Part shown: in pieces, positions 1-42,576 of the stretch
How the letters are laid out: each line of letters opens with the position of its first letter
Position numbering within the stretch: the stretch's first letter is position 1
Virus record (IMG/VR): IMGVR_UViG_3300036827_000072
Span: 1 to 42,576 of that record
Length of the DNA stretch: 42,576 nucleotides
Reading direction: 5' to 3' (one strand)
Source: a virus
Made by a program: the position numbers and the translations under genes
Notes under the pieces: generated by a model
Seen by the model: the letters and a program-made list of their open reading frames with translations, nothing else
Databases searched by the model: none
Told to the model about the DNA's origin: nothing

Positions 1-86
1 TCTTCGCTCTTCTCTTTGCTCTCGGGCTTGTCGCCGGCGCCGCGTTGGCGCTCGGAGTGCTGGTGGTCTACGTGCTCAAGGCGTAG
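1..86 (+). CDS. 3' part of small membrane protein (wraps from the right end)
   Basis: These bases continue the gene that starts at 42443. Only codons from residue 3 onward lie here. The stop TAG at 84-86 directly abuts the stop of the leftward gene (CTA at 87-89). See the complete copy at 42443-42535 for the description. Confidence 0.6.
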   Translation, partial: FALLFALGLVAGAALALGVLVVYVLKA

Positions 87-127
87 CTAGAGCATCTTCG
101 TCAGCACGTACCAGACGACGCCGATCA
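1..127. repeat. Terminal direct repeat, left copy (circular closure)
   Basis: Bases 1-127 are identical to 42450-42576. The repeat cuts through the small membrane-protein gene that is complete only at the right end. A 127-bp overlap equals a k-mer size commonly used by short-read assemblers, so this most likely shows a circular assembly graph rather than a physical terminal repeat. The unique genome length would then be 42,449 bp. Confidence 0.95.
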
Positions 128-203
128 CAAGCAGCGCGACGACGACCTGCCTGAAGAGGAACAGATTCGCCTCACGCTTGGTCTTCGACTCCGGCAGGTT
201 CAT
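87..203 (-). CDS. Small single-pass membrane protein (38 aa)
   Basis: The gene reads leftward from an ATG at 203 to a TAG whose last base is 87. It encodes 38 residues: a charged N-terminus (MNLPESKTKREAN) and one hydrophobic segment from about residue 13 to 35. The start lies 3 bp after the stop of the upstream leftward gene, so the two are probably translated together. Its stop is back to back with the stop of the rightward gene ending the late operon. The family is unknown. It could be a prophage-expressed membrane protein, but that is inferred only from its linkage to the leftward regulator. Confidence 0.6.
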   Translation of the reverse strand: MNLPESKTKREANLFLFRQVVVALLVIGVVWYVLTKML

Positions 204-206
204 TCG

Positions 207-521
207 CTACTCGTCGATCCGCCGGATGATCTGACGTTCAGACCACGACCCCGTCGGCACAGCCACCGCGTCGACATCCCTGTGGCAATGCGGGCACACC
301 GTCGCGTCCTTCCGCACCCGCTCCTTACAGAACGGGCACTCCCGGTACGGCGAACTCCTCGCGTCCGCCGGCAGCGCCCAAACGACCAGGACACCGATCC
401 AGCCGAGGGCAACCCCGTAAAGCACCGCGCTGTCGCGGCCCTTCTGCTTCCCCAGCTTCGTCGTCAGGACGATCGGGACCACCCAGAGCACGAGCACCAG
501 GATGAGGACTGTCGCTCCCAT
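207..521 (-). CDS. Membrane protein with C-terminal zinc ribbon (104 aa)
   Basis: Two hydrophobic segments (about residues 3-20 and 35-50) are followed by a zinc-ribbon knuckle pair, CPFC at about residue 63 and CPHC at about residue 76. The tail is charged. The topology would anchor a small cytoplasmic zinc domain at the membrane. Such proteins are common unannotated products of high-GC bacteria and their phages; the function is unknown. A weak purine stretch precedes the ATG. The gene lies 88 bp downstream of the leftward HTH regulator with no terminator seen between them, so all three leftward genes may form one prophage-expressed unit. Confidence 0.7.
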   Translation of the reverse strand: MGATVLILVLVLWVVPIVLTTKLGKQKGRDSAVLYGVALGWIGVLVVWALPADARSSPYRECPFCKERVRKDATVCPHCHRDVDAVAVPTGSWSERQIIRRIDE

Positions 522-609
522 TCAGGCTTTCGTCATGTCCGGCCGATCGGGGTTGTAGGTTCACTCGTCCGGTCTTGCGGCCGGCCGGCAATGAACACAC
601 ATAGGAACG
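522..609. other. 88-bp intergenic gap in the leftward operon
   Basis: Contains a GGCCGGCCGGC palindromic stretch near 580-592. I see no convincing promoter or terminator. A long rightward ORF through this region is a shadow of the leftward genes. Confidence 0.4.
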
Positions 610-1029
610 TCACCGTGACCTCCCTTGGGCACGCCCTCGCGCTGCTCGAGGCGGAGCTAGAGCTGCTTCGGCTGCAGCGAGCCGAGATCGAACGTCTCGA
701 AGGTCGTCAAGCGCCTGGCGGTGCGATCGGGTCAGTTCGGCCACCGCTTCTACGAGTCCTTGAAGGATCGGCCGAGACCCAAGATCTGACTCGTCGCCCG
801 CTGCTCCGGGCTCTTTCAGGCGGCCAGCGAGCCTGAGCAGGTCGAGAGTGCCCTGCATGTTCGGGGCGGTCTCTCCTGAGATCCAGGCGTTCACGCGCCG
901 CTGACGGTTCGGATCGAGCTTCGATCCGTAGAGGCGGTTCGCCAGGTCGACGCCGTCTTTGGCCCCCACTGCCTCCATGACTTCGGCGACGAACGCCTTG
1001 CCTTGGAGGTTGATCTTCCGGGGCGGCAT
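610..1029 (-). CDS. Leftward HTH regulator, repressor-like (139 aa)
   Basis: The first 60 residues look like a Cro/C1-type HTH: LANRLYG, a turn, RRVNAWISGETAPN, then TLDLLRLAG. The segment W-x-SGE-x-A-P is typical of the helix following the recognition helix in phage repressors. A heptad-like Leu/Ala-rich helix follows at about residues 85-125, suggesting dimerisation. I chose the ATG at 1029, not an upstream TTG at 1065. A -10-like CACGCT lies exactly 7 nt before the ATG, with TTGCTC 17 nt further upstream, so the message is probably leaderless. The gene diverges from the HTH gene at 1129, the classic layout of a lysis-lysogeny switch. Which of the two is the maintenance repressor cannot be decided here. 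Confidence 0.75.
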   Translation of the reverse strand: MPPRKINLQGKAFVAEVMEAVGAKDGVDLANRLYGSKLDPNRQRRVNAWISGETAPNMQGTLDLLRLAGRLKEPGAAGDESDLGSRPILQGLVEAVAELTRSHRQALDDLRDVRSRLAAAEAALAPPRAARGRAQGRSR

Positions 1030-1036
1030 CCGGCAC

Positions 1037-1065
1037 AGCGTGTCTGGCAAGGCGATTGAGAGCAA
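1037..1065 (-). promoter_or_regulatory. Leftward promoter of the repressor-like gene
   Basis: On the minus strand, TTGCTC (1065-1060), a 17-bp spacer and CACGCT (1042-1037) lie 7 nt upstream of the ATG at 1029. No Shine-Dalgarno sequence is visible, consistent with a leaderless transcript. Confidence 0.5.
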
Positions 1066-1077
1066 CGTCGATATCCG

Positions 1078-1109
1078 CTAGATGAAAAGGTCTTGACTTT
1101 TCTATCTAG
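1078..1109. promoter_or_regulatory. Inverted repeat, candidate operator of the divergent switch
   Basis: CTAGATGAAAAG at 1078-1089 is the reverse complement of CTTTTCTATCTAG at 1097-1109 except for one inserted base. The spacer is 7 bp. The right arm overlaps the -35 element of the rightward promoter (1093-1098), so a bound dimer would block that promoter and could also affect the leftward one. This AT-rich palindrome stands out against the GC-rich background. Confidence 0.65.
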
Positions 1110-1121
1110 ACGATTTACGCT
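1093..1121 (+). promoter_or_regulatory. Rightward sigma-70-type promoter, leaderless
   Basis: TTGACT at 1093-1098 and TACGCT at 1116-1121 are separated by exactly 17 bp. The -10 ends 7 nt before the ATG at 1129, so transcription should begin at or next to the start codon. There is no Shine-Dalgarno sequence. It would drive the rightward HTH gene and the early operon. Confidence 0.7.
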
Positions 1122-1128
1122 GCCGCCC

Positions 1129-1521
1129 ATGAAGACAGTCACCCTCGGCGACCGCATCCGTGAAGCACGCGGTCACCTCACGCAAGACGAGCTCGCCGAC
1201 CGGATCCGCGCTCGTCGCCCGAAGATCAAGGTCTCGGGAGTCCGGATCTCGAGGTACGAGCGCGACGTTCAGGCGCCGCGGCTCTCGGTTGTTGTGGCGA
1301 TCGCCGAGGCCACCGACAAGCCCCTCGACTTCTTCCGCGTCGACGCCGAATCCGATGGCGGCGAGCAGGCCGACGGCGAAGCCGACGAGGAGGACTCGTC
1401 AGCCATGCTGCGCGCCGCCTACCACCTCGACCGTGCATCCGAGTTCGCGCTTGCGGACGACCTCAGGTCACGCGCGCGCCGCTCGATGCTCATCGCGGGA
1501 AAGCGCGGGATCCCAAAGTGA
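1129..1521 (+). CDS. XRE-family HTH regulator (130 aa)
   Basis: Residues 5-65 form an XRE HTH: LGDRIREARGHLTQDELADR, a short insert, VSGVRISRYERDVQAPRLSVVVAIAEA. The C-terminal half is acidic and then basic, with no protease-type repressor domain. The ATG at 1129 is preferred over an upstream in-frame TTG at 1093 because the promoter -10 sits at 1116-1121. The gene is first in the rightward early operon, the position of a Cro-like protein in lambdoid phages, but it could equally be an ImmR-like repressor. Its stop overlaps the next start by 4 bp. Confidence 0.8.
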   Translation: MKTVTLGDRIREARGHLTQDELADRIRARRPKIKVSGVRISRYERDVQAPRLSVVVAIAEATDKPLDFFRVDAESDGGEQADGEADEEDSSAMLRAAYHLDRASEFALADDLRSRARRSMLIAGKRGIPK

Positions 1522-1610
1522 TCCTCGGCCTCGCATTGCTGTTCGTCGCGTTCGTCGTGATCCCGACCGTGATGATCGCCGTCTTCATGTACCGGTGGGC
1601 GGCGCGGTGA
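1518..1610 (+). CDS. Micro membrane protein (30 aa, GTG start)
   Basis: A GTG overlaps the preceding TGA (GTGA), giving 30 residues, almost all hydrophobic (ILGLALLFVAFVVIPTVMIA) with a basic end. It is below usual gene-calling length. The support is its place in an unbroken chain of 4-bp overlaps and its membrane-helix composition. Confidence 0.4.
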   Translation: MILGLALLFVAFVVIPTVMIAVFMYRWAAR

Positions 1611-1669
1611 TCGTGCTGGGCTGCTTCGTCGTCCTGCTCGTCATCGCCGCCAGGTGGATCCACGCATGA
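1607..1669 (+). CDS. Micro membrane ORF (20 aa, GTG start)
   Basis: Encodes 20 residues dominated by a hydrophobic stretch (VLGCFVVLLVIAA). GTGA overlap upstream and ATGA overlap downstream. It may be a real micropeptide or only a reinitiation relay; the evidence is junction geometry alone. Confidence 0.3.
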   Translation: MIVLGCFVVLLVIAARWIHA

Positions 1670-1722
1670 GCTGGTCGGCCCCTAAGAAGCCGCGCCCGTC
1701 GTGGCTCTGGAGCCCGCGGTGA
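1666..1722 (+). CDS. Micro ORF (18 aa), basic and Trp/Pro-rich
   Basis: An ATG at 1666 overlaps the previous stop and reads 18 residues (MSWSAPKKPRPSWLWSPR) to a TGA that overlaps the GTG of the next gene. Tiny and unrecognised. It is listed because the coupling pattern continues through it. Confidence 0.25.
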   Translation: MSWSAPKKPRPSWLWSPR

Positions 1723-1892
1723 GCGGTGTCCAGATCGTTACGGAGATCGCCACCGAGCGCGTCCCGCGCCTCTACCGGGAGTGCCTGTATTGCGGCCAGC
1801 CGTCGATGGGCATCGCATGTCGCGCCCACCGTGACCTTCTGACGCTCGACCCGAACACCTACTCGATGCGCTTGCGCGCAACGTCGACCTAA
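1719..1892 (+). CDS. Small Cys/His protein (57 aa)
   Basis: The GTG at 1719 overlaps the preceding stop by 4 bp; a longer start at GTG 1701 is possible but lacks this coupling. The protein carries CLYC at about residues 26-29, followed by a Cys and a His in IACRAHRD, a likely zinc knuckle. Unknown function. Small zinc-knuckle proteins of this kind are frequent in early regions of actinophages. Confidence 0.55.
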   Translation: MSGVQIVTEIATERVPRLYRECLYCGQPSMGIACRAHRDLLTLDPNTYSMRLRATST

Positions 1893-1902
1893 AGGAGTCT
1901 CG

Positions 1903-2082
1903 ATGCATCGCCTTGTTGCCGAGGTCGGCTGGCCCGCCCTCATCGTGTGCGCAGTCCTGCTCGTCGCCGCGGCGCCGGCGGTCGTGAAGTGGATCCGGTT
2001 CGAGATCCAGCTGTCGCGTCGGGTGCGTGCCTATGAGGCTCGCATGGAAGCTGCGCGCACCGCGCGGATCCGCATCCCATGA
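1903..2082 (+). CDS. Small membrane protein (59 aa)
   Basis: A clear Shine-Dalgarno AAAGGAG at 1891-1897 precedes the ATG by 5 bp. One transmembrane segment at about residues 10-27 is followed by a basic amphipathic helix. The stop overlaps the recT start (ATGA). Unknown function; the strong ribosome-binding site may also serve the coupled recT. Confidence 0.6.
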   Translation: MHRLVAEVGWPALIVCAVLLVAAAPAVVKWIRFEIQLSRRVRAYEARMEAARTARIRIP

Positions 2083-3284
2083 GCAGCCAGGAAATCACTC
2101 AGCGGACGCAGGCGCAGGAGCTCGTCTCGCGCGTCCGCGGCGACGACTTCAAGCAGCAGGTCGCGCTCGCGCTCCCCGAAGGAGTGTCCGTCGACCGGTT
2201 CCTCCGCGCGACCGTCACGGCGCTGATGGCGAACCCCGACCTCGCCGCGCAGGCGAGCCACGACTCGATCTTCACCGCCCTCCTGCGCTCCGCCCAGGAC
2301 AACCTCGTCCCGGACGGCAAGGAGGCCGCGCTCGTCGTCTACAGCGGCAAGGCGCAGTACCTCCCGATGGTCGGCGGCCTCCGGAAGATCGCCGGCGAGC
2401 ACGGCTGGGCGCTCGTCACGGCCGTCGCCAAAGAGGGCGACGTGTTCGAGTACGAGCTCGGCCTCGACCCGAAGCTCCGCCACGTCCCTGCACGCCCCGG
2501 CGTCGATCGCGGCGCGACGATCGCAGCGTATTGCGTGGCGAGCCACCCGAACGGCCACCGCTTCGTCGAGGTGATGCTGCTCGACGAGCTCGAGCAGATC
2601 CGGGCGACGTCGAAGAAGCCATCGAGCGGCCCGTGGAAGGACTGGACCGACCGCATGTACGAGAAGACGGTCGGCAAGCGCGCGTTCGCGAAGCTGCCGC
2701 TCGGCGAGCTCGACGCACGCGTCCTCCGCGTCATGGCCGCCGCTGATGCAGATCCTGGCGAGGCGTCCCGACTGATCTACGGCTCAACCGAAACGCGGGC
2801 GCTCCCTTCGGCGCCGGCGGGTGTCGACCAGCAAACCACGGACGTGATGGCTACAGCCCCGCACTCCCCCGCGGGACACCACGCCGAGGCCGACGCCGAT
2901 CGTCAGCAGGCTGCAGCCGCGGCGCCCGGACAGGACGCGGCTGCAGCTCCTGACGCCGAGCCTGAGCCGTCGCTCGACGATGAGCCCGCACAGACGAGCT
3001 TCGAGGCGCCGGCGTCGGCCGGCGTCGACGACGACCCGATCGTCACCGCGGCGCGTGCCGCGTCACAGTTCGAGATCCCGAACGGGCAGCATCAGGGCCT
3101 CGCGCTGTCGGAGCTGCAGGCCAAGGGTGAGAAGGGCACGTCGTGGATCCGGTGGGCGCTCAAGCAGGGCGACAAGCTGAACCCCGACGCCTACCGCAGC
3201 GCGGTGTGGGCGTTCGCCCGGGTGTACGCGCCCGAGGTGTACCAGGAGGTTCTCGCCTTGCACGAAGCACAGGTGCAAGCGTGA
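2079..3284 (+). CDS. recT: RecT-family ssDNA annealing protein with C-terminal extension
   Basis: A 401-residue protein whose first ~235 residues match the RecT family. They include the stretch around LLRSAQDNLVPDGKEAAL and the QYLPMVGGLRKIA segment, which corresponds to the conserved QxxYxGL-like region. RecT anneals single-stranded DNA during phage recombination and recombination-dependent replication. After an acidic Ala/Pro-rich linker (about 245-325), the last ~70 residues (FEIPNGQHQG, then SWIRWALKQ) resemble the small C-terminal module found in exodeoxyribonuclease X and some RecT-like proteins. No RecE/lambda-exo partner is seen; the nuclease role may fall to the SbcD/SbcC-like pair downstream. 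Both ends overlap neighbouring genes by 4 bp. Confidence 0.88.
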   Translation: MSSQEITQRTQAQELVSRVRGDDFKQQVALALPEGVSVDRFLRATVTALMANPDLAAQASHDSIFTALLRSAQDNLVPDGKEAALVVYSGKAQYLPMVGGLRKIAGEHGWALVTAVAKEGDVFEYELGLDPKLRHVPARPGVDRGATIAAYCVASHPNGHRFVEVMLLDELEQIRATSKKPSSGPWKDWTDRMYEKTVGKRAFAKLPLGELDARVLRVMAAADADPGEASRLIYGSTETRALPSAPAGVDQQTTDVMATAPHSPAGHHAEADADRQQAAAAAPGQDAAAAPDAEPEPSLDDEPAQTSFEAPASAGVDDDPIVTAARAASQFEIPNGQHQGLALSELQAKGEKGTSWIRWALKQGDKLNPDAYRSAVWAFARVYAPEVYQEVLALHEAQVQA

Positions 3285-3493
3285 GCAGCGTCGACCACTA
3301 CAAGGCGGCCGAGGGTGACCTCGATCGTGCCGACCGGATCGCGAACAGCGATACCGCCTACGACGTCGACCGCCAGGCGCTCGTCGCGAACTACCTCGCT
3401 AGGGCGCAGGTGCACGCGACGCTCGCGCACGCCTACGCGGTCACCGAGGCGTCGAACGTCGGCGCCAAAGCGATCTACGACGGGCGGATCTGA
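3281..3493 (+). CDS. Hypothetical helical protein (70 aa, GTG start)
   Basis: The GTG overlaps the recT stop (GTGA). The predicted protein is mostly helical and Ala-rich (ALVANYLARAQVHATLAHAY). No family recognised. The constant spacing with recT suggests an accessory role in recombination, but this is only context. Confidence 0.6.
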   Translation: MSSVDHYKAAEGDLDRADRIANSDTAYDVDRQALVANYLARAQVHATLAHAYAVTEASNVGAKAIYDGRI

Positions 3494-3681
3494 TGAGCAC
3501 CCCGGAGCGTCACGGCGAGCTCGAGCAGCGGTCGAGCGTGAAGATCTCGACGACCGCAAAAGGCGACCCGCAGGTCGAAGTCAAGATCTACGACGGCACC
3601 AGCGAACCCGACGTCACGAAGATCCGCGAGCTCGCGGTCGACGCGTACAAGGCTGCACGGCAGGCAGTGGCGACGACATGA
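3493..3681 (+). CDS. Hypothetical protein (62 aa)
   Basis: The ATG shares its A with the preceding TGA (TGATG). It has a beta-rich middle (VKISTTAKGDPQVEVKIYDG) and a C-terminal helix. Small proteins with this strand pattern recur beside recT in actinobacterial phages. Function unknown. Confidence 0.6.
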   Translation: MSTPERHGELEQRSSVKISTTAKGDPQVEVKIYDGTSEPDVTKIRELAVDAYKAARQAVATT

Positions 3682-3875
3682 CGTTCGTCCGCCGCCGCTC
3701 GACGAAGGCTCGCGTGCGCCCTGGCGACATCCTCGAGACACACGCGGGGAAGCGGTTCACCTATCAGCACGTCGGCGTGCCCGGCACCTCGATCATCGTT
3801 CACCCGACCGGCACCACGCATCCGACCCGGCCGCGGCGCGTGGCCGGCTTCGCCGACTTGGAGTGGTCGCGGTGA
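3678..3875 (+). CDS. Small basic protein (65 aa)
   Basis: ATGA overlap with the gene before. The chain is very basic at the N-terminus (RRRSTKARVRPGD) and has a short beta-rich body, suggesting nucleic-acid binding. The stop lies inside the start region of the sbcD-like gene (GTG 3872). Confidence 0.55.
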   Translation: MTFVRRRSTKARVRPGDILETHAGKRFTYQHVGVPGTSIIVHPTGTTHPTRPRRVAGFADLEWSR

Positions 3876-5071
3876 CTCGCTTCCTCTGTGTCGGCGACCT
3901 GCACCTCGGCGCCGGCCCCGACTACGGCCGCGAGCCCGGCAACCGGCTGCGCGACCAGGAGTTCGTGTGGGAGCGCGTGCTCGAGCTCGCCGTCGAGCAC
4001 GACGTCGACGCCGTCCTCTTCGCCGGCGACGCGTTCCACCGCCGCCGCCCGACACCGGCGGAAATGATCGCGTTCCAGGGTCCGCTGCAGCGCTTCACGG
4101 CCGAGCATGACATCGAGGTGTGCGCGATCGCCGGCAACCACGACTGCGAGGCCGCCGACCTGCCGACCGCGCTCGACGTCTTCGGCCGCGACATCGACCT
4201 CTACACCCGCCCGGGTGTCTGGCACGCCGACGGCGGCGCGTCGGTGGCGTGTCTGCCGTGGTCGCCGGTGTCGCGCTTGGTCGCGGCGCGGAATGGTGGG
4301 GACCGTGATGACTTGAATCGTGAGGCGGCCGAGCTGCTGCTTGCAACCGCGCGCGGGCTTCGCGCTCAGATCCCGAGCGGACAGCCGGCCGTCCTCATGC
4401 TCCACTGGTCGATCTCGGGTGCGTCGACGCCGTCGGGTGTGATGACGGACGACTTCCGTGAGGTCGTGCTCGAACTGGCCCACCTTGAGCAGCTCGGCTT
4501 CGACGCGATCGTGGCGGGCCACATCCACAAGCCGCAGCGGCTCGACGTCGTCGAGGTCGGCGCGCAGTCTCCGATCTTCTACACCGGGTCGCCCGCGCCC
4601 GTCGACTTCGGCGAAGGTGAGAGCGAGCACGGCGTCTGGATCCTCGATGTCGGCGCCGGCGCGACGCGGCTGCAGTTCGTGCCGGTCGTGTCGCGTCCGT
4701 TCGTGACGATCGACTGCAGCGGCGTCGCGCTCTCGACCGCAGGCCCGCGCGTCGACCTGTGCCTCTTCGACGAGGACGAGGACGTCGCCGGGGCTGTCGT
4801 GCGTGTGCGGTACACGGCGACTGAGGAGCAGGCGCGGCGGATCGACCAGGGCGACATCCGTCGCACGCTCTACGACGCCGGCGCTCACAAGGTGCATTCG
4901 ATCCAGGCGACGATCGAGCGCGAGGATCGCGCACGCGTCGCCGGCGTCGACGAAGACCTCGACACGTTGGCCGCCCTGGATCTGTGGTTCGAGTCGGAGG
5001 TCATCGACGGCTGGTTGCGCGACGAGCTCCGCACCCTGTCGGCCCGCTACCTCGAAGAGGTCGGAGCGTGA
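3872..5071 (+). CDS. sbcD: SbcD/Mre11-like metallophosphoesterase nuclease
   Basis: A 399-residue protein with all calcineurin-type nuclease motifs: GDLHLG (Asp9, His11), AGDAFHR (Asp53), AGNHD (Asn89-Asp91) and GHIHKPQ (His217, His219). These bind two metal ions in Mre11/SbcD/T4 gp47 nucleases. The GTG at 3872 overlaps the previous stop; an upstream GTG at 3863 would add three residues. It sits directly before an SbcC-like ATPase with a 4-bp overlap, so the two should form the nuclease-ATPase complex that processes DNA ends and hairpins. The likely role is end resection to feed RecT. Confidence 0.9.
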   Translation: MTRFLCVGDLHLGAGPDYGREPGNRLRDQEFVWERVLELAVEHDVDAVLFAGDAFHRRRPTPAEMIAFQGPLQRFTAEHDIEVCAIAGNHDCEAADLPTALDVFGRDIDLYTRPGVWHADGGASVACLPWSPVSRLVAARNGGDRDDLNREAAELLLATARGLRAQIPSGQPAVLMLHWSISGASTPSGVMTDDFREVVLELAHLEQLGFDAIVAGHIHKPQRLDVVEVGAQSPIFYTGSPAPVDFGEGESEHGVWILDVGAGATRLQFVPVVSRPFVTIDCSGVALSTAGPRVDLCLFDEDEDVAGAVVRVRYTATEEQARRIDQGDIRRTLYDAGAHKVHSIQATIEREDRARVAGVDEDLDTLAALDLWFESEVIDGWLRDELRTLSARYLEEVGA

Positions 5072-7266
5072 ACCCGATCGCGATCCGGGCGACGAACGTG
5101 CGCACGTTCGAGAGCCTCGACCTCGACCTCCCCACCGGGTGCGTCGTGATCGCCGGCGAGAACGGCGCGGGCAAGTCGACGATCCTGAACCTGATCGACG
5201 TCGCGCTATTCGCCGAGCGCGGCGAGCTCCGCGCGTTGCTCTCGCTCGGCGAGGAGGAGCTGACGATCGAGCTGCAGTTCGAGCACGCCGGCGAGCTGTA
5301 CCGGGTGCGGCGCATGTACTCCGGCAAGGGCGCCGGCAAGACAACGCTCGACCTCGAGCACGCCGGCACCGGCGAGCCCAGCGACGAGCTCTGGATGCCG
5401 CTGACGCGTGAGACGGCGATCGCGACGCAGGCCTACCTCGAGCAGGTGCTCGGGCTTTCCCGGGCGACGTTCCGCGCGAGCTCGTTCCTCGCCCAGGGAG
5501 ACGGCGCCGCGTTCACCGACGCCCAGCCCCGAGACCGGAAGGCGATCCTCGCCGAGATCCTCGGGCTCGGTCTGTACGACCGCCTCCAGCAGCACGCACG
5601 CCTCGAGCTCAGGCCGGCCGAAGACCAGATCGTCGAGCTGCGCGGGAAGATCTCGCGCCTCGAGGAGGACGCCGCCGGCGCTACACAAGCACAGGCCGAC
5701 CTCGCGACCGCGCGCGGCGACCTGGCCGCGGCGCTCGAGCAGCACGCCGCCGCGGAGCAGCAGCTCGAGCAGGCCCAGCAGGCCCATGCTGTGAACGCCG
5801 CCGCCCACGAACGGTGGTTGCGCGCCGGAGCCACCCTCGCCGCCGTCCAGGCCGACCAGGAGCGCGCACGCGTCGCCTACGCCGCCGCAGTGCAGGCCGG
5901 CATCGACCGTGAGGGACGGCAGCGAGATCTCGACCAGGCGGCCGAGGTCGCCGCAACCGCGGCCGGGCTTGAGGAGCGCATCACCGCCGCCAACGCGATC
6001 GTCGGACTGGTCAAGGCCCGTCGCGAGCTCGACCGTGAAGCCGACCAGCGCGACCTCGCCCGCGAACGCCTCGCCCGTGAAGCGACGCAGCTGGGCGAGC
6101 ACGTCGCCGAGCTGAACCGCAAGGCCGACCACCTCGACGCGCACATCGGTGAGGCCTCAGAATGTGACCGCTGCGGACAGACCCTCGGCGCGGAAGCCGC
6201 GGCCCGTGCGGCGGCCAGCTACCGCGCCGAGGCAGCCGTCGCCGCCGACCGCGCCGACCTGATGGCCGCCGGCGACGTCGCCGAGCAGGAAGCCGTCGAC
6301 GAGCTCCGCGAACGCGCGGCCGCGATCGAGATCCCCGAGACGATGGAGGACACCGCCAGGCTCGGGCAGCTCCTCGCTGCGGCTCGTGCCGCCGGCGAAC
6401 GCCGCGCTGTGCTCGTCGAGCAGGTGCGGCAGCTCGCCGAGCAGGCGGCCACGGCCGCCGAGCTCGCGATCAAGCTGGCCCACGCCGCCGACGCGACGAA
6501 GGAGGCCGAGAGCGCGACGGCCGACGCGGCGGCCCAGGTCGGAGACGTCACGCAGCTCGAGCAGGCTGTCGCCGGCGCACGCGCAACCCTTGCGAACGCG
6601 AGCTATTCGGTGGCCGGCTACCGCGACCAGATCGCCCGCCTCGAAGTCGCCGAGCAGCACGCCGTCAAGGCGGCCGACGAGGCACAGCAGGCCACGGTCG
6701 AGATCAGCGCGATCGCGTTGCGCGTCGACGTGCTGAAGCTCGCCGACCGAGCGTTCGGCCGCGACGGCATCCCTGCCCTGATCGTCGAGAACGCCGCGAT
6801 CCCGCAGCTCGAGGTCGAGGCGAACCGGATCCTCGTCGAGCTCGGCGGTGCGACCGCCGACTGCCGCGTCGAGCTGCGCACGCAGCGCGCCCTCAAGACC
6901 GCCGATGCGCTGCGGGAGACGCTCGACATCGTGATCGTCACACCTGCCGGTGAGCGGCCGTACGAGTCGTTCTCGGGCGGCGAACGCACCAGGCTGAACC
7001 TCGCCCTCCGGATCGCACTCGCCAGGCTGCTCGCGCACCGTCGCGGCGCCGAGAGCAGGTTGCTCGCGATCGACGAGCCCGAGTTCCTCGACGAAGCCGG
7101 CGTCGCCCGCCTCGCCGACGTGCTCCGCGGCCTGTCGGGCGACTTCGACCGGATCCTCCTCGTCTCGCATCACCCGACGCTCGCCGCGGCGTTCGACCAG
7201 GCGATCGTCGTCGTCAAGGACGGCGACCGGTCCCGCGTCGGCGACGCCGTGGCGGTGCCAGCGTGA
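5068..7266 (+). CDS. sbcC: SbcC/Rad50-like ATPase
   Basis: A 732-residue ABC-type ATPase in two halves. Walker A GENGAGKST is at residues 30-38; the ABC signature SFSGGER is near 634-640 and Walker B RLLAIDEPE near 664-672. Between them lie two long coiled-coil arms rich in Ala/Glu/Gln/Arg, with a zinc hook CDRC at Cys366-Cys369. It is somewhat shorter than cellular SbcC (about 1000 residues), as in T4 gp46. It should dimerise through the hook and drive the SbcD-like nuclease. The GTG overlaps the sbcD stop. Confidence 0.9.
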   Translation: MNPIAIRATNVRTFESLDLDLPTGCVVIAGENGAGKSTILNLIDVALFAERGELRALLSLGEEELTIELQFEHAGELYRVRRMYSGKGAGKTTLDLEHAGTGEPSDELWMPLTRETAIATQAYLEQVLGLSRATFRASSFLAQGDGAAFTDAQPRDRKAILAEILGLGLYDRLQQHARLELRPAEDQIVELRGKISRLEEDAAGATQAQADLATARGDLAAALEQHAAAEQQLEQAQQAHAVNAAAHERWLRAGATLAAVQADQERARVAYAAAVQAGIDREGRQRDLDQAAEVAATAAGLEERITAANAIVGLVKARRELDREADQRDLARERLAREATQLGEHVAELNRKADHLDAHIGEASECDRCGQTLGAEAAARAAASYRAEAAVAADRADLMAAGDVAEQEAVDELRERAAAIEIPETMEDTARLGQLLAAARAAGERRAVLVEQVRQLAEQAATAAELAIKLAHAADATKEAESATADAAAQVGDVTQLEQAVAGARATLANASYSVAGYRDQIARLEVAEQHAVKAADEAQQATVEISAIALRVDVLKLADRAFGRDGIPALIVENAAIPQLEVEANRILVELGGATADCRVELRTQRALKTADALRETLDIVIVTPAGERPYESFSGGERTRLNLALRIALARLLAHRRGAESRLLAIDEPEFLDEAGVARLADVLRGLSGDFDRILLVSHHPTLAAAFDQAIVVVKDGDRSRVGDAVAVPA

Positions 7267-7598
7267 GCGCCCGCCGCGTGATCGTGTCCGGGCATGCTGT
7301 CGACCGGCTCCTCGAGCGCGACCCGAAGGTGCTGACCCGCGACGCCGTCGCGCACATCTTCCAGAACATCCAGGACGCGTTCCGCGAGGGCCGCACGTCG
7401 AAGCGCATCCCGCGCTGGGCCGTCAGCGACGGCCGCGACCGGATGCGGAACCGCTCCATACAGACGCTCAGGTACGCATGGAACCCTGGGCTGACGGCCT
7501 GCTACGTGCTCGTGTGGGCGCGCGCCGATGCCGACGGGAAGCGGTCGTGGATCGTCGTCACGACGCTCGGCGCCCAGACGGTCGAGGCTGCGGCGTGA
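7263..7598 (+). CDS. Hypothetical protein (111 aa)
   Basis: GTG start, coupled to the sbcC stop. The N-terminus SGHAVDRLLERDP resembles the start of small RelE/DUF4258-like folds, and the C-terminal half is beta-rich (ACYVLVWARADADG, SWIVVTTLG). No toxin active site can be assigned with confidence and no antitoxin partner is evident. Function unknown. Confidence 0.6.
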   Translation: MSARRVIVSGHAVDRLLERDPKVLTRDAVAHIFQNIQDAFREGRTSKRIPRWAVSDGRDRMRNRSIQTLRYAWNPGLTACYVLVWARADADGKRSWIVVTTLGAQTVEAAA

Positions 7599-7759
7599 CC
7601 GTGCACGCTCTCCGCTCCGGCCAGGTACTCCATGCCGACGCGCGCTGCCCGGCGGTGAAGGGGCCGACGTTCAAGCTCGACGAGCACGACGCGCTCTGGC
7701 ATGCGGCCAGGTGTGAGCATCCGCGCTGCGCGTCCGTGTTCGCCAGGAGCGCGTCGTGA
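7595..7759 (+). CDS. Small Cys/His protein (54 aa)
   Basis: GTGA overlap at both ends. It contains Cys18, Cys40 and Cys45 with nearby His residues (HAARCEHPRC), so it may bind zinc. No further recognition. Confidence 0.55.
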   Translation: MTVHALRSGQVLHADARCPAVKGPTFKLDEHDALWHAARCEHPRCASVFARSAS

Positions 7760-8040
7760 CAGCCGCGATCTACATCCCGTTCGCGGTCGCGTGGTTCCTG
7801 TGGTCGGGGCTTCTCGTTGGCTGCGGAGTCGCGGCCGGGTGGATGCTCCGCAAGATCTTCGTCGATTCAGCGGCGCGTCAGGATGAGCGGCAGCCCGTCT
7901 ATACGGCTCGTGTGAGGATCGACGGGCAGGACTATCCGCCGATGGTGGCTGAGGGTGTGCGGTGGCGGCTCGACCTGGCGCTCGCCGAGCTGCTCGACGA
8001 CCGGTCGATCAGGGCGTACACGCTCGAGGTGCAGCAGTGA
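7756..8040 (+). CDS. Membrane-anchored small protein (94 aa)
   Basis: GTG start. One N-terminal membrane segment (about residues 5-30) is followed by a soluble alpha/beta domain in which VYTARVRIDGQDYPPM forms likely strands. Such a tail could sit in the cytoplasm. Function unknown. Confidence 0.6.
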   Translation: MTAAIYIPFAVAWFLWSGLLVGCGVAAGWMLRKIFVDSAARQDERQPVYTARVRIDGQDYPPMVAEGVRWRLDLALAELLDDRSIRAYTLEVQQ

Positions 8041-8234
8041 CGTCGACGCTCGGCCTCGAGCTCAAAGGGCTGTACGACGTCGCGCGGTTGTCGCGCGAGC
8101 TCGGCATCAGCCGGCGCGCGGCCGAGGCGATCTGCCGGCAGATCCCGAAGCAGCAGGTGCCCGGGTTGCGGAAGGCGTACGTGCGTGGCGCCGACGTGCA
8201 GCACCTCCTCGACGACCATGTGGTCGCAGCATGA
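8037..8234 (+). CDS. HTH protein, excisionase-like (65 aa)
   Basis: The sequence from residue 13 (YDVARLSRELGISRRAAEAICRQ) fits a MerR/excisionase-type winged HTH: a helix, a turn after LGIS, and a recognition helix, then RKAYVRGADVQHLL as the wing and second helix. Recombination directionality factors of tyrosine integrases have this size and fold, and the integrase is three genes downstream on the same transcript. An Xis role is therefore plausible but not shown. GTG start overlapping the preceding stop. Confidence 0.65.
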   Translation: MTSTLGLELKGLYDVARLSRELGISRRAAEAICRQIPKQQVPGLRKAYVRGADVQHLLDDHVVAA

Positions 8235-8644
8235 GCGCCGTCTTCCCCGGGCCTATGAAGCTCGGCGAGCTGATCGTGACGCTCGAGTCTCTGCCGCCCG
8301 ACGAAGAAGTCGAGTTCGACTTCGGCTACTACGAGCCGACGACGCTCCAGTCGTGGCGCGGCGACTACTCGCAGCTTGCGCTCGGTCACGGCCCCTCCCG
8401 CTTCCCCCAGCACGTGACCGTCAAGGCGCTCCTAGACCTGTGTCTCGCTGCTGACGGGCAGATCATGGAGGGCTGGAAGGGCGGCGGCTATCTGATGCGT
8501 CGCAACACGGCGGTCTATGTCGACAATCCGGGTGAGTACAGCAACACGAAGCTGATCGCCGTCGGTCGTCAGTACGGCTCGACGGTGATTCTCATCACCG
8601 CCAAAGCCGAAGTCGACCGTCTGGAGGCATGCGGTGGGGCTTAG
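8231..8644 (+). CDS. Conserved-looking phage hypothetical protein (137 aa)
   Basis: ATGA overlap with the HTH gene. The chain has a short acidic strand region (EEVEFDFGYYEPT), an aromatic loop, and a second half with GWKGGGYLMRRNTAVYVDN. This arrangement is familiar from unannotated actinophage early proteins, but I cannot name a function. Confidence 0.65.
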   Translation: MSAVFPGPMKLGELIVTLESLPPDEEVEFDFGYYEPTTLQSWRGDYSQLALGHGPSRFPQHVTVKALLDLCLAADGQIMEGWKGGGYLMRRNTAVYVDNPGEYSNTKLIAVGRQYGSTVILITAKAEVDRLEACGGA

Positions 8645-8993
8645 TCCAGTGAGCGACGGCGTCGAGGTCGAGCGCATGGAAAACCCATCACGTCTCTTCT
8701 GGGGGCCAGTCGTGCGCTTCTTCGTCGGCGGACCGCTCAACGGTCGAGCGATCGAGGGCCGCGACAGTCGCGAGGACGAAGCCGGCCCAATGGCCGCGAC
8801 GAACGACTACTGGCACGAGTGGTTCCTCTACGAGCCTTGCGGGACGAACGAGCGCGACTGGATCGTCTGTGTCCTCAACCACGCTGAGACGCTGCGGCGC
8901 GCGAACGAGCGGTACATCGACGGCAGGATCGACCTTGACGAGTTCGAGCAGGCCGTCGATTGGGCGCTTGAGGCAGAGACGATGGCCGCATGA
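8634..8993 (+). CDS. Hypothetical protein (119 aa)
   Basis: The GTG at 8634 is preceded by GGAGG at 8623-8627 and overlaps the previous gene by 11 bp; GTG 8649 is an alternative. It contains FFVGGPLNGR, an aromatic WHEWFLYEP segment and a C-terminal helix with DLDEFEQAVDWAL. Unknown role. Confidence 0.55.
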   Translation: MGLSPVSDGVEVERMENPSRLFWGPVVRFFVGGPLNGRAIEGRDSREDEAGPMAATNDYWHEWFLYEPCGTNERDWIVCVLNHAETLRRANERYIDGRIDLDEFEQAVDWALEAETMAA

Positions 8994-10057
8994 GCCCAGC
9001 GTGGATCCGCCCCCGCGCGGTCAACAAGACAGCACGGAACCCGCGCGGCCGCAGCCACCAGGTGCTCTACCGGCGAGGCGGCCGCCTCCACAAGATCGAA
9101 TCCGCCGGCACCTTCAAGACCCAGGCCGAGGCACGCACCCGTCGTGACCTCGTCGCCGGCTGGCTCGCCGCTGGCCTCGACCCGAAGGCCGAGCTCGCAA
9201 AGCTCACCGCCGCCACAGTCGAGACCCGGGCGCCGGCGGAGATCCGCGACGACTGGCTCCGCTCCCGCCATCAGCTCGACGAGAAGACGAAGCACATCTA
9301 CCGCAACGGCACCGACGCCGCGATCCGGCTGCTCGAGCTCCGCGACCTCGCCGCCGTCACCGTCACCGACTGCGAGCGCCTCGTCGGCCTGCTCGCGGAC
9401 GAGTACGCGATCGCGTCGGTCACGACGTACTGGCAGGCGTTCGCGCAGCTCCTCGACTACGCGGGCCTCGACCCGAACCCGGCACGCTCGAGGCGGATCA
9501 AGCTGCCCCGTCAGAAGCGGACGCCGCCGACGGTGCCGACCGCCGACCACGTCGCCGTGATGCTGCGCCGGATCGCCGCGAAGTACGTGCTGGCGATGGT
9601 GCTGATCGAGCAGACCGCCGTCCGCGTCGAGACGATCGACACCCTCGCCTGGGGGAACGTCGACGTCGCCGGCCTGCAGCTGCGGATCACCGAGAAGGGC
9701 CGCAAGGTTCGCTGGGTGCCGCTCCCCCGTTGGCTGATGCGTCAGCTCGAGGAGACCTGCCCGCTCGAGGACCGGCTGCCCGACCGCAGGCTCTTCGCCG
9801 GCATCACCTCGAGTGGGCTGCGGGGTGCGATGTCGCAGGCGTGCCGGCTCGGGAAGATCCCGCACTACCACCCGCACGACCTCCGCCACCGCCGCGCGTC
9901 GCTGTGGCACCTGCAGGGCATCCCCGACGCCGTGCTCGCCGAGCGTGTCGGGCACGAGCGGGCCTCGTTCACGAAGGACGTCTACGTGCACGTGATGCCG
10001 GTCGAGGAGATCCCCGACGAGCGCCTCGAGGCGATCGTCGTGGAGGCACGGGCGTGA
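8990..10057 (+). CDS. int: Tyrosine integrase
   Basis: A 355-residue lambda-integrase-type recombinase. It has an N-terminal arm-binding-like region (about 1-85), a core-binding SAM-like domain (about 85-165) and a catalytic domain. Catalytic residues visible: Arg212 (AVRVETI), Lys236 (ITEKGRK), His296 and Arg299 (HPHDLRHRR), His322 (VGHERAS) and nucleophile Tyr332 (DVYVHV). It makes the phage temperate by integrating at attP/attB. The stop TGA and the stop of the convergent gene lie together in the palindrome TGACGTCA (10055-10062). The likely attP lies about 400 bp downstream. Confidence 0.93.
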   Translation: MSPAWIRPRAVNKTARNPRGRSHQVLYRRGGRLHKIESAGTFKTQAEARTRRDLVAGWLAAGLDPKAELAKLTAATVETRAPAEIRDDWLRSRHQLDEKTKHIYRNGTDAAIRLLELRDLAAVTVTDCERLVGLLADEYAIASVTTYWQAFAQLLDYAGLDPNPARSRRIKLPRQKRTPPTVPTADHVAVMLRRIAAKYVLAMVLIEQTAVRVETIDTLAWGNVDVAGLQLRITEKGRKVRWVPLPRWLMRQLEETCPLEDRLPDRRLFAGITSSGLRGAMSQACRLGKIPHYHPHDLRHRRASLWHLQGIPDAVLAERVGHERASFTKDVYVHVMPVEEIPDERLEAIVVEARA

Positions 10058-10059
10058 CG

Positions 10060-10383
10060 TCAGCCTGCGAGGCGGTCGGCCGCACCGATGAGCGTGGACT
10101 GCTCAACGGCGGGCACGAGCTTCGCGGCGGTGACCTTCTCGAGGTACGCCGGGTCGCGCTCGCCCACGATCGCGCGGGCTCTCTCAAGGGCTTCCCGCTC
10201 TACCCGCTCGAGGTTCACTCGCGCTGCGACTTCGCGCGCCTCAAGATCTCCGAGCCGGCCGCCGGCCGTCGCGAAGCCGTCCGCCGACCGGTTCTGATCA
10301 AGCCCGTCTCGATGCGTCTGCACCTCGCTGGCAGCTTGAGCGACAGAGGCCTTTGCGGCAGCGATCTCCTCGACGAGTCCCAT
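10060..10383 (-). CDS. Leftward coiled-coil protein beside attP (107 aa)
   Basis: It reads leftward from the ATG at 10383. The chain is helical and rich in Ala/Glu/Arg with heptad-like spacing (EEIAAAKASVAQAASEVQ; EREALERARAIVGERD). No family recognised. The upstream region has no Shine-Dalgarno; instead a TACCCT box sits exactly 7 nt before the ATG, so the gene is probably leaderless and independently expressed. A longer in-frame start upstream (10494) lacks these signals. Its position between int and the putative attP keeps it linked to int in a prophage. Confidence 0.6.
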   Translation of the reverse strand: MGLVEEIAAAKASVAQAASEVQTHRDGLDQNRSADGFATAGGRLGDLEAREVAARVNLERVEREALERARAIVGERDPAYLEKVTAAKLVPAVEQSTLIGAADRLAG

Positions 10384-10390
10384 GCCCGAA

Positions 10391-10396
10391 AGGGTA
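10391..10396 (-). promoter_or_regulatory. -10-like TACCCT of the coiled-coil gene
   Basis: TACCCT on the minus strand ends 7 nt upstream of the ATG at 10383. No clear -35 match is visible. It is placed like the -10 boxes of the two regulators at 1029 and 1129. Confidence 0.4.
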
Positions 10397-10440
10397 TCCG
10401 GTCGGTTGGACGCTTCTCCGTTCCCGCGCTCCGGTCGCGT

Positions 10441-10626
10441 CCGCGTGATGCCTCGGTGATGACGGAAACCGCCGGGTGCGCCGCAACTGCGCATGGTTGC
10501 GTGAACCCGCGTTACGGCTCTGTTAGCTCGGCAGGGTCGCAGCTATCCCGATTTGGCTTTCTGAGCGGGCGCACTACCGCCCATGATGCGCACGAAACGT
10601 CACCGCGTGATGCCTCCGTGATGACG
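10441..10626. other. Candidate attP region with paired arm-type repeats
   Basis: A 24-bp direct repeat (one mismatch) lies at 10441-10464 and 10603-10626. Each copy holds two GTGATG units 11 bp apart (10445 and 10456; 10607 and 10618), one helical turn. Tyrosine integrases of the lambda/L5 type bind paired short arm sites around the attP core. The core would lie in the 138 bp between the copies. This segment is non-coding as far as I can see. No tRNA 3' end is obvious inside it. Confidence 0.5.
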
Positions 10627-10682
10627 CGAACGCCGGCCGACCGTGTGGCCGAGGACCTGTCAACGATCAAGGAGACGGATCA

Positions 10683-11201
10683 ATCCGCCTGCTACTCGCC
10701 AGCGTCTTCGCGGCGCTCGTCATCGTCCCATCCTGCTTCGCAGCTTCCCCTGACGCTCTGCACCGTAGGGAGCACCGCCAGGTGAAGTCCCTCCACCGCT
10801 ACGTCGGGACGATCCGGTTCTTCCGATCGCACCCGCGGCTCGCTCGGTCGCCGATCGGCCGGCGCGAGGTGCGCCGCGCCCGTGTGTGGGTGACCGTGAT
10901 CCGTCGCGAGCTCGCCGAGACGAAGGCGCAGCTGCAGCCGCGGCGGCCGCTGTTCGATCGTGGCTGGCTCGCTGAGGCGACGTGCATCCACGAGCACGAG
11001 GGCGCGTGGAACGCGAACACCGGCAACGGCTACTTCGGCGGCTTTCAGTTCCTGCTCGGCACGTGGGCGTCGGTTGGCGGCACGGTCCGCCCCGATCTCG
11101 CGTCGCCGCAGGAGCAGCTCCACCGCGCACGCCTCGTGTGGTTGCGTGATGGCGGGTCGTGGCGTGAGTGGGGCACCGCCGGAATGTGCGGGCTCGCGTG
11201 A
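10683..11201 (+). CDS. Secreted Rpf-like transglycosylase, probable ATC start
   Basis: The C-terminal domain matches resuscitation-promoting-factor/transglycosylase-like lysozyme folds: CIHEHEGAWNANTGNGYFGG, then FQFLLGTWASVGG and a final Cys. The Glu in this motif is the likely catalytic acid for cleaving peptidoglycan glycan strands. Canonical gene calling would start at GTG 10782, but the frame is open upstream and encodes a signal peptide (RLLLASVFAALVIVPSCFAA). The only well-placed start is ATC at 10683, 8 bp after AAGGAG (10669-10674); an in-frame TGA lies at 10608. With this start the protein has 172 residues. It could act in infection-phase wall opening or lysis. Confidence 0.75.
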   Translation: MRLLLASVFAALVIVPSCFAASPDALHRREHRQVKSLHRYVGTIRFFRSHPRLARSPIGRREVRRARVWVTVIRRELAETKAQLQPRRPLFDRGWLAEATCIHEHEGAWNANTGNGYFGGFQFLLGTWASVGGTVRPDLASPQEQLHRARLVWLRDGGSWREWGTAGMCGLA

Positions 11202-12073
11202 AGAAGAGCACGGCCCGCAGTCCGTTCCCGTGGTTTGGTGGCAAGCAACAGCTCGCCGACCGCATCCTTGCGCTCTTCCCCGAGCACAACGTCTACGTCG
11301 AAGTCTTCGGCGGCGGCGGGTCCGTGATCCTGTCGAAGCCGCCTGGGAAGCTCGACGTCTACAACGACGTCGACGGCGGCCTCGTCAACTTCTTTCGCTG
11401 CCTCCGCGACCATCCCGACCAGCTCGTCCCGCTGCTCGAGCTCACCCCGTACGCGCGCGAAGAGTGGGAGAACGCGCGCCGCACCTGGGCGTCGATCGAG
11501 GATCCCGTCGAGCGGGCCCGCCGCTGGTACGTCATCGCCGCCGGGTCGTTCGCGGGCTTTGCAGCGCGCGACAACGGCGACGCTGGCCGCGGTTGGGGCG
11601 GCGAGCGCCTCGGCCGGATGCACCTCTCCCGTGCCGCTTCGACGGCGAACCGCGTGGACAACATCTGGCGGTTCGTCGAGCGGCTCAGGCTCGTGCAGAT
11701 CGAGAACCTCGACTGGCGTGCCTGCCTCGACCGCTACGACGACGTCGATGCGCTCTTCTATCTCGACCCGCCTTACGTGCCCGAGACGCGGCGCGCCGGC
11801 GGCTACACGCACGAGCTGACTGCCGCCGACCACGAGGAGCTCATCGCTCGGGTGCTCGAGCTGCAGGGCGTCGCGATCGTATCCGGCTACGACCACAAGC
11901 TCTACGCGCCGCTCGTCGAGCGCGGCGGCTTCGACCGTCACGAGCACGGCATCTGGTCAACGGCGGCGCGGGGCGTGAAAGGCAACCCCCGCGATCGCCG
12001 CCGTGAAGTGATCTGGGCGAGCCCGCGCGCAGCCTCGCCGACACTCTTCAATCACGCCGAGGCGACCGCGTGA
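11198..12073 (+). CDS. D12-class N6-adenine DNA methyltransferase (Dam-like)
   Basis: A 291-residue protein with the D12 family layout: FPWFGGKQQ near the N-terminus, VEVFGGGGSV as SAM-binding motif I, YNDVD for the ribose-binding acid, a target-recognition region, and the catalytic DPPY at residues 190-193. Dam-like members methylate adenine, often in GATC; the target here is not deducible. It could protect phage DNA from host restriction or mark replication. The GTG at 11198 overlaps the transglycosylase stop; an ATG at 11168 would lie inside that gene. Confidence 0.88.
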   Translation: MKKSTARSPFPWFGGKQQLADRILALFPEHNVYVEVFGGGGSVILSKPPGKLDVYNDVDGGLVNFFRCLRDHPDQLVPLLELTPYAREEWENARRTWASIEDPVERARRWYVIAAGSFAGFAARDNGDAGRGWGGERLGRMHLSRAASTANRVDNIWRFVERLRLVQIENLDWRACLDRYDDVDALFYLDPPYVPETRRAGGYTHELTAADHEELIARVLELQGVAIVSGYDHKLYAPLVERGGFDRHEHGIWSTAARGVKGNPRDRRREVIWASPRAASPTLFNHAEATA

Positions 12074-13257
12074 CTGCCGAGGCGATCCGCGGTCGCGGCA
12101 TGGGCGGCTACTCCGAAGACGGCGCCAGCCGGCAGCCGTTCGAGGCGAACCTGATCGACTTCCGCCACTCCGTCGTGCAGGCGAACAAGCGCGCCGACGC
12201 CGACGACGAGACCCTCGAGATCTGCGCGCACTGCATGTGCGAGGTCGACGTCGACCCGCAGCCCCACCGGCCCGGCTGCCCCGGCATCGGGAAGTCGCGC
12301 ACGTCGACGGGGCCAGTGCTCGCCGGTCTCGACCTGACGAGCTCCCCGGCGCCGAAGCCGCCCGTCGTCGCCGGCGCGCCGTTCCGCGACGACGGCCTCG
12401 ACGCGCTCGAGCGGATGGACAGCGGCCTGCCACAACAGCCCGACGTCGACGACCAGGAGGACGACGAGGTCGAGCCCGCCGAGGAGGTGTTGGAGGAGCG
12501 GGAACCGCAGGCCCGCGAGGCGTTTGAACCGCCTCTCGTTGCTGCTCGCGCGTCAAGCGCGGCGGCCGCGGTAGGGAGTGGGTCTCGCAGCACAGCGACA
12601 GATGAGGCTGCGTCCCGCTCCTCGAGCACCTGGTCGCGCGAGGTCTTGTGGACGCCAGAGACGGTGGTCGCCGGGATCGTCCGCTGGGTCGCCGAACACG
12701 ACGGCGAGCTGCCGACGTCGACGACGTGGATGCGGAAGGCCGACGGCTACCCGACGACGTCGAGCGTGATCAAGGTCTTCGGAACGTGGACGGCCGCGAT
12801 CAAGGCCGCGGGCTTCGAGCCGCGCAAGCGTGGCGGCCAGCGCGGCGTGCCACGGCCACGCGTCAAGGCGACGTCGGAGGAGCGTGGCGAGGCAGCGTTG
12901 CCGCAGGCGCAGCCCGCCCGCTCCTCGGACGCCGTAAAGGATTCGTCCAGCGAAGGTGCTGCAACCGCCTCGTCGGCGAGGGGCCACGCTCGCCCTGTCG
13001 ACGAGCGGGGACTGGACGACGAGCAGCCGGCCATACGGGCACCGAAGCCGGAAGCGACCGCTGACGGGTCGGGGGAGCCGGAACGCGCGCCGGCTCCCGA
13101 TCCCGTCGAGGAACGCGCGCTCGCGGAGCGGGGGTCCGAACGGTTGGGGCCGGACAACCCCCGTTCCGCCGGCGCGCGCCCGTACATCAACGCCGTGCGT
13201 GAATCCGCGCTCGAGCTCGTCAACGCGATCTGCGACCTGCTCGAGGCGGCTGGATGA
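12070..13257 (+). CDS. DNA-binding protein with Cys cluster and HNH-associated repeat
   Basis: 395 residues. Near residue 50 is a Cys-rich motif (CAHCMCEVD with a following HRPGC), likely zinc-binding. A long acidic low-complexity linker follows. From about residue 190 lies a domain of the type associated with homing endonucleases and actinobacterial regulators: VVAGIVRWVAEHDGELPTS, then TTSSVIKVFGTWTAAIKAAG. The rest is charged and disordered. The composite suggests a sequence-specific DNA-binding early protein; no nuclease motif is visible. Confidence 0.65.
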   Translation: MTAEAIRGRGMGGYSEDGASRQPFEANLIDFRHSVVQANKRADADDETLEICAHCMCEVDVDPQPHRPGCPGIGKSRTSTGPVLAGLDLTSSPAPKPPVVAGAPFRDDGLDALERMDSGLPQQPDVDDQEDDEVEPAEEVLEEREPQAREAFEPPLVAARASSAAAAVGSGSRSTATDEAASRSSSTWSREVLWTPETVVAGIVRWVAEHDGELPTSTTWMRKADGYPTTSSVIKVFGTWTAAIKAAGFEPRKRGGQRGVPRPRVKATSEERGEAALPQAQPARSSDAVKDSSSEGAATASSARGHARPVDERGLDDEQPAIRAPKPEATADGSGEPERAPAPDPVEERALAERGSERLGPDNPRSAGARPYINAVRESALELVNAICDLLEAAG

Positions 13258-13571
13258 CCGTGGAGCAGCTCAACCTCCTCGGCGACCAGGCGCAGCCGGC
13301 CGACGAGCAGCTCGGCTCGATGCAGCGCGAGGTGATCCGCTTCGTCCGGCAGCACGGCACCGTGTCGAGGGACGAGGTCGGCGCCGTCATCCACGCCCAC
13401 CGCGGCCGCCACACCGTCGATCAGACGTGCCAGTGGTGCGCCGTCGACGCCGCCCCCTTGCTTCGTGCGCTCGCACGGCGCGGCCTGATCGAACGCCGCC
13501 GCGACGGCCTGGTGCAGCTCCCCGACCCGAAGCCGCAGAGCGGCCCTGGCGATCTGCCGGAGGGATTCTGA
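13254..13571 (+). CDS. Winged-helix-like protein (105 aa)
   Basis: Residues 20-90 show a helix, a turn (VSRDEVGAVIHAHRG), and a second helix followed by a strand (LLRALARRGLIERRRDG), the usual pattern of a winged HTH that replaces host regulators or serves replication. Two Cys residues in QTCQWC may bind metal. Overlaps both neighbours by 1-4 bp. Confidence 0.55.
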   Translation: MTVEQLNLLGDQAQPADEQLGSMQREVIRFVRQHGTVSRDEVGAVIHAHRGRHTVDQTCQWCAVDAAPLLRALARRGLIERRRDGLVQLPDPKPQSGPGDLPEGF

Positions 13572-13639
13572 TGCCCAGGCCCGGACGGTTCGCCTGTGAC
13601 GCCCCTGGCGTGTTGCAAGACGTGGGAACAACGTCGTGA
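13571..13639 (+). CDS. Micro ORF (22 aa)
   Basis: TGATG junction upstream and GTGA junction downstream to the HTH gene at 13636. Encodes 22 residues. No recognisable feature. It may simply relay ribosomes to the next gene. Confidence 0.3.
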   Translation: MPRPGRFACDAPGVLQDVGTTS

Positions 13640-13860
13640 AGCTGCAGTGCCACCTTCGTGAGGCGCGCGGCGAGCGGACGCTCCGCGAGATCTCGACCGC
13701 GACCGGTGTGTCGCAGCCCGACCTCTCAAGGATCGAGCGCGGCACCCTGCTGCCGGCCGACGTCGCGGTGCCGCTCCTCGAGGAGGCCTACGGGATCCCC
13801 GTCACCGCGTGGTTCCCGCCGCAGGTCCTCCTCGCGATCACCGGAGACGAGACCACGTGA
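13636..13860 (+). CDS. XRE-family HTH protein (74 aa)
   Basis: GTG start. Nearly the whole chain is one XRE HTH: LREARGERTLREISTATGVS, then QPDLSRIERGTLLPAD, with the recognition helix SQPDLSRIERG. The end VTAWFPPQVL is typical of small phage XRE proteins. It probably regulates this second early block. No inverted repeat is obvious immediately upstream because the gene is embedded in the operon. Confidence 0.75.
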   Translation: MKLQCHLREARGERTLREISTATGVSQPDLSRIERGTLLPADVAVPLLEEAYGIPVTAWFPPQVLLAITGDETT

Positions 13861-14054
13861 CTGCTGTCGGCTGCCGCGGGAAGAGGCGGTACCGCGACAG
13901 GCTCGGCGCGATGATCGCGCTGTCGTCCGCGAGCGCGAAGTCGAGCAAGGGAAAGCGTAACGAGTCTCGCCTCTACCACTGCCCGGATTGCGGCGGCTGG
14001 CACCTCACAAGCGTCCCTAGAGCCGTCTTCCTCGCCTCACGGAGGACACGGTGA
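13857..14054 (+). CDS. Small zinc-ribbon protein (65 aa)
   Basis: GTGA-coupled. A basic N-terminus (CRGKRRYRDR) is followed by YHCPDCGGWHLTS. The pair CxxC with GGWHLT is a recurrent phage motif, often seen on small early proteins. A Cys near the N-terminus may complete a zinc site. Function unknown. Confidence 0.65.
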   Translation: MTAVGCRGKRRYRDRLGAMIALSSASAKSSKGKRNESRLYHCPDCGGWHLTSVPRAVFLASRRTR

Positions 14055-14338
14055 CCCAGTTCGTCGCACCGCCGCTGCGCGCCGACGCCTCGTTCCACCG
14101 GTGCGAGTGCGGCCACTCGATCTACGACCACGGCCGCCTCGGCAAAGACGGCAACCAGCTGTGGGTCGGCTGCCACTCCCGCAACTGTGAGTGCACGACG
14201 TTCCGTGCGTCCGACGGGTCGCCGTGGCCGACGAACAACGCCGGCGCGACGCTTGACGACCCGCAGGATCTCGACCTCGACACGGTGCACTGGATCGACG
14301 GCCGGGTCTACCTCTCGACCGACGAGCCGCCGCTGTGA
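14051..14338 (+). CDS. Cys-rich protein (95 aa)
   Basis: GTGA-coupled. Cys-x-Cys-x2-His near residue 18 (RCECGHSIYDH) and a second cluster (VGCHSRNCECTTF) probably bind zinc. The C-terminal part is acidic. No family name can be given. Confidence 0.55.
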   Translation: MTQFVAPPLRADASFHRCECGHSIYDHGRLGKDGNQLWVGCHSRNCECTTFRASDGSPWPTNNAGATLDDPQDLDLDTVHWIDGRVYLSTDEPPL

Positions 14339-14496
14339 CGCGGCCGCCGACGATCGTCGAACTGAAGGAGCTCCTCGACGACCTCGACAGCGAGGCCGAC
14401 AACCACGGCACGGGCACCTACGTCGGCAAGGTCCTGCTCCGAGCTCGCCGCGCCCTCTACGCCCTCGCCCGCGAAGTCATGGACGCTCCCCGATGA
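14335..14496 (+). CDS. Small helical protein (53 aa)
   Basis: A GTG overlaps the preceding stop and the stop overlaps the next ATG. The chain is helical (PTIVELKELLDDLDSEAD, then RARRALYALAREV). Too small for standard length cut-offs; supported by both 4-bp junctions. Confidence 0.5.
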   Translation: MTRPPTIVELKELLDDLDSEADNHGTGTYVGKVLLRARRALYALAREVMDAPR

Positions 14497-14909
14497 GCCG
14501 TCGCATGGTCGCGCCGGCGACACTGATCGACGAGCTGACCGAGAAGCAGTTCGAGCAGCAGCTCATCGGCTCGAACGGCAAACCCGGCATCGCCCGTGTG
14601 CTCGGGTGGCGCTGCTACCACACGCTCCGCTCGCGCGGCTCCGAGCCCGGATACCCCGACTGGACGCTCGTCCGCGATCGCGTCGTGTTCCTCGAGCTCA
14701 AGCGCGAGACCGGCGTCGTCTCCGACGCGCAGCGCGAATGGCTCACGGCGCTGCGCAAGGGCGGCGCCGAGGTCTACATCGTCCGGCCCCGGCACCTCGA
14801 CGCGATCGTCGACGTCCTCCGCCGCCGCGGCCCCACGACGAATCCGCTGTCCGTTCCCGCACCACTACTCGACGAGCTCGACCGCGAGCTCGAAAGGAGC
14901 GCAGCATGA
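14493..14909 (+). CDS. VRR-NUC domain nuclease
   Basis: 138 residues with the PD-(D/E)xK core of the VRR-NUC family: RSRGSEPGYPDWTLVRD, VVFLELKRETG, then SDAQREWLTALRKGGAEVY. The Asp in GYPD and Glu-x-Lys in LELK are the metal-binding residues. Phage members act as structure-specific endonucleases, some cutting Holliday junctions. It may resolve recombination intermediates made by RecT and the SbcCD-like pair. ATG at 14493 (ATGA overlap); Met at 14505 is an alternative. Confidence 0.85.
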   Translation: MSRRMVAPATLIDELTEKQFEQQLIGSNGKPGIARVLGWRCYHTLRSRGSEPGYPDWTLVRDRVVFLELKRETGVVSDAQREWLTALRKGGAEVYIVRPRHLDAIVDVLRRRGPTTNPLSVPAPLLDELDRELERSAA

Positions 14910-15229
14910 ACCCGCACTCTCAGATCAGCGGCGACCAGCAAGGCATCGCACAGGCGCGGCCGCAGGTCGCACCGGCACCCAGGTCGGAGATCGCCGAAGC
15001 ACACAGCGACCTCCACGACGTGATCAGCAGCCTCGAGGACCGCGTCGACAACCTCGCCGCCCAACTCGGCTCGATCCTGCGCCCGCCGTCGCCGTCGGAC
15101 GAAGCCGCGAAGGCCGTCGACCGTCCCGGCAGCGACGTCGAGCTCGCCGACAGCGTGCACGTCCAGGTCTCCCGCCTCCGCACGCTCCACGCACGGCTGA
15201 ACGACCTCTCCCACCGCATCGCCCTCTAG
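14906..15229 (+). CDS. Hypothetical coiled-coil protein (107 aa)
   Basis: A good Shine-Dalgarno (GAAAGGAG) precedes the ATG. The middle is helical (AHSDLHDVISSLEDRVDNLA) and the end again (VSRLRTLHARLNDLSHRI), so it may oligomerise. No family recognised. Confidence 0.6.
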   Translation: MNPHSQISGDQQGIAQARPQVAPAPRSEIAEAHSDLHDVISSLEDRVDNLAAQLGSILRPPSPSDEAAKAVDRPGSDVELADSVHVQVSRLRTLHARLNDLSHRIAL

Positions 15230-15257
15230 TCCCTCTCCCCGGAAGGAGCCACACCGC

Positions 15258-15734
15258 ATGGCAACCACCACCGAAGAGTCCGCGCTCGAGCGCCAGGTGC
15301 GCGAAGAAGACGAAGCCCACGCACGCAAGCTCGCCGACCTCGCCAACGACGACCTCGACAACAGCGACGCGATCGCCGACCCGCCGCTCGAGGACACAGC
15401 GACCGGGCAGACCGCGATCATCGACCGCTCCGCCTACGAGCGCGAAGACCTGCAGATCCCGAAGATCGACGGGCAGACCGTCGACCGGATCGCGCTCAAG
15501 TTCGGCGGCACCGTCTACCTCGACCGATCCGACGCATCCGACGTCGCCGTCTACAACGAGCTCCGCTTCGGCCGCGACGTCGAGCTGCTGATCGACGCGA
15601 AGTGCCTCGGCGTCGGCGCATCCGGCGCCACGAACAAGGACGGCAACCTCGACGTCGTCGTCAGCACCAAAGGCCTGAAGGTGCACTCGATCTCGAAGCC
15701 CGCCGGCGCCGACTGGGTGAAGGACGCCGCCTAG
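15258..15734 (+). CDS. Hypothetical acidic protein (158 aa)
   Basis: Preceded by GGAAGGAG. An acidic helical N-terminus (residues 1-60) is followed by a compact beta-rich domain (IALKFGGTVYLDRSD, VELLIDAKCLGVGASG). It lies directly before the replication initiator, so it may have a replication-linked role. I do not recognise the fold. Confidence 0.6.
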   Translation: MATTTEESALERQVREEDEAHARKLADLANDDLDNSDAIADPPLEDTATGQTAIIDRSAYEREDLQIPKIDGQTVDRIALKFGGTVYLDRSDASDVAVYNELRFGRDVELLIDAKCLGVGASGATNKDGNLDVVVSTKGLKVHSISKPAGADWVKDAA

Positions 15735-15763
15735 ACGAACCGACACTCGAGGAAGGGGTCACA

Positions 15764-16450
15764 TTGCCGTACATCCGCGTCGACGTCGACGTGCGCACCG
15801 ATCCCCGCTGGCATAACGCCAGCGGGGTCGTCCGCGCCCAAGCCAAAGCGCTCTACCTCGACGCCGTCTCCTACAGCGGCGAGCTCCTCACCGACGGCCA
15901 CGTTCCCGCGACGGTGATGGCCGGCCTGGCGTCCGAGCTCGGCATCAAACGCCCCGGCGTCGTGCTCGCGTTCCTGACGGGAACGCGACACGAAACGGCC
16001 GAGTTCTCTGCGTCAAACACCCGAGAACGCGTACAGGAAAGTGCTTCGTTCTCGCCTCTTTCGGGACACCTTGCACGCACGAAATCGGGGTACTTCATCC
16101 GAGAATGGGAACGCTTTCACGACACACGATCCACAGTCCAGAAACGCCGAACCCAAGCAGCAGAGCGGAAACGGGCCAGTCGTGCACAGGGCAGGCTCCC
16201 GATGTCACACGAGGAGTCACACCGTGACGTCACACCTATGTCACAGCGTGACATCGAGCGTGACTCGCGCGGGCGCGTACCCACACGAGAAGTAGAAACA
16301 GAAGAGGACCCTAAGGCCGTTGACGTACAGCACCACGACGCCGACGACATCGAGCCCAGCCTCGACGACGACGAACCCAGCGCCGCGGCCGGCAACGGCA
16401 CGGCCTTTGCTCACACATTCGAAACCCCCGACCTCCTCCGAGAGTTCTGA
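15764..16450 (+). CDS. Replication initiation protein (phage Rep/replisome organiser-like)
   Basis: A TTG start at 15764, preceded by GAGGAAGGGG, gives 228 residues. The N-terminal ~100 residues resemble phage replisome-organiser domains: PYIRVDVDVRTDPRW, then AQAKALYLDAVSYSGELLTDGHVPATVM. These are winged-helix DNA-binding modules. A basic region (KRRTQAAERKRASR) and an acidic tail follow. The nucleotide sequence of the linker carries iteron-like repeats (16202-16265), the layout known for lambda O. The gene is markedly less GC-rich from about 16000 to 16310 than its neighbours. I infer a role in origin binding and helicase recruitment. Confidence 0.7.
   Translation: MPYIRVDVDVRTDPRWHNASGVVRAQAKALYLDAVSYSGELLTDGHVPATVMAGLASELGIKRPGVVLAFLTGTRHETAEFSASNTRERVQESASFSPLSGHLARTKSGYFIREWERFHDTRSTVQKRRTQAAERKRASRAQGRLPMSHEESHRDVTPMSQRDIERDSRGRVPTREVETEEDPKAVDVQHHDADDIEPSLDDDEPSAAAGNGTAFAHTFETPDLLREF
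16202..16265. other. Iteron-like repeat cluster, candidate replication origin
   Basis: Four direct copies of GTCACA begin at 16204, 16216, 16229 and 16240, spaced 11-13 bp (about one helical turn). Three inverted copies of GTGAC start at 16224, 16248 and 16260. The cluster lies within the replication-initiator coding sequence and is followed by an A/purine-rich stretch around 16285-16312. Origins embedded in the initiator gene are known from lambdoid phages. The function here is inferred. Confidence 0.6.
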
Positions 16451-16728
16451 TGCCCATCCAGCCGTCAGACCTCTACGAGCTCCTGAAGAAGATCCGCTAC
16501 GACGCAACCGCGATCCAAGCGAAAGTCACCGACGCGCTCAACCTCCTCAGCGCGCTCAACCTCCCCGACCAGCCCACCACACCCTGCCCGCACTGCGGCC
16601 TCGAAGTCGCCGGCCCACGCTCCCTCGCCGAACACCTCCACAACCTCCACGACGGCCCAGTACCCGAGCACTACGCCGCCATCGAGGCACTCGCCGACGA
16701 GCTACACGACCAGGCGGCCGACAAGTGA
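16450..16728 (+). CDS. C2H2-type zinc-finger protein (92 aa)
   Basis: TGATG overlap with the replication gene. A helical N-terminal half is followed by CPHCGLEVAGPRSLAEHLHN and a further His, the Cys2His2 spacing of a classical finger. Small phage proteins of this kind accompany replication genes. Role unknown. Confidence 0.65.
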   Translation: MPIQPSDLYELLKKIRYDATAIQAKVTDALNLLSALNLPDQPTTPCPHCGLEVAGPRSLAEHLHNLHDGPVPEHYAAIEALADELHDQAADK

Positions 16729-16928
16729 CACGCGAACGCCTCCGCGCACTCCACACCGCCGGCGTCATCACCGAACGCGAGCACGAGATCCTCGACTACC
16801 GCGCACGCGGCATCAGCCAGTGGACGATCGCGATCGCGCTCCACATCTCACCATCGACCGTCAAGTCAACCGAACGCAACGCCCACCGCAAGATCGCCAA
16901 CCACAGCGACCAGGAGGACGCCGCATGA
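16725..16928 (+). CDS. LuxR/sigma-region-4-like HTH protein (67 aa)
   Basis: GTG start. The chain ITEREHEILDYRARGISQW, then IAIALHISPSTVKSTERN, is a near-textbook LuxR/sigma-70 region-4 HTH, including the ISPSTVK recognition helix. It is almost nothing but this domain. Sitting next to last in the early region, just before the terminator and the late operon, it is a good candidate for the activator of late transcription. This is inference from position and fold. Confidence 0.75.
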   Translation: MTRERLRALHTAGVITEREHEILDYRARGISQWTIAIALHISPSTVKSTERNAHRKIANHSDQEDAA

Positions 16929-17164
16929 CGACACGCGTCGACGAACGCCCACCCGCCGTACGCACACGCGCCGAAGCCCTCGCCCTCCTCGACCTCCACA
17001 ACGCCGAAAGGATGGTGCGCATCGCACGCGAGACCGAGACCACCCCGGCCACCCTCACCCCACGCCACGAGCTCACGAAGCCAGGCGACGAGCAAGCAGC
17101 ACGAGGCGTGCCCATCCTCGGCTTCCCCGGCACCAGCGGCGCGATCGCAGGCACCCGACCTTGA
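16925..17164 (+). CDS. Hypothetical protein (79 aa), last early gene
   Basis: ATGA-coupled to the HTH gene. A basic N-terminus, a helix (TRAEALALLDLHNAERMVRI) and a disordered Gly/Pro-rich end. No family recognised. Confidence 0.5.
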   Translation: MTTRVDERPPAVRTRAEALALLDLHNAERMVRIARETETTPATLTPRHELTKPGDEQAARGVPILGFPGTSGAIAGTRP

Positions 17165-17440
17165 CGACATCCGACCAACCTGCTTCACTCACCACGTCTA
17201 GCGAACGGGCACGGGACAGGCTGACTGAACGCCTGCACCCACCCAACCGCCCAGCGCGCTCACTCGCTCACCAGCCGGCCAACCAGTCGGCTTTTCTATG
17301 CCCGCGCCCAGCACACAGCCACGCGTCGCGAGGGCTCACCGTGCACGCCATCACCCGGGGGGTGGGTCAGCGACGGGCTATGGGCGCGTCACTCACCCGT
17401 CCTGGGGTCGAAAAATCCGGTTACGGGTTCGGGGGATTGA
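17165..17440. other. Early-late junction, 276 bp without a clear gene
   Basis: Holds a terminator-like hairpin (17273-17297) and a G-rich palindromic run, CACCC-ggg-GGGTG (17352-17364). A TTG ORF starting at 17161 runs through it and on into the glycosyltransferase gene in another frame; I do not accept it as coding. The late promoter and, possibly, the cohesive-end site could be here, but neither is identified. Confidence 0.45.
17273..17297 (+). terminator. Probable terminator of the early operon
   Basis: AGCCG (17273-17277) pairs with CGGCT (17288-17292), followed by TTTCT. The stem is short (5 bp with a 10-nt loop) but the T-run is unusual in this GC-rich genome and it lies right after the last early gene. 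Confidence 0.5.
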
Positions 17441-18856
17441 ATGAGCGACCGCGTGATGGCCGGTGTCGCGTCGATCCCGGAGCGTGTCGGTTCGCTCGAG
17501 CGGACGGTCGCGTCGCTGGCGCCGCAGGTCGATCGGGTCGTGGTCGCGTTGAACGAGTACGAGCATCCGCCGCAGTTCCTGGCGAGGCACGCGAACGTCG
17601 AGGTGCTGATGCGCGGCCCGGTGAACGGCGGCGACGCGGAGAAGTTCGCCGGCGTCGACGAGTGGGACGGGTTCGTCGCGACGTGCGACGACGACCTGCT
17701 CTACCCGCCCGACTACGTCGAGACCCTGGTCGCCGGTGTCGAGCGGTACGAGCGTCGCGCCCTGGTCGGGTTCCACGGCGGCACGACGCTCGGGTGGACT
17801 GGCGCCGCGCTCGCGGCGACGCACAAGCAGATTCGCTGCCTCGGCGAGCTCGACGTCGACGACGTCGACGTGAACGTGGTCGGCACCGGGGCGATGGGCT
17901 TCCACGCCGATCATGTGCCGGTCTGGCGTGACGCGTTCCCGTTCGCGAACATGGCCGACGTTCAGCTCGCGTGTCACGCGCGGCGGCTCGGTGTGCCGAT
18001 GGTCGCGCTTGCGCACGAGGCCGGCTGGCTGACGGACATCTGTCCTGCGGACGGCCGCCGGATCTACGAGTCGAACCAGGCGCGCGACGGGTCGGCTTGC
18101 GACACGCGTTCGCTGCGCCGGGCGGAGCTCGACCGGGTCGACTGGGTATCGCCTGCGCCGGCGCGGCCGCGGGTGCGTGTGTCGATCGCGACGTGTGCTC
18201 GGCCGCACTTGCTGCCGGGGCTGCTCGCCGACCTTGTCCGGGAGGCCCGGTGGGTCGATCTCGAGGTTGCGGTGTTCGAGGATCCTTCGGATGCCGACTA
18301 CGCCGATGCGCGCGCGATCGTCGCGGAGCACGGCTGGAGCTGGCATCGGTTCGATGAGCGGCTCGGGAAGCGTGAGCACTGGCAGCTCGTCAACCTCGAG
18401 CTCGCCAGGTGCCGGTTCTCGGACGCGGGCTGGTTCGCGTTCCTGCCCGACGACGTCAGGCTGACCCGGCATGCGTTGCCGCGTGCGATGCAGATCTGGG
18501 ATCGCCTCGAGGAGCCGGCGGCGTTGACGCTGTGGCGGCTGAAGGATCACGAGGGGCAGCCGAACTGGACGGGGTTGCCGCCGGTCGAGCGCGAGCATGC
18601 GTGGGAGGTCTTCCACCTCGACGGGATCTATCTCTGCCGCCGGGAGACGCTTGAGCACCTCGGTTTCGGGTGCCCGGCGCTGTCGCGGCAGCGGCTGACG
18701 TCGAGCGGTGTCGGGCGTGCGATGTCGATCCAGTTGCACGCCGGCGGGAAGCGCCTCTACCGCGTCGACCGGTCGCTCGCGATCCCCGTGATGGACGAGC
18801 CGAGCGTGATGAACCCGGACGCCCGCGACCGCCTCTACCCCGGGGTGGCGCTGTGA
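17441..18856 (+). CDS. Two-domain glycosyltransferase (GT-A-like)
   Basis: 471 residues made of two successive GT-A-like halves. The first begins VMAGVASIPERVGSLERTV and has an acidic nucleotide-sugar site in TCDDDLLYP (Asp83-Asp85). The second begins near residue 244 (RVRVSIATCARP) and has FLPDDVRL (Asp337-Asp338). GGGGGA precedes the ATG. It probably transfers sugars to a virion protein, DNA or a host surface glycan. Mycobacteriophages are known to glycosylate capsid and tail proteins with their own glycosyltransferases, and this gene sits at the head of the structural operon. The longer leftward frame over the same bases has no motifs and is a shadow. Confidence 0.75.
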   Translation: MSDRVMAGVASIPERVGSLERTVASLAPQVDRVVVALNEYEHPPQFLARHANVEVLMRGPVNGGDAEKFAGVDEWDGFVATCDDDLLYPPDYVETLVAGVERYERRALVGFHGGTTLGWTGAALAATHKQIRCLGELDVDDVDVNVVGTGAMGFHADHVPVWRDAFPFANMADVQLACHARRLGVPMVALAHEAGWLTDICPADGRRIYESNQARDGSACDTRSLRRAELDRVDWVSPAPARPRVRVSIATCARPHLLPGLLADLVREARWVDLEVAVFEDPSDADYADARAIVAEHGWSWHRFDERLGKREHWQLVNLELARCRFSDAGWFAFLPDDVRLTRHALPRAMQIWDRLEEPAALTLWRLKDHEGQPNWTGLPPVEREHAWEVFHLDGIYLCRRETLEHLGFGCPALSRQRLTSSGVGRAMSIQLHAGGKRLYRVDRSLAIPVMDEPSVMNPDARDRLYPGVAL

Positions 18857-19833
18857 ACCTGCTTCTGAGCCCGCACAACGACGACGAGGCGCTCTTCGCG
18901 TCGTACACGCTCCTACGCGCGCGGCCGAGGGTGCTTGTCGCGCTGGACGGTGGCCGGAAGAAGCACTACCCGCTGCCGGCGGCGCGCGCGGCCGAGAGCG
19001 CCGCGGCGATGGCCGTGCTCGGCTGCGACTTCGAGCACCTCGGGTTCGCGTGTGAGGACGCCGACTGGGACGCCGTCGAGGCCCGTTTGCGCCTCGAGGA
19101 CGAGCCGGAGCACGTCTGGGCGCCTCTGCCGGAGGTGAACGGGCACCGTCACCACAACCGGCTCGCCGGCCTCGCCGTCAGGCTGTGGCCCGGCCGCGTG
19201 AGTTTCTACTCGACGTACACGATGGTCGACGACTGGCCCGTCCGCTCCCGCGTCGGCGAGCTCGTCGACGCCGAGCTGGGCTGGGATGAGCTGAAGAGGC
19301 GCGCGCTCGGCTGCTACGCGACGCAGATCGCGAGCCCCGGCACGAGCATGCACTTCGACCAGCCGCTCGACGAGTACTCGATGTCGTCGATCAGGCTGAA
19401 CCTCGCGTCCGGTCCGAACCCGATCGCCGGCTTCGTGAACCTCGACAAGTCGACCGGCTGGATGTTCGAGGAGGGCCTCGAGGCCTACGCCGACGGATCC
19501 GTCGACGCGATCACAGTGTCGCACGCGCTCATGTACGTGCCGCTCCTCGCATGGGGCGCCGTCTTCGCCGAGCTCGCCCGGGTGCTCGCTCCTGGAGGCG
19601 TGCTGCGCGTGACCGAGGACGCGATCGGCGCCCCGGGAAGCACGCGCCCGGTGATCCGTCCGCACGCGATGGTCGCGACGAGCCAGGAGCTCGTGCTCGG
19701 CCACATGTCCGCCGCCGGCCTGAACGCGACCCCGGTCGAGCCCGGCTGCACGCTGTTCGTCGACGGCACGCTGATCCAGCAGAACTACGGGTCACCACCC
19801 GACGTTTTCCACGCCGAGGGCGTGAAGGCGTGA
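18853..19833 (+). CDS. PIG-L/LmbE-like deacetylase fused to SAM methyltransferase
   Basis: The GTG overlaps the glycosyltransferase stop. 326 residues. The N-terminal ~170 residues match PIG-L/LmbE zinc deacetylases: SPHNDDEAL (His8, Asp10-Asp11) and a second metal site, GHRHHN (His98-His101). The C-terminal half is a class I SAM methyltransferase: LNLASGPNPIAGFVNLD as motif I and the following acidic residue, DAITVSHALMYVP as motif IV-like, and VLAPGGVLRVTED as the typical post-IV strand. PIG-L enzymes remove N-acetyl groups from GlcNAc-type sugars; methylation of the same sugar is a plausible second step. I do not know this fusion from well-studied phages. Confidence 0.8.
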   Translation: MNLLLSPHNDDEALFASYTLLRARPRVLVALDGGRKKHYPLPAARAAESAAAMAVLGCDFEHLGFACEDADWDAVEARLRLEDEPEHVWAPLPEVNGHRHHNRLAGLAVRLWPGRVSFYSTYTMVDDWPVRSRVGELVDAELGWDELKRRALGCYATQIASPGTSMHFDQPLDEYSMSSIRLNLASGPNPIAGFVNLDKSTGWMFEEGLEAYADGSVDAITVSHALMYVPLLAWGAVFAELARVLAPGGVLRVTEDAIGAPGSTRPVIRPHAMVATSQELVLGHMSAAGLNATPVEPGCTLFVDGTLIQQNYGSPPDVFHAEGVKA

Positions 19834-20054
19834 CGAACCGGATCGGCAAGCAGGCCGTGCGCGTCGAGGCGACGCGGATCTTCGGGATGCCGCGGCAGCA
19901 GGCCCGCCAGGTCGTCTCGGACCGCATCGCGCGCGCCTACCTCCTCGACGGCGACGAGCAGCTCGTCGCGCTCGAGTTCAACGCGCACCTCGCGACCGAG
20001 CTCCGCGAGCTCGCCGAGGCCGTCAACGAGCCGAACATCTGGAGTGCGGGTTGA
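19830..20054 (+). CDS. Small hypothetical protein in the glycan cassette (74 aa)
   Basis: GTGA and TTGA overlaps on both sides. Helical and basic N-terminus (RIGKQAVRVEATRIFGMP), acidic C-terminus. No motif. It is locked between the fusion enzyme and the second glycosyltransferase, so it may assist them. Confidence 0.55.
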   Translation: MTNRIGKQAVRVEATRIFGMPRQQARQVVSDRIARAYLLDGDEQLVALEFNAHLATELRELAEAVNEPNIWSAG

Positions 20055-20740
20055 TCACCGCGATCATGTGCTGGTTCGACGAGCCCGTCGAGCTGCTCGA
20101 GCGATGCGTCGGGTCGCTCGCCGGCGTCGCCGACCACTTCGTCGCGCTCGACGGCCGCTGGGAAGGCTTCCCCGGCGACCTCGTCAACAGCAGCCCCGCC
20201 GAGGCCGCCGCGATCGCGCGTGCCTCCCGTGCCGCCGGCGTTGCGGGCACGGTCGTCCATCCCGGTTTCGTCTGGTCGAGCCAGGTCGCGAAGCGCACGA
20301 CGGCGATCGACCTCGCGCCTACGGCGACGGACTGGCTTCTGATCGTCGACGCGGACGAGTATGTGCTCGACGTCGACCGCCAGGCGCTCGACGAGATCCT
20401 CGCAGACACACCTCGCGACGTTGCCGAGCTCGAGCTGACGAACTTCGCGAGCCGGTTCCCGCTCGACCGGATGCGCTCGAACGTCTACCGCGTCCGCCGC
20501 CTCTTCCGCGCGGCCGCGAAGCCGCGGTACGAGCTCGCCCACAACGGCGTGCGCAACGCCGCCGGCGCGTGGCTGTCCGGCGACCGCGGCTACGTCGAGC
20601 TCGCCGACGCCGTCGACGCGACCGCGGGGATCTCGCTCGGCCATGCGATCGACGCAAGGCCGGTCGACCGGCAGCGCCGGCGCGCCGACTACTACCGGGC
20701 ACGCAACGCTGCGCGCACCGAAGACTGGGCGGCCGCGTGA
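20051..20740 (+). CDS. GT-A glycosyltransferase (229 aa)
   Basis: TTG start overlapping the previous stop. It begins like GT2 enzymes (ITAIMCWFDEPVELLERCV), has VDHF-like FVALDGRWEGFPG, and a DxD-type metal/nucleotide-sugar motif in IVDADEYV (Asp100-Asp102). The His in ISLGHAID may complete the metal site. It resembles short glycosyltransferases found next to packaging genes in actinophages. The acceptor is unknown. Confidence 0.78.
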   Translation: MITAIMCWFDEPVELLERCVGSLAGVADHFVALDGRWEGFPGDLVNSSPAEAAAIARASRAAGVAGTVVHPGFVWSSQVAKRTTAIDLAPTATDWLLIVDADEYVLDVDRQALDEILADTPRDVAELELTNFASRFPLDRMRSNVYRVRRLFRAAAKPRYELAHNGVRNAAGAWLSGDRGYVELADAVDATAGISLGHAIDARPVDRQRRRADYYRARNAARTEDWAAA

Positions 20741-21087
20741 TGCCACGCCGTCCGTGCCTCACGTGCGGAAAGCCGTCCGAGGGTTCCCACTGCCCGCAGC
20801 ATCAGCCCGACGACAACGCGCGCCGCAACGCGAAGACCGTCGAGCACGGCGTGAAGCGCTCGCATTTCCAGAAGTTGCGGCCGCTCGTCTTCGACGCTGC
20901 CGGCGGGCTGTGCGAGATCCGGCTGCGGGGCTGCACACGCGTCGCGACGACGGTGCACGTCGACCCGGCGCTCGAGGGGAACCACGACATCGCGACGCTC
21001 GAGGACTGTCAGGCGGCCTGCGCGCACTGCCACGGCGTAACCGACGGCGCGCGCTCATCGTCTTCGCGACGGGCGGTGGCGGTCTGA
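20740..21087 (+). CDS. HNH endonuclease next to terminase
   Basis: 115 residues; ATG directly follows a GTG at 20737. An N-terminal zinc knuckle (CLTCGKPSEGSHCPQH) is followed by an HNH fold: RPLVFDAAGGLCEI, the VHVDPALEGNH loop and the C-terminal CAHCH metal site. The first catalytic His is in VHVDP rather than the common DH, a small departure. HNH proteins adjacent to terminase are required for cos cleavage in HK97-type phages, so this suggests cohesive ends. Confidence 0.8.
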   Translation: MPRRPCLTCGKPSEGSHCPQHQPDDNARRNAKTVEHGVKRSHFQKLRPLVFDAAGGLCEIRLRGCTRVATTVHVDPALEGNHDIATLEDCQAACAHCHGVTDGARSSSSRRAVAV

Positions 21088-21530
21088 TGGCGATCCCGGG
21101 CCCGAAGCCGCGCGAGGCGTCGAAGCGCGCCCGCACGAACGCCGAGACGTTCCAGCCGATCGAGCTCGACCACGCGACGGCGCCGACCAAGGCGCGGCCG
21201 CTGCACGGCTCGAAGGGCTTCACGGCGGCGACCAGGCGCAGGTGGCGGATGTGGGCGACCTCACCGCAGGCTGCGGTGTTCCTCGAGACCGACTGGCTCG
21301 TGCTCGAGCGGCTCGCCCGGCTGTGGGATGCGTTCGAGCTCGGCGACCTCGGTGTCGCGTCGGAGATCCGGTTGACGGAGGCGAAGCTCGGCGCGACGAC
21401 CGAGGACCGGTTGAGGCTGCGGATGCGCTTCGCCGAGGCCAAGGGTGCCGAGGAGCGGCAGCCGGCCACCCGGAAGTCGTCACGTGGCGGCAGGGATCCG
21501 CGGTTGACGCTCGTCGGGGATGACGCGTGA
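21087..21530 (+). CDS. terS: Terminase small subunit
   Basis: 147 residues, TGATG-coupled to the HNH gene and 4-bp coupled to the large subunit. After a basic proline-rich start, the body is helical: KGFTAATRRRWRMWATSPQA, then ETDWLVLERLARLWDAFEL. This is the P27-type small terminase pattern. It should bind the packaging site and deliver DNA to the large subunit. Confidence 0.8.
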   Translation: MAIPGPKPREASKRARTNAETFQPIELDHATAPTKARPLHGSKGFTAATRRRWRMWATSPQAAVFLETDWLVLERLARLWDAFELGDLGVASEIRLTEAKLGATTEDRLRLRMRFAEAKGAEERQPATRKSSRGGRDPRLTLVGDDA

Positions 21531-23173
21531 ACGAGCCGCGCCTCCTGCTGCCGGCGATGGATCCGGTGCCGTGGCCGACGCTCGGGCCCGAGCTCGCCGA
21601 CTGGTTCGAGGAGCACCTCGTCCATGGTCCCGGCGACGTTCGCGGCCAGCGGATCGAGCTGACCGACGAAGAGCGCCTCTTCCTCTACCGGGCGTACGAG
21701 GTCTACCCGCACGGTGATCCGCAGGCGGGCCGTCGGCGCTTCAAGCGCGTCGTCTACTCGCGCCGCAAGGGCACCCGCAAGACCGAGCTCGCCGCGTGGA
21801 TCGCGATCGCGGAGATGGATCCGACCGCCCCGGTGCGCTGCACAGGCTGGCGCGAAGAGGCCGGCGTGATGGTGCCTGTCGGCGGCCCGGTCACGGACCC
21901 GTACATCCCGATGGTCGCGACGACCGAGGAGCAGTCCGAAGACCTCGCCTACGGTGCGGTGAAGGCGATCCTCGAGAACTGCGAGCTCGGCAACCGGTAC
22001 TACATCGGCGAGGAGCGGATCCTGCACCGTGACGCGCCGGGCGAGCTGAAGGCGCTCGCTCAGGCGCCGAACGCGCGCGACGGTGCCCGGACGACGTTCC
22101 AGCACTTCGACGAGACGCACCTTTTCGCGTCGGAGCGGCTGAAGAGCTCGCACGCGACGATGCTCCGGAACGTCCCGAAGCGGTCCCTGGGCGATGCGTG
22201 GTCGCTCGAGACGACCACGATGTACGCGCCGGGCGAGGAATCGGTCGCCGAGCTCTCGCATCTGTACGCGGAGGAGATCCGCGCCGGCCGCGTCGACGAC
22301 GCACGCCTCTTCTTCGACCACCGGCAGGCGTCCGAGACGCATGACCTCGACACCCGCAAGGGGCTGCTCGCCGCGATCATCGAGGCGTCGGGTGACGCGA
22401 TCGCGTGGGCGGACGTCGAGTCGATCGCGTCGCAGTACCGGGAGGCGGCCGCGAACCGCGACGAGGGCGCGAAGAACCGGTTCCGCCGCTACTGGCTGAA
22501 CCAGCGCCGCTCGCTCGCCCGCCGCGCCTACCCGCCCGACCTATGGGCCGCACGCGCGGACGTCGAGCGGGAGGTCCCGAAGGACTCCGAGATCGTCGTC
22601 TTCTTCGACGGCTCCTACAGCCGCGACTCCACAGCGCTGATCGGCTGCACGGTCGAGGAGAAGCCGCACATCTTCGTCATCGCCGCCTGGGAACGTCCCG
22701 CCGGCGCGACGCGGTGGCGCACACCACGCAACGAAGTACTCGACGCGATCGACGAGACGATGGCCGACTACCGCGTGCTCGAACTCGCCCCCGACCCGCC
22801 CGGCTGGGTGCGCGAGGTCGAAGATCTCGAAGCGACCTACGGCGAGACCGTCGTCCGGTTCGAGACGAACCAGCCGTCACGGATGGGGCCCGCCTGCGAC
22901 GAGTTCGAGCAGGCGCTCCGCGGCACCGGCGAGCACGCCGACGGCGTCCTGCCCGAGGGCGGCTTCACCCACGACGGCGACGAGCGCCTCGCCCGCCACA
23001 TCTCGCACTGCGTCGCGAAGAAGCGCGGCCGCTGGATCCTCGTCACGAAGGAGACCGACGACTCGCCGCTCAAGATCGACCTCGCCGTCGGCGCGATCGG
23101 CGCGTTCCACCGTGCGACGTGGCACCACGCCAACCCGACTGTGAGCGGAGGTACAGGATTCGCGTTCGCGTAA
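21527..23173 (+). CDS. terL: Terminase large subunit (ATPase-nuclease)
   Basis: 548 residues, GTG start. The ATPase has a variant Walker A, SRRKGTRKTE (about 78-87), and a Walker B/catalytic Glu in FQHFDETH (about 192-199). The RNase-H-like nuclease begins at VVFFDGSYSRDSTAL with the first metal Asp near 361. This motor packages DNA into the prohead and cuts concatemers. It lies in the canonical HNH-TerS-TerL-portal order. Confidence 0.92.
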   Translation: MNEPRLLLPAMDPVPWPTLGPELADWFEEHLVHGPGDVRGQRIELTDEERLFLYRAYEVYPHGDPQAGRRRFKRVVYSRRKGTRKTELAAWIAIAEMDPTAPVRCTGWREEAGVMVPVGGPVTDPYIPMVATTEEQSEDLAYGAVKAILENCELGNRYYIGEERILHRDAPGELKALAQAPNARDGARTTFQHFDETHLFASERLKSSHATMLRNVPKRSLGDAWSLETTTMYAPGEESVAELSHLYAEEIRAGRVDDARLFFDHRQASETHDLDTRKGLLAAIIEASGDAIAWADVESIASQYREAAANRDEGAKNRFRRYWLNQRRSLARRAYPPDLWAARADVEREVPKDSEIVVFFDGSYSRDSTALIGCTVEEKPHIFVIAAWERPAGATRWRTPRNEVLDAIDETMADYRVLELAPDPPGWVREVEDLEATYGETVVRFETNQPSRMGPACDEFEQALRGTGEHADGVLPEGGFTHDGDERLARHISHCVAKKRGRWILVTKETDDSPLKIDLAVGAIGAFHRATWHHANPTVSGGTGFAFA

Positions 23174-23343
23174 CCCAGCTCTTCACCCGTGCACGCTGCA
23201 AGGCCGCCGCCCAGGCGGCCTTTTTCGTGGCCGGACTGATCCTTCTCCCGGTCGGCATCGCCGCGATCTACCTCCCGGCAGGTGTGATCGCCACCGGCGT
23301 CGAGTCGATCCTCGCCGGCGCCTACCTGAGAGGTGGCAGATGA
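23158..23343 (+). CDS. Small membrane protein between terL and portal, probable ATT start
   Basis: The frame ends with ATGA overlapping the portal start, the junction used throughout this genome. It encodes a basic N-terminus (RVRVTQLFTRARCK) and two hydrophobic stretches (AAFFVAGLILLPVGIAAIYL and PAGVIATGVESILAGAY). The best ribosome-binding site is GGAGG at 23147-23151, 6 bp before an ATT at 23158; no ATG/GTG/TTG lies nearby. A later in-frame GTG at 23227 would give 38 residues without a Shine-Dalgarno. Function unknown. Confidence 0.5.
   Translation: MRVRVTQLFTRARCKAAAQAAFFVAGLILLPVGIAAIYLPAGVIATGVESILAGAYLRGGR
23200..23225 (+). terminator. Strong terminator-like hairpin after terL
   Basis: AAGGCCGCC (23200-23208) pairs perfectly with GGCGGCCTT (23214-23222) around a 5-nt loop and is followed by further T residues. 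It lies within the small membrane ORF. It may reduce read-through from terminase into head genes or be a coincidence of the Ala-rich coding sequence. Confidence 0.5.
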
Positions 23344-24734
23344 GCACACCCCTGCTCTCCCAGATCAGCCGCGGCCTCGGCCTGCGTCAAGAGGTCGCCG
23401 GCGCGCTGTCGATCGAGGACGTCGCGAACCTCCTAGCCCTCGACAACCTCGGCTTCCCGTTCCTGAACCAGTCGCTGATCGGGAACCTCGAACCGATCGA
23501 GGGCGACTACGTCGGCCTCGCACGCGGCGCGATGAAGGGCGACGCGATCGTCTTCTCGTGCATCGCGCTGCGCGCGAAGATCCTTAGCGAGGCCCGGTTC
23601 GCGTTCCGCGACATCCAGGAGGACGGCCGCCCCGGCCAGCTCTCCACCGGGCCCGAGCTCGACATCCTCAAGGCACCGTGGTCGGGCGCGACGACCGGCG
23701 AGCTGATCGCGCGCGCCGAGGTCTACACCGCGATCGGCGGCAACTTCTACGCCGCGCGCAGGCCGAACGGCACGATCCGCGCGCTCCGCCCCGACTGGAC
23801 GTACATGGTCGTCGGCGTCGCCGACGGCGACCCCGAGAACGACGACCCCTGGTCGATCGACGCTGAGGTCATCGGCTTCCAGTACCACGAAGGCGGCCCG
23901 ATGCTCGGACGCGAGCCGCTGAACCTCCTCGCCGACGAGGTCGCGCACTTCGCACCGATGATCGACCCCGAGGCGCGCTTCCGCGGCATGTCGTGGCTGA
24001 CGCCGGTCGTCCGCGAGATCGAGGCCGACAAGTCGATGACGAAGCACAAGCTCGCGTTCCTCGAGCACGGCGGCACCTCGAACATGGTTGTGAAGAACCC
24101 CGAGCCCGACCTCGCGAAGTTCCAGGAGTGGGTGAAGAACTTCAAGACCGAGCACGGCAGTGTCTCGAACCGTTACAAGACGCTCTTCCTGCAGACAGGC
24201 ATCGACGTCGAGGTGATCGGCTCGAACCTGCAGGAGATCGACTTCAAGAACGTGCAAGGCGCAGGCGAGTCACGCATCGCCGCCGCGGCCGGCATCCACC
24301 CCGCCCTCGGCGGCTTCTCCGAAGGGCTGCAGGGATCGGCGCTCAACCGTGGCAACTTCGCCGAGATCCGCCGCAACTTCGGCGACATGCACGCCTCCCC
24401 GTGGTGGCGTGAGCTGTGCGGGTCGCTCGCGAAGATCATTGACGTCCCGGACCAGAAAGAGCTCTGGTACGACGCGCGCGACGTCGCCTTCCTCGCGCAA
24501 AACCACGTCGACGCGACGGCCTCGCAGAAGAACCAGGCGGAGACGCTTTCGACGATGTTCATGGCCGGCTGGGAGCCCGACTCGATCGTCGACTGGCTCC
24601 GCACTGGCGACATGACCGTGCTGAAGCACAGCGGCGTCGACTCCGTGCAGGTGCAGGGCACCGCGGCCGCCGAGCCGGCGGCGCAGAACGGCCACTCCGA
24701 CCGGCTGCCGGTCCTACCAAGGGAGCAATCATGA
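23340..24734 (+). CDS. Portal protein (HK97 family)
   Basis: 464 residues. Matches the HK97-type portal: the N-terminal crown region, FSCIALRAKILSEARF early in the chain, a central RFRGMSWLTPVVREI stem motif, and AAGIHPALGGFSEGLQGS near residue 315. The portal dodecamer forms the DNA channel at the head vertex. It follows terminase and overlaps the protease-capsid gene by 4 bp. Confidence 0.9.
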   Translation: MSTPLLSQISRGLGLRQEVAGALSIEDVANLLALDNLGFPFLNQSLIGNLEPIEGDYVGLARGAMKGDAIVFSCIALRAKILSEARFAFRDIQEDGRPGQLSTGPELDILKAPWSGATTGELIARAEVYTAIGGNFYAARRPNGTIRALRPDWTYMVVGVADGDPENDDPWSIDAEVIGFQYHEGGPMLGREPLNLLADEVAHFAPMIDPEARFRGMSWLTPVVREIEADKSMTKHKLAFLEHGGTSNMVVKNPEPDLAKFQEWVKNFKTEHGSVSNRYKTLFLQTGIDVEVIGSNLQEIDFKNVQGAGESRIAAAAGIHPALGGFSEGLQGSALNRGNFAEIRRNFGDMHASPWWRELCGSLAKIIDVPDQKELWYDARDVAFLAQNHVDATASQKNQAETLSTMFMAGWEPDSIVDWLRTGDMTVLKHSGVDSVQVQGTAAAEPAAQNGHSDRLPVLPREQS

Positions 24735-27364
24735 AACACGACTACCGGCTGCTCGGACAGCTCGTCTCCGAGACGCCTTGGCAGATCCTGCCGTCGAAGC
24801 TGCACGAGATCCAGCAGTTCTGGTCGCGCGTGCTCGCCGGCGACGTCCTGTCGGACGCGGAGATCGAAGAGATCACGTCGGCGGCGCAGCAGCGCCGCTC
24901 GAGGCCTGCGGCCGGCTCGATCGGTGTGCTGCCGCTCTACGGGTCGATCTTCCCGAAGGCGAACCTAATGGCCGACATCAGCGGCGGCACCTCGCTCGAC
25001 GCGTTCGCCGCGGTCTACCGCGGGATGATGGCCGACCCGAACATCGCCGCGGTCGTGATGGACGTCGACTCGCCCGGCGGGTCGGCGGCGATGCTCACCG
25101 AGACGGCCGCGATCATTCGCAAAGAGAAGACGAAGCCGCTCGTCGCGGTCGCGAACACGATGGCCGCCTCTGCGGCATTCGGTCTCGCCGCCCAGGCCGA
25201 TGAGTTCGTCGCGTCACCGTCAGCGGTTGTCGGCTCAGTCGGCACCTACATGCTCCACCAGGACCTGACCGCGGCGCTCGAGGCCGAGGGCGTGAAGATC
25301 ACGGCCATCCAGTCGAGCCCGGCAAAGACTGAGACGGCACCGTTCGTCGCTCTCTCCGACGAAGCGCAGCAGGCGCTGCAGCACATGGTCGACCAGTACC
25401 AGGCGATCTTCGTTTCTGACATCGCGAAGGGCCGCGGCACGACCGACGCGACTGTCCGGAAGAACTACGGCGACGGGCGCCTCCTCACGGCGCAGGACGC
25501 GCTGGCCGCTGGGATGGTCGACCGCGTCGACACGTTCGAGAAGGTCGTAACAGGGCTCCTCAAGAGCAACGGGTCGATGTCGATGGGCCGGTCGACGGCG
25601 TTCATTCCGGCCCGTGACGGCGAGCGCGAGCTCGTCGGGGTCGGCGAGGCGGTCGCGGCCGCGTCGGCTGACTTCCGGGCGATGCCGGTCGAGCAGCTCC
25701 GCGAGGTGTTCTTCGGGCTGCTCCCCGCCGGCGCGACGCCAGCGCCGAAGGGCTCGAGCGAGACGGACGCGCTCGCCGAGCCCGTCAAAGAACTCGACGC
25801 CATCCCGGCGTCAGTGCAAGCGACCGCAGCCGCGGTCACCAGCCGCGCGACGGCGACGGCACCTACCCCCAAGGCCAAGGAGGCCACAGTGAAGAGCAAG
25901 GAAGAGCTCGTCGCGCAGCGCGAGACCCTCGCGGCGCGGACGCAGGAGATCAACACCGAGCACTCGGGCACGCTGCTCGAGGGCGAGCCGCGCGTCGAGT
26001 ACGACGAGGCGATGCAGGCGATCGACCAGATCGACATCACCCTCGCCGACCTCGCGAAGCGGGAGGCCGACCAGGCCCGCATCGGGGCCGTCGCCGAGGC
26101 GAACAAGGACGCGATCGAGGGCGGCAACGGCGCAGTCGCGCGGAAGTCGTTCGGCACGAACGCCGACCGCAAGGGCCCCCAGAACATCTGGGACCTCGCG
26201 GGCTACCAGAAGCACGCACGCTCGCTCGACGAGCTCGCGGGCCTCTACGCGGACGGGGCGAAGCGGGCGAACGAGACGGTGCTGTACGCGACGGACAAGC
26301 AGGAGCGGCCGAAGTCGTTCGTCGAGCAGCTGCTCGGCGCCGACTCGAAGGATGCCCAGTTCGCCCAGCGGATGATCGTCACGTCCGACCCGGCGTTCGA
26401 CAAGGCGTTCGGGAAGCTCGTGATGGGCCGGCCGCTCTCGAACGCCGAGCAGTCGCTGATCAACCAGGCCGTCACGATCACGGGCCTCGGCGCGGAGACG
26501 CCGGTGCCGGTGCAGATCGACCCGACGGTGCTGCTCACCTCCGACGGGGTCGCGAACCCGATGCGGGCGATCAGCCGCAACGTCACGATCACCGGCAACA
26601 CCTGGAGGGGCATCTCGTCCGACGGCGTCACGGTCGACTACGCGGCGGAGCTCGCCGAGGTCACCGCACAGACGCCGACCTTCGACGCACCGGACGTCAC
26701 GGTCGTGAAGGCGCAGGCCGAGGTGCAGTTCTCGATCGAGGCCGACGAGGACTGGGGCGCGCTCCGGTCCGAGCTCGCGCTGATGTTCCAGGACGCGAAG
26801 GACACCAAGGAGGCGAACAAGTTCCTCTTCGGCGACGGCTCCGACGAGCCGGAAGGGCTGATCACGGCCCTCACGACCGACGGGACCTCGATCATCGACA
26901 CGGCGTCGGTGAACACCCTCGCGATCTCCGACCTCGACCTGGTCGTCGACGACCTGCCGCCGCGCTTCGACGCGAACGCGCAGTGGATCGGCAACCGCGG
27001 CGTCTACTCGGCGCTGCGGGCCCTCGCGGGCAGCCGGCTCGACTTCTGGGTGCCGCTCGCCCAGGGCTTCCGGAATCGGCCGCAGGGCACGACCGGCTAC
27101 ACCCTGATCGACTACCCCGTGAACGTCGCGTCCGAGATGTCGCGCGCGGTCACGACCGGGAGCGAGAAGGTGCTCGTCCTCGGCGACTTCGGCCGCGGCT
27201 TCGTGATCGTCGACCGGGTCGGCCTGAACGTCGAGCTCGACCCGCTCGTCCGCAACAGCAACGGGAAGCTGATCGGGGCGCGTGCGCTCTACGTCTACTT
27301 CCGCAACACCTCCGCGCTCCGGACGCCGAACGCGTTCCGGATGCTCCGGATCAAGCACAGCTAA
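24731..27364 (+). CDS. S49-type prohead protease fused to HK97 major capsid protein
   Basis: One 877-residue frame. Residues 1-~290 are an S49/SppA-like serine protease: DVDSPGGS (111-118), nucleophile Ser147 in TMAASAAFG, and Lys198 in AKTETAPF matching the catalytic Lys of this family. A Pro/Ala-rich linker (about 320-385) follows, then a delta/scaffold-like helical region (about 387-470), then the HK97-fold capsid (ITGLGAETPVPV through ALYVYFRN). The protease should mature the prohead. Fusions of this sort have been seen in some phages but are uncommon. An internal start at 25889 probably makes the capsid part separately. Confidence 0.88.
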   Translation: MKHDYRLLGQLVSETPWQILPSKLHEIQQFWSRVLAGDVLSDAEIEEITSAAQQRRSRPAAGSIGVLPLYGSIFPKANLMADISGGTSLDAFAAVYRGMMADPNIAAVVMDVDSPGGSAAMLTETAAIIRKEKTKPLVAVANTMAASAAFGLAAQADEFVASPSAVVGSVGTYMLHQDLTAALEAEGVKITAIQSSPAKTETAPFVALSDEAQQALQHMVDQYQAIFVSDIAKGRGTTDATVRKNYGDGRLLTAQDALAAGMVDRVDTFEKVVTGLLKSNGSMSMGRSTAFIPARDGERELVGVGEAVAAASADFRAMPVEQLREVFFGLLPAGATPAPKGSSETDALAEPVKELDAIPASVQATAAAVTSRATATAPTPKAKEATVKSKEELVAQRETLAARTQEINTEHSGTLLEGEPRVEYDEAMQAIDQIDITLADLAKREADQARIGAVAEANKDAIEGGNGAVARKSFGTNADRKGPQNIWDLAGYQKHARSLDELAGLYADGAKRANETVLYATDKQERPKSFVEQLLGADSKDAQFAQRMIVTSDPAFDKAFGKLVMGRPLSNAEQSLINQAVTITGLGAETPVPVQIDPTVLLTSDGVANPMRAISRNVTITGNTWRGISSDGVTVDYAAELAEVTAQTPTFDAPDVTVVKAQAEVQFSIEADEDWGALRSELALMFQDAKDTKEANKFLFGDGSDEPEGLITALTTDGTSIIDTASVNTLAISDLDLVVDDLPPRFDANAQWIGNRGVYSALRALAGSRLDFWVPLAQGFRNRPQGTTGYTLIDYPVNVASEMSRAVTTGSEKVLVLGDFGRGFVIVDRVGLNVELDPLVRNSNGKLIGARALYVYFRNTSALRTPNAFRMLRIKHS
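25889..27364 (+). CDS. Internal in-frame start: scaffold plus major capsid product (491 aa)
   Basis: Inside the fusion gene, AAGGAGG at 25877-25883 precedes an in-frame GTG at 25889 by 5 bp. Initiation here would give 491 residues: a charged coiled-coil delta-like domain (KSKEELVAQRETLAARTQE) followed by the capsid. This recalls lambda C/Nu3, where the scaffold is translated from inside the protease gene. It would solve the stoichiometry problem: many capsid subunits, few proteases. Confidence 0.72.
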   Translation: MKSKEELVAQRETLAARTQEINTEHSGTLLEGEPRVEYDEAMQAIDQIDITLADLAKREADQARIGAVAEANKDAIEGGNGAVARKSFGTNADRKGPQNIWDLAGYQKHARSLDELAGLYADGAKRANETVLYATDKQERPKSFVEQLLGADSKDAQFAQRMIVTSDPAFDKAFGKLVMGRPLSNAEQSLINQAVTITGLGAETPVPVQIDPTVLLTSDGVANPMRAISRNVTITGNTWRGISSDGVTVDYAAELAEVTAQTPTFDAPDVTVVKAQAEVQFSIEADEDWGALRSELALMFQDAKDTKEANKFLFGDGSDEPEGLITALTTDGTSIIDTASVNTLAISDLDLVVDDLPPRFDANAQWIGNRGVYSALRALAGSRLDFWVPLAQGFRNRPQGTTGYTLIDYPVNVASEMSRAVTTGSEKVLVLGDFGRGFVIVDRVGLNVELDPLVRNSNGKLIGARALYVYFRNTSALRTPNAFRMLRIKHS

Positions 27365-27383
27365 AGCGGCTGCGCTGACCAGT

Positions 27384-27415
27384 TCCGGCGGCGAGGCGAC
27401 GGTCTCGCCGCCGGA
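27384..27415 (+). terminator. Perfect 12-bp hairpin after the capsid gene
   Basis: TCCGGCGGCGAG (27384-27395) pairs with CTCGCCGCCGGA (27404-27415) around an 8-nt loop. No T-run follows, so it is not a canonical intrinsic terminator. It may stabilise the capsid mRNA or dampen downstream expression. Confidence 0.6.
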
Positions 27416-27443
27416 TCACTCAACCTCGAAAGGAAGCCACCGA

Positions 27444-27641
27444 ATGACGGAAGCAGAGAAGGGCACGCCCGGGATCGTCAGGGCGTGCACGTCGGCGCAG
27501 TTCGAGCACGCCGGCAACACGGTTCGGATCATCAAGGGCGAGACGACGGTCGAGGTCGGCCACTCGATCCTGAAGGGCCGCGAGCACATGTTCGAGCCGC
27601 TCGTCGTCGATTTCCCCGTCAAGCACGCGAAGGCGTCGTAG
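27444..27641 (+). CDS. Small virion-region protein (65 aa)
   Basis: A Shine-Dalgarno AAAGGAAG precedes the ATG. A beta-rich chain ([20 protein letters not shown]) ending with [11 protein letters not shown]. Small proteins at this place, right after the capsid, are often head decoration or connector accessory factors. No firm assignment. Confidence 0.65.
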
Positions 27642-27648
27642 CAACCCG

Positions 27649-29229
27649 ATGCCGACGTTCGTCCCCAGGGTCTTTCGCCAGCTCCGCGACGTCGCGATCT
27701 CTGCGCCGTCGGACGGGCAGGTGCCGACGTTCAACGAGTCAACAGGGAAGTGGGAGAACGCCGACCCGACCGGCGGCGGAGGGGGCGGCCAGGTGGACGC
27801 GGTCGTCGGGGGCACCGGCATGCATGTCGACGCGACGGATCCGGCGAACCCGGTCGTCGCGTTGTCGAGCGGTGCGCAGACGAGCCTTGGCCGGGCCGAT
27901 GCGGCTGCTGGTTACACGGACGCTGCTGTGGCTACTGAGGCTTCTGCTCGCGCGGCGGCAGACACCGCGGCCATCGCGACGGCTGAGGGTTACACGGATA
28001 CGCACGTCGCGAGCGAAGCTTCCGCGCGTGCCGCTGCCGACACGGCCGCCATCTCGACCGCAGAGGGCTATACCGACACTAACGTTGCCGCAGAGGCCTC
28101 AGCACGAGCCTCCGCGGTCACTGCGGCGATCGCGACTGCCGAGGGGTACACGGATACGGCAGTCACGGCCGAAGCATCGGCGCGCTCCACTGCGGACGGG
28201 GCGCTGACTCCGCAGACGCGCACGATCACCGCCGGGGCTGCGCTGACCGGCGGCGGCGCACTGACCGCTGACCTGACATTGGACGTCGCCGCCGACGGGT
28301 CGACGCTGGAGATCAACGCCGACGCTTTGCGGGTGAAGGACGGCGGGATCACGAACGCGAAGATCGCCGCTGCGGCGGGGATCCCGTACTCGAAGCTCAA
28401 CCTCGCCGCCAGCATCCTCGCCGGCGACTTCTCCGACGCTGAGATCGCGGCGCTAGCGGGGCTGACTTCTGCAGCGAACAAGCTGCCGTACTTCACAGGG
28501 TCCGGAACGGCTGCGCTGGCGGATCTGACCGCGTTCGCGCGGACGTTCCTCGACGATGCGGATGCATCGACGGTGTTGTCGACTTTGGGTGTGTCGGCGT
28601 TCATCAAGACGCTGCTGGATGACGCGGACGCGGCGACCGCACGCACTACTCTAGGTGTCGGCTCTGCGCTCGCAGACGTCGCGACGACCGTAGCCGGGCT
28701 GAACGCATCGCCGGTCAACGGCGAGATAGGCATGCTCCGCCTCGGGTCGACGCCGTACCAGTACATGAAGCTGATCTACGACTCGACGCGCGGGAAATGG
28801 GTCGGAGACCAGTTCCCAGCGATCTTCGCTCTCACGGGGACGATCGGATCGATCAGCGGAACGACTTACACCGCGCTAACGGACAGCCAAGTGGTGCGGA
28901 TGCTCATCCCGTTCTTCAACCTGATGTATACGGCTGGTCTGCGGCCCGAGGTGTTCCTTCAGGCGCAGATGACCAACAGCGGAAATACGTGCTTCGCGCG
29001 TGTGGCGCTTTTCGGAGTATCTGACGGAGACACTGGATTGACGTTGTACGACGTCGCCGGTGAGGTGTCTGTCGTCGCGTCTTCAGCAACGTATAAGGAG
29101 AGCGGCTGGTCGGCGTACCCGGCGCTGACGGTGACGAAGGATCATGCGGTCGCGATCGTTCAGGTGAAGGTTTCTGCAGGGACTGCTAACTATAGCGGCT
29201 TAGGCGGTTGGATGCGGTGGGTGGCCTAG
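27649..29229 (+). CDS. Fibre protein with tandem 26-residue repeats (526 aa)
   Basis: The N-terminus carries a Gly-rich hinge (residues 42-47) and a [13 protein letters not shown] motif common at fibre bases. Residues 88-191 are four 26-residue repeats ([18 protein letters not shown]...). Then come [14 protein letters not shown] and [19 protein letters not shown], typical of phage fibres, and a beta-rich tip of about 170 residues. The tip DNA is visibly richer in A/T. Fibres usually lie after the tail-tip genes; here the gene directly follows the capsid genes, which also fits a head fibre like phi29 gp8.5. It is probably trimeric and binds the host surface. Confidence 0.8.
27910..28221 (+). 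repeat. Four tandem 78-bp repeats in the fibre gene
   Basis: Each unit encodes 26 residues beginning GYTD. Units start at 27910, 27988, 28066 and 28144. The last is diverged at its end. Such repeats can expand or contract by recombination and set fibre length. Confidence 0.85.
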
Positions 29230-29852
29230 TGGATCAGGTAGCCGGGAAGATCAGCAACCTGGACCCGCTCGGCGCTGCGCGGCAGAAGCCTGCGGAACCG
29301 CGGTTCGGTGCGCAACCAGCCTGCCACGGTCACGCCGCGGCGGCGCGCGTCTCGTTCCTGCCGGAACACCTGACCGGTGACGAAGCCGGATACCACGACC
29401 AGGTGCGGCTCGTCGACGGCGGCGAAGTAGTCGCGCCATTGACTGTCGGCCAGTTCGGTATCGACGCGGTGCAGGATGTGAAGGTCGAAGCCGTGCAGCG
29501 GCCCGTCGAGAAGGTCGTGCTGGGCGACGTTCGGGAATCGCTCGCGAAGCATTCCCACGGTCGCGGGCGCGTACTCCGTCACGGTCAGATCACAACTGCG
29601 CTGGATGCTGGCCTCGAGCACCGCTGCGCCGACACCGTAGGAACAGACCCGTCTCGCGCCCACACGACGGATGACCTCCTCGACAGCTTCCGCGCGCTCG
29701 GACAGGTCGATGGTCACGTTCATGCCGAACGGCGACTCGGTCGCCCGCAGCGCATCCCAGCCTGCGGCGTCCAACTCCTCGAGGTCGGGAGCGATCGCCG
29801 TGAAGTCGAAGCGGTGACGGATCGTCAACGGGATCCGCGCGATCACATCCAC
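29226..29852 (-). CDS. Leftward SAM methyltransferase-like moron (208 aa)
   Basis: This gene lies on the opposite strand inside the late operon. The fold looks like a class I SAM methyltransferase: motif [11 protein letters not shown] (residues 67-76), acidic Glu93 at the end of strand 2 (LTVTEYAP), Asp113 in AQHDLLDG and strand 4 [11 protein letters not shown] take GTG 29852 as the start: TACACT (29864-29859) sits 6 nt upstream and no Shine-Dalgarno exists, suggesting a leaderless mRNA. Its stop and the fibre stop overlap within CTAG. With its own promoter and strand it is a classic moron, probably expressed in the prophage. Substrate unknown. Confidence 0.72.
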
Positions 29853-29858
29853 GCGCCG

Positions 29859-29864
29859 AGTGTA
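29859..29864 (-). promoter_or_regulatory. -10-like TACACT of the methyltransferase moron
   Basis: TACACT on the minus strand, 6 nt before the GTG at 29852. The -35 region at the right distance has only a GAC core (CAGACG). It falls in the short gap before the connector gene, overlapping nothing coding on the plus strand. Confidence 0.45.
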
Positions 29865-29887
29865 TTCCCCGATCGGAGGAACGTCTG

Positions 29888-30790
29888 ATGAGAGCCGCAC
29901 CCGGAACCGTCATCACCTGGACGCTCGAAACCGGAACCACCGGCCTCCTCGGCACCATCGCGGCCGGCATCTACGACGGCGACACCGCCGTAGTCCCGCT
30001 CGACGACGCAAACGTCACCAACGAGATCTCCGACTCCGGCGTCTACCAGGCTGTCCTCACAGTCCCAGCGACCGCCGGCACCTACGTTCTGTTCGGCAGC
30101 CTCGACGGGACGCTCGACCCCGACCAGGTGATCACCGAAGACCTCGTCGTCAGCACCACCGAAGCCGACAACCCCGATCCCGCCGGCACCGACCTCTGCA
30201 CCCTCGCCGACGTCAAGACCTACCTCCCCGGCTACGAGCCGAACGACGCGACCGACGCGAAGCTGCAGCAGCTCATCACAGCCGAGTCCGACCAGTTCAC
30301 CGCCGACTCCGCGTTCGAGTTCGTCGCCGCCGGCGCGCAGCCCGCCGCAAGGCTCTTCACCGTCTACCCCGGTTGGGGCCGCCGCGTCCACGTCGGCGCC
30401 CTCGCGAACACCGAAGAGCTCGTCGTGAAGCTCGTCGACGACAACGGCGCCGAGACCGACGTCGACACAGACAACATCACCGCGGTCTACGCGACCGCCT
30501 ACCAGCCCACCGCGGTCTGGCAGCCGATAACCACCATCGAGATCCGCACGCCCACGTTCCTGGCCGGCCAGCTCGTGAAGGTCACCGGCAACTGGGGCTT
30601 CCCATCCGTCCCGCCGTTCGTCCGCGAAGCCGTCGCCGCGACCGTGCTGCTCCGCTACATCTCCGACGTCGCCGAAACCGGCACAACACTCTCCGACGCG
30701 CTCGACAACGTCAACATCCGCAGCCTCGTCGCCCGCCGGCAGGACGCCCTCGCAGCCCTCGACCGCCTCCAGCCGCCCGTCCTCGCATGA
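29888..30790 (+). CDS. Head-tail connector protein with N-terminal beta domain
   Basis: A good Shine-Dalgarno (GGAGGA, 29875-29880) precedes the ATG. 300 residues. The first ~95 look like a beta-sandwich (VITWTLETGTTGLLGTIAAG). From residue ~100 the chain resembles gp6-like connectors: DLCTLADVKTYLPGYEPND, then LQQLITAESDQFTAD, and the C-terminal VREAVAATVLLRYISD. This would sit under the portal. The extra N-terminal domain may be exposed on the neck. Confidence 0.75.
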   Translation: MRAAPGTVITWTLETGTTGLLGTIAAGIYDGDTAVVPLDDANVTNEISDSGVYQAVLTVPATAGTYVLFGSLDGTLDPDQVITEDLVVSTTEADNPDPAGTDLCTLADVKTYLPGYEPNDATDAKLQQLITAESDQFTADSAFEFVAAGAQPAARLFTVYPGWGRRVHVGALANTEELVVKLVDDNGAETDVDTDNITAVYATAYQPTAVWQPITTIEIRTPTFLAGQLVKVTGNWGFPSVPPFVREAVAATVLLRYISDVAETGTTLSDALDNVNIRSLVARRQDALAALDRLQPPVLA

Positions 30791-31161
30791 GAGAACGCGA
30801 TCTCTACTGGCTCGCAGGTCTCCTCGAGGGCGAGGGTTCGTTCCAGGTCGGCTACGACAATCGGCAGGGACTCGGCCGCAGCCCGCGCCGCTATCCGAGA
30901 CTGCAGCTGCGCATGACCGATGAGGACGTCATCGCCCGTGCTGCCGCCCTTCTGGGCTGCAGCTACCACGGTTCGGTCTCTCCATCGGCGGTCGGCAAAA
31001 AGCCCGTCTACGGACTCGCGATCAACGATGCGCGCGCAGTTGCTCTGATGCGCCAGCTTCGCCCTCTGCTCGGCGAGAGGCGCCAGCAGCGCATCGACGA
31101 GATCCTGGCCGAGCAAGATCCAACCGGCGACCGCTACGCCGACAAGGTCGCAACAGCATGA
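30787..31161 (+). CDS. Free-standing LAGLIDADG homing endonuclease
   Basis: 124 residues with one LAGLIDADG motif near the N-terminus (LAGLLEGEGSF, residues 9-19); single-motif enzymes act as homodimers. The following strands (RYPRLQLRMTDEDV, KPVYGLAIND) fit the family. It cuts intron- or gene-less alleles so that its own gene is copied. It interrupts the neck operon exactly at an ATGA junction; 7-bp GCATGAG copies flank it (30785-30791 and 31156-31162). Confidence 0.88.
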   Translation: MRERDLYWLAGLLEGEGSFQVGYDNRQGLGRSPRRYPRLQLRMTDEDVIARAAALLGCSYHGSVSPSAVGKKPVYGLAINDARAVALMRQLRPLLGERRQQRIDEILAEQDPTGDRYADKVATA

Positions 31162-31592
31162 GCAACGTGATCTCCGACCTCCGCGAGGCGATCCAGGCGT
31201 ACCTCGCGACGCCGTTCCCGGATCCGGTGCAGATCGCCGGCGGCCGCGGCGAAGGCGTCAACCGCGACCCGTTCCCGAAGATCCGTGTCTGGCATCCCGG
31301 CTACACACCGAAGCCGACCAACCAGACGCTCGCGAAGCCGACGCTCACCCTCCGCTACTTCCCGACGCTCTCGAAGCAGCCGTCCGTGACCGAACCGCGC
31401 GACCAGACCGCGCTCGAGCAGGCGGAGGTCGACCTCCTCACCGCGTTCGCCGGCAAGAACCGTGCAGGGGACTTCATCGACAACGTCGCCGTCACGGTCA
31501 CCGGCTGCGTCCTCAACGACGACCCGGCCCGCTGGTACGTCGAGATGACGCTCACCGCCCTGATGCAGAACATCGCGCAGCCCGCCGCATGA
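31158..31592 (+). CDS. Neck/tail terminator-like protein (144 aa)
   Basis: ATGA overlap. An alpha/beta chain (ISDLREAIQAYLATPF, then LTLRYFPTLSK, and a C-terminal RWYVEMTLTALMQ). Position between the connector and the HK97-gp10-like gene, and its size, fit a tail terminator or head-closure protein. Assignment is by gene order. Confidence 0.65.
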   Translation: MSNVISDLREAIQAYLATPFPDPVQIAGGRGEGVNRDPFPKIRVWHPGYTPKPTNQTLAKPTLTLRYFPTLSKQPSVTEPRDQTALEQAEVDLLTAFAGKNRAGDFIDNVAVTVTGCVLNDDPARWYVEMTLTALMQNIAQPAA

Positions 31593-32011
31593 TCAACGCC
31601 CATGTCACCTACGAGGACCACTTCGACCAGTTCACCGAGGCGCTCGAGCGGCGCGTCCTCGAGGCCCTCGACGAAGGGGCCGCCGTCATGGCCGAAGTCG
31701 CAAGCGAACGCGCAGGCAACGTCGCGAAGTTCTCCGTGCTGCCGGCGCGCCACACACTCTCCGGCTACGCCGCCGGCGCAATCGCCGACAACAAGAAGTT
31801 CCGGATCTTCGACAAGGGCTCGCTCGGCAAACGCCACGTCCGCCTGAAAGGCAACGACCGCCGCAAACCAGACTGGCCGGTCACACGCGGCGCCGGCGAC
31901 TACACCGCCCACCGCCAGCACGTCGACCAGGGCGGCGTCGAAGCACGCAACATCACCGGCCCGGCGAAGGCCGCCGGTCTGAAAGCGCTCCTCGCGGCCC
32001 TAGGCCGCTAA
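31589..32011 (+). CDS. HK97 gp10-like neck/tail component (140 aa)
   Basis: A helical N-terminus (DHFDQFTEALERRVLEALDE) and a basic middle fit the gp10-like family that joins head and tail. ATGA overlap upstream. Followed by a 49-bp gap with a good Shine-Dalgarno for the tail-tube gene. Confidence 0.7.
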   Translation: MINAHVTYEDHFDQFTEALERRVLEALDEGAAVMAEVASERAGNVAKFSVLPARHTLSGYAAGAIADNKKFRIFDKGSLGKRHVRLKGNDRRKPDWPVTRGAGDYTAHRQHVDQGGVEARNITGPAKAAGLKALLAALGR

Positions 32012-32060
32012 CCCACTCCGATGACTCGGAACACCCACCCCGCCTAGGGAGGCAAACGCA

Positions 32061-33059
32061 ATGACCTTTTTCGCAGGCAACAGCCGCAACATCATCGTCA
32101 AGAAGCAGGTCGACAAGGACACACCGATCGTCGACTTCACCGACGGGATGCTGCTCCGCATCTACGAGTTCACCCCCGACCCGTCACGCGTGATCACCGA
32201 GCTCGTCGAGAACGACGCGTCGACGCAGCAGGGCGGCTCGCACGTCTCGGCGATCACGCCCGGGCTGTCGTTCGGGATCTACGGCCGCCCCGGCGAGCTC
32301 GACCTGATCGCCGAAGCGCTCCTCGGCGACAACGACGACTCGGCGACCGTCGACCCGACGACGCACATCACGACGCCGTCGACGAACCAGCCGTATTACT
32401 CGGTCCTCGAGGTCGTCCCGTACGGTGGCGGCCGGCTGTGGGACGGCTGCCGCCTCTTCGGCGGCCAGTTCACGTCGCAGGACGACTCCGACACGGAGCT
32501 GCGCGTCACGGGGCTCGCGTTCGTCGCTCTCGGCGTCACCGACAACGTGACGGCCCCAGACCCGCTCCCGACCCCGGACCCGGAGCTGCCGTTCGTGCAC
32601 GCCGAGGCCGCGATCAAGTACGCGACCGTGCACCTCGGCCTCACGAAGCAGGTCACCGTCACGGTGAACCGCAACGGCGGCCGCCGCCAGGGCGACTCCG
32701 GCTTCCGCGCAGCCGACGCGACCCCCGGCAAGTTCGCCGTCGACGGCACCGTCTCGCGGTACACGCAGGACAACGCGATGCAGCGCGCGATCGACACCGG
32801 CTCGAAGACCGGCACCGCCGCGACGACGGACATCTACACGGAGGGGTTCTCGGTCACGTACGAGCGCGGATCGGGCGGCACGCTCCGCAGGTTCATGATC
32901 GCCGCGACCGAGATCAGCTACGCGACGCGCGACGAGGCCGAGGACAACGACGGCAACCCGTACGTCGAGGTGCTCGGGTTCCGCACCGAGCCGCAGGCCG
33001 CGCTCGCCGACAACCTCTCGATGGTCACGATCAACGGCAAGGCGACGCCGGATGCCTGA
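32061..33059 (+). CDS. Major tail (tube) protein
   Basis: 332 residues, preceded by GGGAGG. Beta-rich throughout, with SFGIYGRPGELDLIAEALLGD near residue 70 and a second beta half including FSVTYERGSG. A tube protein is expected directly before the tail chaperones. The strong, separate ribosome-binding site fits an abundant product. I see no domain beyond the tube fold; identification rests mainly on order and composition. Confidence 0.75.
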   Translation: MTFFAGNSRNIIVKKQVDKDTPIVDFTDGMLLRIYEFTPDPSRVITELVENDASTQQGGSHVSAITPGLSFGIYGRPGELDLIAEALLGDNDDSATVDPTTHITTPSTNQPYYSVLEVVPYGGGRLWDGCRLFGGQFTSQDDSDTELRVTGLAFVALGVTDNVTAPDPLPTPDPELPFVHAEAAIKYATVHLGLTKQVTVTVNRNGGRRQGDSGFRAADATPGKFAVDGTVSRYTQDNAMQRAIDTGSKTGTAATTDIYTEGFSVTYERGSGGTLRRFMIAATEISYATRDEAEDNDGNPYVEVLGFRTEPQAALADNLSMVTINGKATPDA

Positions 33060-33519
33060 GCCCGCCTGGAAGCCGTCGTCGCTGGCGGAGGCGAAACGCA
33101 ACGCGGTCGCGAACTTCACCTCGTCCTCAGGGACGAGGTGGAGCGTCCGGCCGATGACGATCGACGAGTTGCTCGCCTTGAACGGCATGCCCGACGACCT
33201 CATCCGTGTCGCCCTCCTCGACTCGGTCCGCATCACTGCGCAGTCGTCGGCGCTCACGCTCGAGATCCACGAGAAGATCAAGGCCGGCGACAAGCAGTCG
33301 CTTGCCGAGGCCCGCAAGCTCTCGACCGACCTCGTCGAGCTCCGCAACCGGCTCGTCATCGCAGCTGTGCAAGCGCCGAAGCTGAAGGCGAAAGACCTGG
33401 CGCAGATCGACCCGTATGACCTCGACGAGATCGCCGCGGTCGCCCAGCACAGGCTCGTCGTCGATGAGGCCGGGAGGCTCATCGACCCGCTCGCCACGTT
33501 TCCGGGCGCTGGTAGCTAG
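33052..33519 (+). CDS. Tail assembly chaperone (gpG-like)
   Basis: 155 residues; the ATG lies 8 bp inside the tube gene. Mostly helical with RWSVRPMTIDELLALNGMPD at the start of the core. Like lambda gpG it should coat the tape measure during tail assembly. A fraction of ribosomes probably shifts +1 near its end to make the longer gpGT-type fusion. Confidence 0.8.
   Translation: MPEPAWKPSSLAEAKRNAVANFTSSSGTRWSVRPMTIDELLALNGMPDDLIRVALLDSVRITAQSSALTLEIHEKIKAGDKQSLAEARKLSTDLVELRNRLVIAAVQAPKLKAKDLAQIDPYDLDEIAAVAQHRLVVDEAGRLIDPLATFPGAGS
33499..33504 (+). other. Candidate +1 frameshift site TTT-CCG
   Basis: In the 0 frame the codons are TTT CCG. A tRNA-Phe on UUU can re-pair with UUC one base forward, giving CGG as the next codon in the +1 frame. 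The 0-frame stop is 5 codons later (TAG 33517-33519). A -2 slip would reach the same frame, so the direction is not proven. Confidence 0.55.
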
Positions 33520-33739
33520 CGATGACGGGCTCCGTGTCGTCGCTCTGTTCGAGCGGATGGGATTCTGGCCTCATCTGGCCGACGACCTCGTCCACGACTT
33601 CCTCATCCGCGAGGCTCTGATGCGCCGGGCCGACCACCTCGCCGACCTCGAGCGCGATCGCATCGAGCTCGAGGCGCGCGTGAAGGCCGTCGAGCAGGCA
33701 GTGACCGACCGTGTCCGCCGCGGCGGTGTGATGCATTGA
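33503..33739 (+). CDS. Tail assembly chaperone frameshift extension (gpT-like)
   Basis: The +1 frame is open across the gpG stop and encodes RALVASDDGLRVVALFERMG and an acidic/basic helix ending RVRRGGVMH. Joined after TTT 33499-33501 it makes a 228-residue fusion with the upstream gene. No convincing independent start exists: the first in-frame ATG (33556) would lose the junction segment. gpG/gpGT pairs before the tape measure are nearly universal in long-tailed phages. Confidence 0.75.
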   Translation, partial: RALVASDDGLRVVALFERMGFWPHLADDLVHDFLIREALMRRADHLADLERDRIELEARVKAVEQAVTDRVRRGGVMH

Positions 33740-36507
33740 GCAGCTCGGTCAAGATCCCCGGCGCCGACCTCCAGATCTCGGTTGACCGCTCCTACGTTCC
33801 GGAGCTCGAGGAGGCGCGCACGAAGGTACACCAGGCGTTCTCGGGGATGTCCGACGACGCATTGCGCTTCGCCGCCGCCCAGGACCGCTACGACCGTGCG
33901 CTGAAGGCCTCGAACGGCCGCGTGACCGCGTCGGTCAGGTCGGCGGAGCTGAACCTCCGCCGGGTGCAGCAGCAGGCGTCGACGACGAGCGCGGCCGTCG
34001 TGAAATCGGCGAACGAGTCGTCGAGCGCGCTGCACAAGGAGGAGCAGGCGTTCTCACGCGTCGGCCGCGGCGCCCTGTCCGGGTCAGGCCTCGTGCGCGG
34101 GCTCGGCCGCTCGGTGCTCTACGCGTCGTCGACATTCCTTGGCGCGTACGGGTTCATCTCCGTGATCGAGTCGGCGACGAAGGCGGCGGAGGAGCAGCAG
34201 GTCCAGGAGGGGCAGCTCGAGACAGCGTTGAAGAACCGCGGCCAGGTCGTCGAGCAGCTCCGCGGCCAGATCACCGGCCTCGTCGCCGCGAACGCCAAGC
34301 TCGGCTTCGGCGAGCACGACGTCACCGCCGCGCTGACGCTCGGCGTGACGACCACCGGGAGCCTCGCCGGCGCCACCCGGCTCTTGAGCGTCGCGCAGAA
34401 CGTCGCCAGGGCGAAGGGCATCGACCTGTACGCCGCGACGCAGCTCGTCGTCAAGGGATTCCTCGGCCAGTCGCGCGGCCTCAAGTCGCTCGGCGTCGAC
34501 ATCGGCGCCGGCGTCAAGGGCTGGCAGGCACTCGACGCCGTGCAGGCGAAGTACTCCGGCCGCGCAGTCGCGTTCTCGAAGACGAACGCCGGCGCGTTCG
34601 CGACGGAGCGCGCCGAGCTCGAGCAAACACGCGTCACGATCGGGAACGAGCTGCTGCCGGCCGAGCTGAAGCTCGCGAACGCCGTCTCCGGGTACCTGGG
34701 CAAGGCCGAGAACCAGAAGAAGATCCAGCACGACGTCAACGCCGTCATGACGACGGCCGGCCATCTCGCGCACGACGTGAAGGACGTCTACGACGCTCTT
34801 GCGCCGGCGGTCGGAACGGTAAACGGCGTTCTCGGCGGCACCGAACGCACCGTGAAGCTCCTAGCCGGCGCGTTCATCGCGATGAAGCTCGGTGTGCTGC
34901 CTGCGCTCTTCGGCAATGTGGCGGCGGCGATCAAGGGCGTCGGCACGCAGGCCACCGTCGCGACTGGAGAGGTCAACGGCCTGGCGACCGCCGAGGGGCG
35001 CGCAGCCGGCGCCGGCGCCGCCGGCGCTGTTGGCGGCGGCCTCGTCCCGCTCGGCTTCGGCGGCCGCGGCGCACCGGGTGCTGATCCGACGAACCCGATC
35101 CCGAACCGGGACCTGCGCGCACCCGGCGGCGGCTTCGGCGCACGCCTCGCCGCGAAGTTCGGCGCCGGCGCAGTCGAAGGGCTCACCCTCGGCGGCGGCG
35201 GCTTCCTCCTCCCCGGCCTCTCGACAGACGTCGTCCCGAACGCGAAGGTTCACACCGGCCAGATCCTGAAGCAGAACGGCAAGCAGTACGTGATCATCGC
35301 GAACGCACAGGGCGGGATCCTGCAGATCGTGACGCTCGCCCAGTACAAGGCCGCTTTGAAGCAGCAGCGCGCGAAGCCGCAGGGCAGCCTGACCAACAAC
35401 GGCTTCACGACCGCGAACCTCGCAGCGCCTACCACAGGCGCCGCAGGGTCGCCGCCCGTCGACCGGCTTACCAGGATCAACCTCGCCGTCTCGGCCGCCC
35501 AGACCGGTGTTGCAAGAGGTGACAAGGGCGCCCAGACCGCGCTGGTTGCCGCGCTGAAGGGCCAGATCGACTACGACCGCCACTACGAGACGATCCAGGA
35601 AGGGCTCCTGAAGACTGATGTGAAGCATCGCGCTGAGCACGCCGCGATCCTCCAGCAGCTCTACGGGCAGGAGCAATCGGCCGAGGATCAGATCACCGGG
35701 ATCGAGCAGGCGAACGCCGCGAAGGTCGCCGAGGCGCGTGCCAAGCGGGCGGCCGCGCACAAGGCCGCGCTCGCCGCTCACGGCCAGGCGCTCTCGTCGA
35801 GGCTCGGCGGCATCGAAGGTCAGATCACGACCGCGCAGACCGCCGAGGGGCAGGCGCCGAACATCGCGAAGCTGAAAGCCGCGCAGGAGCGCGAACGGCA
35901 CGCACGGCAGCTGCTGATCGACTTCTACGTGAAGGAGTCGCACGACCCTCAGCTCACGAAGGCCCAGCAGGGTGCGGCCGTGAAGAACGCGGCCTCGGCA
36001 AGGCAGGCGCTCGCGAAGTCTGTGACTGACGACCGGGCCGCGGCCCTGAAGCAGGCCGTCGATACAGCCGAGAGCGCCCGTCTCGCAGCTACTGAAGGGA
36101 CAGCCGCCTACACGCGTGCGACGGCCGCCGAGAAGAAGGCGCTCACCGCCGAGATCGCGTACCACAAGGCGCGCGAGCACAACGCGAAGCTGCCGCTCGC
36201 CGCGAAGCGATCAGCGACGGCCGCCGAGCTCGCCGCGCAACGGCAGCTCCACGCACTCGACAAGACACCGGCCGTGACCGGCGACGCGCGCGCGAACGAG
36301 GCCCAGTTCCTCTCGGCGTTCCAGGCGATCATCCAGAACGTCGCGCCGAACGCCACCCCGGTCGGCTCAGGGAAAGCGGAAACGCACCTCTACAACCTCG
36401 TCCACGAGAACCGCCGCTCGAACAGCTTCCTGTCACGCATCGTTCGCGACTCGAAGTTCCCCGGCTCCGGCTACGCGCTCGCGAGCTCGTCGAACGGGCT
36501 CGGATGA
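33736..36507 (+). CDS. Tape measure protein
   Basis: 923 residues, TTG start overlapping the chaperone stop (TTGA). Long Ala/Gln/Lys-rich helices, a hydrophobic segment near residues 135-150 (STFLGAYGFISVIESA), a Gly/Pro-rich central section (about 425-500) and a heptad-rich C-terminal third. It sets tail length; by the usual 1.5 angstrom per residue rule this gives roughly 140 nm. The largest gene in the window, in its standard position. Confidence 0.9.
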   Translation: MSSSVKIPGADLQISVDRSYVPELEEARTKVHQAFSGMSDDALRFAAAQDRYDRALKASNGRVTASVRSAELNLRRVQQQASTTSAAVVKSANESSSALHKEEQAFSRVGRGALSGSGLVRGLGRSVLYASSTFLGAYGFISVIESATKAAEEQQVQEGQLETALKNRGQVVEQLRGQITGLVAANAKLGFGEHDVTAALTLGVTTTGSLAGATRLLSVAQNVARAKGIDLYAATQLVVKGFLGQSRGLKSLGVDIGAGVKGWQALDAVQAKYSGRAVAFSKTNAGAFATERAELEQTRVTIGNELLPAELKLANAVSGYLGKAENQKKIQHDVNAVMTTAGHLAHDVKDVYDALAPAVGTVNGVLGGTERTVKLLAGAFIAMKLGVLPALFGNVAAAIKGVGTQATVATGEVNGLATAEGRAAGAGAAGAVGGGLVPLGFGGRGAPGADPTNPIPNRDLRAPGGGFGARLAAKFGAGAVEGLTLGGGGFLLPGLSTDVVPNAKVHTGQILKQNGKQYVIIANAQGGILQIVTLAQYKAALKQQRAKPQGSLTNNGFTTANLAAPTTGAAGSPPVDRLTRINLAVSAAQTGVARGDKGAQTALVAALKGQIDYDRHYETIQEGLLKTDVKHRAEHAAILQQLYGQEQSAEDQITGIEQANAAKVAEARAKRAAAHKAALAAHGQALSSRLGGIEGQITTAQTAEGQAPNIAKLKAAQERERHARQLLIDFYVKESHDPQLTKAQQGAAVKNAASARQALAKSVTDDRAAALKQAVDTAESARLAATEGTAAYTRATAAEKKALTAEIAYHKAREHNAKLPLAAKRSATAAELAAQRQLHALDKTPAVTGDARANEAQFLSAFQAIIQNVAPNATPVGSGKAETHLYNLVHENRRSNSFLSRIVRDSKFPGSGYALASSSNGLG

Positions 36508-36929
36508 GGTACTCGACGATCAGCCAGATCGGCTCGTTCACCGCGGTCAATGGCGGCGCCGCCGACTACTTCCTGCCCGACCCGACGAAATGCACCGGCG
36601 GTGACGACGCGCCCCTGCGCACCACAGTCGAGCCGGCGCCAGGCCTCGATGGTGCGCTGATCCTGCCGCCGCTCGACGACGCGCAGATCATCACGCTCGC
36701 CGGCCCGCTGATCATCACGTCCGCCGGCGACGAGGCCGGCTACTTCGCCGCGATGGACACCCTCTTCGCCGCACTGAAGACGGCGCTCGCCGCGCTGAAG
36801 GTCGCACCGGATGACCTCGTCTCGAGCGACGGCACGGTGAAGGTCTGGAAGTACGCCGGGATCGACTCGGGCTGGGAAGACCTGACGAAGACCGTGACGT
36901 TCGGGCTCGTCGTGGACGTCTTCGCGTGA
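36504..36929 (+). CDS. Minor tail protein, distal-tail-like (141 aa)
   Basis: ATGA-coupled to the tape measure. Beta-rich with TTVEPAPGLDGALILPPLDD and a C-terminal LTKTVTFGLVVDVF. It occupies the position of the distal tail protein but is shorter than most, so it may be only the core ring. Confidence 0.65.
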   Translation: MRYSTISQIGSFTAVNGGAADYFLPDPTKCTGGDDAPLRTTVEPAPGLDGALILPPLDDAQIITLAGPLIITSAGDEAGYFAAMDTLFAALKTALAALKVAPDDLVSSDGTVKVWKYAGIDSGWEDLTKTVTFGLVVDVFA

Positions 36930-38770
36930 CCAAGATCCTCAAGTGCGACCTGTCGGCGGACGCGGCCTACGTCGCGCAGAGCCTGCCGCCGTCGAGCGTC
37001 TACACGATCACGTTCGAGATGATGATCCCGGCGGCGACGTTCGCGGCCGTCGTCCCCACTCCGGGCGCGTTCGCCGAGCTGCTCACGCTCGGCGGCGTCG
37101 GCGGCCTGTACGGGCATCCGTCACCGCCGACGTATAGCACCGACGACGGCGGCGGGTTCGCGTCGACGCCGCCGAACACAGCAGATCACTGGGCGGCCGT
37201 CACCGTCACGCTGACCTACACCAGCGGCACCGACCGCGACGTCCTCTGGAACGTCGACGGCACCGACCTCTTCGCCGCCTACCCGGTGACCTACCCGGCC
37301 GACGACACCCAGCCGTTCGACATCCGCCTCGGCGGCTTCGGCGTGCCATCCACCGACCAGATCTACTTCTTCCGCAACGTAGTCGTGAAGGACGGCAGCT
37401 CCGCGGTGATCTTCTCCGACGACTTCTCGTCCGACGACACATCGGCGTGGGACACCACCTACGGCGCCGCCACCGTCGAAGACGCCCCGGTCGTCGCCAC
37501 CGGCGCGCTGACCATCAAGATCTACGACCTCTCGACAAACGAGCTCGCCGACATCTCCGCGATCGCGCTCGAGCGCAGCTACGAGCCCGCCCACAACTCC
37601 GGTCGCACGTTCACCATCCAGGCGCCCGCCGCGCACGCCCTCCTCACCGACGTCGCCGACGACGACTTCCCGAACCTCTGGGAGTTCAACCGCAAGATCA
37701 TCGTCTGGGAGGATTACAACCCAACCCAGCCGCTCATCCACGGACGCATCGACACCATCGAATGGAACGGCGACGGCGACGAAAACCTCGTCACCATCAC
37801 AGTCCTCTCACCGATGCTGACCGACCTCGGCTACGACGCCGACGACCGCGCCGGACGCCCCGTCCGAGACGAGACGGGCAACTTCATCAACCCGACCTTC
37901 ACCGGCACAGGGTCCGACCCCACGAAGGTCAGCGGCCCCGATCTCGTCCAGCAGATCCTCACAAACAGCGTCAACCCCGACCCGACCATGGGCGAAGGGC
38001 AGCTCCCGATCGTCCTCGGCACCTTCGACGTCGACGTGCCGCCCGCGATCGACCTCAACCCAGGCGACTCAATGACGTGGCCCGCGCTCGCCGGCGACTT
38101 CTTCCAGCAGCTCTGCCAATCAGGTGTCGTCGACATCATCGAACGTCCCGTCGACCCCACCGAAGACCTCGACCCGTACGTGATGGTCGAGATCTCCGCC
38201 GTCTCATCCGCAGGCACCGACAAATCAGACACCGTCCACTTTCACTATTGGACAGACGACTTCAATGCCTCCGCCTGCCGGCGCGTCGCCGCGGGGAAGA
38301 CGATCAACAATAAGCCGTTCTTCTACCTCGGCCCGCGGATCGACACCGAGCACTGGCGGGCGAACATCGCACCCGACTCGCCTGGCGTCACCCCGGACCC
38401 GACGGCGAGCCGTGCGCTGTACGGCGGCCCGGGCGACAACCCCGGCCAGTTCATGTCGATCGAGGTCTTCGACAGCCTCGGCGACGAGTCATCGTCACGG
38501 CCGCTGTACCTCGCGCTCTACAACGCCGAGCTCGGCTACCGGCTCGCACCGAGGTATCTGCTGTACGTCACGCCGAACCCGGCCGCGAAGGCGCTCTTCG
38601 ACGCGCCGAAGGACTTCGACATCAGCGACGAGGTCGGTATCAAAACCGGGGCGCCGTTCGGGATCGTCCTCGACGAGAAGGAGCGGGTAATGGGCTACAC
38701 CGCGACGTGGTCGCGCGAGGGCGTGAAGCAGCTCTCGGAGCTGCTGACGACAGCGGACGTGACGCTGTGA
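36926..38770 (+). CDS. Tail hub/tip protein with lectin-like N-terminal domain
   Basis: 614 residues, GTG start. The first ~195 residues have the strand pattern of a concanavalin/laminin-G sandwich (HWAAVTVTLTYTSGTDRDVL, then VVVKDGSSAVIFSDDF). The rest resembles gp37-like tail hub proteins: LTIKIYDLSTNELADI, then ITVLSPMLTDLGYDADDRAG and a long C-terminal part. The lectin-like domain could add carbohydrate binding at the tip. Confidence 0.7.
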   Translation: MTKILKCDLSADAAYVAQSLPPSSVYTITFEMMIPAATFAAVVPTPGAFAELLTLGGVGGLYGHPSPPTYSTDDGGGFASTPPNTADHWAAVTVTLTYTSGTDRDVLWNVDGTDLFAAYPVTYPADDTQPFDIRLGGFGVPSTDQIYFFRNVVVKDGSSAVIFSDDFSSDDTSAWDTTYGAATVEDAPVVATGALTIKIYDLSTNELADISAIALERSYEPAHNSGRTFTIQAPAAHALLTDVADDDFPNLWEFNRKIIVWEDYNPTQPLIHGRIDTIEWNGDGDENLVTITVLSPMLTDLGYDADDRAGRPVRDETGNFINPTFTGTGSDPTKVSGPDLVQQILTNSVNPDPTMGEGQLPIVLGTFDVDVPPAIDLNPGDSMTWPALAGDFFQQLCQSGVVDIIERPVDPTEDLDPYVMVEISAVSSAGTDKSDTVHFHYWTDDFNASACRRVAAGKTINNKPFFYLGPRIDTEHWRANIAPDSPGVTPDPTASRALYGGPGDNPGQFMSIEVFDSLGDESSSRPLYLALYNAELGYRLAPRYLLYVTPNPAAKALFDAPKDFDISDEVGIKTGAPFGIVLDEKERVMGYTATWSREGVKQLSELLTTADVTL

Positions 38771-39291
38771 GAGTTCTGCGGACCCCGGGCGAAGGGCGGC
38801 GCATCACCGCCGCGTCACGCACGGCGGCGTCCGTGCAGAAGCGCTTCACGGGCGGTATCTCAGATGACCGCGGCGGCTACGACAGCGACGTCGCATCGTT
38901 GCCAGCCGCCGGCCCGACAGCCCTCACCTGGGCGCACAGCTTCGGCTCCGTCCTCTTCAACCTCGACGACGCAACGGAACCGGTGTTCCTGAAAGCCGGG
39001 ATCTACGCCGTCATGGTGAGCGTCAACCCCCACAATCCGGTGAGCGGCGTCGAGTTGCCCGACGGGGCCTCGTTCTCGACACGCCTCGCCGTCAACGACA
39101 GCCCAGACCCCGGCGGCGTCGCGATCGACGAGACATTCCAGGTCGGCACAGACCAGGACGCCGGCACAGCACTCACAGTCGTCTGGTTCGCCGCGGCCGG
39201 ATCGTCCGTGAGCGTGATCGTCAACAACCGCGACGCATCAGCACGCCACTTCTCGGCAGGCATGCGCATCCAGCGAATCACCGACAGCTGA
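38767..39291 (+). CDS. Minor tail protein, C1q/TNF-like beta domain (174 aa)
   Basis: GTGA-coupled. After a basic N-terminal ~30 residues, the chain is a beta-rich single domain (VFLKAGIYAVMVSVNP, then GTALTVVWFAAAGSSVSVIV), like C1q-type virion tips. It could form a trimeric baseplate spike. Confidence 0.6.
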   Translation: MRVLRTPGEGRRITAASRTAASVQKRFTGGISDDRGGYDSDVASLPAAGPTALTWAHSFGSVLFNLDDATEPVFLKAGIYAVMVSVNPHNPVSGVELPDGASFSTRLAVNDSPDPGGVAIDETFQVGTDQDAGTALTVVWFAAAGSSVSVIVNNRDASARHFSAGMRIQRITDS

Positions 39292-39312
39292 GAGACGGGA
39301 GAGGAGCACACG

Positions 39313-40122
39313 ATGCCGACCAAGACGCCGGGGCTTCAGCCTGCCACCGAGTTCGCCGACGCGATCGTGCTCAGCTCGCCGCACGAACGGTCGCAGCGGG
39401 TCAAGGACGCCCAGTACACGCTGAACGGCAACAACTTCTTCAAGGTCGACTGGCTCAAGTCGGACGTCGACGGCGAGTGGGGAATCCAATCCGGGCAAGC
39501 TGCCGACGCCGCCCGATGGGCGCTCGGCTACCCCGACGCAGACTGCAACTCGCAGGTGTTCGGGCAGCCGCTGTTCGACTACCTCCGCGTCGACGGGAAC
39601 CGCAAGAAGCTGCCGGCCGCATACCTGATGCGCCGCAAGACACGACTGGCGGCCGCGCAGTCGGTGAAGGCGAAGGCGCTCGCGTGCGCGATCACACAGA
39701 TCGGCGTTGAGGAGAACCCAAAGGGATCGAACCGTCAGAAGTTCGGCGCCTGGTACGGCCTCAACGGCGCGTTCTGGTGCGCGATCTTCGTCACCTACTG
39801 CCAGGTCGTCGGCGGCGGCGACAAGAAGGTCTTCATGCGCGGCTCACGGTCGGCGTGGGCGTACTGGGTCGAGAACATGGCGCGCGCCAGCCAGTACGGG
39901 CTGCGCATCACCACGAACCCGGAGCCGGGCGACGTCGTCGTCTACCACTACCACGACGGCCACACCGGGATCTTCGAGGAATGGATCGACCGGCCGAACG
40001 GGATCTTCCACGCGATCGAGGGCAACACGTCGGCCGGGTCGGATGACAACGGCGGCGCCGTGCGTCGGCGGCAACGTGCGTTGTCGTGGTGCCCGACTGT
40101 GTTCGTGAGGTTGCCGTCGTGA
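39313..40122 (+). CDS. CHAP-domain endolysin
   Basis: 269 residues. The N-terminal third (KVDWLKSDVDGEWG, then ARWALGYPDAD) resembles a peptidoglycan-binding domain. The CHAP amidase/endopeptidase follows: catalytic Cys156 in AFWCAIFVTY and His217 in HDGHTGIFEE, with IEGNTSAGS as the third conserved segment. It should cleave wall peptides at lysis. A strong Shine-Dalgarno-like GGGAGAGGAG precedes the ATG. Confidence 0.87.
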   Translation: MPTKTPGLQPATEFADAIVLSSPHERSQRVKDAQYTLNGNNFFKVDWLKSDVDGEWGIQSGQAADAARWALGYPDADCNSQVFGQPLFDYLRVDGNRKKLPAAYLMRRKTRLAAAQSVKAKALACAITQIGVEENPKGSNRQKFGAWYGLNGAFWCAIFVTYCQVVGGGDKKVFMRGSRSAWAYWVENMARASQYGLRITTNPEPGDVVVYHYHDGHTGIFEEWIDRPNGIFHAIEGNTSAGSDDNGGAVRRRQRALSWCPTVFVRLPS

Positions 40123-40162
40123 GGACGGCAGCCAACCTGAGTAGGCGTATGAATGAGTTCCC
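40123..40162. other. Short gap with 5-codon mini-ORF
   Basis: ATG AAT GAG TTC CCT TGA (40149-40166) ends on the TTG of the next gene. It may act as a reinitiation leader. No promoter is seen. Confidence 0.3.
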
Positions 40163-40402
40163 TTGACCCCACAGCAGTGGCGCACGTGGCAGGGCATCTT
40201 CCGCGATGTCACGATCACGCTCGTCGCGGCATTCATGCTCGTCTACGAAACCGTCGTCGCGACAGACCCGAACGCCTACGTGCTCGGAGCTGGGTTGACC
40301 CTGCTCGGCATCCCGCCAGCACTGCGTCTGGACAGACGGCGAGGACGCAACGGTGACGACCCTTACGACGGTCCGGGTGGCTACTACCGCGGAGACGAGT
40401 GA
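40163..40402 (+). CDS. Membrane protein, holin candidate (79 aa)
   Basis: TTG start; the Shine-Dalgarno is weak, but a mini-ORF stop overlaps it. Two hydrophobic segments (about 14-33 and 40-55) and a charged C-terminus (RLDRRRGRNGDD). Directly follows the endolysin. Size, topology and place fit a holin. Confidence 0.65.
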   Translation: MTPQQWRTWQGIFRDVTITLVAAFMLVYETVVATDPNAYVLGAGLTLLGIPPALRLDRRRGRNGDDPYDGPGGYYRGDE

Positions 40403-40409
40403 AGGCCGC

Positions 40410-40499
40410 GTGATCGCCAGACATCTCCATCTCGCAGGGGTTCTAGCGGCCGGCAGCATCGCCGAGATCGCGCTTCTACTCATCAAGGGAGTGGTCTAA
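40410..40499 (+). CDS. Micro membrane protein (29 aa)
   Basis: GTG start, overlapping the end of a 4-codon ORF (GTG AAG GCC GCG TGA, 40399-40413). One hydrophobic helix (LAGVLAAGSIAEIALLLIKG). Support is the composition, a GAAGG upstream and the lysis-cluster context. Confidence 0.4.
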   Translation: MIARHLHLAGVLAAGSIAEIALLLIKGVV

Positions 40500-40500
40500 A

Positions 40501-40974
40501 TTGCGCCGCCTCGAAACAGACGCACGCGAAGTCCTATCGGACTGGCGGTTCTGGATGGGCATCGCCTACTTCGGCCTCGTTTCCGTCGTTATTGCGCTCT
40601 TCGTCCTCTACAGCAACCAAGCACACGAAACCGCCACACGGGAAGCCGCGACGAAAGCAGCAGCGGCGACGCAGGTCGGCCAGTGCTTCACATCCGTCAA
40701 GAACGCCCCTGTGACGTTCGGGTTCATCGACGCGCACGAGGCGATCATCGAGAACGGCCTAATCGCGAATCGCGCCGCGATCGACGCATCGCCGCCCAGC
40801 GACCCGCTACGCCCGATCAGAGCCAAGTCGATCGTCAGGCTCGAGAAGGCCCGCCGCAACGTGACGCAGCTCCGGCAACTGATCCGGTCTGCCACACCGA
40901 CCAAACCGAAGTGCGTCGAGCTCGCCGACAAGCTCGACGTCGACGCGACACGCTACCTGAAAGGACAGCCATGA
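40501..40974 (+). CDS. Single-pass membrane protein with extracellular-like domain (157 aa)
   Basis: TTG start. A basic N-terminus, one TM segment (WMGIAYFGLVSVVIALFVLY, about residues 18-37), then a helical domain with two Cys residues (QVGQCFTSV, KPKCVEL) that could form a disulfide outside the membrane. An N-in/C-out topology like this occurs in spanin-like or second-holin proteins of actinophages. Role inferred from context. Confidence 0.65.
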   Translation: MRRLETDAREVLSDWRFWMGIAYFGLVSVVIALFVLYSNQAHETATREAATKAAAATQVGQCFTSVKNAPVTFGFIDAHEAIIENGLIANRAAIDASPPSDPLRPIRAKSIVRLEKARRNVTQLRQLIRSATPTKPKCVELADKLDVDATRYLKGQP

Positions 40975-41060
40975 CACGCGCCCTCTTCCAAGACATCTGC
41001 CTCGTGATCATCACGCTCGCCGTGGTGATCACGACGTTCAAGGGTTGGAACGCGATCTGA
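40971..41060 (+). CDS. Micro membrane protein (29 aa)
   Basis: ATGA overlap upstream with a nearby AAAGGA, TGATG overlap downstream. One hydrophobic helix (ICLVIITLAVVITTF). Too short for usual gene calling but coupled at both ends. Confidence 0.5.
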   Translation: MTRALFQDICLVIITLAVVITTFKGWNAI

Positions 41061-41317
41061 TGACAGCCCACCCGAACACCATCGCCGCGCTGATCGCAGG
41101 CGGGCTCGGCACCCTCACCGCCCACCTGCTGAACCGGTATGCAGGCACCGACCTGACGCCTGTGCAGGTCGGCGTAATCGCGACCGGCTACGCCGCCGTG
41201 ATCCTCTTCATCGGCCGCCGCGGCCTCAAGGGCACCGTCTCAGCCGTCTGGAACGGCGTCTGGAACGGCACACCCGCCCCGGCGCCGGCGGCGCCTGCTG
41301 AGGAGCCGGAGGCATGA
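41060..41317 (+). CDS. Holin-like membrane protein (85 aa)
   Basis: ATG shares a base with the preceding TGA. Two hydrophobic segments (IAALIAGGLGTLTAHLL and VGVIATGYAAVILFIG) and a Pro/Ala/Glu-rich tail. This layout matches small actinophage holins. An upstream in-frame TTG (41045) is less likely. Confidence 0.65.
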   Translation: MTAHPNTIAALIAGGLGTLTAHLLNRYAGTDLTPVQVGVIATGYAAVILFIGRRGLKGTVSAVWNGVWNGTPAPAPAAPAEEPEA

Positions 41318-42300
41318 GCGATCCTCTCGTCGACCAGGCGAACGCGATCGACAACAAGTCGCCGCAGATCAAGAAGTTCGCGCAGATGTCAGCCGCCCGC
41401 ACGATCACGCTCGACGCCAAAGTCGCGGCACTCACGCCGGTCCCGCCACCTCCCCCGCCCCCGCCTCCGCCGCCACCGTCCGGGACGCATCTCGGCAACG
41501 GCTACCTCTGCAGCCTCCAGGGCACCTCATACGCCCAGATGGCCGACACTGAGCGTGCGCACTACGGCGGGATCATCGTCGGCTTCGGCGACGAAGGCAA
41601 CGTCGCGCAGTTCGAGAAGGCCCACCCGTCCTGCCACGGCTTCGGCTACCAGACGTCGATCGAGATTGGGACGAACACCTGGGCCGGGGCGATCCTCGTC
41701 GACGTCGCACGGACGAACGGCTGGATCCTCAAGGACGCGAAGGGCGTCGAGGTGCCGATGGGCGGAGGCAACTTCGCCGGCGACATCACGAACCCCGACT
41801 ACATGGCCGCCTGGTGCTCATACGAACTCGGCCGAGTCGGCGTCACAGGGCTGAAGCGGAAGTTCCTCGACAACGTCACCGGCGAGCTCATGCTCGGCTC
41901 CTGGTTCCGATCGATCCCGGCGAAGCTGCCTGTCGACGCGGCCCTGCAGGACGCCTACATCACGTTCCTCGCCTACCAGCAGGAGCACCTGCCCGGCTTT
42001 TACCGTCTCGCGAACACCGGGCCTGCCCCTGACCGTCTAGCGTGGTGGAAGCGCGTGGCTCCGGTCGTCGACGGACTCCTCCTCGAGAACTTCGACGGAT
42101 CCGATGCCCACCTCGCCTGTCTCACCGCGGCGCAGGACGCCGGCCGGGACGCATGGGCGCTCTCCACAGCCGACCCTGCCTCCGCGCAGGCGAAAACCCT
42201 GGCGACCAGGTTCGCGTCCGTGTGGAACCGCAAGGGCGGCGGATTCGGCCTCACAGGCGTCGGCGTGTGGAACGCCAACTGGACCGCGCAGATCACATGA
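41314..42300 (+). CDS. Glycoside-hydrolase-like (TIM-barrel) protein with poly-Pro linker
   Basis: 328 residues. A helical start (1-40) and a run of 12 Pro residues (about 44-55) precede a barrel resembling putative glycoside hydrolases of the GHL15 type: YGGIIVGFGD, then DITNPDYMAAWCSYEL, GLKRKFLDN as a strand-end acid, and VVDGLLLENFDG. Such enzymes cleave surface polysaccharides. It could be a virion-associated depolymerase or a lysis helper; it lies in the lysis cluster rather than with the tail genes. The catalytic acids are not certain. Confidence 0.65.
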   Translation: MSDPLVDQANAIDNKSPQIKKFAQMSAARTITLDAKVAALTPVPPPPPPPPPPPPSGTHLGNGYLCSLQGTSYAQMADTERAHYGGIIVGFGDEGNVAQFEKAHPSCHGFGYQTSIEIGTNTWAGAILVDVARTNGWILKDAKGVEVPMGGGNFAGDITNPDYMAAWCSYELGRVGVTGLKRKFLDNVTGELMLGSWFRSIPAKLPVDAALQDAYITFLAYQQEHLPGFYRLANTGPAPDRLAWWKRVAPVVDGLLLENFDGSDAHLACLTAAQDAGRDAWALSTADPASAQAKTLATRFASVWNRKGGGFGLTGVGVWNANWTAQIT

Positions 42301-42446
42301 CCGTCACAGAGGCGCTCTCAATCCTCGCCGAGCCCGAGTACGAACCGTTCCGCCAGGTCGTCCCGACCGCCGAAGACGTCGCGATCTGGCAGGCCCAGCA
42401 CGACAGACGACTCGAGGCGCTCCGCGTCGCCCGGGCGCTCCGATGA
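42297..42446 (+). CDS. Small helical protein (49 aa)
   Basis: ATGA-coupled. Helical, acidic then basic (EDVAIWQAQHDRRLEALRVA). No recognised family. Short for standard gene calling but supported by both junctions. Confidence 0.5.
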   Translation: MTVTEALSILAEPEYEPFRQVVPTAEDVAIWQAQHDRRLEALRVARALR

Positions 42447-42535
42447 TCATCTTCGCTCTTCTCTTTGCTCTCGGGCTTGTCGCCGGCGCCGCGTTGGCGC
42501 TCGGAGTGCTGGTGGTCTACGTGCTCAAGGCGTAG
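42443..42535 (+). CDS. Small membrane protein (30 aa), complete copy
   Basis: ATGA overlap with the preceding gene. One hydrophobic helix (FALLFALGLVAGAALALGVL). Last gene of the late operon; its stop TAG abuts the stop of the leftward operon in TAGCTA. The 5' seven bases lie outside the terminal repeat. Confidence 0.55.
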   Translation: MIIFALLFALGLVAGAALALGVLVVYVLKA

Positions 42536-42576
42536 CTAGAGCATCTTCGTCAGCACGTACCAGACGACGCCGATCA
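42450..42576. repeat. Terminal direct repeat, right copy
   Basis: Identical to bases 1-127. It contains the body of the 30-residue membrane-protein gene and the 3' end of the leftward 38-residue gene. Confidence 0.95.
42536..42576 (-). CDS. 3' end of the leftward 38-aa membrane protein (repeat copy)
   Basis: Duplicate of the region 87-127 caused by the terminal overlap. See 87-203. Confidence 0.6.
   Translation of the reverse strand, partial: IGVVWYVLTKML

Follow-up and report, generated by a model that had tools for sequence, protein, structure and literature searches.

Probable leaderless messages at the heads of divergent transcription units in a phage genome with a likely actinobacterial host

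Four genes of a phage genome, among them both regulators of its presumed switch, carry a box of the form YACNCT 6–7 nt before the start codon. The box is a C-rich variant of the −10 element of sigma70 promoters (TANNNT or CANNNT), and it marks heads of divergent transcription units. In all likelihood, judged from the sequence, the boxes are the −10 elements of sigma70/SigA-type promoters whose transcripts are leaderless at the unit heads, as is common in actinobacteria, and do not by themselves mark prophage expression.

Genome, boxes and transcription units

The window (the whole stretch of DNA analysed, 42 576 nt, IMG/VR record IMGVR_UViG_3300036827_000072) begins and ends with the same 127 bases (1–127 and 42450–42576, a direct terminal repeat), so that it very probably represents an entire phage genome of about 42.4 kb that closes into a circle. 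Its GC content is 68%, and its genes encode a terminase, a portal protein, a fused protease–capsid protein, RecT, an SbcD-type protein, a tyrosine integrase and HTH proteins. The fusion is a single frame of 877 aa (24731–27364), with a head maturation protease at residues 3–289 and a major head protein at residues 366–874. A DNA-level search of the window against phages gave no match. Because the relatives of the terminase are mainly actinophages and the nearest cellular contig belongs to a metagenome-assembled genome labelled ‘Actinobacteria bacterium’, an actinobacterial host is likely, as deduced from these relatives.

The four boxes were all found at the positions and spacings originally given for them:

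1116–1121, plus strand: −10 box TACGCT, 7 nt 5′ of ATG 1129 (regP)
1037–1042, minus strand: −10 box CACGCT, 7 nt 5′ of ATG 1029 (regM)
10391–10396, minus strand: −10-like box TACCCT, 7 nt 5′ of ATG 10383, with a weak −35 (CGGAGA) at 18 nt
29859–29864, minus strand: −10-like box TACACT, 6 nt 5′ of GTG 29852, with a weak −35 (CAGACG) at 17 nt

A search of both strands of the whole window for YACNCT 5–8 nt ahead of any start with an open frame of 40 codons or more recovered exactly these four. The first T of TANNNT lies 12–13 nt before the start in three of the four genes; regM has CANNNT and falls outside the strict form of the motif.

The genes had been described as standing outside the operons, a description that the layout contradicts for two of them. 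RecT, SbcD, SbcC and the integrase come after regP, largely by way of stop–start overlaps, so regP heads a long operon; regM heads a leftward unit of three genes, the downstream members of which encode small membrane and zinc-ribbon proteins. Only the 10383 and 29852 genes are alone. The genome has just three leftward units (1029–87, 10383–10060 and 29852–29226), every one of which starts with a box, and the fourth box precedes the rightward gene regP. Six divergent heads are present in total; four have the box, and the two boxless ones, at 10782 and 29888, carry a Shine–Dalgarno (SD) sequence.

Translation signals and enrichment over chance

The four genes were originally said to have no SD sequence. 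This is borne out for regP, regM and the 10383 gene (SD duplex energies of −0.3, −1.5 and −3.8 at the three genes, the SD of regP being the second weakest in the genome) but not for the 29852 gene (−6.9), which has GGGGA 13–17 nt upstream of its GTG. This element is poorly placed: the box stands between it and the start. The companion statement, that operon genes use SD sequences or stop–start overlaps, holds in broad terms: it applies to 46 of the 57 other genes, which have one or both, whereas the remaining 11 have neither.

The boxes resemble −10 elements, and a transcription start would be expected within 1–2 nt of the start codon. To that extent the proposal that transcription begins at the start codon is upheld, though it can be advanced only weakly for 10383 and 29852. 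The match to TTGACA is five of six at regP (spacing 17 nt) and three of six at the other three boxes, a score that at 10383 and 29852 is no better than at random sites. Apart from the TTGACT/TACGCT pair of regP, no TANNNT site in the window reaches five −35 matches.

Comparison with shuffled sequence, which had been put forward as a check, gave an outcome that depended on the starts admitted. YACNCT before any open frame was not significant (four observed; shuffles gave 1.4 with frames of 100 codons to 3.3 with frames of 40 codons), since random frames are long at 68% GC. Enrichment was found on called gene starts. These were taken from a codon-usage script that is blind to promoters, with regM added by hand; all nearby in-frame starts were admitted, and the expectation was taken from other distances. 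YACNCT at 6–7 nt was found at five genes (0.41 expected, P=7×10⁻⁵), the fifth being at 41025, a downstream alternative and an unlikely start; this figure is partly circular, because the motif was drawn from the same four sites. The a priori motif TANNNT, to which the circularity does not apply, was found at three called starts (0.10 expected, P=2×10⁻⁴). At least three TANNNT at the six divergent heads has a probability of about 1×10⁻⁴ in local shuffles. TANNNT is scarce in the genome, with 30 sites on both strands against about 134 in dinucleotide shuffles (about fourfold rarer), perhaps through selection against stray −10 boxes or through codon usage. That all four boxes are chance matches, any open frame being matchable, would agree with the any-open-frame shuffles, but the excess of both motifs at gene starts and the rarity of TANNNT leave this reading scarcely credible.

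Switch regulators and lone leftward genes

The switch region contains the following features:

1129–1521, plus strand: regP, an XRE/HTH_3 regulator (Pfam HTH_3, E=1.1×10⁻⁸), the start of which was called independently of the box
1093–1098, plus strand: −35 TTGACT of the rightward switch promoter, matching at five of six positions, 17 nt from the −10
1073–1114, no strand assigned: inverted repeat with 20-nt arms, 75% complementary, forming a 42-nt dyad centred beside the regP −35
610–1029, minus strand: regM, 139 aa, first gene of the leftward unit and probably an XRE-type regulator
1060–1065, minus strand: possible −35 TTGCTC of regM, matching at three of six positions, 17 nt from CACGCT

The regP promoter is near ideal (TTGACT-17-TACGCT-7-ATG), and the prediction of a leaderless regP transcript is well supported by it; a leaderless transcript from 1029 is predicted with moderate confidence. 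RegM gave no match against Pfam. Among six proteins compared, it shows weak similarity to a regulator from a related prophage (E=0.001), and its residues 44–70 appear to resemble an XRE recognition region, so that it is probably a regulator of the XRE type. The dyad is a probable operator, as its position suggests, and since it sits on the −35 of regP this promoter may be repressible.

According to the preferred reading, the start point of these sigma70/SigA-type promoters would fall on the start codon, and the first gene of each boxed unit would be translated from a leaderless mRNA. TTGACT-17-TACGCT would drive regP and then the early operon until a regulator, presumably bound to the dyad over the −35, shut the promoter off; the leftward switch promoter would supply the opposing regulator. 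Leaderless initiation would then be just one of two routes by which the host commonly starts messages at unit heads. With a repressible regP promoter and operons that run in opposite directions, the two switch genes need not both be on in a lysogen. The actual start sites, the operator binding and the expression state of the four genes are all predictions from DNA sequence.

The geometry recurs in relatives of the RecT operon. In the viral contig L106 (RecT 55%, same operon order) the HTH gene at the head has TTGACA-17-CATAGT-9-ATG, and in a probable prophage of G019 (RecT 43%) a probable regulator 5′ of RecT has TTGACA-18-TATGCT-6-ATG, its start being the analyst's reading where the gene caller picked an upstream GTG. 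The head regulators of these relatives are barely similar in sequence, so the promoter geometry seems to persist although the regulators turn over. Palindromic repeats lie over the regulator promoter of the G019 prophage. Dense palindromic repeats (GTGGCC/TGGCCAC; GTGACGTCAC) also cover the switch promoters of the related phages L123 (16542–16660) and L106 (7346–7436), where they are likely operators. TANNNT stands 6–8 nt before ten head genes in G016 (0.7 expected) and before five in G019 (0.8 expected), both being genomes of a possible host class; this accords with the published share of leaderless, TANNNT-led genes in actinobacteria (PMC3160421). Among the relatives of the terminase, which mostly cover structural regions without the switch, the profile of box-to-start gaps had no clear peak. 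Searches of viral contigs found no relative of the 1129 or 1029 regulator, of the 10383 or 29852 gene or of the integrase.

The two lone genes are as follows:

10060–10383, minus strand: 107-aa gene with no assigned function, called on coding potential, between the integrase and the presumed attP
29226–29852, minus strand: 208-aa gene, possible SAM methyltransferase, part of a variable cassette within the structural operon

No homologue of the 10383 gene was found in the searches, and its start codon is without homologue support. The same is true of GTG 29852, in place of which a coding-potential caller favours GTG 29846. A leaderless transcript is thus proposed only weakly for either gene, each box having, when taken alone, a chance probability near 0.01–0.03. 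Only the 1129 and 1029 promoters might be truly leaderless, the boxes at 10396 and 29864 being accidental and other starts or promoters being used. The low −35 scores, the uncertain starts and the lack of homologues found for the two genes favour this alternative; it is nevertheless rather unlikely, because all three leftward heads are boxed at 6–7 nt, the joint TANNNT probability at the heads is the low one given above, and neither lone gene has a well-placed SD.

The 29852 gene had been called a methyltransferase moron. The cassette (27642–29887) consists of a tail-fibre-like gene and this leftward gene. The gene is missing from the two closest relatives, one of which (L003) joins the flanking genes directly while the other (L002) has other, rightward genes at this place; the cassette therefore fits a moron. 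The methyltransferase part of the name derives from a motif recognised by reading and from a sub-threshold match to OlsG (E=0.094), and accordingly applies less firmly. Two direct repeats of 29 nt, 90% identical (10441–10469 and 10603–10631), lie next to the integrase in a stretch without genes and are possible integrase arm sites around attP.

Lysogenic and lytic genes in cultured actinophages and related systems

Expression classes were compared in phages with RNA sequencing of lysogens, namely Sbash (PMC6426596) and CarolAnn, Blueberry and Utz (PMC6426606), together with the repressor region of Charlie. TANNNT at 5–9 nt was found at 5 of 12 lysogenically expressed heads, at 2 of 5 cro-side lytic heads and at 4 of 68 internal genes; these numbers are small, and the classes were assigned by the analyst from the text of the papers or, for the Charlie repressor, by annotation. 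The lysogenic genes with the box are CarolAnn 39, Blueberry 36, Utz 32 and the Charlie repressor; the first three all carry TACGCT at 8 nt and, being homologues, represent one event and not three. Like regM, the repressor genes of Sbash and Utz have CANNNT at 6–7 nt, and so does the unit head Blueberry 43. The box is therefore found on unit heads of either programme.

These data bear on the original prediction of a prophage-expressed set, made up of four genes that stand apart from the operons and translated from leaderless messages as lambda cI is from PRM. The boxes of the lysogenic genes just named would suit such a set, as would the small membrane and zinc-ribbon proteins downstream of regM and the position of the 29852 gene in a variable cassette. 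The switch genes, however, drive opposite operons, regP heading that of RecT, SbcDC and the integrase; the same box precedes Sbash 44 and Utz 37, lytic genes on the cro side, and the lysogenically expressed Sbash heads 30, 34 and 35 are without it. The passage that describes the corresponding pattern in cluster O mycobacteriophages (PMC4351075) makes no link to lysogeny. A prophage-expressed set is hence improbable, and leaderless geometry should not be read as lysogenic expression.

Lambda cI, expressed from PRM, is a phage regulator whose message is expected to lack a leader. It resembles the regulators of the present phage in this respect, but here the rightward divergent gene appears to be leaderless too, and the layout of the regulators is another one.

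The leaderless layout is familiar from earlier work on actinobacteria and on the phages that infect them, and the present phage is a genuine example of it. Leaderless genes, which account for more than 20% of genes in Actinobacteria, are marked by TANNNT some 12 bp ahead of the start (PMC3160421). The −10 motif, the distance and the high GC content of the leaderless genes described there for Actinobacteria and Deinococcus–Thermus are the same as in the phage; that set, however, consists of host genes, whereas the present examples are phage unit heads, regM with C for the first T. The cluster O phages have PL1/PR2, a divergent promoter pair that is predicted to be leaderless, and PL2, placed in like manner before a single leftward gene within the structural operon (PMC4351075). 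Both features are predicted for the present phage as well; no kinship in gene content is implied, and this phage differs in having an integrase and, as its divergent genes, two switch regulators. A leaderless gene has also been predicted in Adephagia (PMC11373665). In the immunity regions of Charlie, CarolAnn, Blueberry, Utz and Sbash, TANNNT or CANNNT stands 6–8 nt before repressor, cro-side and lysogenic genes; the boxes span expression classes, and the likeness drawn here is one of promoter geometry.

A more far-reaching notion, that strand-isolated heads in this phage group generally start without a leader and that this ties the translation of the switch genes to conditions such as stress or slow growth, which favour 70S initiation on leaderless mRNAs, so that the choice between lysis and lysogeny would sense the state of the ribosome, is highly doubtful. 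The analysis yields usable start codons and promoter positions for four genes that annotation would serve poorly, and a box 6–8 nt before the start may serve as a practical marker of unit heads in actinophages.

Follow-up and report, generated by a model that had tools for sequence, protein, structure and literature searches.

A cluster of seven GTCAC/GTGAC half-sites contained within 61 bp (16204-16264) of a replication-initiator gene is very probably the place where copying of the phage genome analyzed here starts, because many related phages carry the same kind of sites. The window, i.e., the whole stretch of DNA under analysis, is the IMG/VR record IMGVR_UViG_3300036827_000072 (42,576 bp, ~69% GC). 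We consider it likely, with good confidence, that the half-sites are iterons bound by the initiator encoded in the same gene and that, together with the lower-GC DNA next to them, they form the replication origin. The assignment as initiator binding sites takes into consideration their location inside the initiator gene, in the linker that immediately follows a basic stretch of the protein, their helical-scale spacing, and their recurrence in a family of replication initiation proteins.

The genes recognized in the window code for a terminase, a portal protein, a head protease/major head protein, an integrase, RecT, and SbcC/SbcD-like proteins. This content is that of a high-GC tailed phage, probably with a temperate lifestyle, and its hosts appear to be actinobacteria. 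The SbcD-like and SbcC-like genes are found side by side in the early region (3863-7266), close to the RecT gene; SbcC and SbcD are the subunits of a palindrome-specific nuclease. Protein searches of viral_contigs and genome_contigs identified no close relatives of the initiator. A search for relatives of the phage by means of its terminase produced 80 loci. The initiator of the window belongs to the phrog_2447 family, and a gene of this family was present in just 3 of the 47 records examined among these terminase relatives; no initiator was detectable in L002, which has a terminase 93% identical to that of the window. Since the terminase relatives, L002 included, mostly lack the initiator, a near-identical array was unavailable for comparison. 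The initiator gene and its conserved domain are located as follows.

15764-16450, + strand: replication-initiator gene, TTG start, 228 aa, phrog_2447 family, aligned with 41 relatives
15764-16198, + strand: N-terminal domain, conserved in the alignment of the relatives, presumed to bind DNA

The identification of this gene as a replication initiator, originally proposed from the nucleotide sequence, was borne out by the match of residues 1-181 to phrog_2447, annotated as "replication initiation protein" (E 4.1e-18). Weaker matches were to phrog_3926 (E 9.5e-7) and phrog_9474 (E 2.2e-4), both with the same annotation. An Arg/Lys-rich basic stretch closes the N-terminal domain just ahead of the array, and the C-terminal part consists of nothing beyond a short acidic tail. 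Searches of Pfam, NCBIfam and solved structures assigned the protein to no family, with no significant relative among the solved structures. The absence of a Pfam match extended to Phage_rep_org_N (PF09681), a family matched by one of 42 relatives at E 0.0026. A distant member of the initiator family is matched by 307 records of isolated actinobacteriophages, and the protein profile for the family retrieved 80 loci from bacterial genomes, nearly all of them Actinomycetota. A family-wide profile was dropped as scan query since the family is too diverse. In phages Antuna, Appa, BrayBeast, Dardanus and MrSmee, the initiator gene is directly followed by genes for a helicase loader and/or a DnaB-type or other helicase, an arrangement that fits the initiator role. 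In the window, no phage helicase, helicase loader or DnaB was recognized among the subset of ORFs examined. The small ORF located directly 3′ of the initiator (16450-16728) has a CPHC...HLHNLH zinc-finger-like pattern and matches no family; it could be a replication partner of the initiator.

The array begins some 440 bp inside the coding region. GTCACA starts at positions 16204, 16216, 16229 and 16240 (spacing 12, 13 and 11 bp) and GTGAC at positions 16224, 16248 and 16260, exactly where the first-pass annotation had placed four and three copies, respectively. That annotation described them as direct repeats with inverted copies. The copies stand, and a better description is that of one array distributed over both strands on a 12-bp lattice. 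Six of the seven half-sites fall exactly on this lattice (all 15 pairs) and all seven are within 1 bp of it; the spacings of 13 and 11 are the consequence of a single copy, at 16229, being 1 bp off. The array is nearly symmetric around position 16234: a + + - unit at 16204/16216/16224 is mirrored by a + - - unit at 16240/16248/16260, and the odd copy at 16229 lies between them. The individual half-sites are listed below.

16204-16208, + strand: half-site 1, GTCAC(A), exactly on the 12-bp lattice
16216-16220, + strand: half-site 2, GTCAC(A), no deviation from the lattice, forms an inverted pair with half-site 3 across an ACC spacer
16224-16228, - strand: half-site 3, GTGAC (GTCAC on the - strand), partner of half-site 2
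16229-16233, + strand: half-site 4, GTCAC(A), 1 bp off the lattice, abuts half-site 3 (GTGACGTCAC)
16240-16244, + strand: half-site 5, GTCAC(A), no deviation from the lattice, forms an inverted pair with half-site 6 across an AGC spacer (ATGTCACAGCGTGACAT)
16248-16252, - strand: half-site 6, GTGAC, partner of half-site 5
16260-16264, - strand: half-site 7, GTGAC, exactly on the lattice

One could suppose that the half-sites, as a by-product of repetitive SH/RD/VT residues in the peptide linker, have no function at the DNA level. The linker is indeed hydrophilic and of low complexity, and VTR/SH/RRDS residues are encoded in many relatives. Against this explanation, when MSHEESHRDVTPMSQRDIERDS was recoded synonymously, drawing codons from the genome's own codon usage and keeping the encoded peptide, 200,000 draws produced a maximum of 6 half-sites (eleven times), compared to the 7 observed (p < 5e-6). 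Uncommon codons make up the half-sites: TCA, which accounts for 8% of the Ser codons, CGT (14% of Arg) and ACA (9% of Thr). The analysis of 92 family members by the synonymous test showed that pairs of 5-mers at 11 bp are about five times as frequent as expected (147 vs 26-32), and those at 12 bp (211 vs ~80) and convergent, i.e., inverted, pairs at 7-8 bp (119 vs ~38) about three times. The excess was also found in the 54 members that lack GTCAC clusters (at most one GTCAC), in which the counts at 11 bp, at 12 bp and for inverted pairs were 54, 140 and 50, while 13, 59 and 20 were expected (roughly four-, two-, and two-and-a-half-fold, above all 100 reshuffles). An offset of 11 bp is not a multiple of three, so such repeats shift the reading frame.

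Reading-frame usage (INDEPENDENCE) was also determined in 50 distinct arrays of at least four half-sites. Most of these loci were found through the motif itself, and consequently they describe the form and place of the arrays rather than their frequency. Family membership was established by profile match (E < 1e-6 for this set, E < 0.01 for the strict-scan loci described below, nearly all matches being far stronger). All 42 arrays located in the gene use two or three reading frames; in the other eight cases the initiator gene is shorter, and the array coincides with its stop codon or closely follows it. Protein constraint cannot produce a pattern of multi-frame arrays and of arrays past the stop codon. 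The half-sites are selected as DNA and not as protein; the synonymous and reading-frame tests already contradict the by-product explanation, which we regard as extremely improbable. Conservation of the repeats beyond protein constraint, a check named in the first-pass annotation, was thus tested with the synonymous nulls and with relatives, and the repeats passed.

The recurrence of the array was assessed by scanning 2.9 million viral contigs for DNA patterns with no protein information. A loose pattern, GTCACNNNGTGACN{0,20}GTCAC, was found at 80 loci or more; among the matches listed, seven encode a member of the initiator family (E of 7e-19 for the weakest), each of them with the motif in the initiator gene or at its end. 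The complete scan with the strict pattern GTCAC-NNC-GTGAC-N7-GTGAC resulted in 71 loci, 42 of which overlap or abut (within 30 bp) an initiator frame of the family. Two more (L260 and L275) are just past one, for a total of 44. When the spacing was changed from N7 to N9 as a control, only three loci were found (L183, L197 and L298), with no detectable family initiator in their contigs. The strict-scan hits in initiator genes, taken with the N9 control, indicated that the motif is specific to both the gene and the spacing. In most of the relatives that share the half-site, its spacing and its place in the linker, identity in the protein domain is no higher than 25-50%. Dense GTCAC/GTGAC arrays were also observed in contigs of 41-72% GC without a detected family gene (L112, L114, L121, L139, L144 and others); these could represent either unrelated repeats or the origins of different replicons.

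The lattice statistics were obtained from relatives found by protein alone (profile-found loci and named phages) and are for this reason free of selection by the motif. Linkers amounting to 35.5 kb contain 176 GTCAC/GTGAC pairs no more than 40 bp apart, compared to 93 in 402 kb of flanks, i.e., in eleven times as much DNA. While 149 of the 176 linker pairs (85%) are on the 12-bp lattice (±1 bp), this is the case for 20 of the 93 flank pairs (22%). The lattice distances are 12, 24 and 36 bp for half-sites on the same strand, 8, 20 and 32 bp for convergent pairs, and 16, 28 and 40 bp for divergent pairs. The two members of a convergent pair are separated by 3 bp, which read GCC, GGC, AGC or ACC in 74 of 78 cases, the final C being partly imposed by the scan pattern and the first two letters being free; the window has ACC and AGC. 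The arrays comprise four to nine half-sites. A chance cluster, for which nothing but the shortness of the motif speaks, has a practically negligible probability. Of the 129 GTCAC/GTGAC copies in the genome, seven are in the 61 bp of the array and no other 61-bp stretch holds more than three; the synonymous null, the blind scans with their N9 control, and the lattice statistics also stand against it, and it is already contradicted by the recurrence in relatives.

In members without GTCAC, the linker often holds repeats with a different core, likewise 11-12 bp apart; examples of such cores are CGAAC, GTAAC, GAAGC, AGACG, ATGCG, GTCGA and CGAATC. Several initiators of Streptomyces prophages have a second repeat set, CGAATC/ATTCG at steps of ~11 bp, upstream of the GTCAC inverted pair (L300, L303, L306, L307, L310, L313, L317, L322 and others). 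Co-variation between the core and the sequence of the initiator domain was not significant (the nearest neighbor shares the core in 11 of 42 cases; the shuffled mean was 6.8 and the maximum 15), which may reflect a fast turnover of the cores or a core assignment that is too coarse. That the initiator is the protein that binds the array is therefore deduced from location and family, not from co-variation.

Two other functions were considered for an element selected as DNA. In one, the array is an operator that controls transcription of the initiator operon by autoregulation or as a roadblock, with the initiator or another regulator as the bound protein. Selection at the DNA level and dyad sites would suit any DNA-binding protein, and self-regulation is common among plasmid initiators. 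Nevertheless, the array is deep in the coding region (in some relatives, at the 3′ end of the gene) rather than at a promoter; a scan of positions 15200-17500, restricted to sigma-70-type sites, found no promoter-like site; and four to nine half-sites exceed what is usual in operators. We deem this explanation unlikely, while a double role of the array, as operator and origin, is possible. In the other, a partition (parS-like) or recombination site merely travels with the initiator gene. Arrays of short repeats are also found at parS, and in some mycobacteriophages a parS locus lies beside repA (PMC7157519). Yet no parA or parB was recognized among the window ORFs scanned, an integrase is present, and the element accompanies the initiator gene in phages whose neighboring genes differ. 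We consider a site of this kind very unlikely. An origin formed by initiator binding sites is, of these readings, the one we prefer, and two stretches of DNA next to the array are candidates for its unwinding region.

16002-16130, + strand: lower-GC stretch upstream of the array (52-53% GC), putative alternative unwinding side
16287-16316, + strand: purine-rich stretch (80% A+G) of lower GC content, shortly after the array, candidate for the unwinding side

The DNA beside the array is among the lower-GC parts of the genome, yet it still has 47-57% GC. The 100 bp from 16031 have 53% GC, the second-lowest value for a separate 100-bp stretch of the genome, the 100 bp from 16215 have 57%, and 16287-16316 ranks among the most purine-rich 30-mers of the genome. 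The A/purine-rich and less GC-rich surroundings first reported for the array were thus confirmed in a modest form, and there is no strongly AT-rich tract beside it. The cumulative GC skew, a check that had also been suggested, has no inflection at the array and is uninformative either way. No DnaA boxes (up to one mismatch) were found near the array, and the longest perfect stem at positions 16200-16500 is that of the iteron pair, with 7 bp.

By analogy with oriLambda (PMC7466680) and SPP1 oriL (PMC6316719), the initiator complex would open the DNA and recruit a helicase. In the model that we propose, the N-terminal domains of several initiator molecules would bind the GTCAC half-sites, every 12 bp and on both strands, in two mirrored groups (16204, 16216/16224 and 16240/16248, 16260). 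The resulting nucleoprotein complex would strain and open the nearby purine-rich (16287-16316) or lower-GC (16031-16130) DNA, where the replicative helicase would then be loaded. A DnaB-type helicase of the host is the likely partner because no phage helicase or loader was recognized among the ORFs examined. Melting, helicase loading and the start of replication at the array are thus predicted from the arrangement of the sites and from this analogy.

The linkers of many relatives include additional modules. A C-tract with a period of 5 or 6 (CCCGA, CCCGT, CCCAT, CCCCGT) was found in 50 of 100 linkers and in 1 of 1203 control segments. All linker C-tracts are on the coding strand (none on the other strand) and are placed after the repeat region, e.g., in L306, L334, L336, L098 (Appa 1501-2313) and L106. 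The tract encodes PDPTR, PVPSR, SPSP or similar repeats, and its opposite strand is G-quadruplex-prone. Perfect hairpins of at least 8 bp are present in 57 of 100 linkers compared to 95 of 1203 control segments. They are inside the coding region, and their loops follow a few stereotypes, C(TACG)G, C(TTCG)G, C(TGAC)G and C(TAAC)G; as RNA, TACG and TTCG loops would be extra-stable UNCG tetraloops. In about two thirds of the 35 members with both elements, the hairpin is beside the tract or shortly after it. The distance is often 0-7 bp, as in L320 (CACCAGTACTTCCTACGGAAGTACTGGTG). The hairpin may be a terminator-like, a primer or a strand-loading signal. No C-tract like those of the relatives was seen in the sequence of the window.

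A broader reading, which we put forward tentatively and regard as nearly as probable as its opposite, is that these elements represent an apparently undescribed and widespread class of origins, a modular linker cassette in phages and prophages of high-GC bacteria. As one joint proposal, the cassette would consist of an iteron array on the 12-bp lattice with a core that differs between members and, in half of them, of a CCCGA/CCCGT/CCCAT tract found only on the coding strand and then often followed by a hairpin. Tract and hairpin would replace or assist the AT-rich unwinding element missing from GC-rich genomes, and the window, which has just the array, would represent a reduced form of the cassette.

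That an origin can lie within the gene of its initiator is already known as a principle, and origins of this kind are reportedly described as common in the 2006 review of phage replication modules by Weigel and Seitz. In the phage lambda origin, oriLambda, the repeats bound by the initiator are in the middle of gene O (PMC7466680). The first-pass annotation compared the window with this system, and the layout holds: in both cases the repeats are in the middle of the initiator gene, and the coding strand has an A/purine-rich stretch after them. The proteins are not recognizably related; the hhalign probability between the window initiator and lambda O is 0.1%, and lambda O matches phrog_277 and others but not phrog_2447. 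In addition, lambda has four 18-bp iterons located 20-24 bp apart and a strongly AT-rich tract, whereas in the high-GC DNA of the window the half-sites measure 5 bp and occupy a 12-bp lattice on both strands. Lambda also has gene P next door, unlike the window, where no loader was recognized among the ORFs examined. The oriL of SPP1, located in gene 38, has direct repeats bound by gp38 and an AT-rich unwinding element (PMC6316719). By this published description, it resembles the window in having the repeats within the initiator gene, but SPP1 encodes a loader (gp39) and a helicase (gp40) of its own, of which the ORFs examined in the window include no recognized equivalent. The rep gene of TP901-1 also has repeats in the middle, although there are three copies of a different repeat at a spacing of 15 bp; TP901-1 Rep belongs to phrog_186, has a C-terminal DnaB_2 domain, and gave an hhalign probability of 0.3% with the window initiator. 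In Miko and Jeeves, mycobacteriophages with extrachromosomal prophages, the origin is suspected to be in or next to repA, and the authors found no repeats in the regions examined (PMC7157519). Their initiator is a plasmid-type RepA, and the likeness to the window is the position of the suspected origin.

The systems that share the family of the initiator, the GTCAC half-site, the spacing and the linker position with the window are the initiators of Appa, Antuna, BritBrat and Streptomyces prophages (phrog_2447/phrog_30000). In many initiators of this type, the array is followed by a CCCGA/CCCGT tract and often by a hairpin, and the C-terminal region is longer; the window has none of these features. 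For Appa (initiator gp42) and BritBrat (initiator gp87), replication is predicted to start at about 26338-26450 of NC_047972 and at about 51125-51190 of NC_030942, respectively. No description of arrays in actinobacteriophage initiator genes was found in the open-access literature, subscription papers being outside the scope of the search; what comes nearest is the proposal on repA of mycobacteriophages mentioned above (PMC7157519). The protein family, the site grammar and the extra modules appear to be undescribed. If the proposed origin is correct, a single rule, half-sites paired at distances of 12, 8 and 16 bp within the linker of the initiator, would suffice to read the origins of many actinobacteriophages and prophages directly from their DNA, and origin mapping, the design of shuttle vectors and studies of phage replication would become directly testable. 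The lambda design would then recur with an initiator that has no recognizable relation to lambda O, in very GC-rich DNA and with no classical AT-rich element.

Follow-up and report, generated by a model that had tools for sequence, protein, structure and literature searches.

A candidate glycan-building and glycan-editing cassette beside the head genes of an environmental phage

Four coupled genes at 17441-20740 of the window (the whole 42,576-nucleotide stretch of phage DNA analysed here) probably make a small glycan on virion proteins of the phage itself and then edit it, late in infection, a reading to which we assign a probability of roughly 0.6. It draws on features legible in the sequence: the predicted enzyme families, the catalytic motifs of the deacetylase and glycosyltransferases (GTs), a layout suggestive of co-translation, recurrent linkage of the genes and their placement by head genes. 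In the order of steps that we infer, one GT-A domain, either that of gene 4 or the C-terminal half of gene 1, would attach the initial sugar to a subunit of the capsid or tail. Next would come N-acetylglucosamine (GlcNAc), transferred from UDP-GlcNAc of the host by gene 1 through its KfiA/heparosan-synthase-like half. Stripping of its acetyl group by the PIG-L domain of gene 2 would leave glucosamine, and the attached methyltransferase would methylate the same residue, with N-methylation (by analogy to NodC-NodB-NodS) or O-methylation both possible. The glycan would be cationic only if the amine is not modified again; hiding of epitopes or a change in adsorption, as originally suggested, may follow. 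This logic of attachment, deacetylation and methylation was already put forward in the original prediction and gains support from the KfiA-like GlcNAc-transferase domain, repeated re-fusion of the enzymes and placement in the head block.

As far as we know, only a small number of phages, chiefly mycobacteriophages, have been shown to glycosylate their virions. If our reading is correct, a more elaborate form that includes sugar editing occurs widely among diverse environmental phages and is absent from the phage-record collection that we searched. The enzymes for GlcNAc transfer, deacetylation and methylation would form a testable set, the repeated fusions would have an explanation, and the finding would be relevant to phage adsorption, antibody recognition and persistence in soil.

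Gene layout, glycosyltransferases and genomic placement

The cassette, its domains and its neighbours are as follows.

17273-17292, + strand: terminator-like hairpin, a consensus match only (1 found versus 1.1 expected in shuffles, i.e. chance level)
17441-18856, + strand: gene 1, 471 aa, ATG start, two-domain glycosyltransferase
17441-18145, + strand: gene 1 N-terminal domain, KfiA/heparosan-synthase-like N-acetylglucosaminyltransferase with TCDDD..YPPDY, VNV.GTG and MAD motifs
18146-18856, + strand: gene 1 C-terminal domain, second GT-A domain with FLPDDVRL and SSGVG motifs
18853-19833, + strand: gene 2, 326 aa, GTG start, in-frame PIG-L deacetylase-methyltransferase fusion
18853-19377, + strand: gene 2 N-terminal domain, PIG-L/LmbE-type zinc N-deacetylase with PHNDDE and GHxxH motifs
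19378-19833, + strand: gene 2 C-terminal domain, class I SAM methyltransferase
19830-20054, + strand: gene 3, 74 aa, GTG start, function unknown (58% to the L003 copy)
20051-20740, + strand: gene 4, 229 aa, TTG start, GT-A glycosyltransferase with DAD motif
20737-23173, + strand: downstream context, a small HNH-like ORF, then TerS and TerL
21114-21530, + strand: TerS (Terminase_7, 8e-21)
21527-23173, + strand: TerL (phrog_9, 4.8e-71)
23340-24734, + strand: portal (phrog_12, 4.5e-29)
24731-27364, + strand: fused head protease-major head protein (phrog_53, 2.9e-70, plus phrog_10, 1.2e-29)

Four tightly coupled genes had been predicted at the head of the terminase and head block, and both points are borne out: these are real open reading frames, consecutive ones share 4 bases, and the HNH-like gene, TerS, TerL, the portal and the protease-capsid fusion lie downstream. 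Genes 1, 2 and 4 show the GC bias at third codon positions that marks coding sequence; the scan did not pick up gene 3. About 280 noncoding bases, which include the terminator-like hairpin, directly precede the cassette, and no sigma-70 promoters were found upstream of it. The enzyme assignments are likewise supported by Pfam, PHROG, homology and motif evidence. A search of NCBIfam with the cassette proteins gave no informative match, and gene 3 had no match in Pfam.

Gene 1 (Glycos_transf_2 in Pfam, 8.8e-7) is rightly described as a double GT-A protein, with a KfiA/PmHS2-like N-terminal half (residues 5-217) and a C-terminal half from another GT-A family. Profile searches with the N-terminal half retrieved PmHS2 residues 301-520 (E 5.1e-26) and KfiA (E 3.8e-22), single-sequence searches gave 2.2e-18 and 4.1e-13 for the same two proteins, and the DDD and GTG motifs of their catalytic domain are kept. 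The first Foldseek match was KfiA as well (E 7.6e-8, rmsd 1.7 over 102 columns); the model behind it is of low confidence (mean pLDDT only 54, built with four sequences), and we use this result only because the sequence searches agree with it. KfiA is an alpha1,4-GlcNAc transferase whose donor is UDP-GlcNAc (PMC12834895). Given this homology, the cassette holds an enzyme expected to lay down the substrate of the deacetylase, and the N-terminal half of gene 1, with UDP-GlcNAc as its likely donor, is a probable source of GlcNAc. Such a role for the first glycosyltransferase is new relative to the original prediction. Other KfiA-like phage loci mostly lie away from this PIG-L family, so the KfiA-like enzyme also works without it.

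The C-terminal half of gene 1 (residues 238-470) belongs to a GT-A family that many phages encode as a separate neighbouring gene. At about 39 phage loci, members stand beside KfiA-like genes, either as a separate gene or as a fusion in the opposite order; they have an invariant DD and match GT2. Gene 1 was also considered as a bifunctional heparosan synthase and rejected: a glucuronate-transferring second domain was not found, the C-terminal half showing only weak generic GT2 similarity to the GlcA domain of PmHS2 (E 0.015; -3.5 bits). KfiA itself extends a sugar chain and does not prime a protein, an observation that counts against the explanation proposed here.

Gene 4 matches the PHROG glycosyltransferase family phrog_7009 (3.8e-22) and, in tblastn, 49 mycobacteriophage records; a PDB search with it returned nothing at E <= 0.1. 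It is homologous to glycosyltransferases of Omegavirus/cluster J mycobacteriophages, for example Courthouse gp21, which is found 3' of the major head gene, within a run of GT and methyltransferase genes that stops at the head-tail connector. Gene position and the mycobacteriophage precedents together suggest that the capsid or tail would be the acceptor. No acceptor site emerged there, which counts against this reading; Ser/Thr-rich C-termini were considered, and no marked tail of this kind was evident on the capsid or on the tail-tube protein (32061-33059).

Where the cassette sits within the head/packaging block varies from phage to phage: before TerS/TerL in the window and L003, just after a P22-like major capsid gene in L002, and between TerL and portal in L005 and L064. 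All ten lineages with a GT2-methyltransferase fusion have it within about 5 kb of TerL, and L011, with a standalone PIG-L gene, reads capsid, GT-like, PIG-L, methyltransferases and then the next structural genes. This placement bears on the possibility that the cassette alters the host cell surface (by lysogenic conversion or superinfection exclusion) and not the virion. The window phage is probably temperate, since a tyrosine integrase is present at 8990-10057, and moron genes of Stenotrophomonas phages DLP3 and DLP5, PIG-L included, have been discussed as changing the host surface (PMC7326821, PMC5834331). However, the cassette sits inside head/packaging blocks in several backbones and not beside the integrase, no long hydrophobic or membrane-spanning segment was found in its four proteins, and no flippase or polyprenol GT partner was found within it. 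We regard a host-surface role as unlikely.

The deacetylase-methyltransferase fusion and its relatives

The joining of PIG-L to a methyltransferase in gene 2 is genuine. The same fusion, which the original prediction had suggested seeking elsewhere, occurs in frame in L002 (67%), L003 (61%) and L023 (59%), and its presence in four independent contigs rules out a sequencing frameshift or misassembly as its origin. Both domains score above their Pfam cut-offs (PIG-L, 2e-7, 32 versus 28.2 bits; Methyltransf_11, 9.5e-7, 29.8 versus 21.2 bits). The PHNDDE motif lies near the N-terminus and the HxxH motif corresponds to H98..H101, in a domain that aligns to TT1542. All of the homologues keep HNDDE and the second histidine of HxxH; the first is replaced by N in three. 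The PIG-L model has mostly confident pLDDT, and its best functional Foldseek matches are the GlcNAc-aglycone deacetylases Dbv21 and Orf2*T. Foldseek matched the C-terminal half to SAM methyltransferases, and this domain is 52-66% identical to other phage members, with VN.D invariant.

Structure prediction for 18853-19833 had been suggested as a check of both active sites. The deacetylase keeps its motifs, and the folds of both domains are supported; the SAM glycine loop is irregular and modelled with low confidence (pLDDT 38, residues 181-190). The loop reads NLASGP in the window, NLGGEI in L003 and NLGGGI in L002 and L023, versus NLGCG in the other fusion order. Because of this irregularity in the window clade and the low model confidence, methyltransferase catalysis appears less secure than deacetylase catalysis. 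The methyltransferase half could then be a non-catalytic scaffold in this clade and the product a deacetylated, unmethylated glycan, which would fit the sister locus L005, where a deacetylase and GTs occur with no methyltransferase on the 6.9-kb contig. We find this improbable, as the acidic residue (VNLD), like many other positions, never varies across the two fusion orders, and dN/dS for the methyltransferase is about 0.6 (0.33/0.57, window versus L003), a weak signal but below 1.

Relatives of the enzyme set are present in many unrelated environmental phages, and relatives of the fusion were found in none of 50,697 phage records. A genome scan for cellular homologues with the methyltransferase as query returned two candidate-phyla contigs only. 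Beyond the original prediction, the same activities recur in other fusion orders: GT2-methyltransferase-PIG-L in one ORF (eight non-redundant other phage lineages), GT2-methyltransferase plus a separate PIG-L deacetylase (two lineages), and GT plus PIG-L-methyltransferase (four). The two fusion orders form separate clades in both domain trees. The cassette has been exchanged between phages, and its proteins diverge about eightfold faster than TerL. A wider and more tentative suggestion is that many uncultivated phages bear short glycosaminoglycan-like chains, N-deacetylated and methylated, with the editing enzymes joined in two or more different orders because they work one after another on a single growing glycan. 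Heparosan-synthase-like enzymes would be the makers of such chains, and the virion would carry glucosamine or N-methylglucosamine.

That the cassette glycosylates phage DNA, its GTs adding sugar to a hydroxymethylated base and the PIG-L-methyltransferase editing it as a shield from restriction, is very unlikely: DNA hypermodification by phage GTs is known elsewhere (Pyle 2024, as cited in PMC12619734), thymidine in YerA41 bears a large, likely oligosaccharide, substitution (PMC9023294) and the window cassette adjoins packaging genes, but its GTs resemble polysaccharide GlcNAc-transferases, the kin of gene 4 lie in a head-gene cluster, and the thymidylate-synthase/hydroxymethylase family is absent from the window and eight related records (possibly fragments) in a search whose control worked. 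The earlier claim that DNA-hypermodification enzymes are lacking is supported for the thymidylate-synthase family in these nine records; the search for TET/JBP enzymes was uninformative, having no working positive control. Modification of DNA or of the host surface is less likely than a virion glycan.

Comparison with known systems

DLP3 and DLP5 resemble the window in that PIG-L and a phage methyltransferase are encoded close together, but there the two are separate genes and occur with WcaG/WecE-type nucleotide-sugar enzymes (PMC7326821). In tblastn, neither of two PIG-L queries matched the DLP3/DLP5 PIG-L genes. The N-terminal half of gene 1 is homologous to PmHS2 and KfiA over about 210 residues, with the DDD and GTG motifs conserved. 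Its partner domain, however, differs from the glucuronyl-transferase domain of PmHS2, genes for capsule export or UDP-glucuronate were not seen, and the product need not be a polymer.

Dbv21 and the teicoplanin enzyme Orf2*T act on GlcNAc attached to a peptide aglycone. They share the PIG-L fold with gene 2, but they are only 16-17% identical to its PIG-L domain and are not fused to a methyltransferase. Rhizobial NodC, NodB and NodS carry out GlcNAc transfer, N-deacetylation and N-methylation in Nod factors, and the proposed cassette would follow the same logic. NodB has a different deacetylase fold from PIG-L, the Nod product is a secreted signal, and the NodS family is not matched by the methyltransferase of gene 2.

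Freeman and colleagues reportedly described, in 2023, virion glycosylation of the mycobacteriophages Che8, Corndog and Myrna. Two papers that cite this work (PMC12363180, PMC12619734) state that capsid and tail tube in these phages are glycosylated by phage-encoded glycosyltransferases. Glycans have been shown on the capsid and tail tube in mycobacteriophages, whereas a glycan on the virion of the window phage is a prediction from its genes. The likeness lies in phage-encoded glycosyltransferases within or beside the head genes, in the homology of gene 4 to those 3' of the Omegavirus major head gene, and in the backbone of the window phage, which is that of an actinobacteriophage, as in mycobacteriophages with glycosylated virions. 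To this arrangement the cassette adds a GlcNAc-transferase-like domain, an N-deacetylase and a methyltransferase.

Layout of the cassette

The cassette is part of a 42,576-base virus record from IMG/VR (GC ∼69%) and comprises four genes, with GT and MT standing for glycosyltransferase and methyltransferase:

17441-18856: gene 1, double GT
18853-19833: gene 2, PIG-L-MT fusion
19830-20054: gene 3, 74-aa protein
20051-20740: gene 4, GT

Successive genes overlap by four bases at each junction. A noncoding gap of ∼280 bases lies directly 5′ of the cassette, and on its 3′ side come an HNH-like ORF, the TerS, TerL and portal genes, and a gene in which protease and capsid are fused. These features bear out the original prediction of four compact, coupled genes heading the structural block. 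Gene 3 is 58% identical to its counterpart in contig L003, with dN close to dS (0.33/0.35). Other features of the window include a single 877-aa ORF (24731-27364) combining head maturation protease and major head protein, as also seen in L003 (874 aa); consecutive genes for RecT, an SbcD/Mre11-like phosphoesterase and an SbcC/Rad50-like ATPase (2079-7266); and, apart from the lysis genes, a small ORF encoding an Rpf-like transglycosylase domain (10782-11201).

Predicted enzymology

The in-frame fusion proposed for gene 2 proved genuine. Both PIG-L and Methyltransf_11 exceed their own Pfam cut-offs, and a search of other sequences recovered the fusion, also in frame, in contigs L002 (67% identity), L003 (61%) and L023 (59%). 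Queries with gene 2 (E 1e-5), with the MT-PIG-L portion of L007 and with a PIG-L encoded on its own (E 1e-3) brought up no fusion relative among 50,697 phage records. The AlphaFold2 model has a mean pLDDT of 83, with the PIG-L half mostly confident and the SAM glycine loop poorly modelled. Foldseek groups the PIG-L half with the glycopeptide-antibiotic deacetylases Dbv21 and Orf2*T; its matches for the MT half are SAM methyltransferases. The HNDDE motif and the last His of HxxH are conserved in all 16 PIG-L rows of the alignment, and the first His is replaced by Asn in three. The MT half may be weakened, as its glycine loop reads NLASGP in the window, unlike NLGCG in fusions of the other order.

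Gene 1 does encode two GT domains. The N-terminal 217 residues show sequence homology to the GlcNAc-transferring domain of PmHS2, a heparosan synthase (E 5.1e-26 with a profile, 2.2e-18 with a single sequence), and to KfiA (3.8e-22 and 4.1e-13, respectively), and contain DDD and VN.xGTG motifs. The C-terminal half belongs to a separate GT-A family, whose genes neighbour a KfiA-like gene in ∼39 other phage loci. The two families thus lie near each other in many uncultivated phages, and in L068, L078 and L089 they are fused, with the domain order reversed relative to the window. KfiA-like genes have matches in at least 145 IMG/VR stretches, most retrieved loci not being near the PIG-L family of gene 2. 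KfiA uses UDP-GlcNAc as GlcNAc donor (PMC12834895), and we infer the same donor for the N-terminal half of gene 1. A putative GlcNAc-forming enzyme directly 5′ of a GlcNAc-type deacetylase would make a coherent short pathway, and GlcNAc transfer and deacetylation quite probably act on one glycan.

Recurrence and probable exchange of the cassette

Searching with the MT and then mapping domains revealed three arrangements.

Domain arrangements (slash, separate genes; evident duplicates removed from the GT2-MT-PIG-L class)
GT / PIG-L-MT: window, L002, L003, L023
GT2-MT-PIG-L, single ORF: L004, L006, L007, L025, L028, L031, L032, L035
GT2-MT / PIG-L: L026, L036

The GT2 of the latter two classes differs from that of gene 1. 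In trees of both domains, members of the GT / PIG-L-MT class cluster together with support (98/94 and 100/100), separately from the rest, and the sister of this clade is the standalone PIG-L of L005 (89/86). The arrangements and clades together indicate that deacetylase and MT have become fused in either order and also exist as separate genes, as would fit enzymes acting one after the other on a single glycan. L005, a short contig, carries PIG-L, a KfiA-like GT and a gene-4-like GT, with no MT on the contig, suggesting that methylation was a later addition to an older GlcNAc-deacetylation core.

A wider cassette is common to GT2-MT-PIG-L phages (L007 8714-14051, with equivalents in L006, L025, L028, L035 and L036); it includes a second MT-like gene (absent in L026 and L036) and three more proteins without Pfam hits, possibly glycosyltransferases. 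The MT family also occurs in the candidate-phyla contigs L020 and L021 (Zambryskibacteria, Daviesbacteria), amid glycosyltransferase and methyltransferase genes.

Between the window and L003, dN is 0.30-0.34 for the cassette, 0.04 for TerL and 0.09-0.10 for portal and capsid, with dS only moderately higher in the cassette (0.35-0.66 against 0.32-0.39). Judged from these sequences, the cassette probably evolves fast. Its identity is 66-67% to L002 and 61-64% to L003, while TerL is 93% identical to L003 and only ∼33% to L002. The cassette is thus nearer L002 and TerL nearer L003, and the cassette has probably been exchanged between phages.

Genomic position and likely target

The cassette lies 5′ of TerS/TerL in the window and L003. 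In L002, a P22-like capsid gene is followed by two GT-like genes and the cassette; in L023, portal/head morphogenesis genes come after the cassette and other GTs before it. L005 and L064 have the PIG-L gene between TerL and portal, and in L011 a capsid gene is followed by a PIG-L encoded on its own, accompanied by GT-like and MT genes. All ten GT2-MT lineages place the cassette within ∼5 kb of TerL, a synteny that may be partly inherited. Among phage records, gene 4 is most closely related to glycosyltransferases of Omegavirus (cluster J), which lie in a cluster after the major head gene, and glycosylation of mycobacteriophage capsid and tail tube has been published (PMC12363180, PMC12619734). 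Given these positions, relatives and precedents, the best candidate target is the virion.

Modification of the host surface is possible, as the phage carries an integrase; however, the cassette proteins contain no long hydrophobic segment, and such a location is unusual for conversion genes. Glycosylation of DNA is less likely, as the original prediction also held: a search with a working control, covering nine records that may be incomplete, turned up no enzyme of the thymidylate synthase family (a TET/JBP search had no positive control).

Of the original interpretation, the enzymology is supported and the virion target is plausible; we put the full virion-glycan reading at roughly 0.6. Among phage glycosylation cassettes, this one is a new variant.
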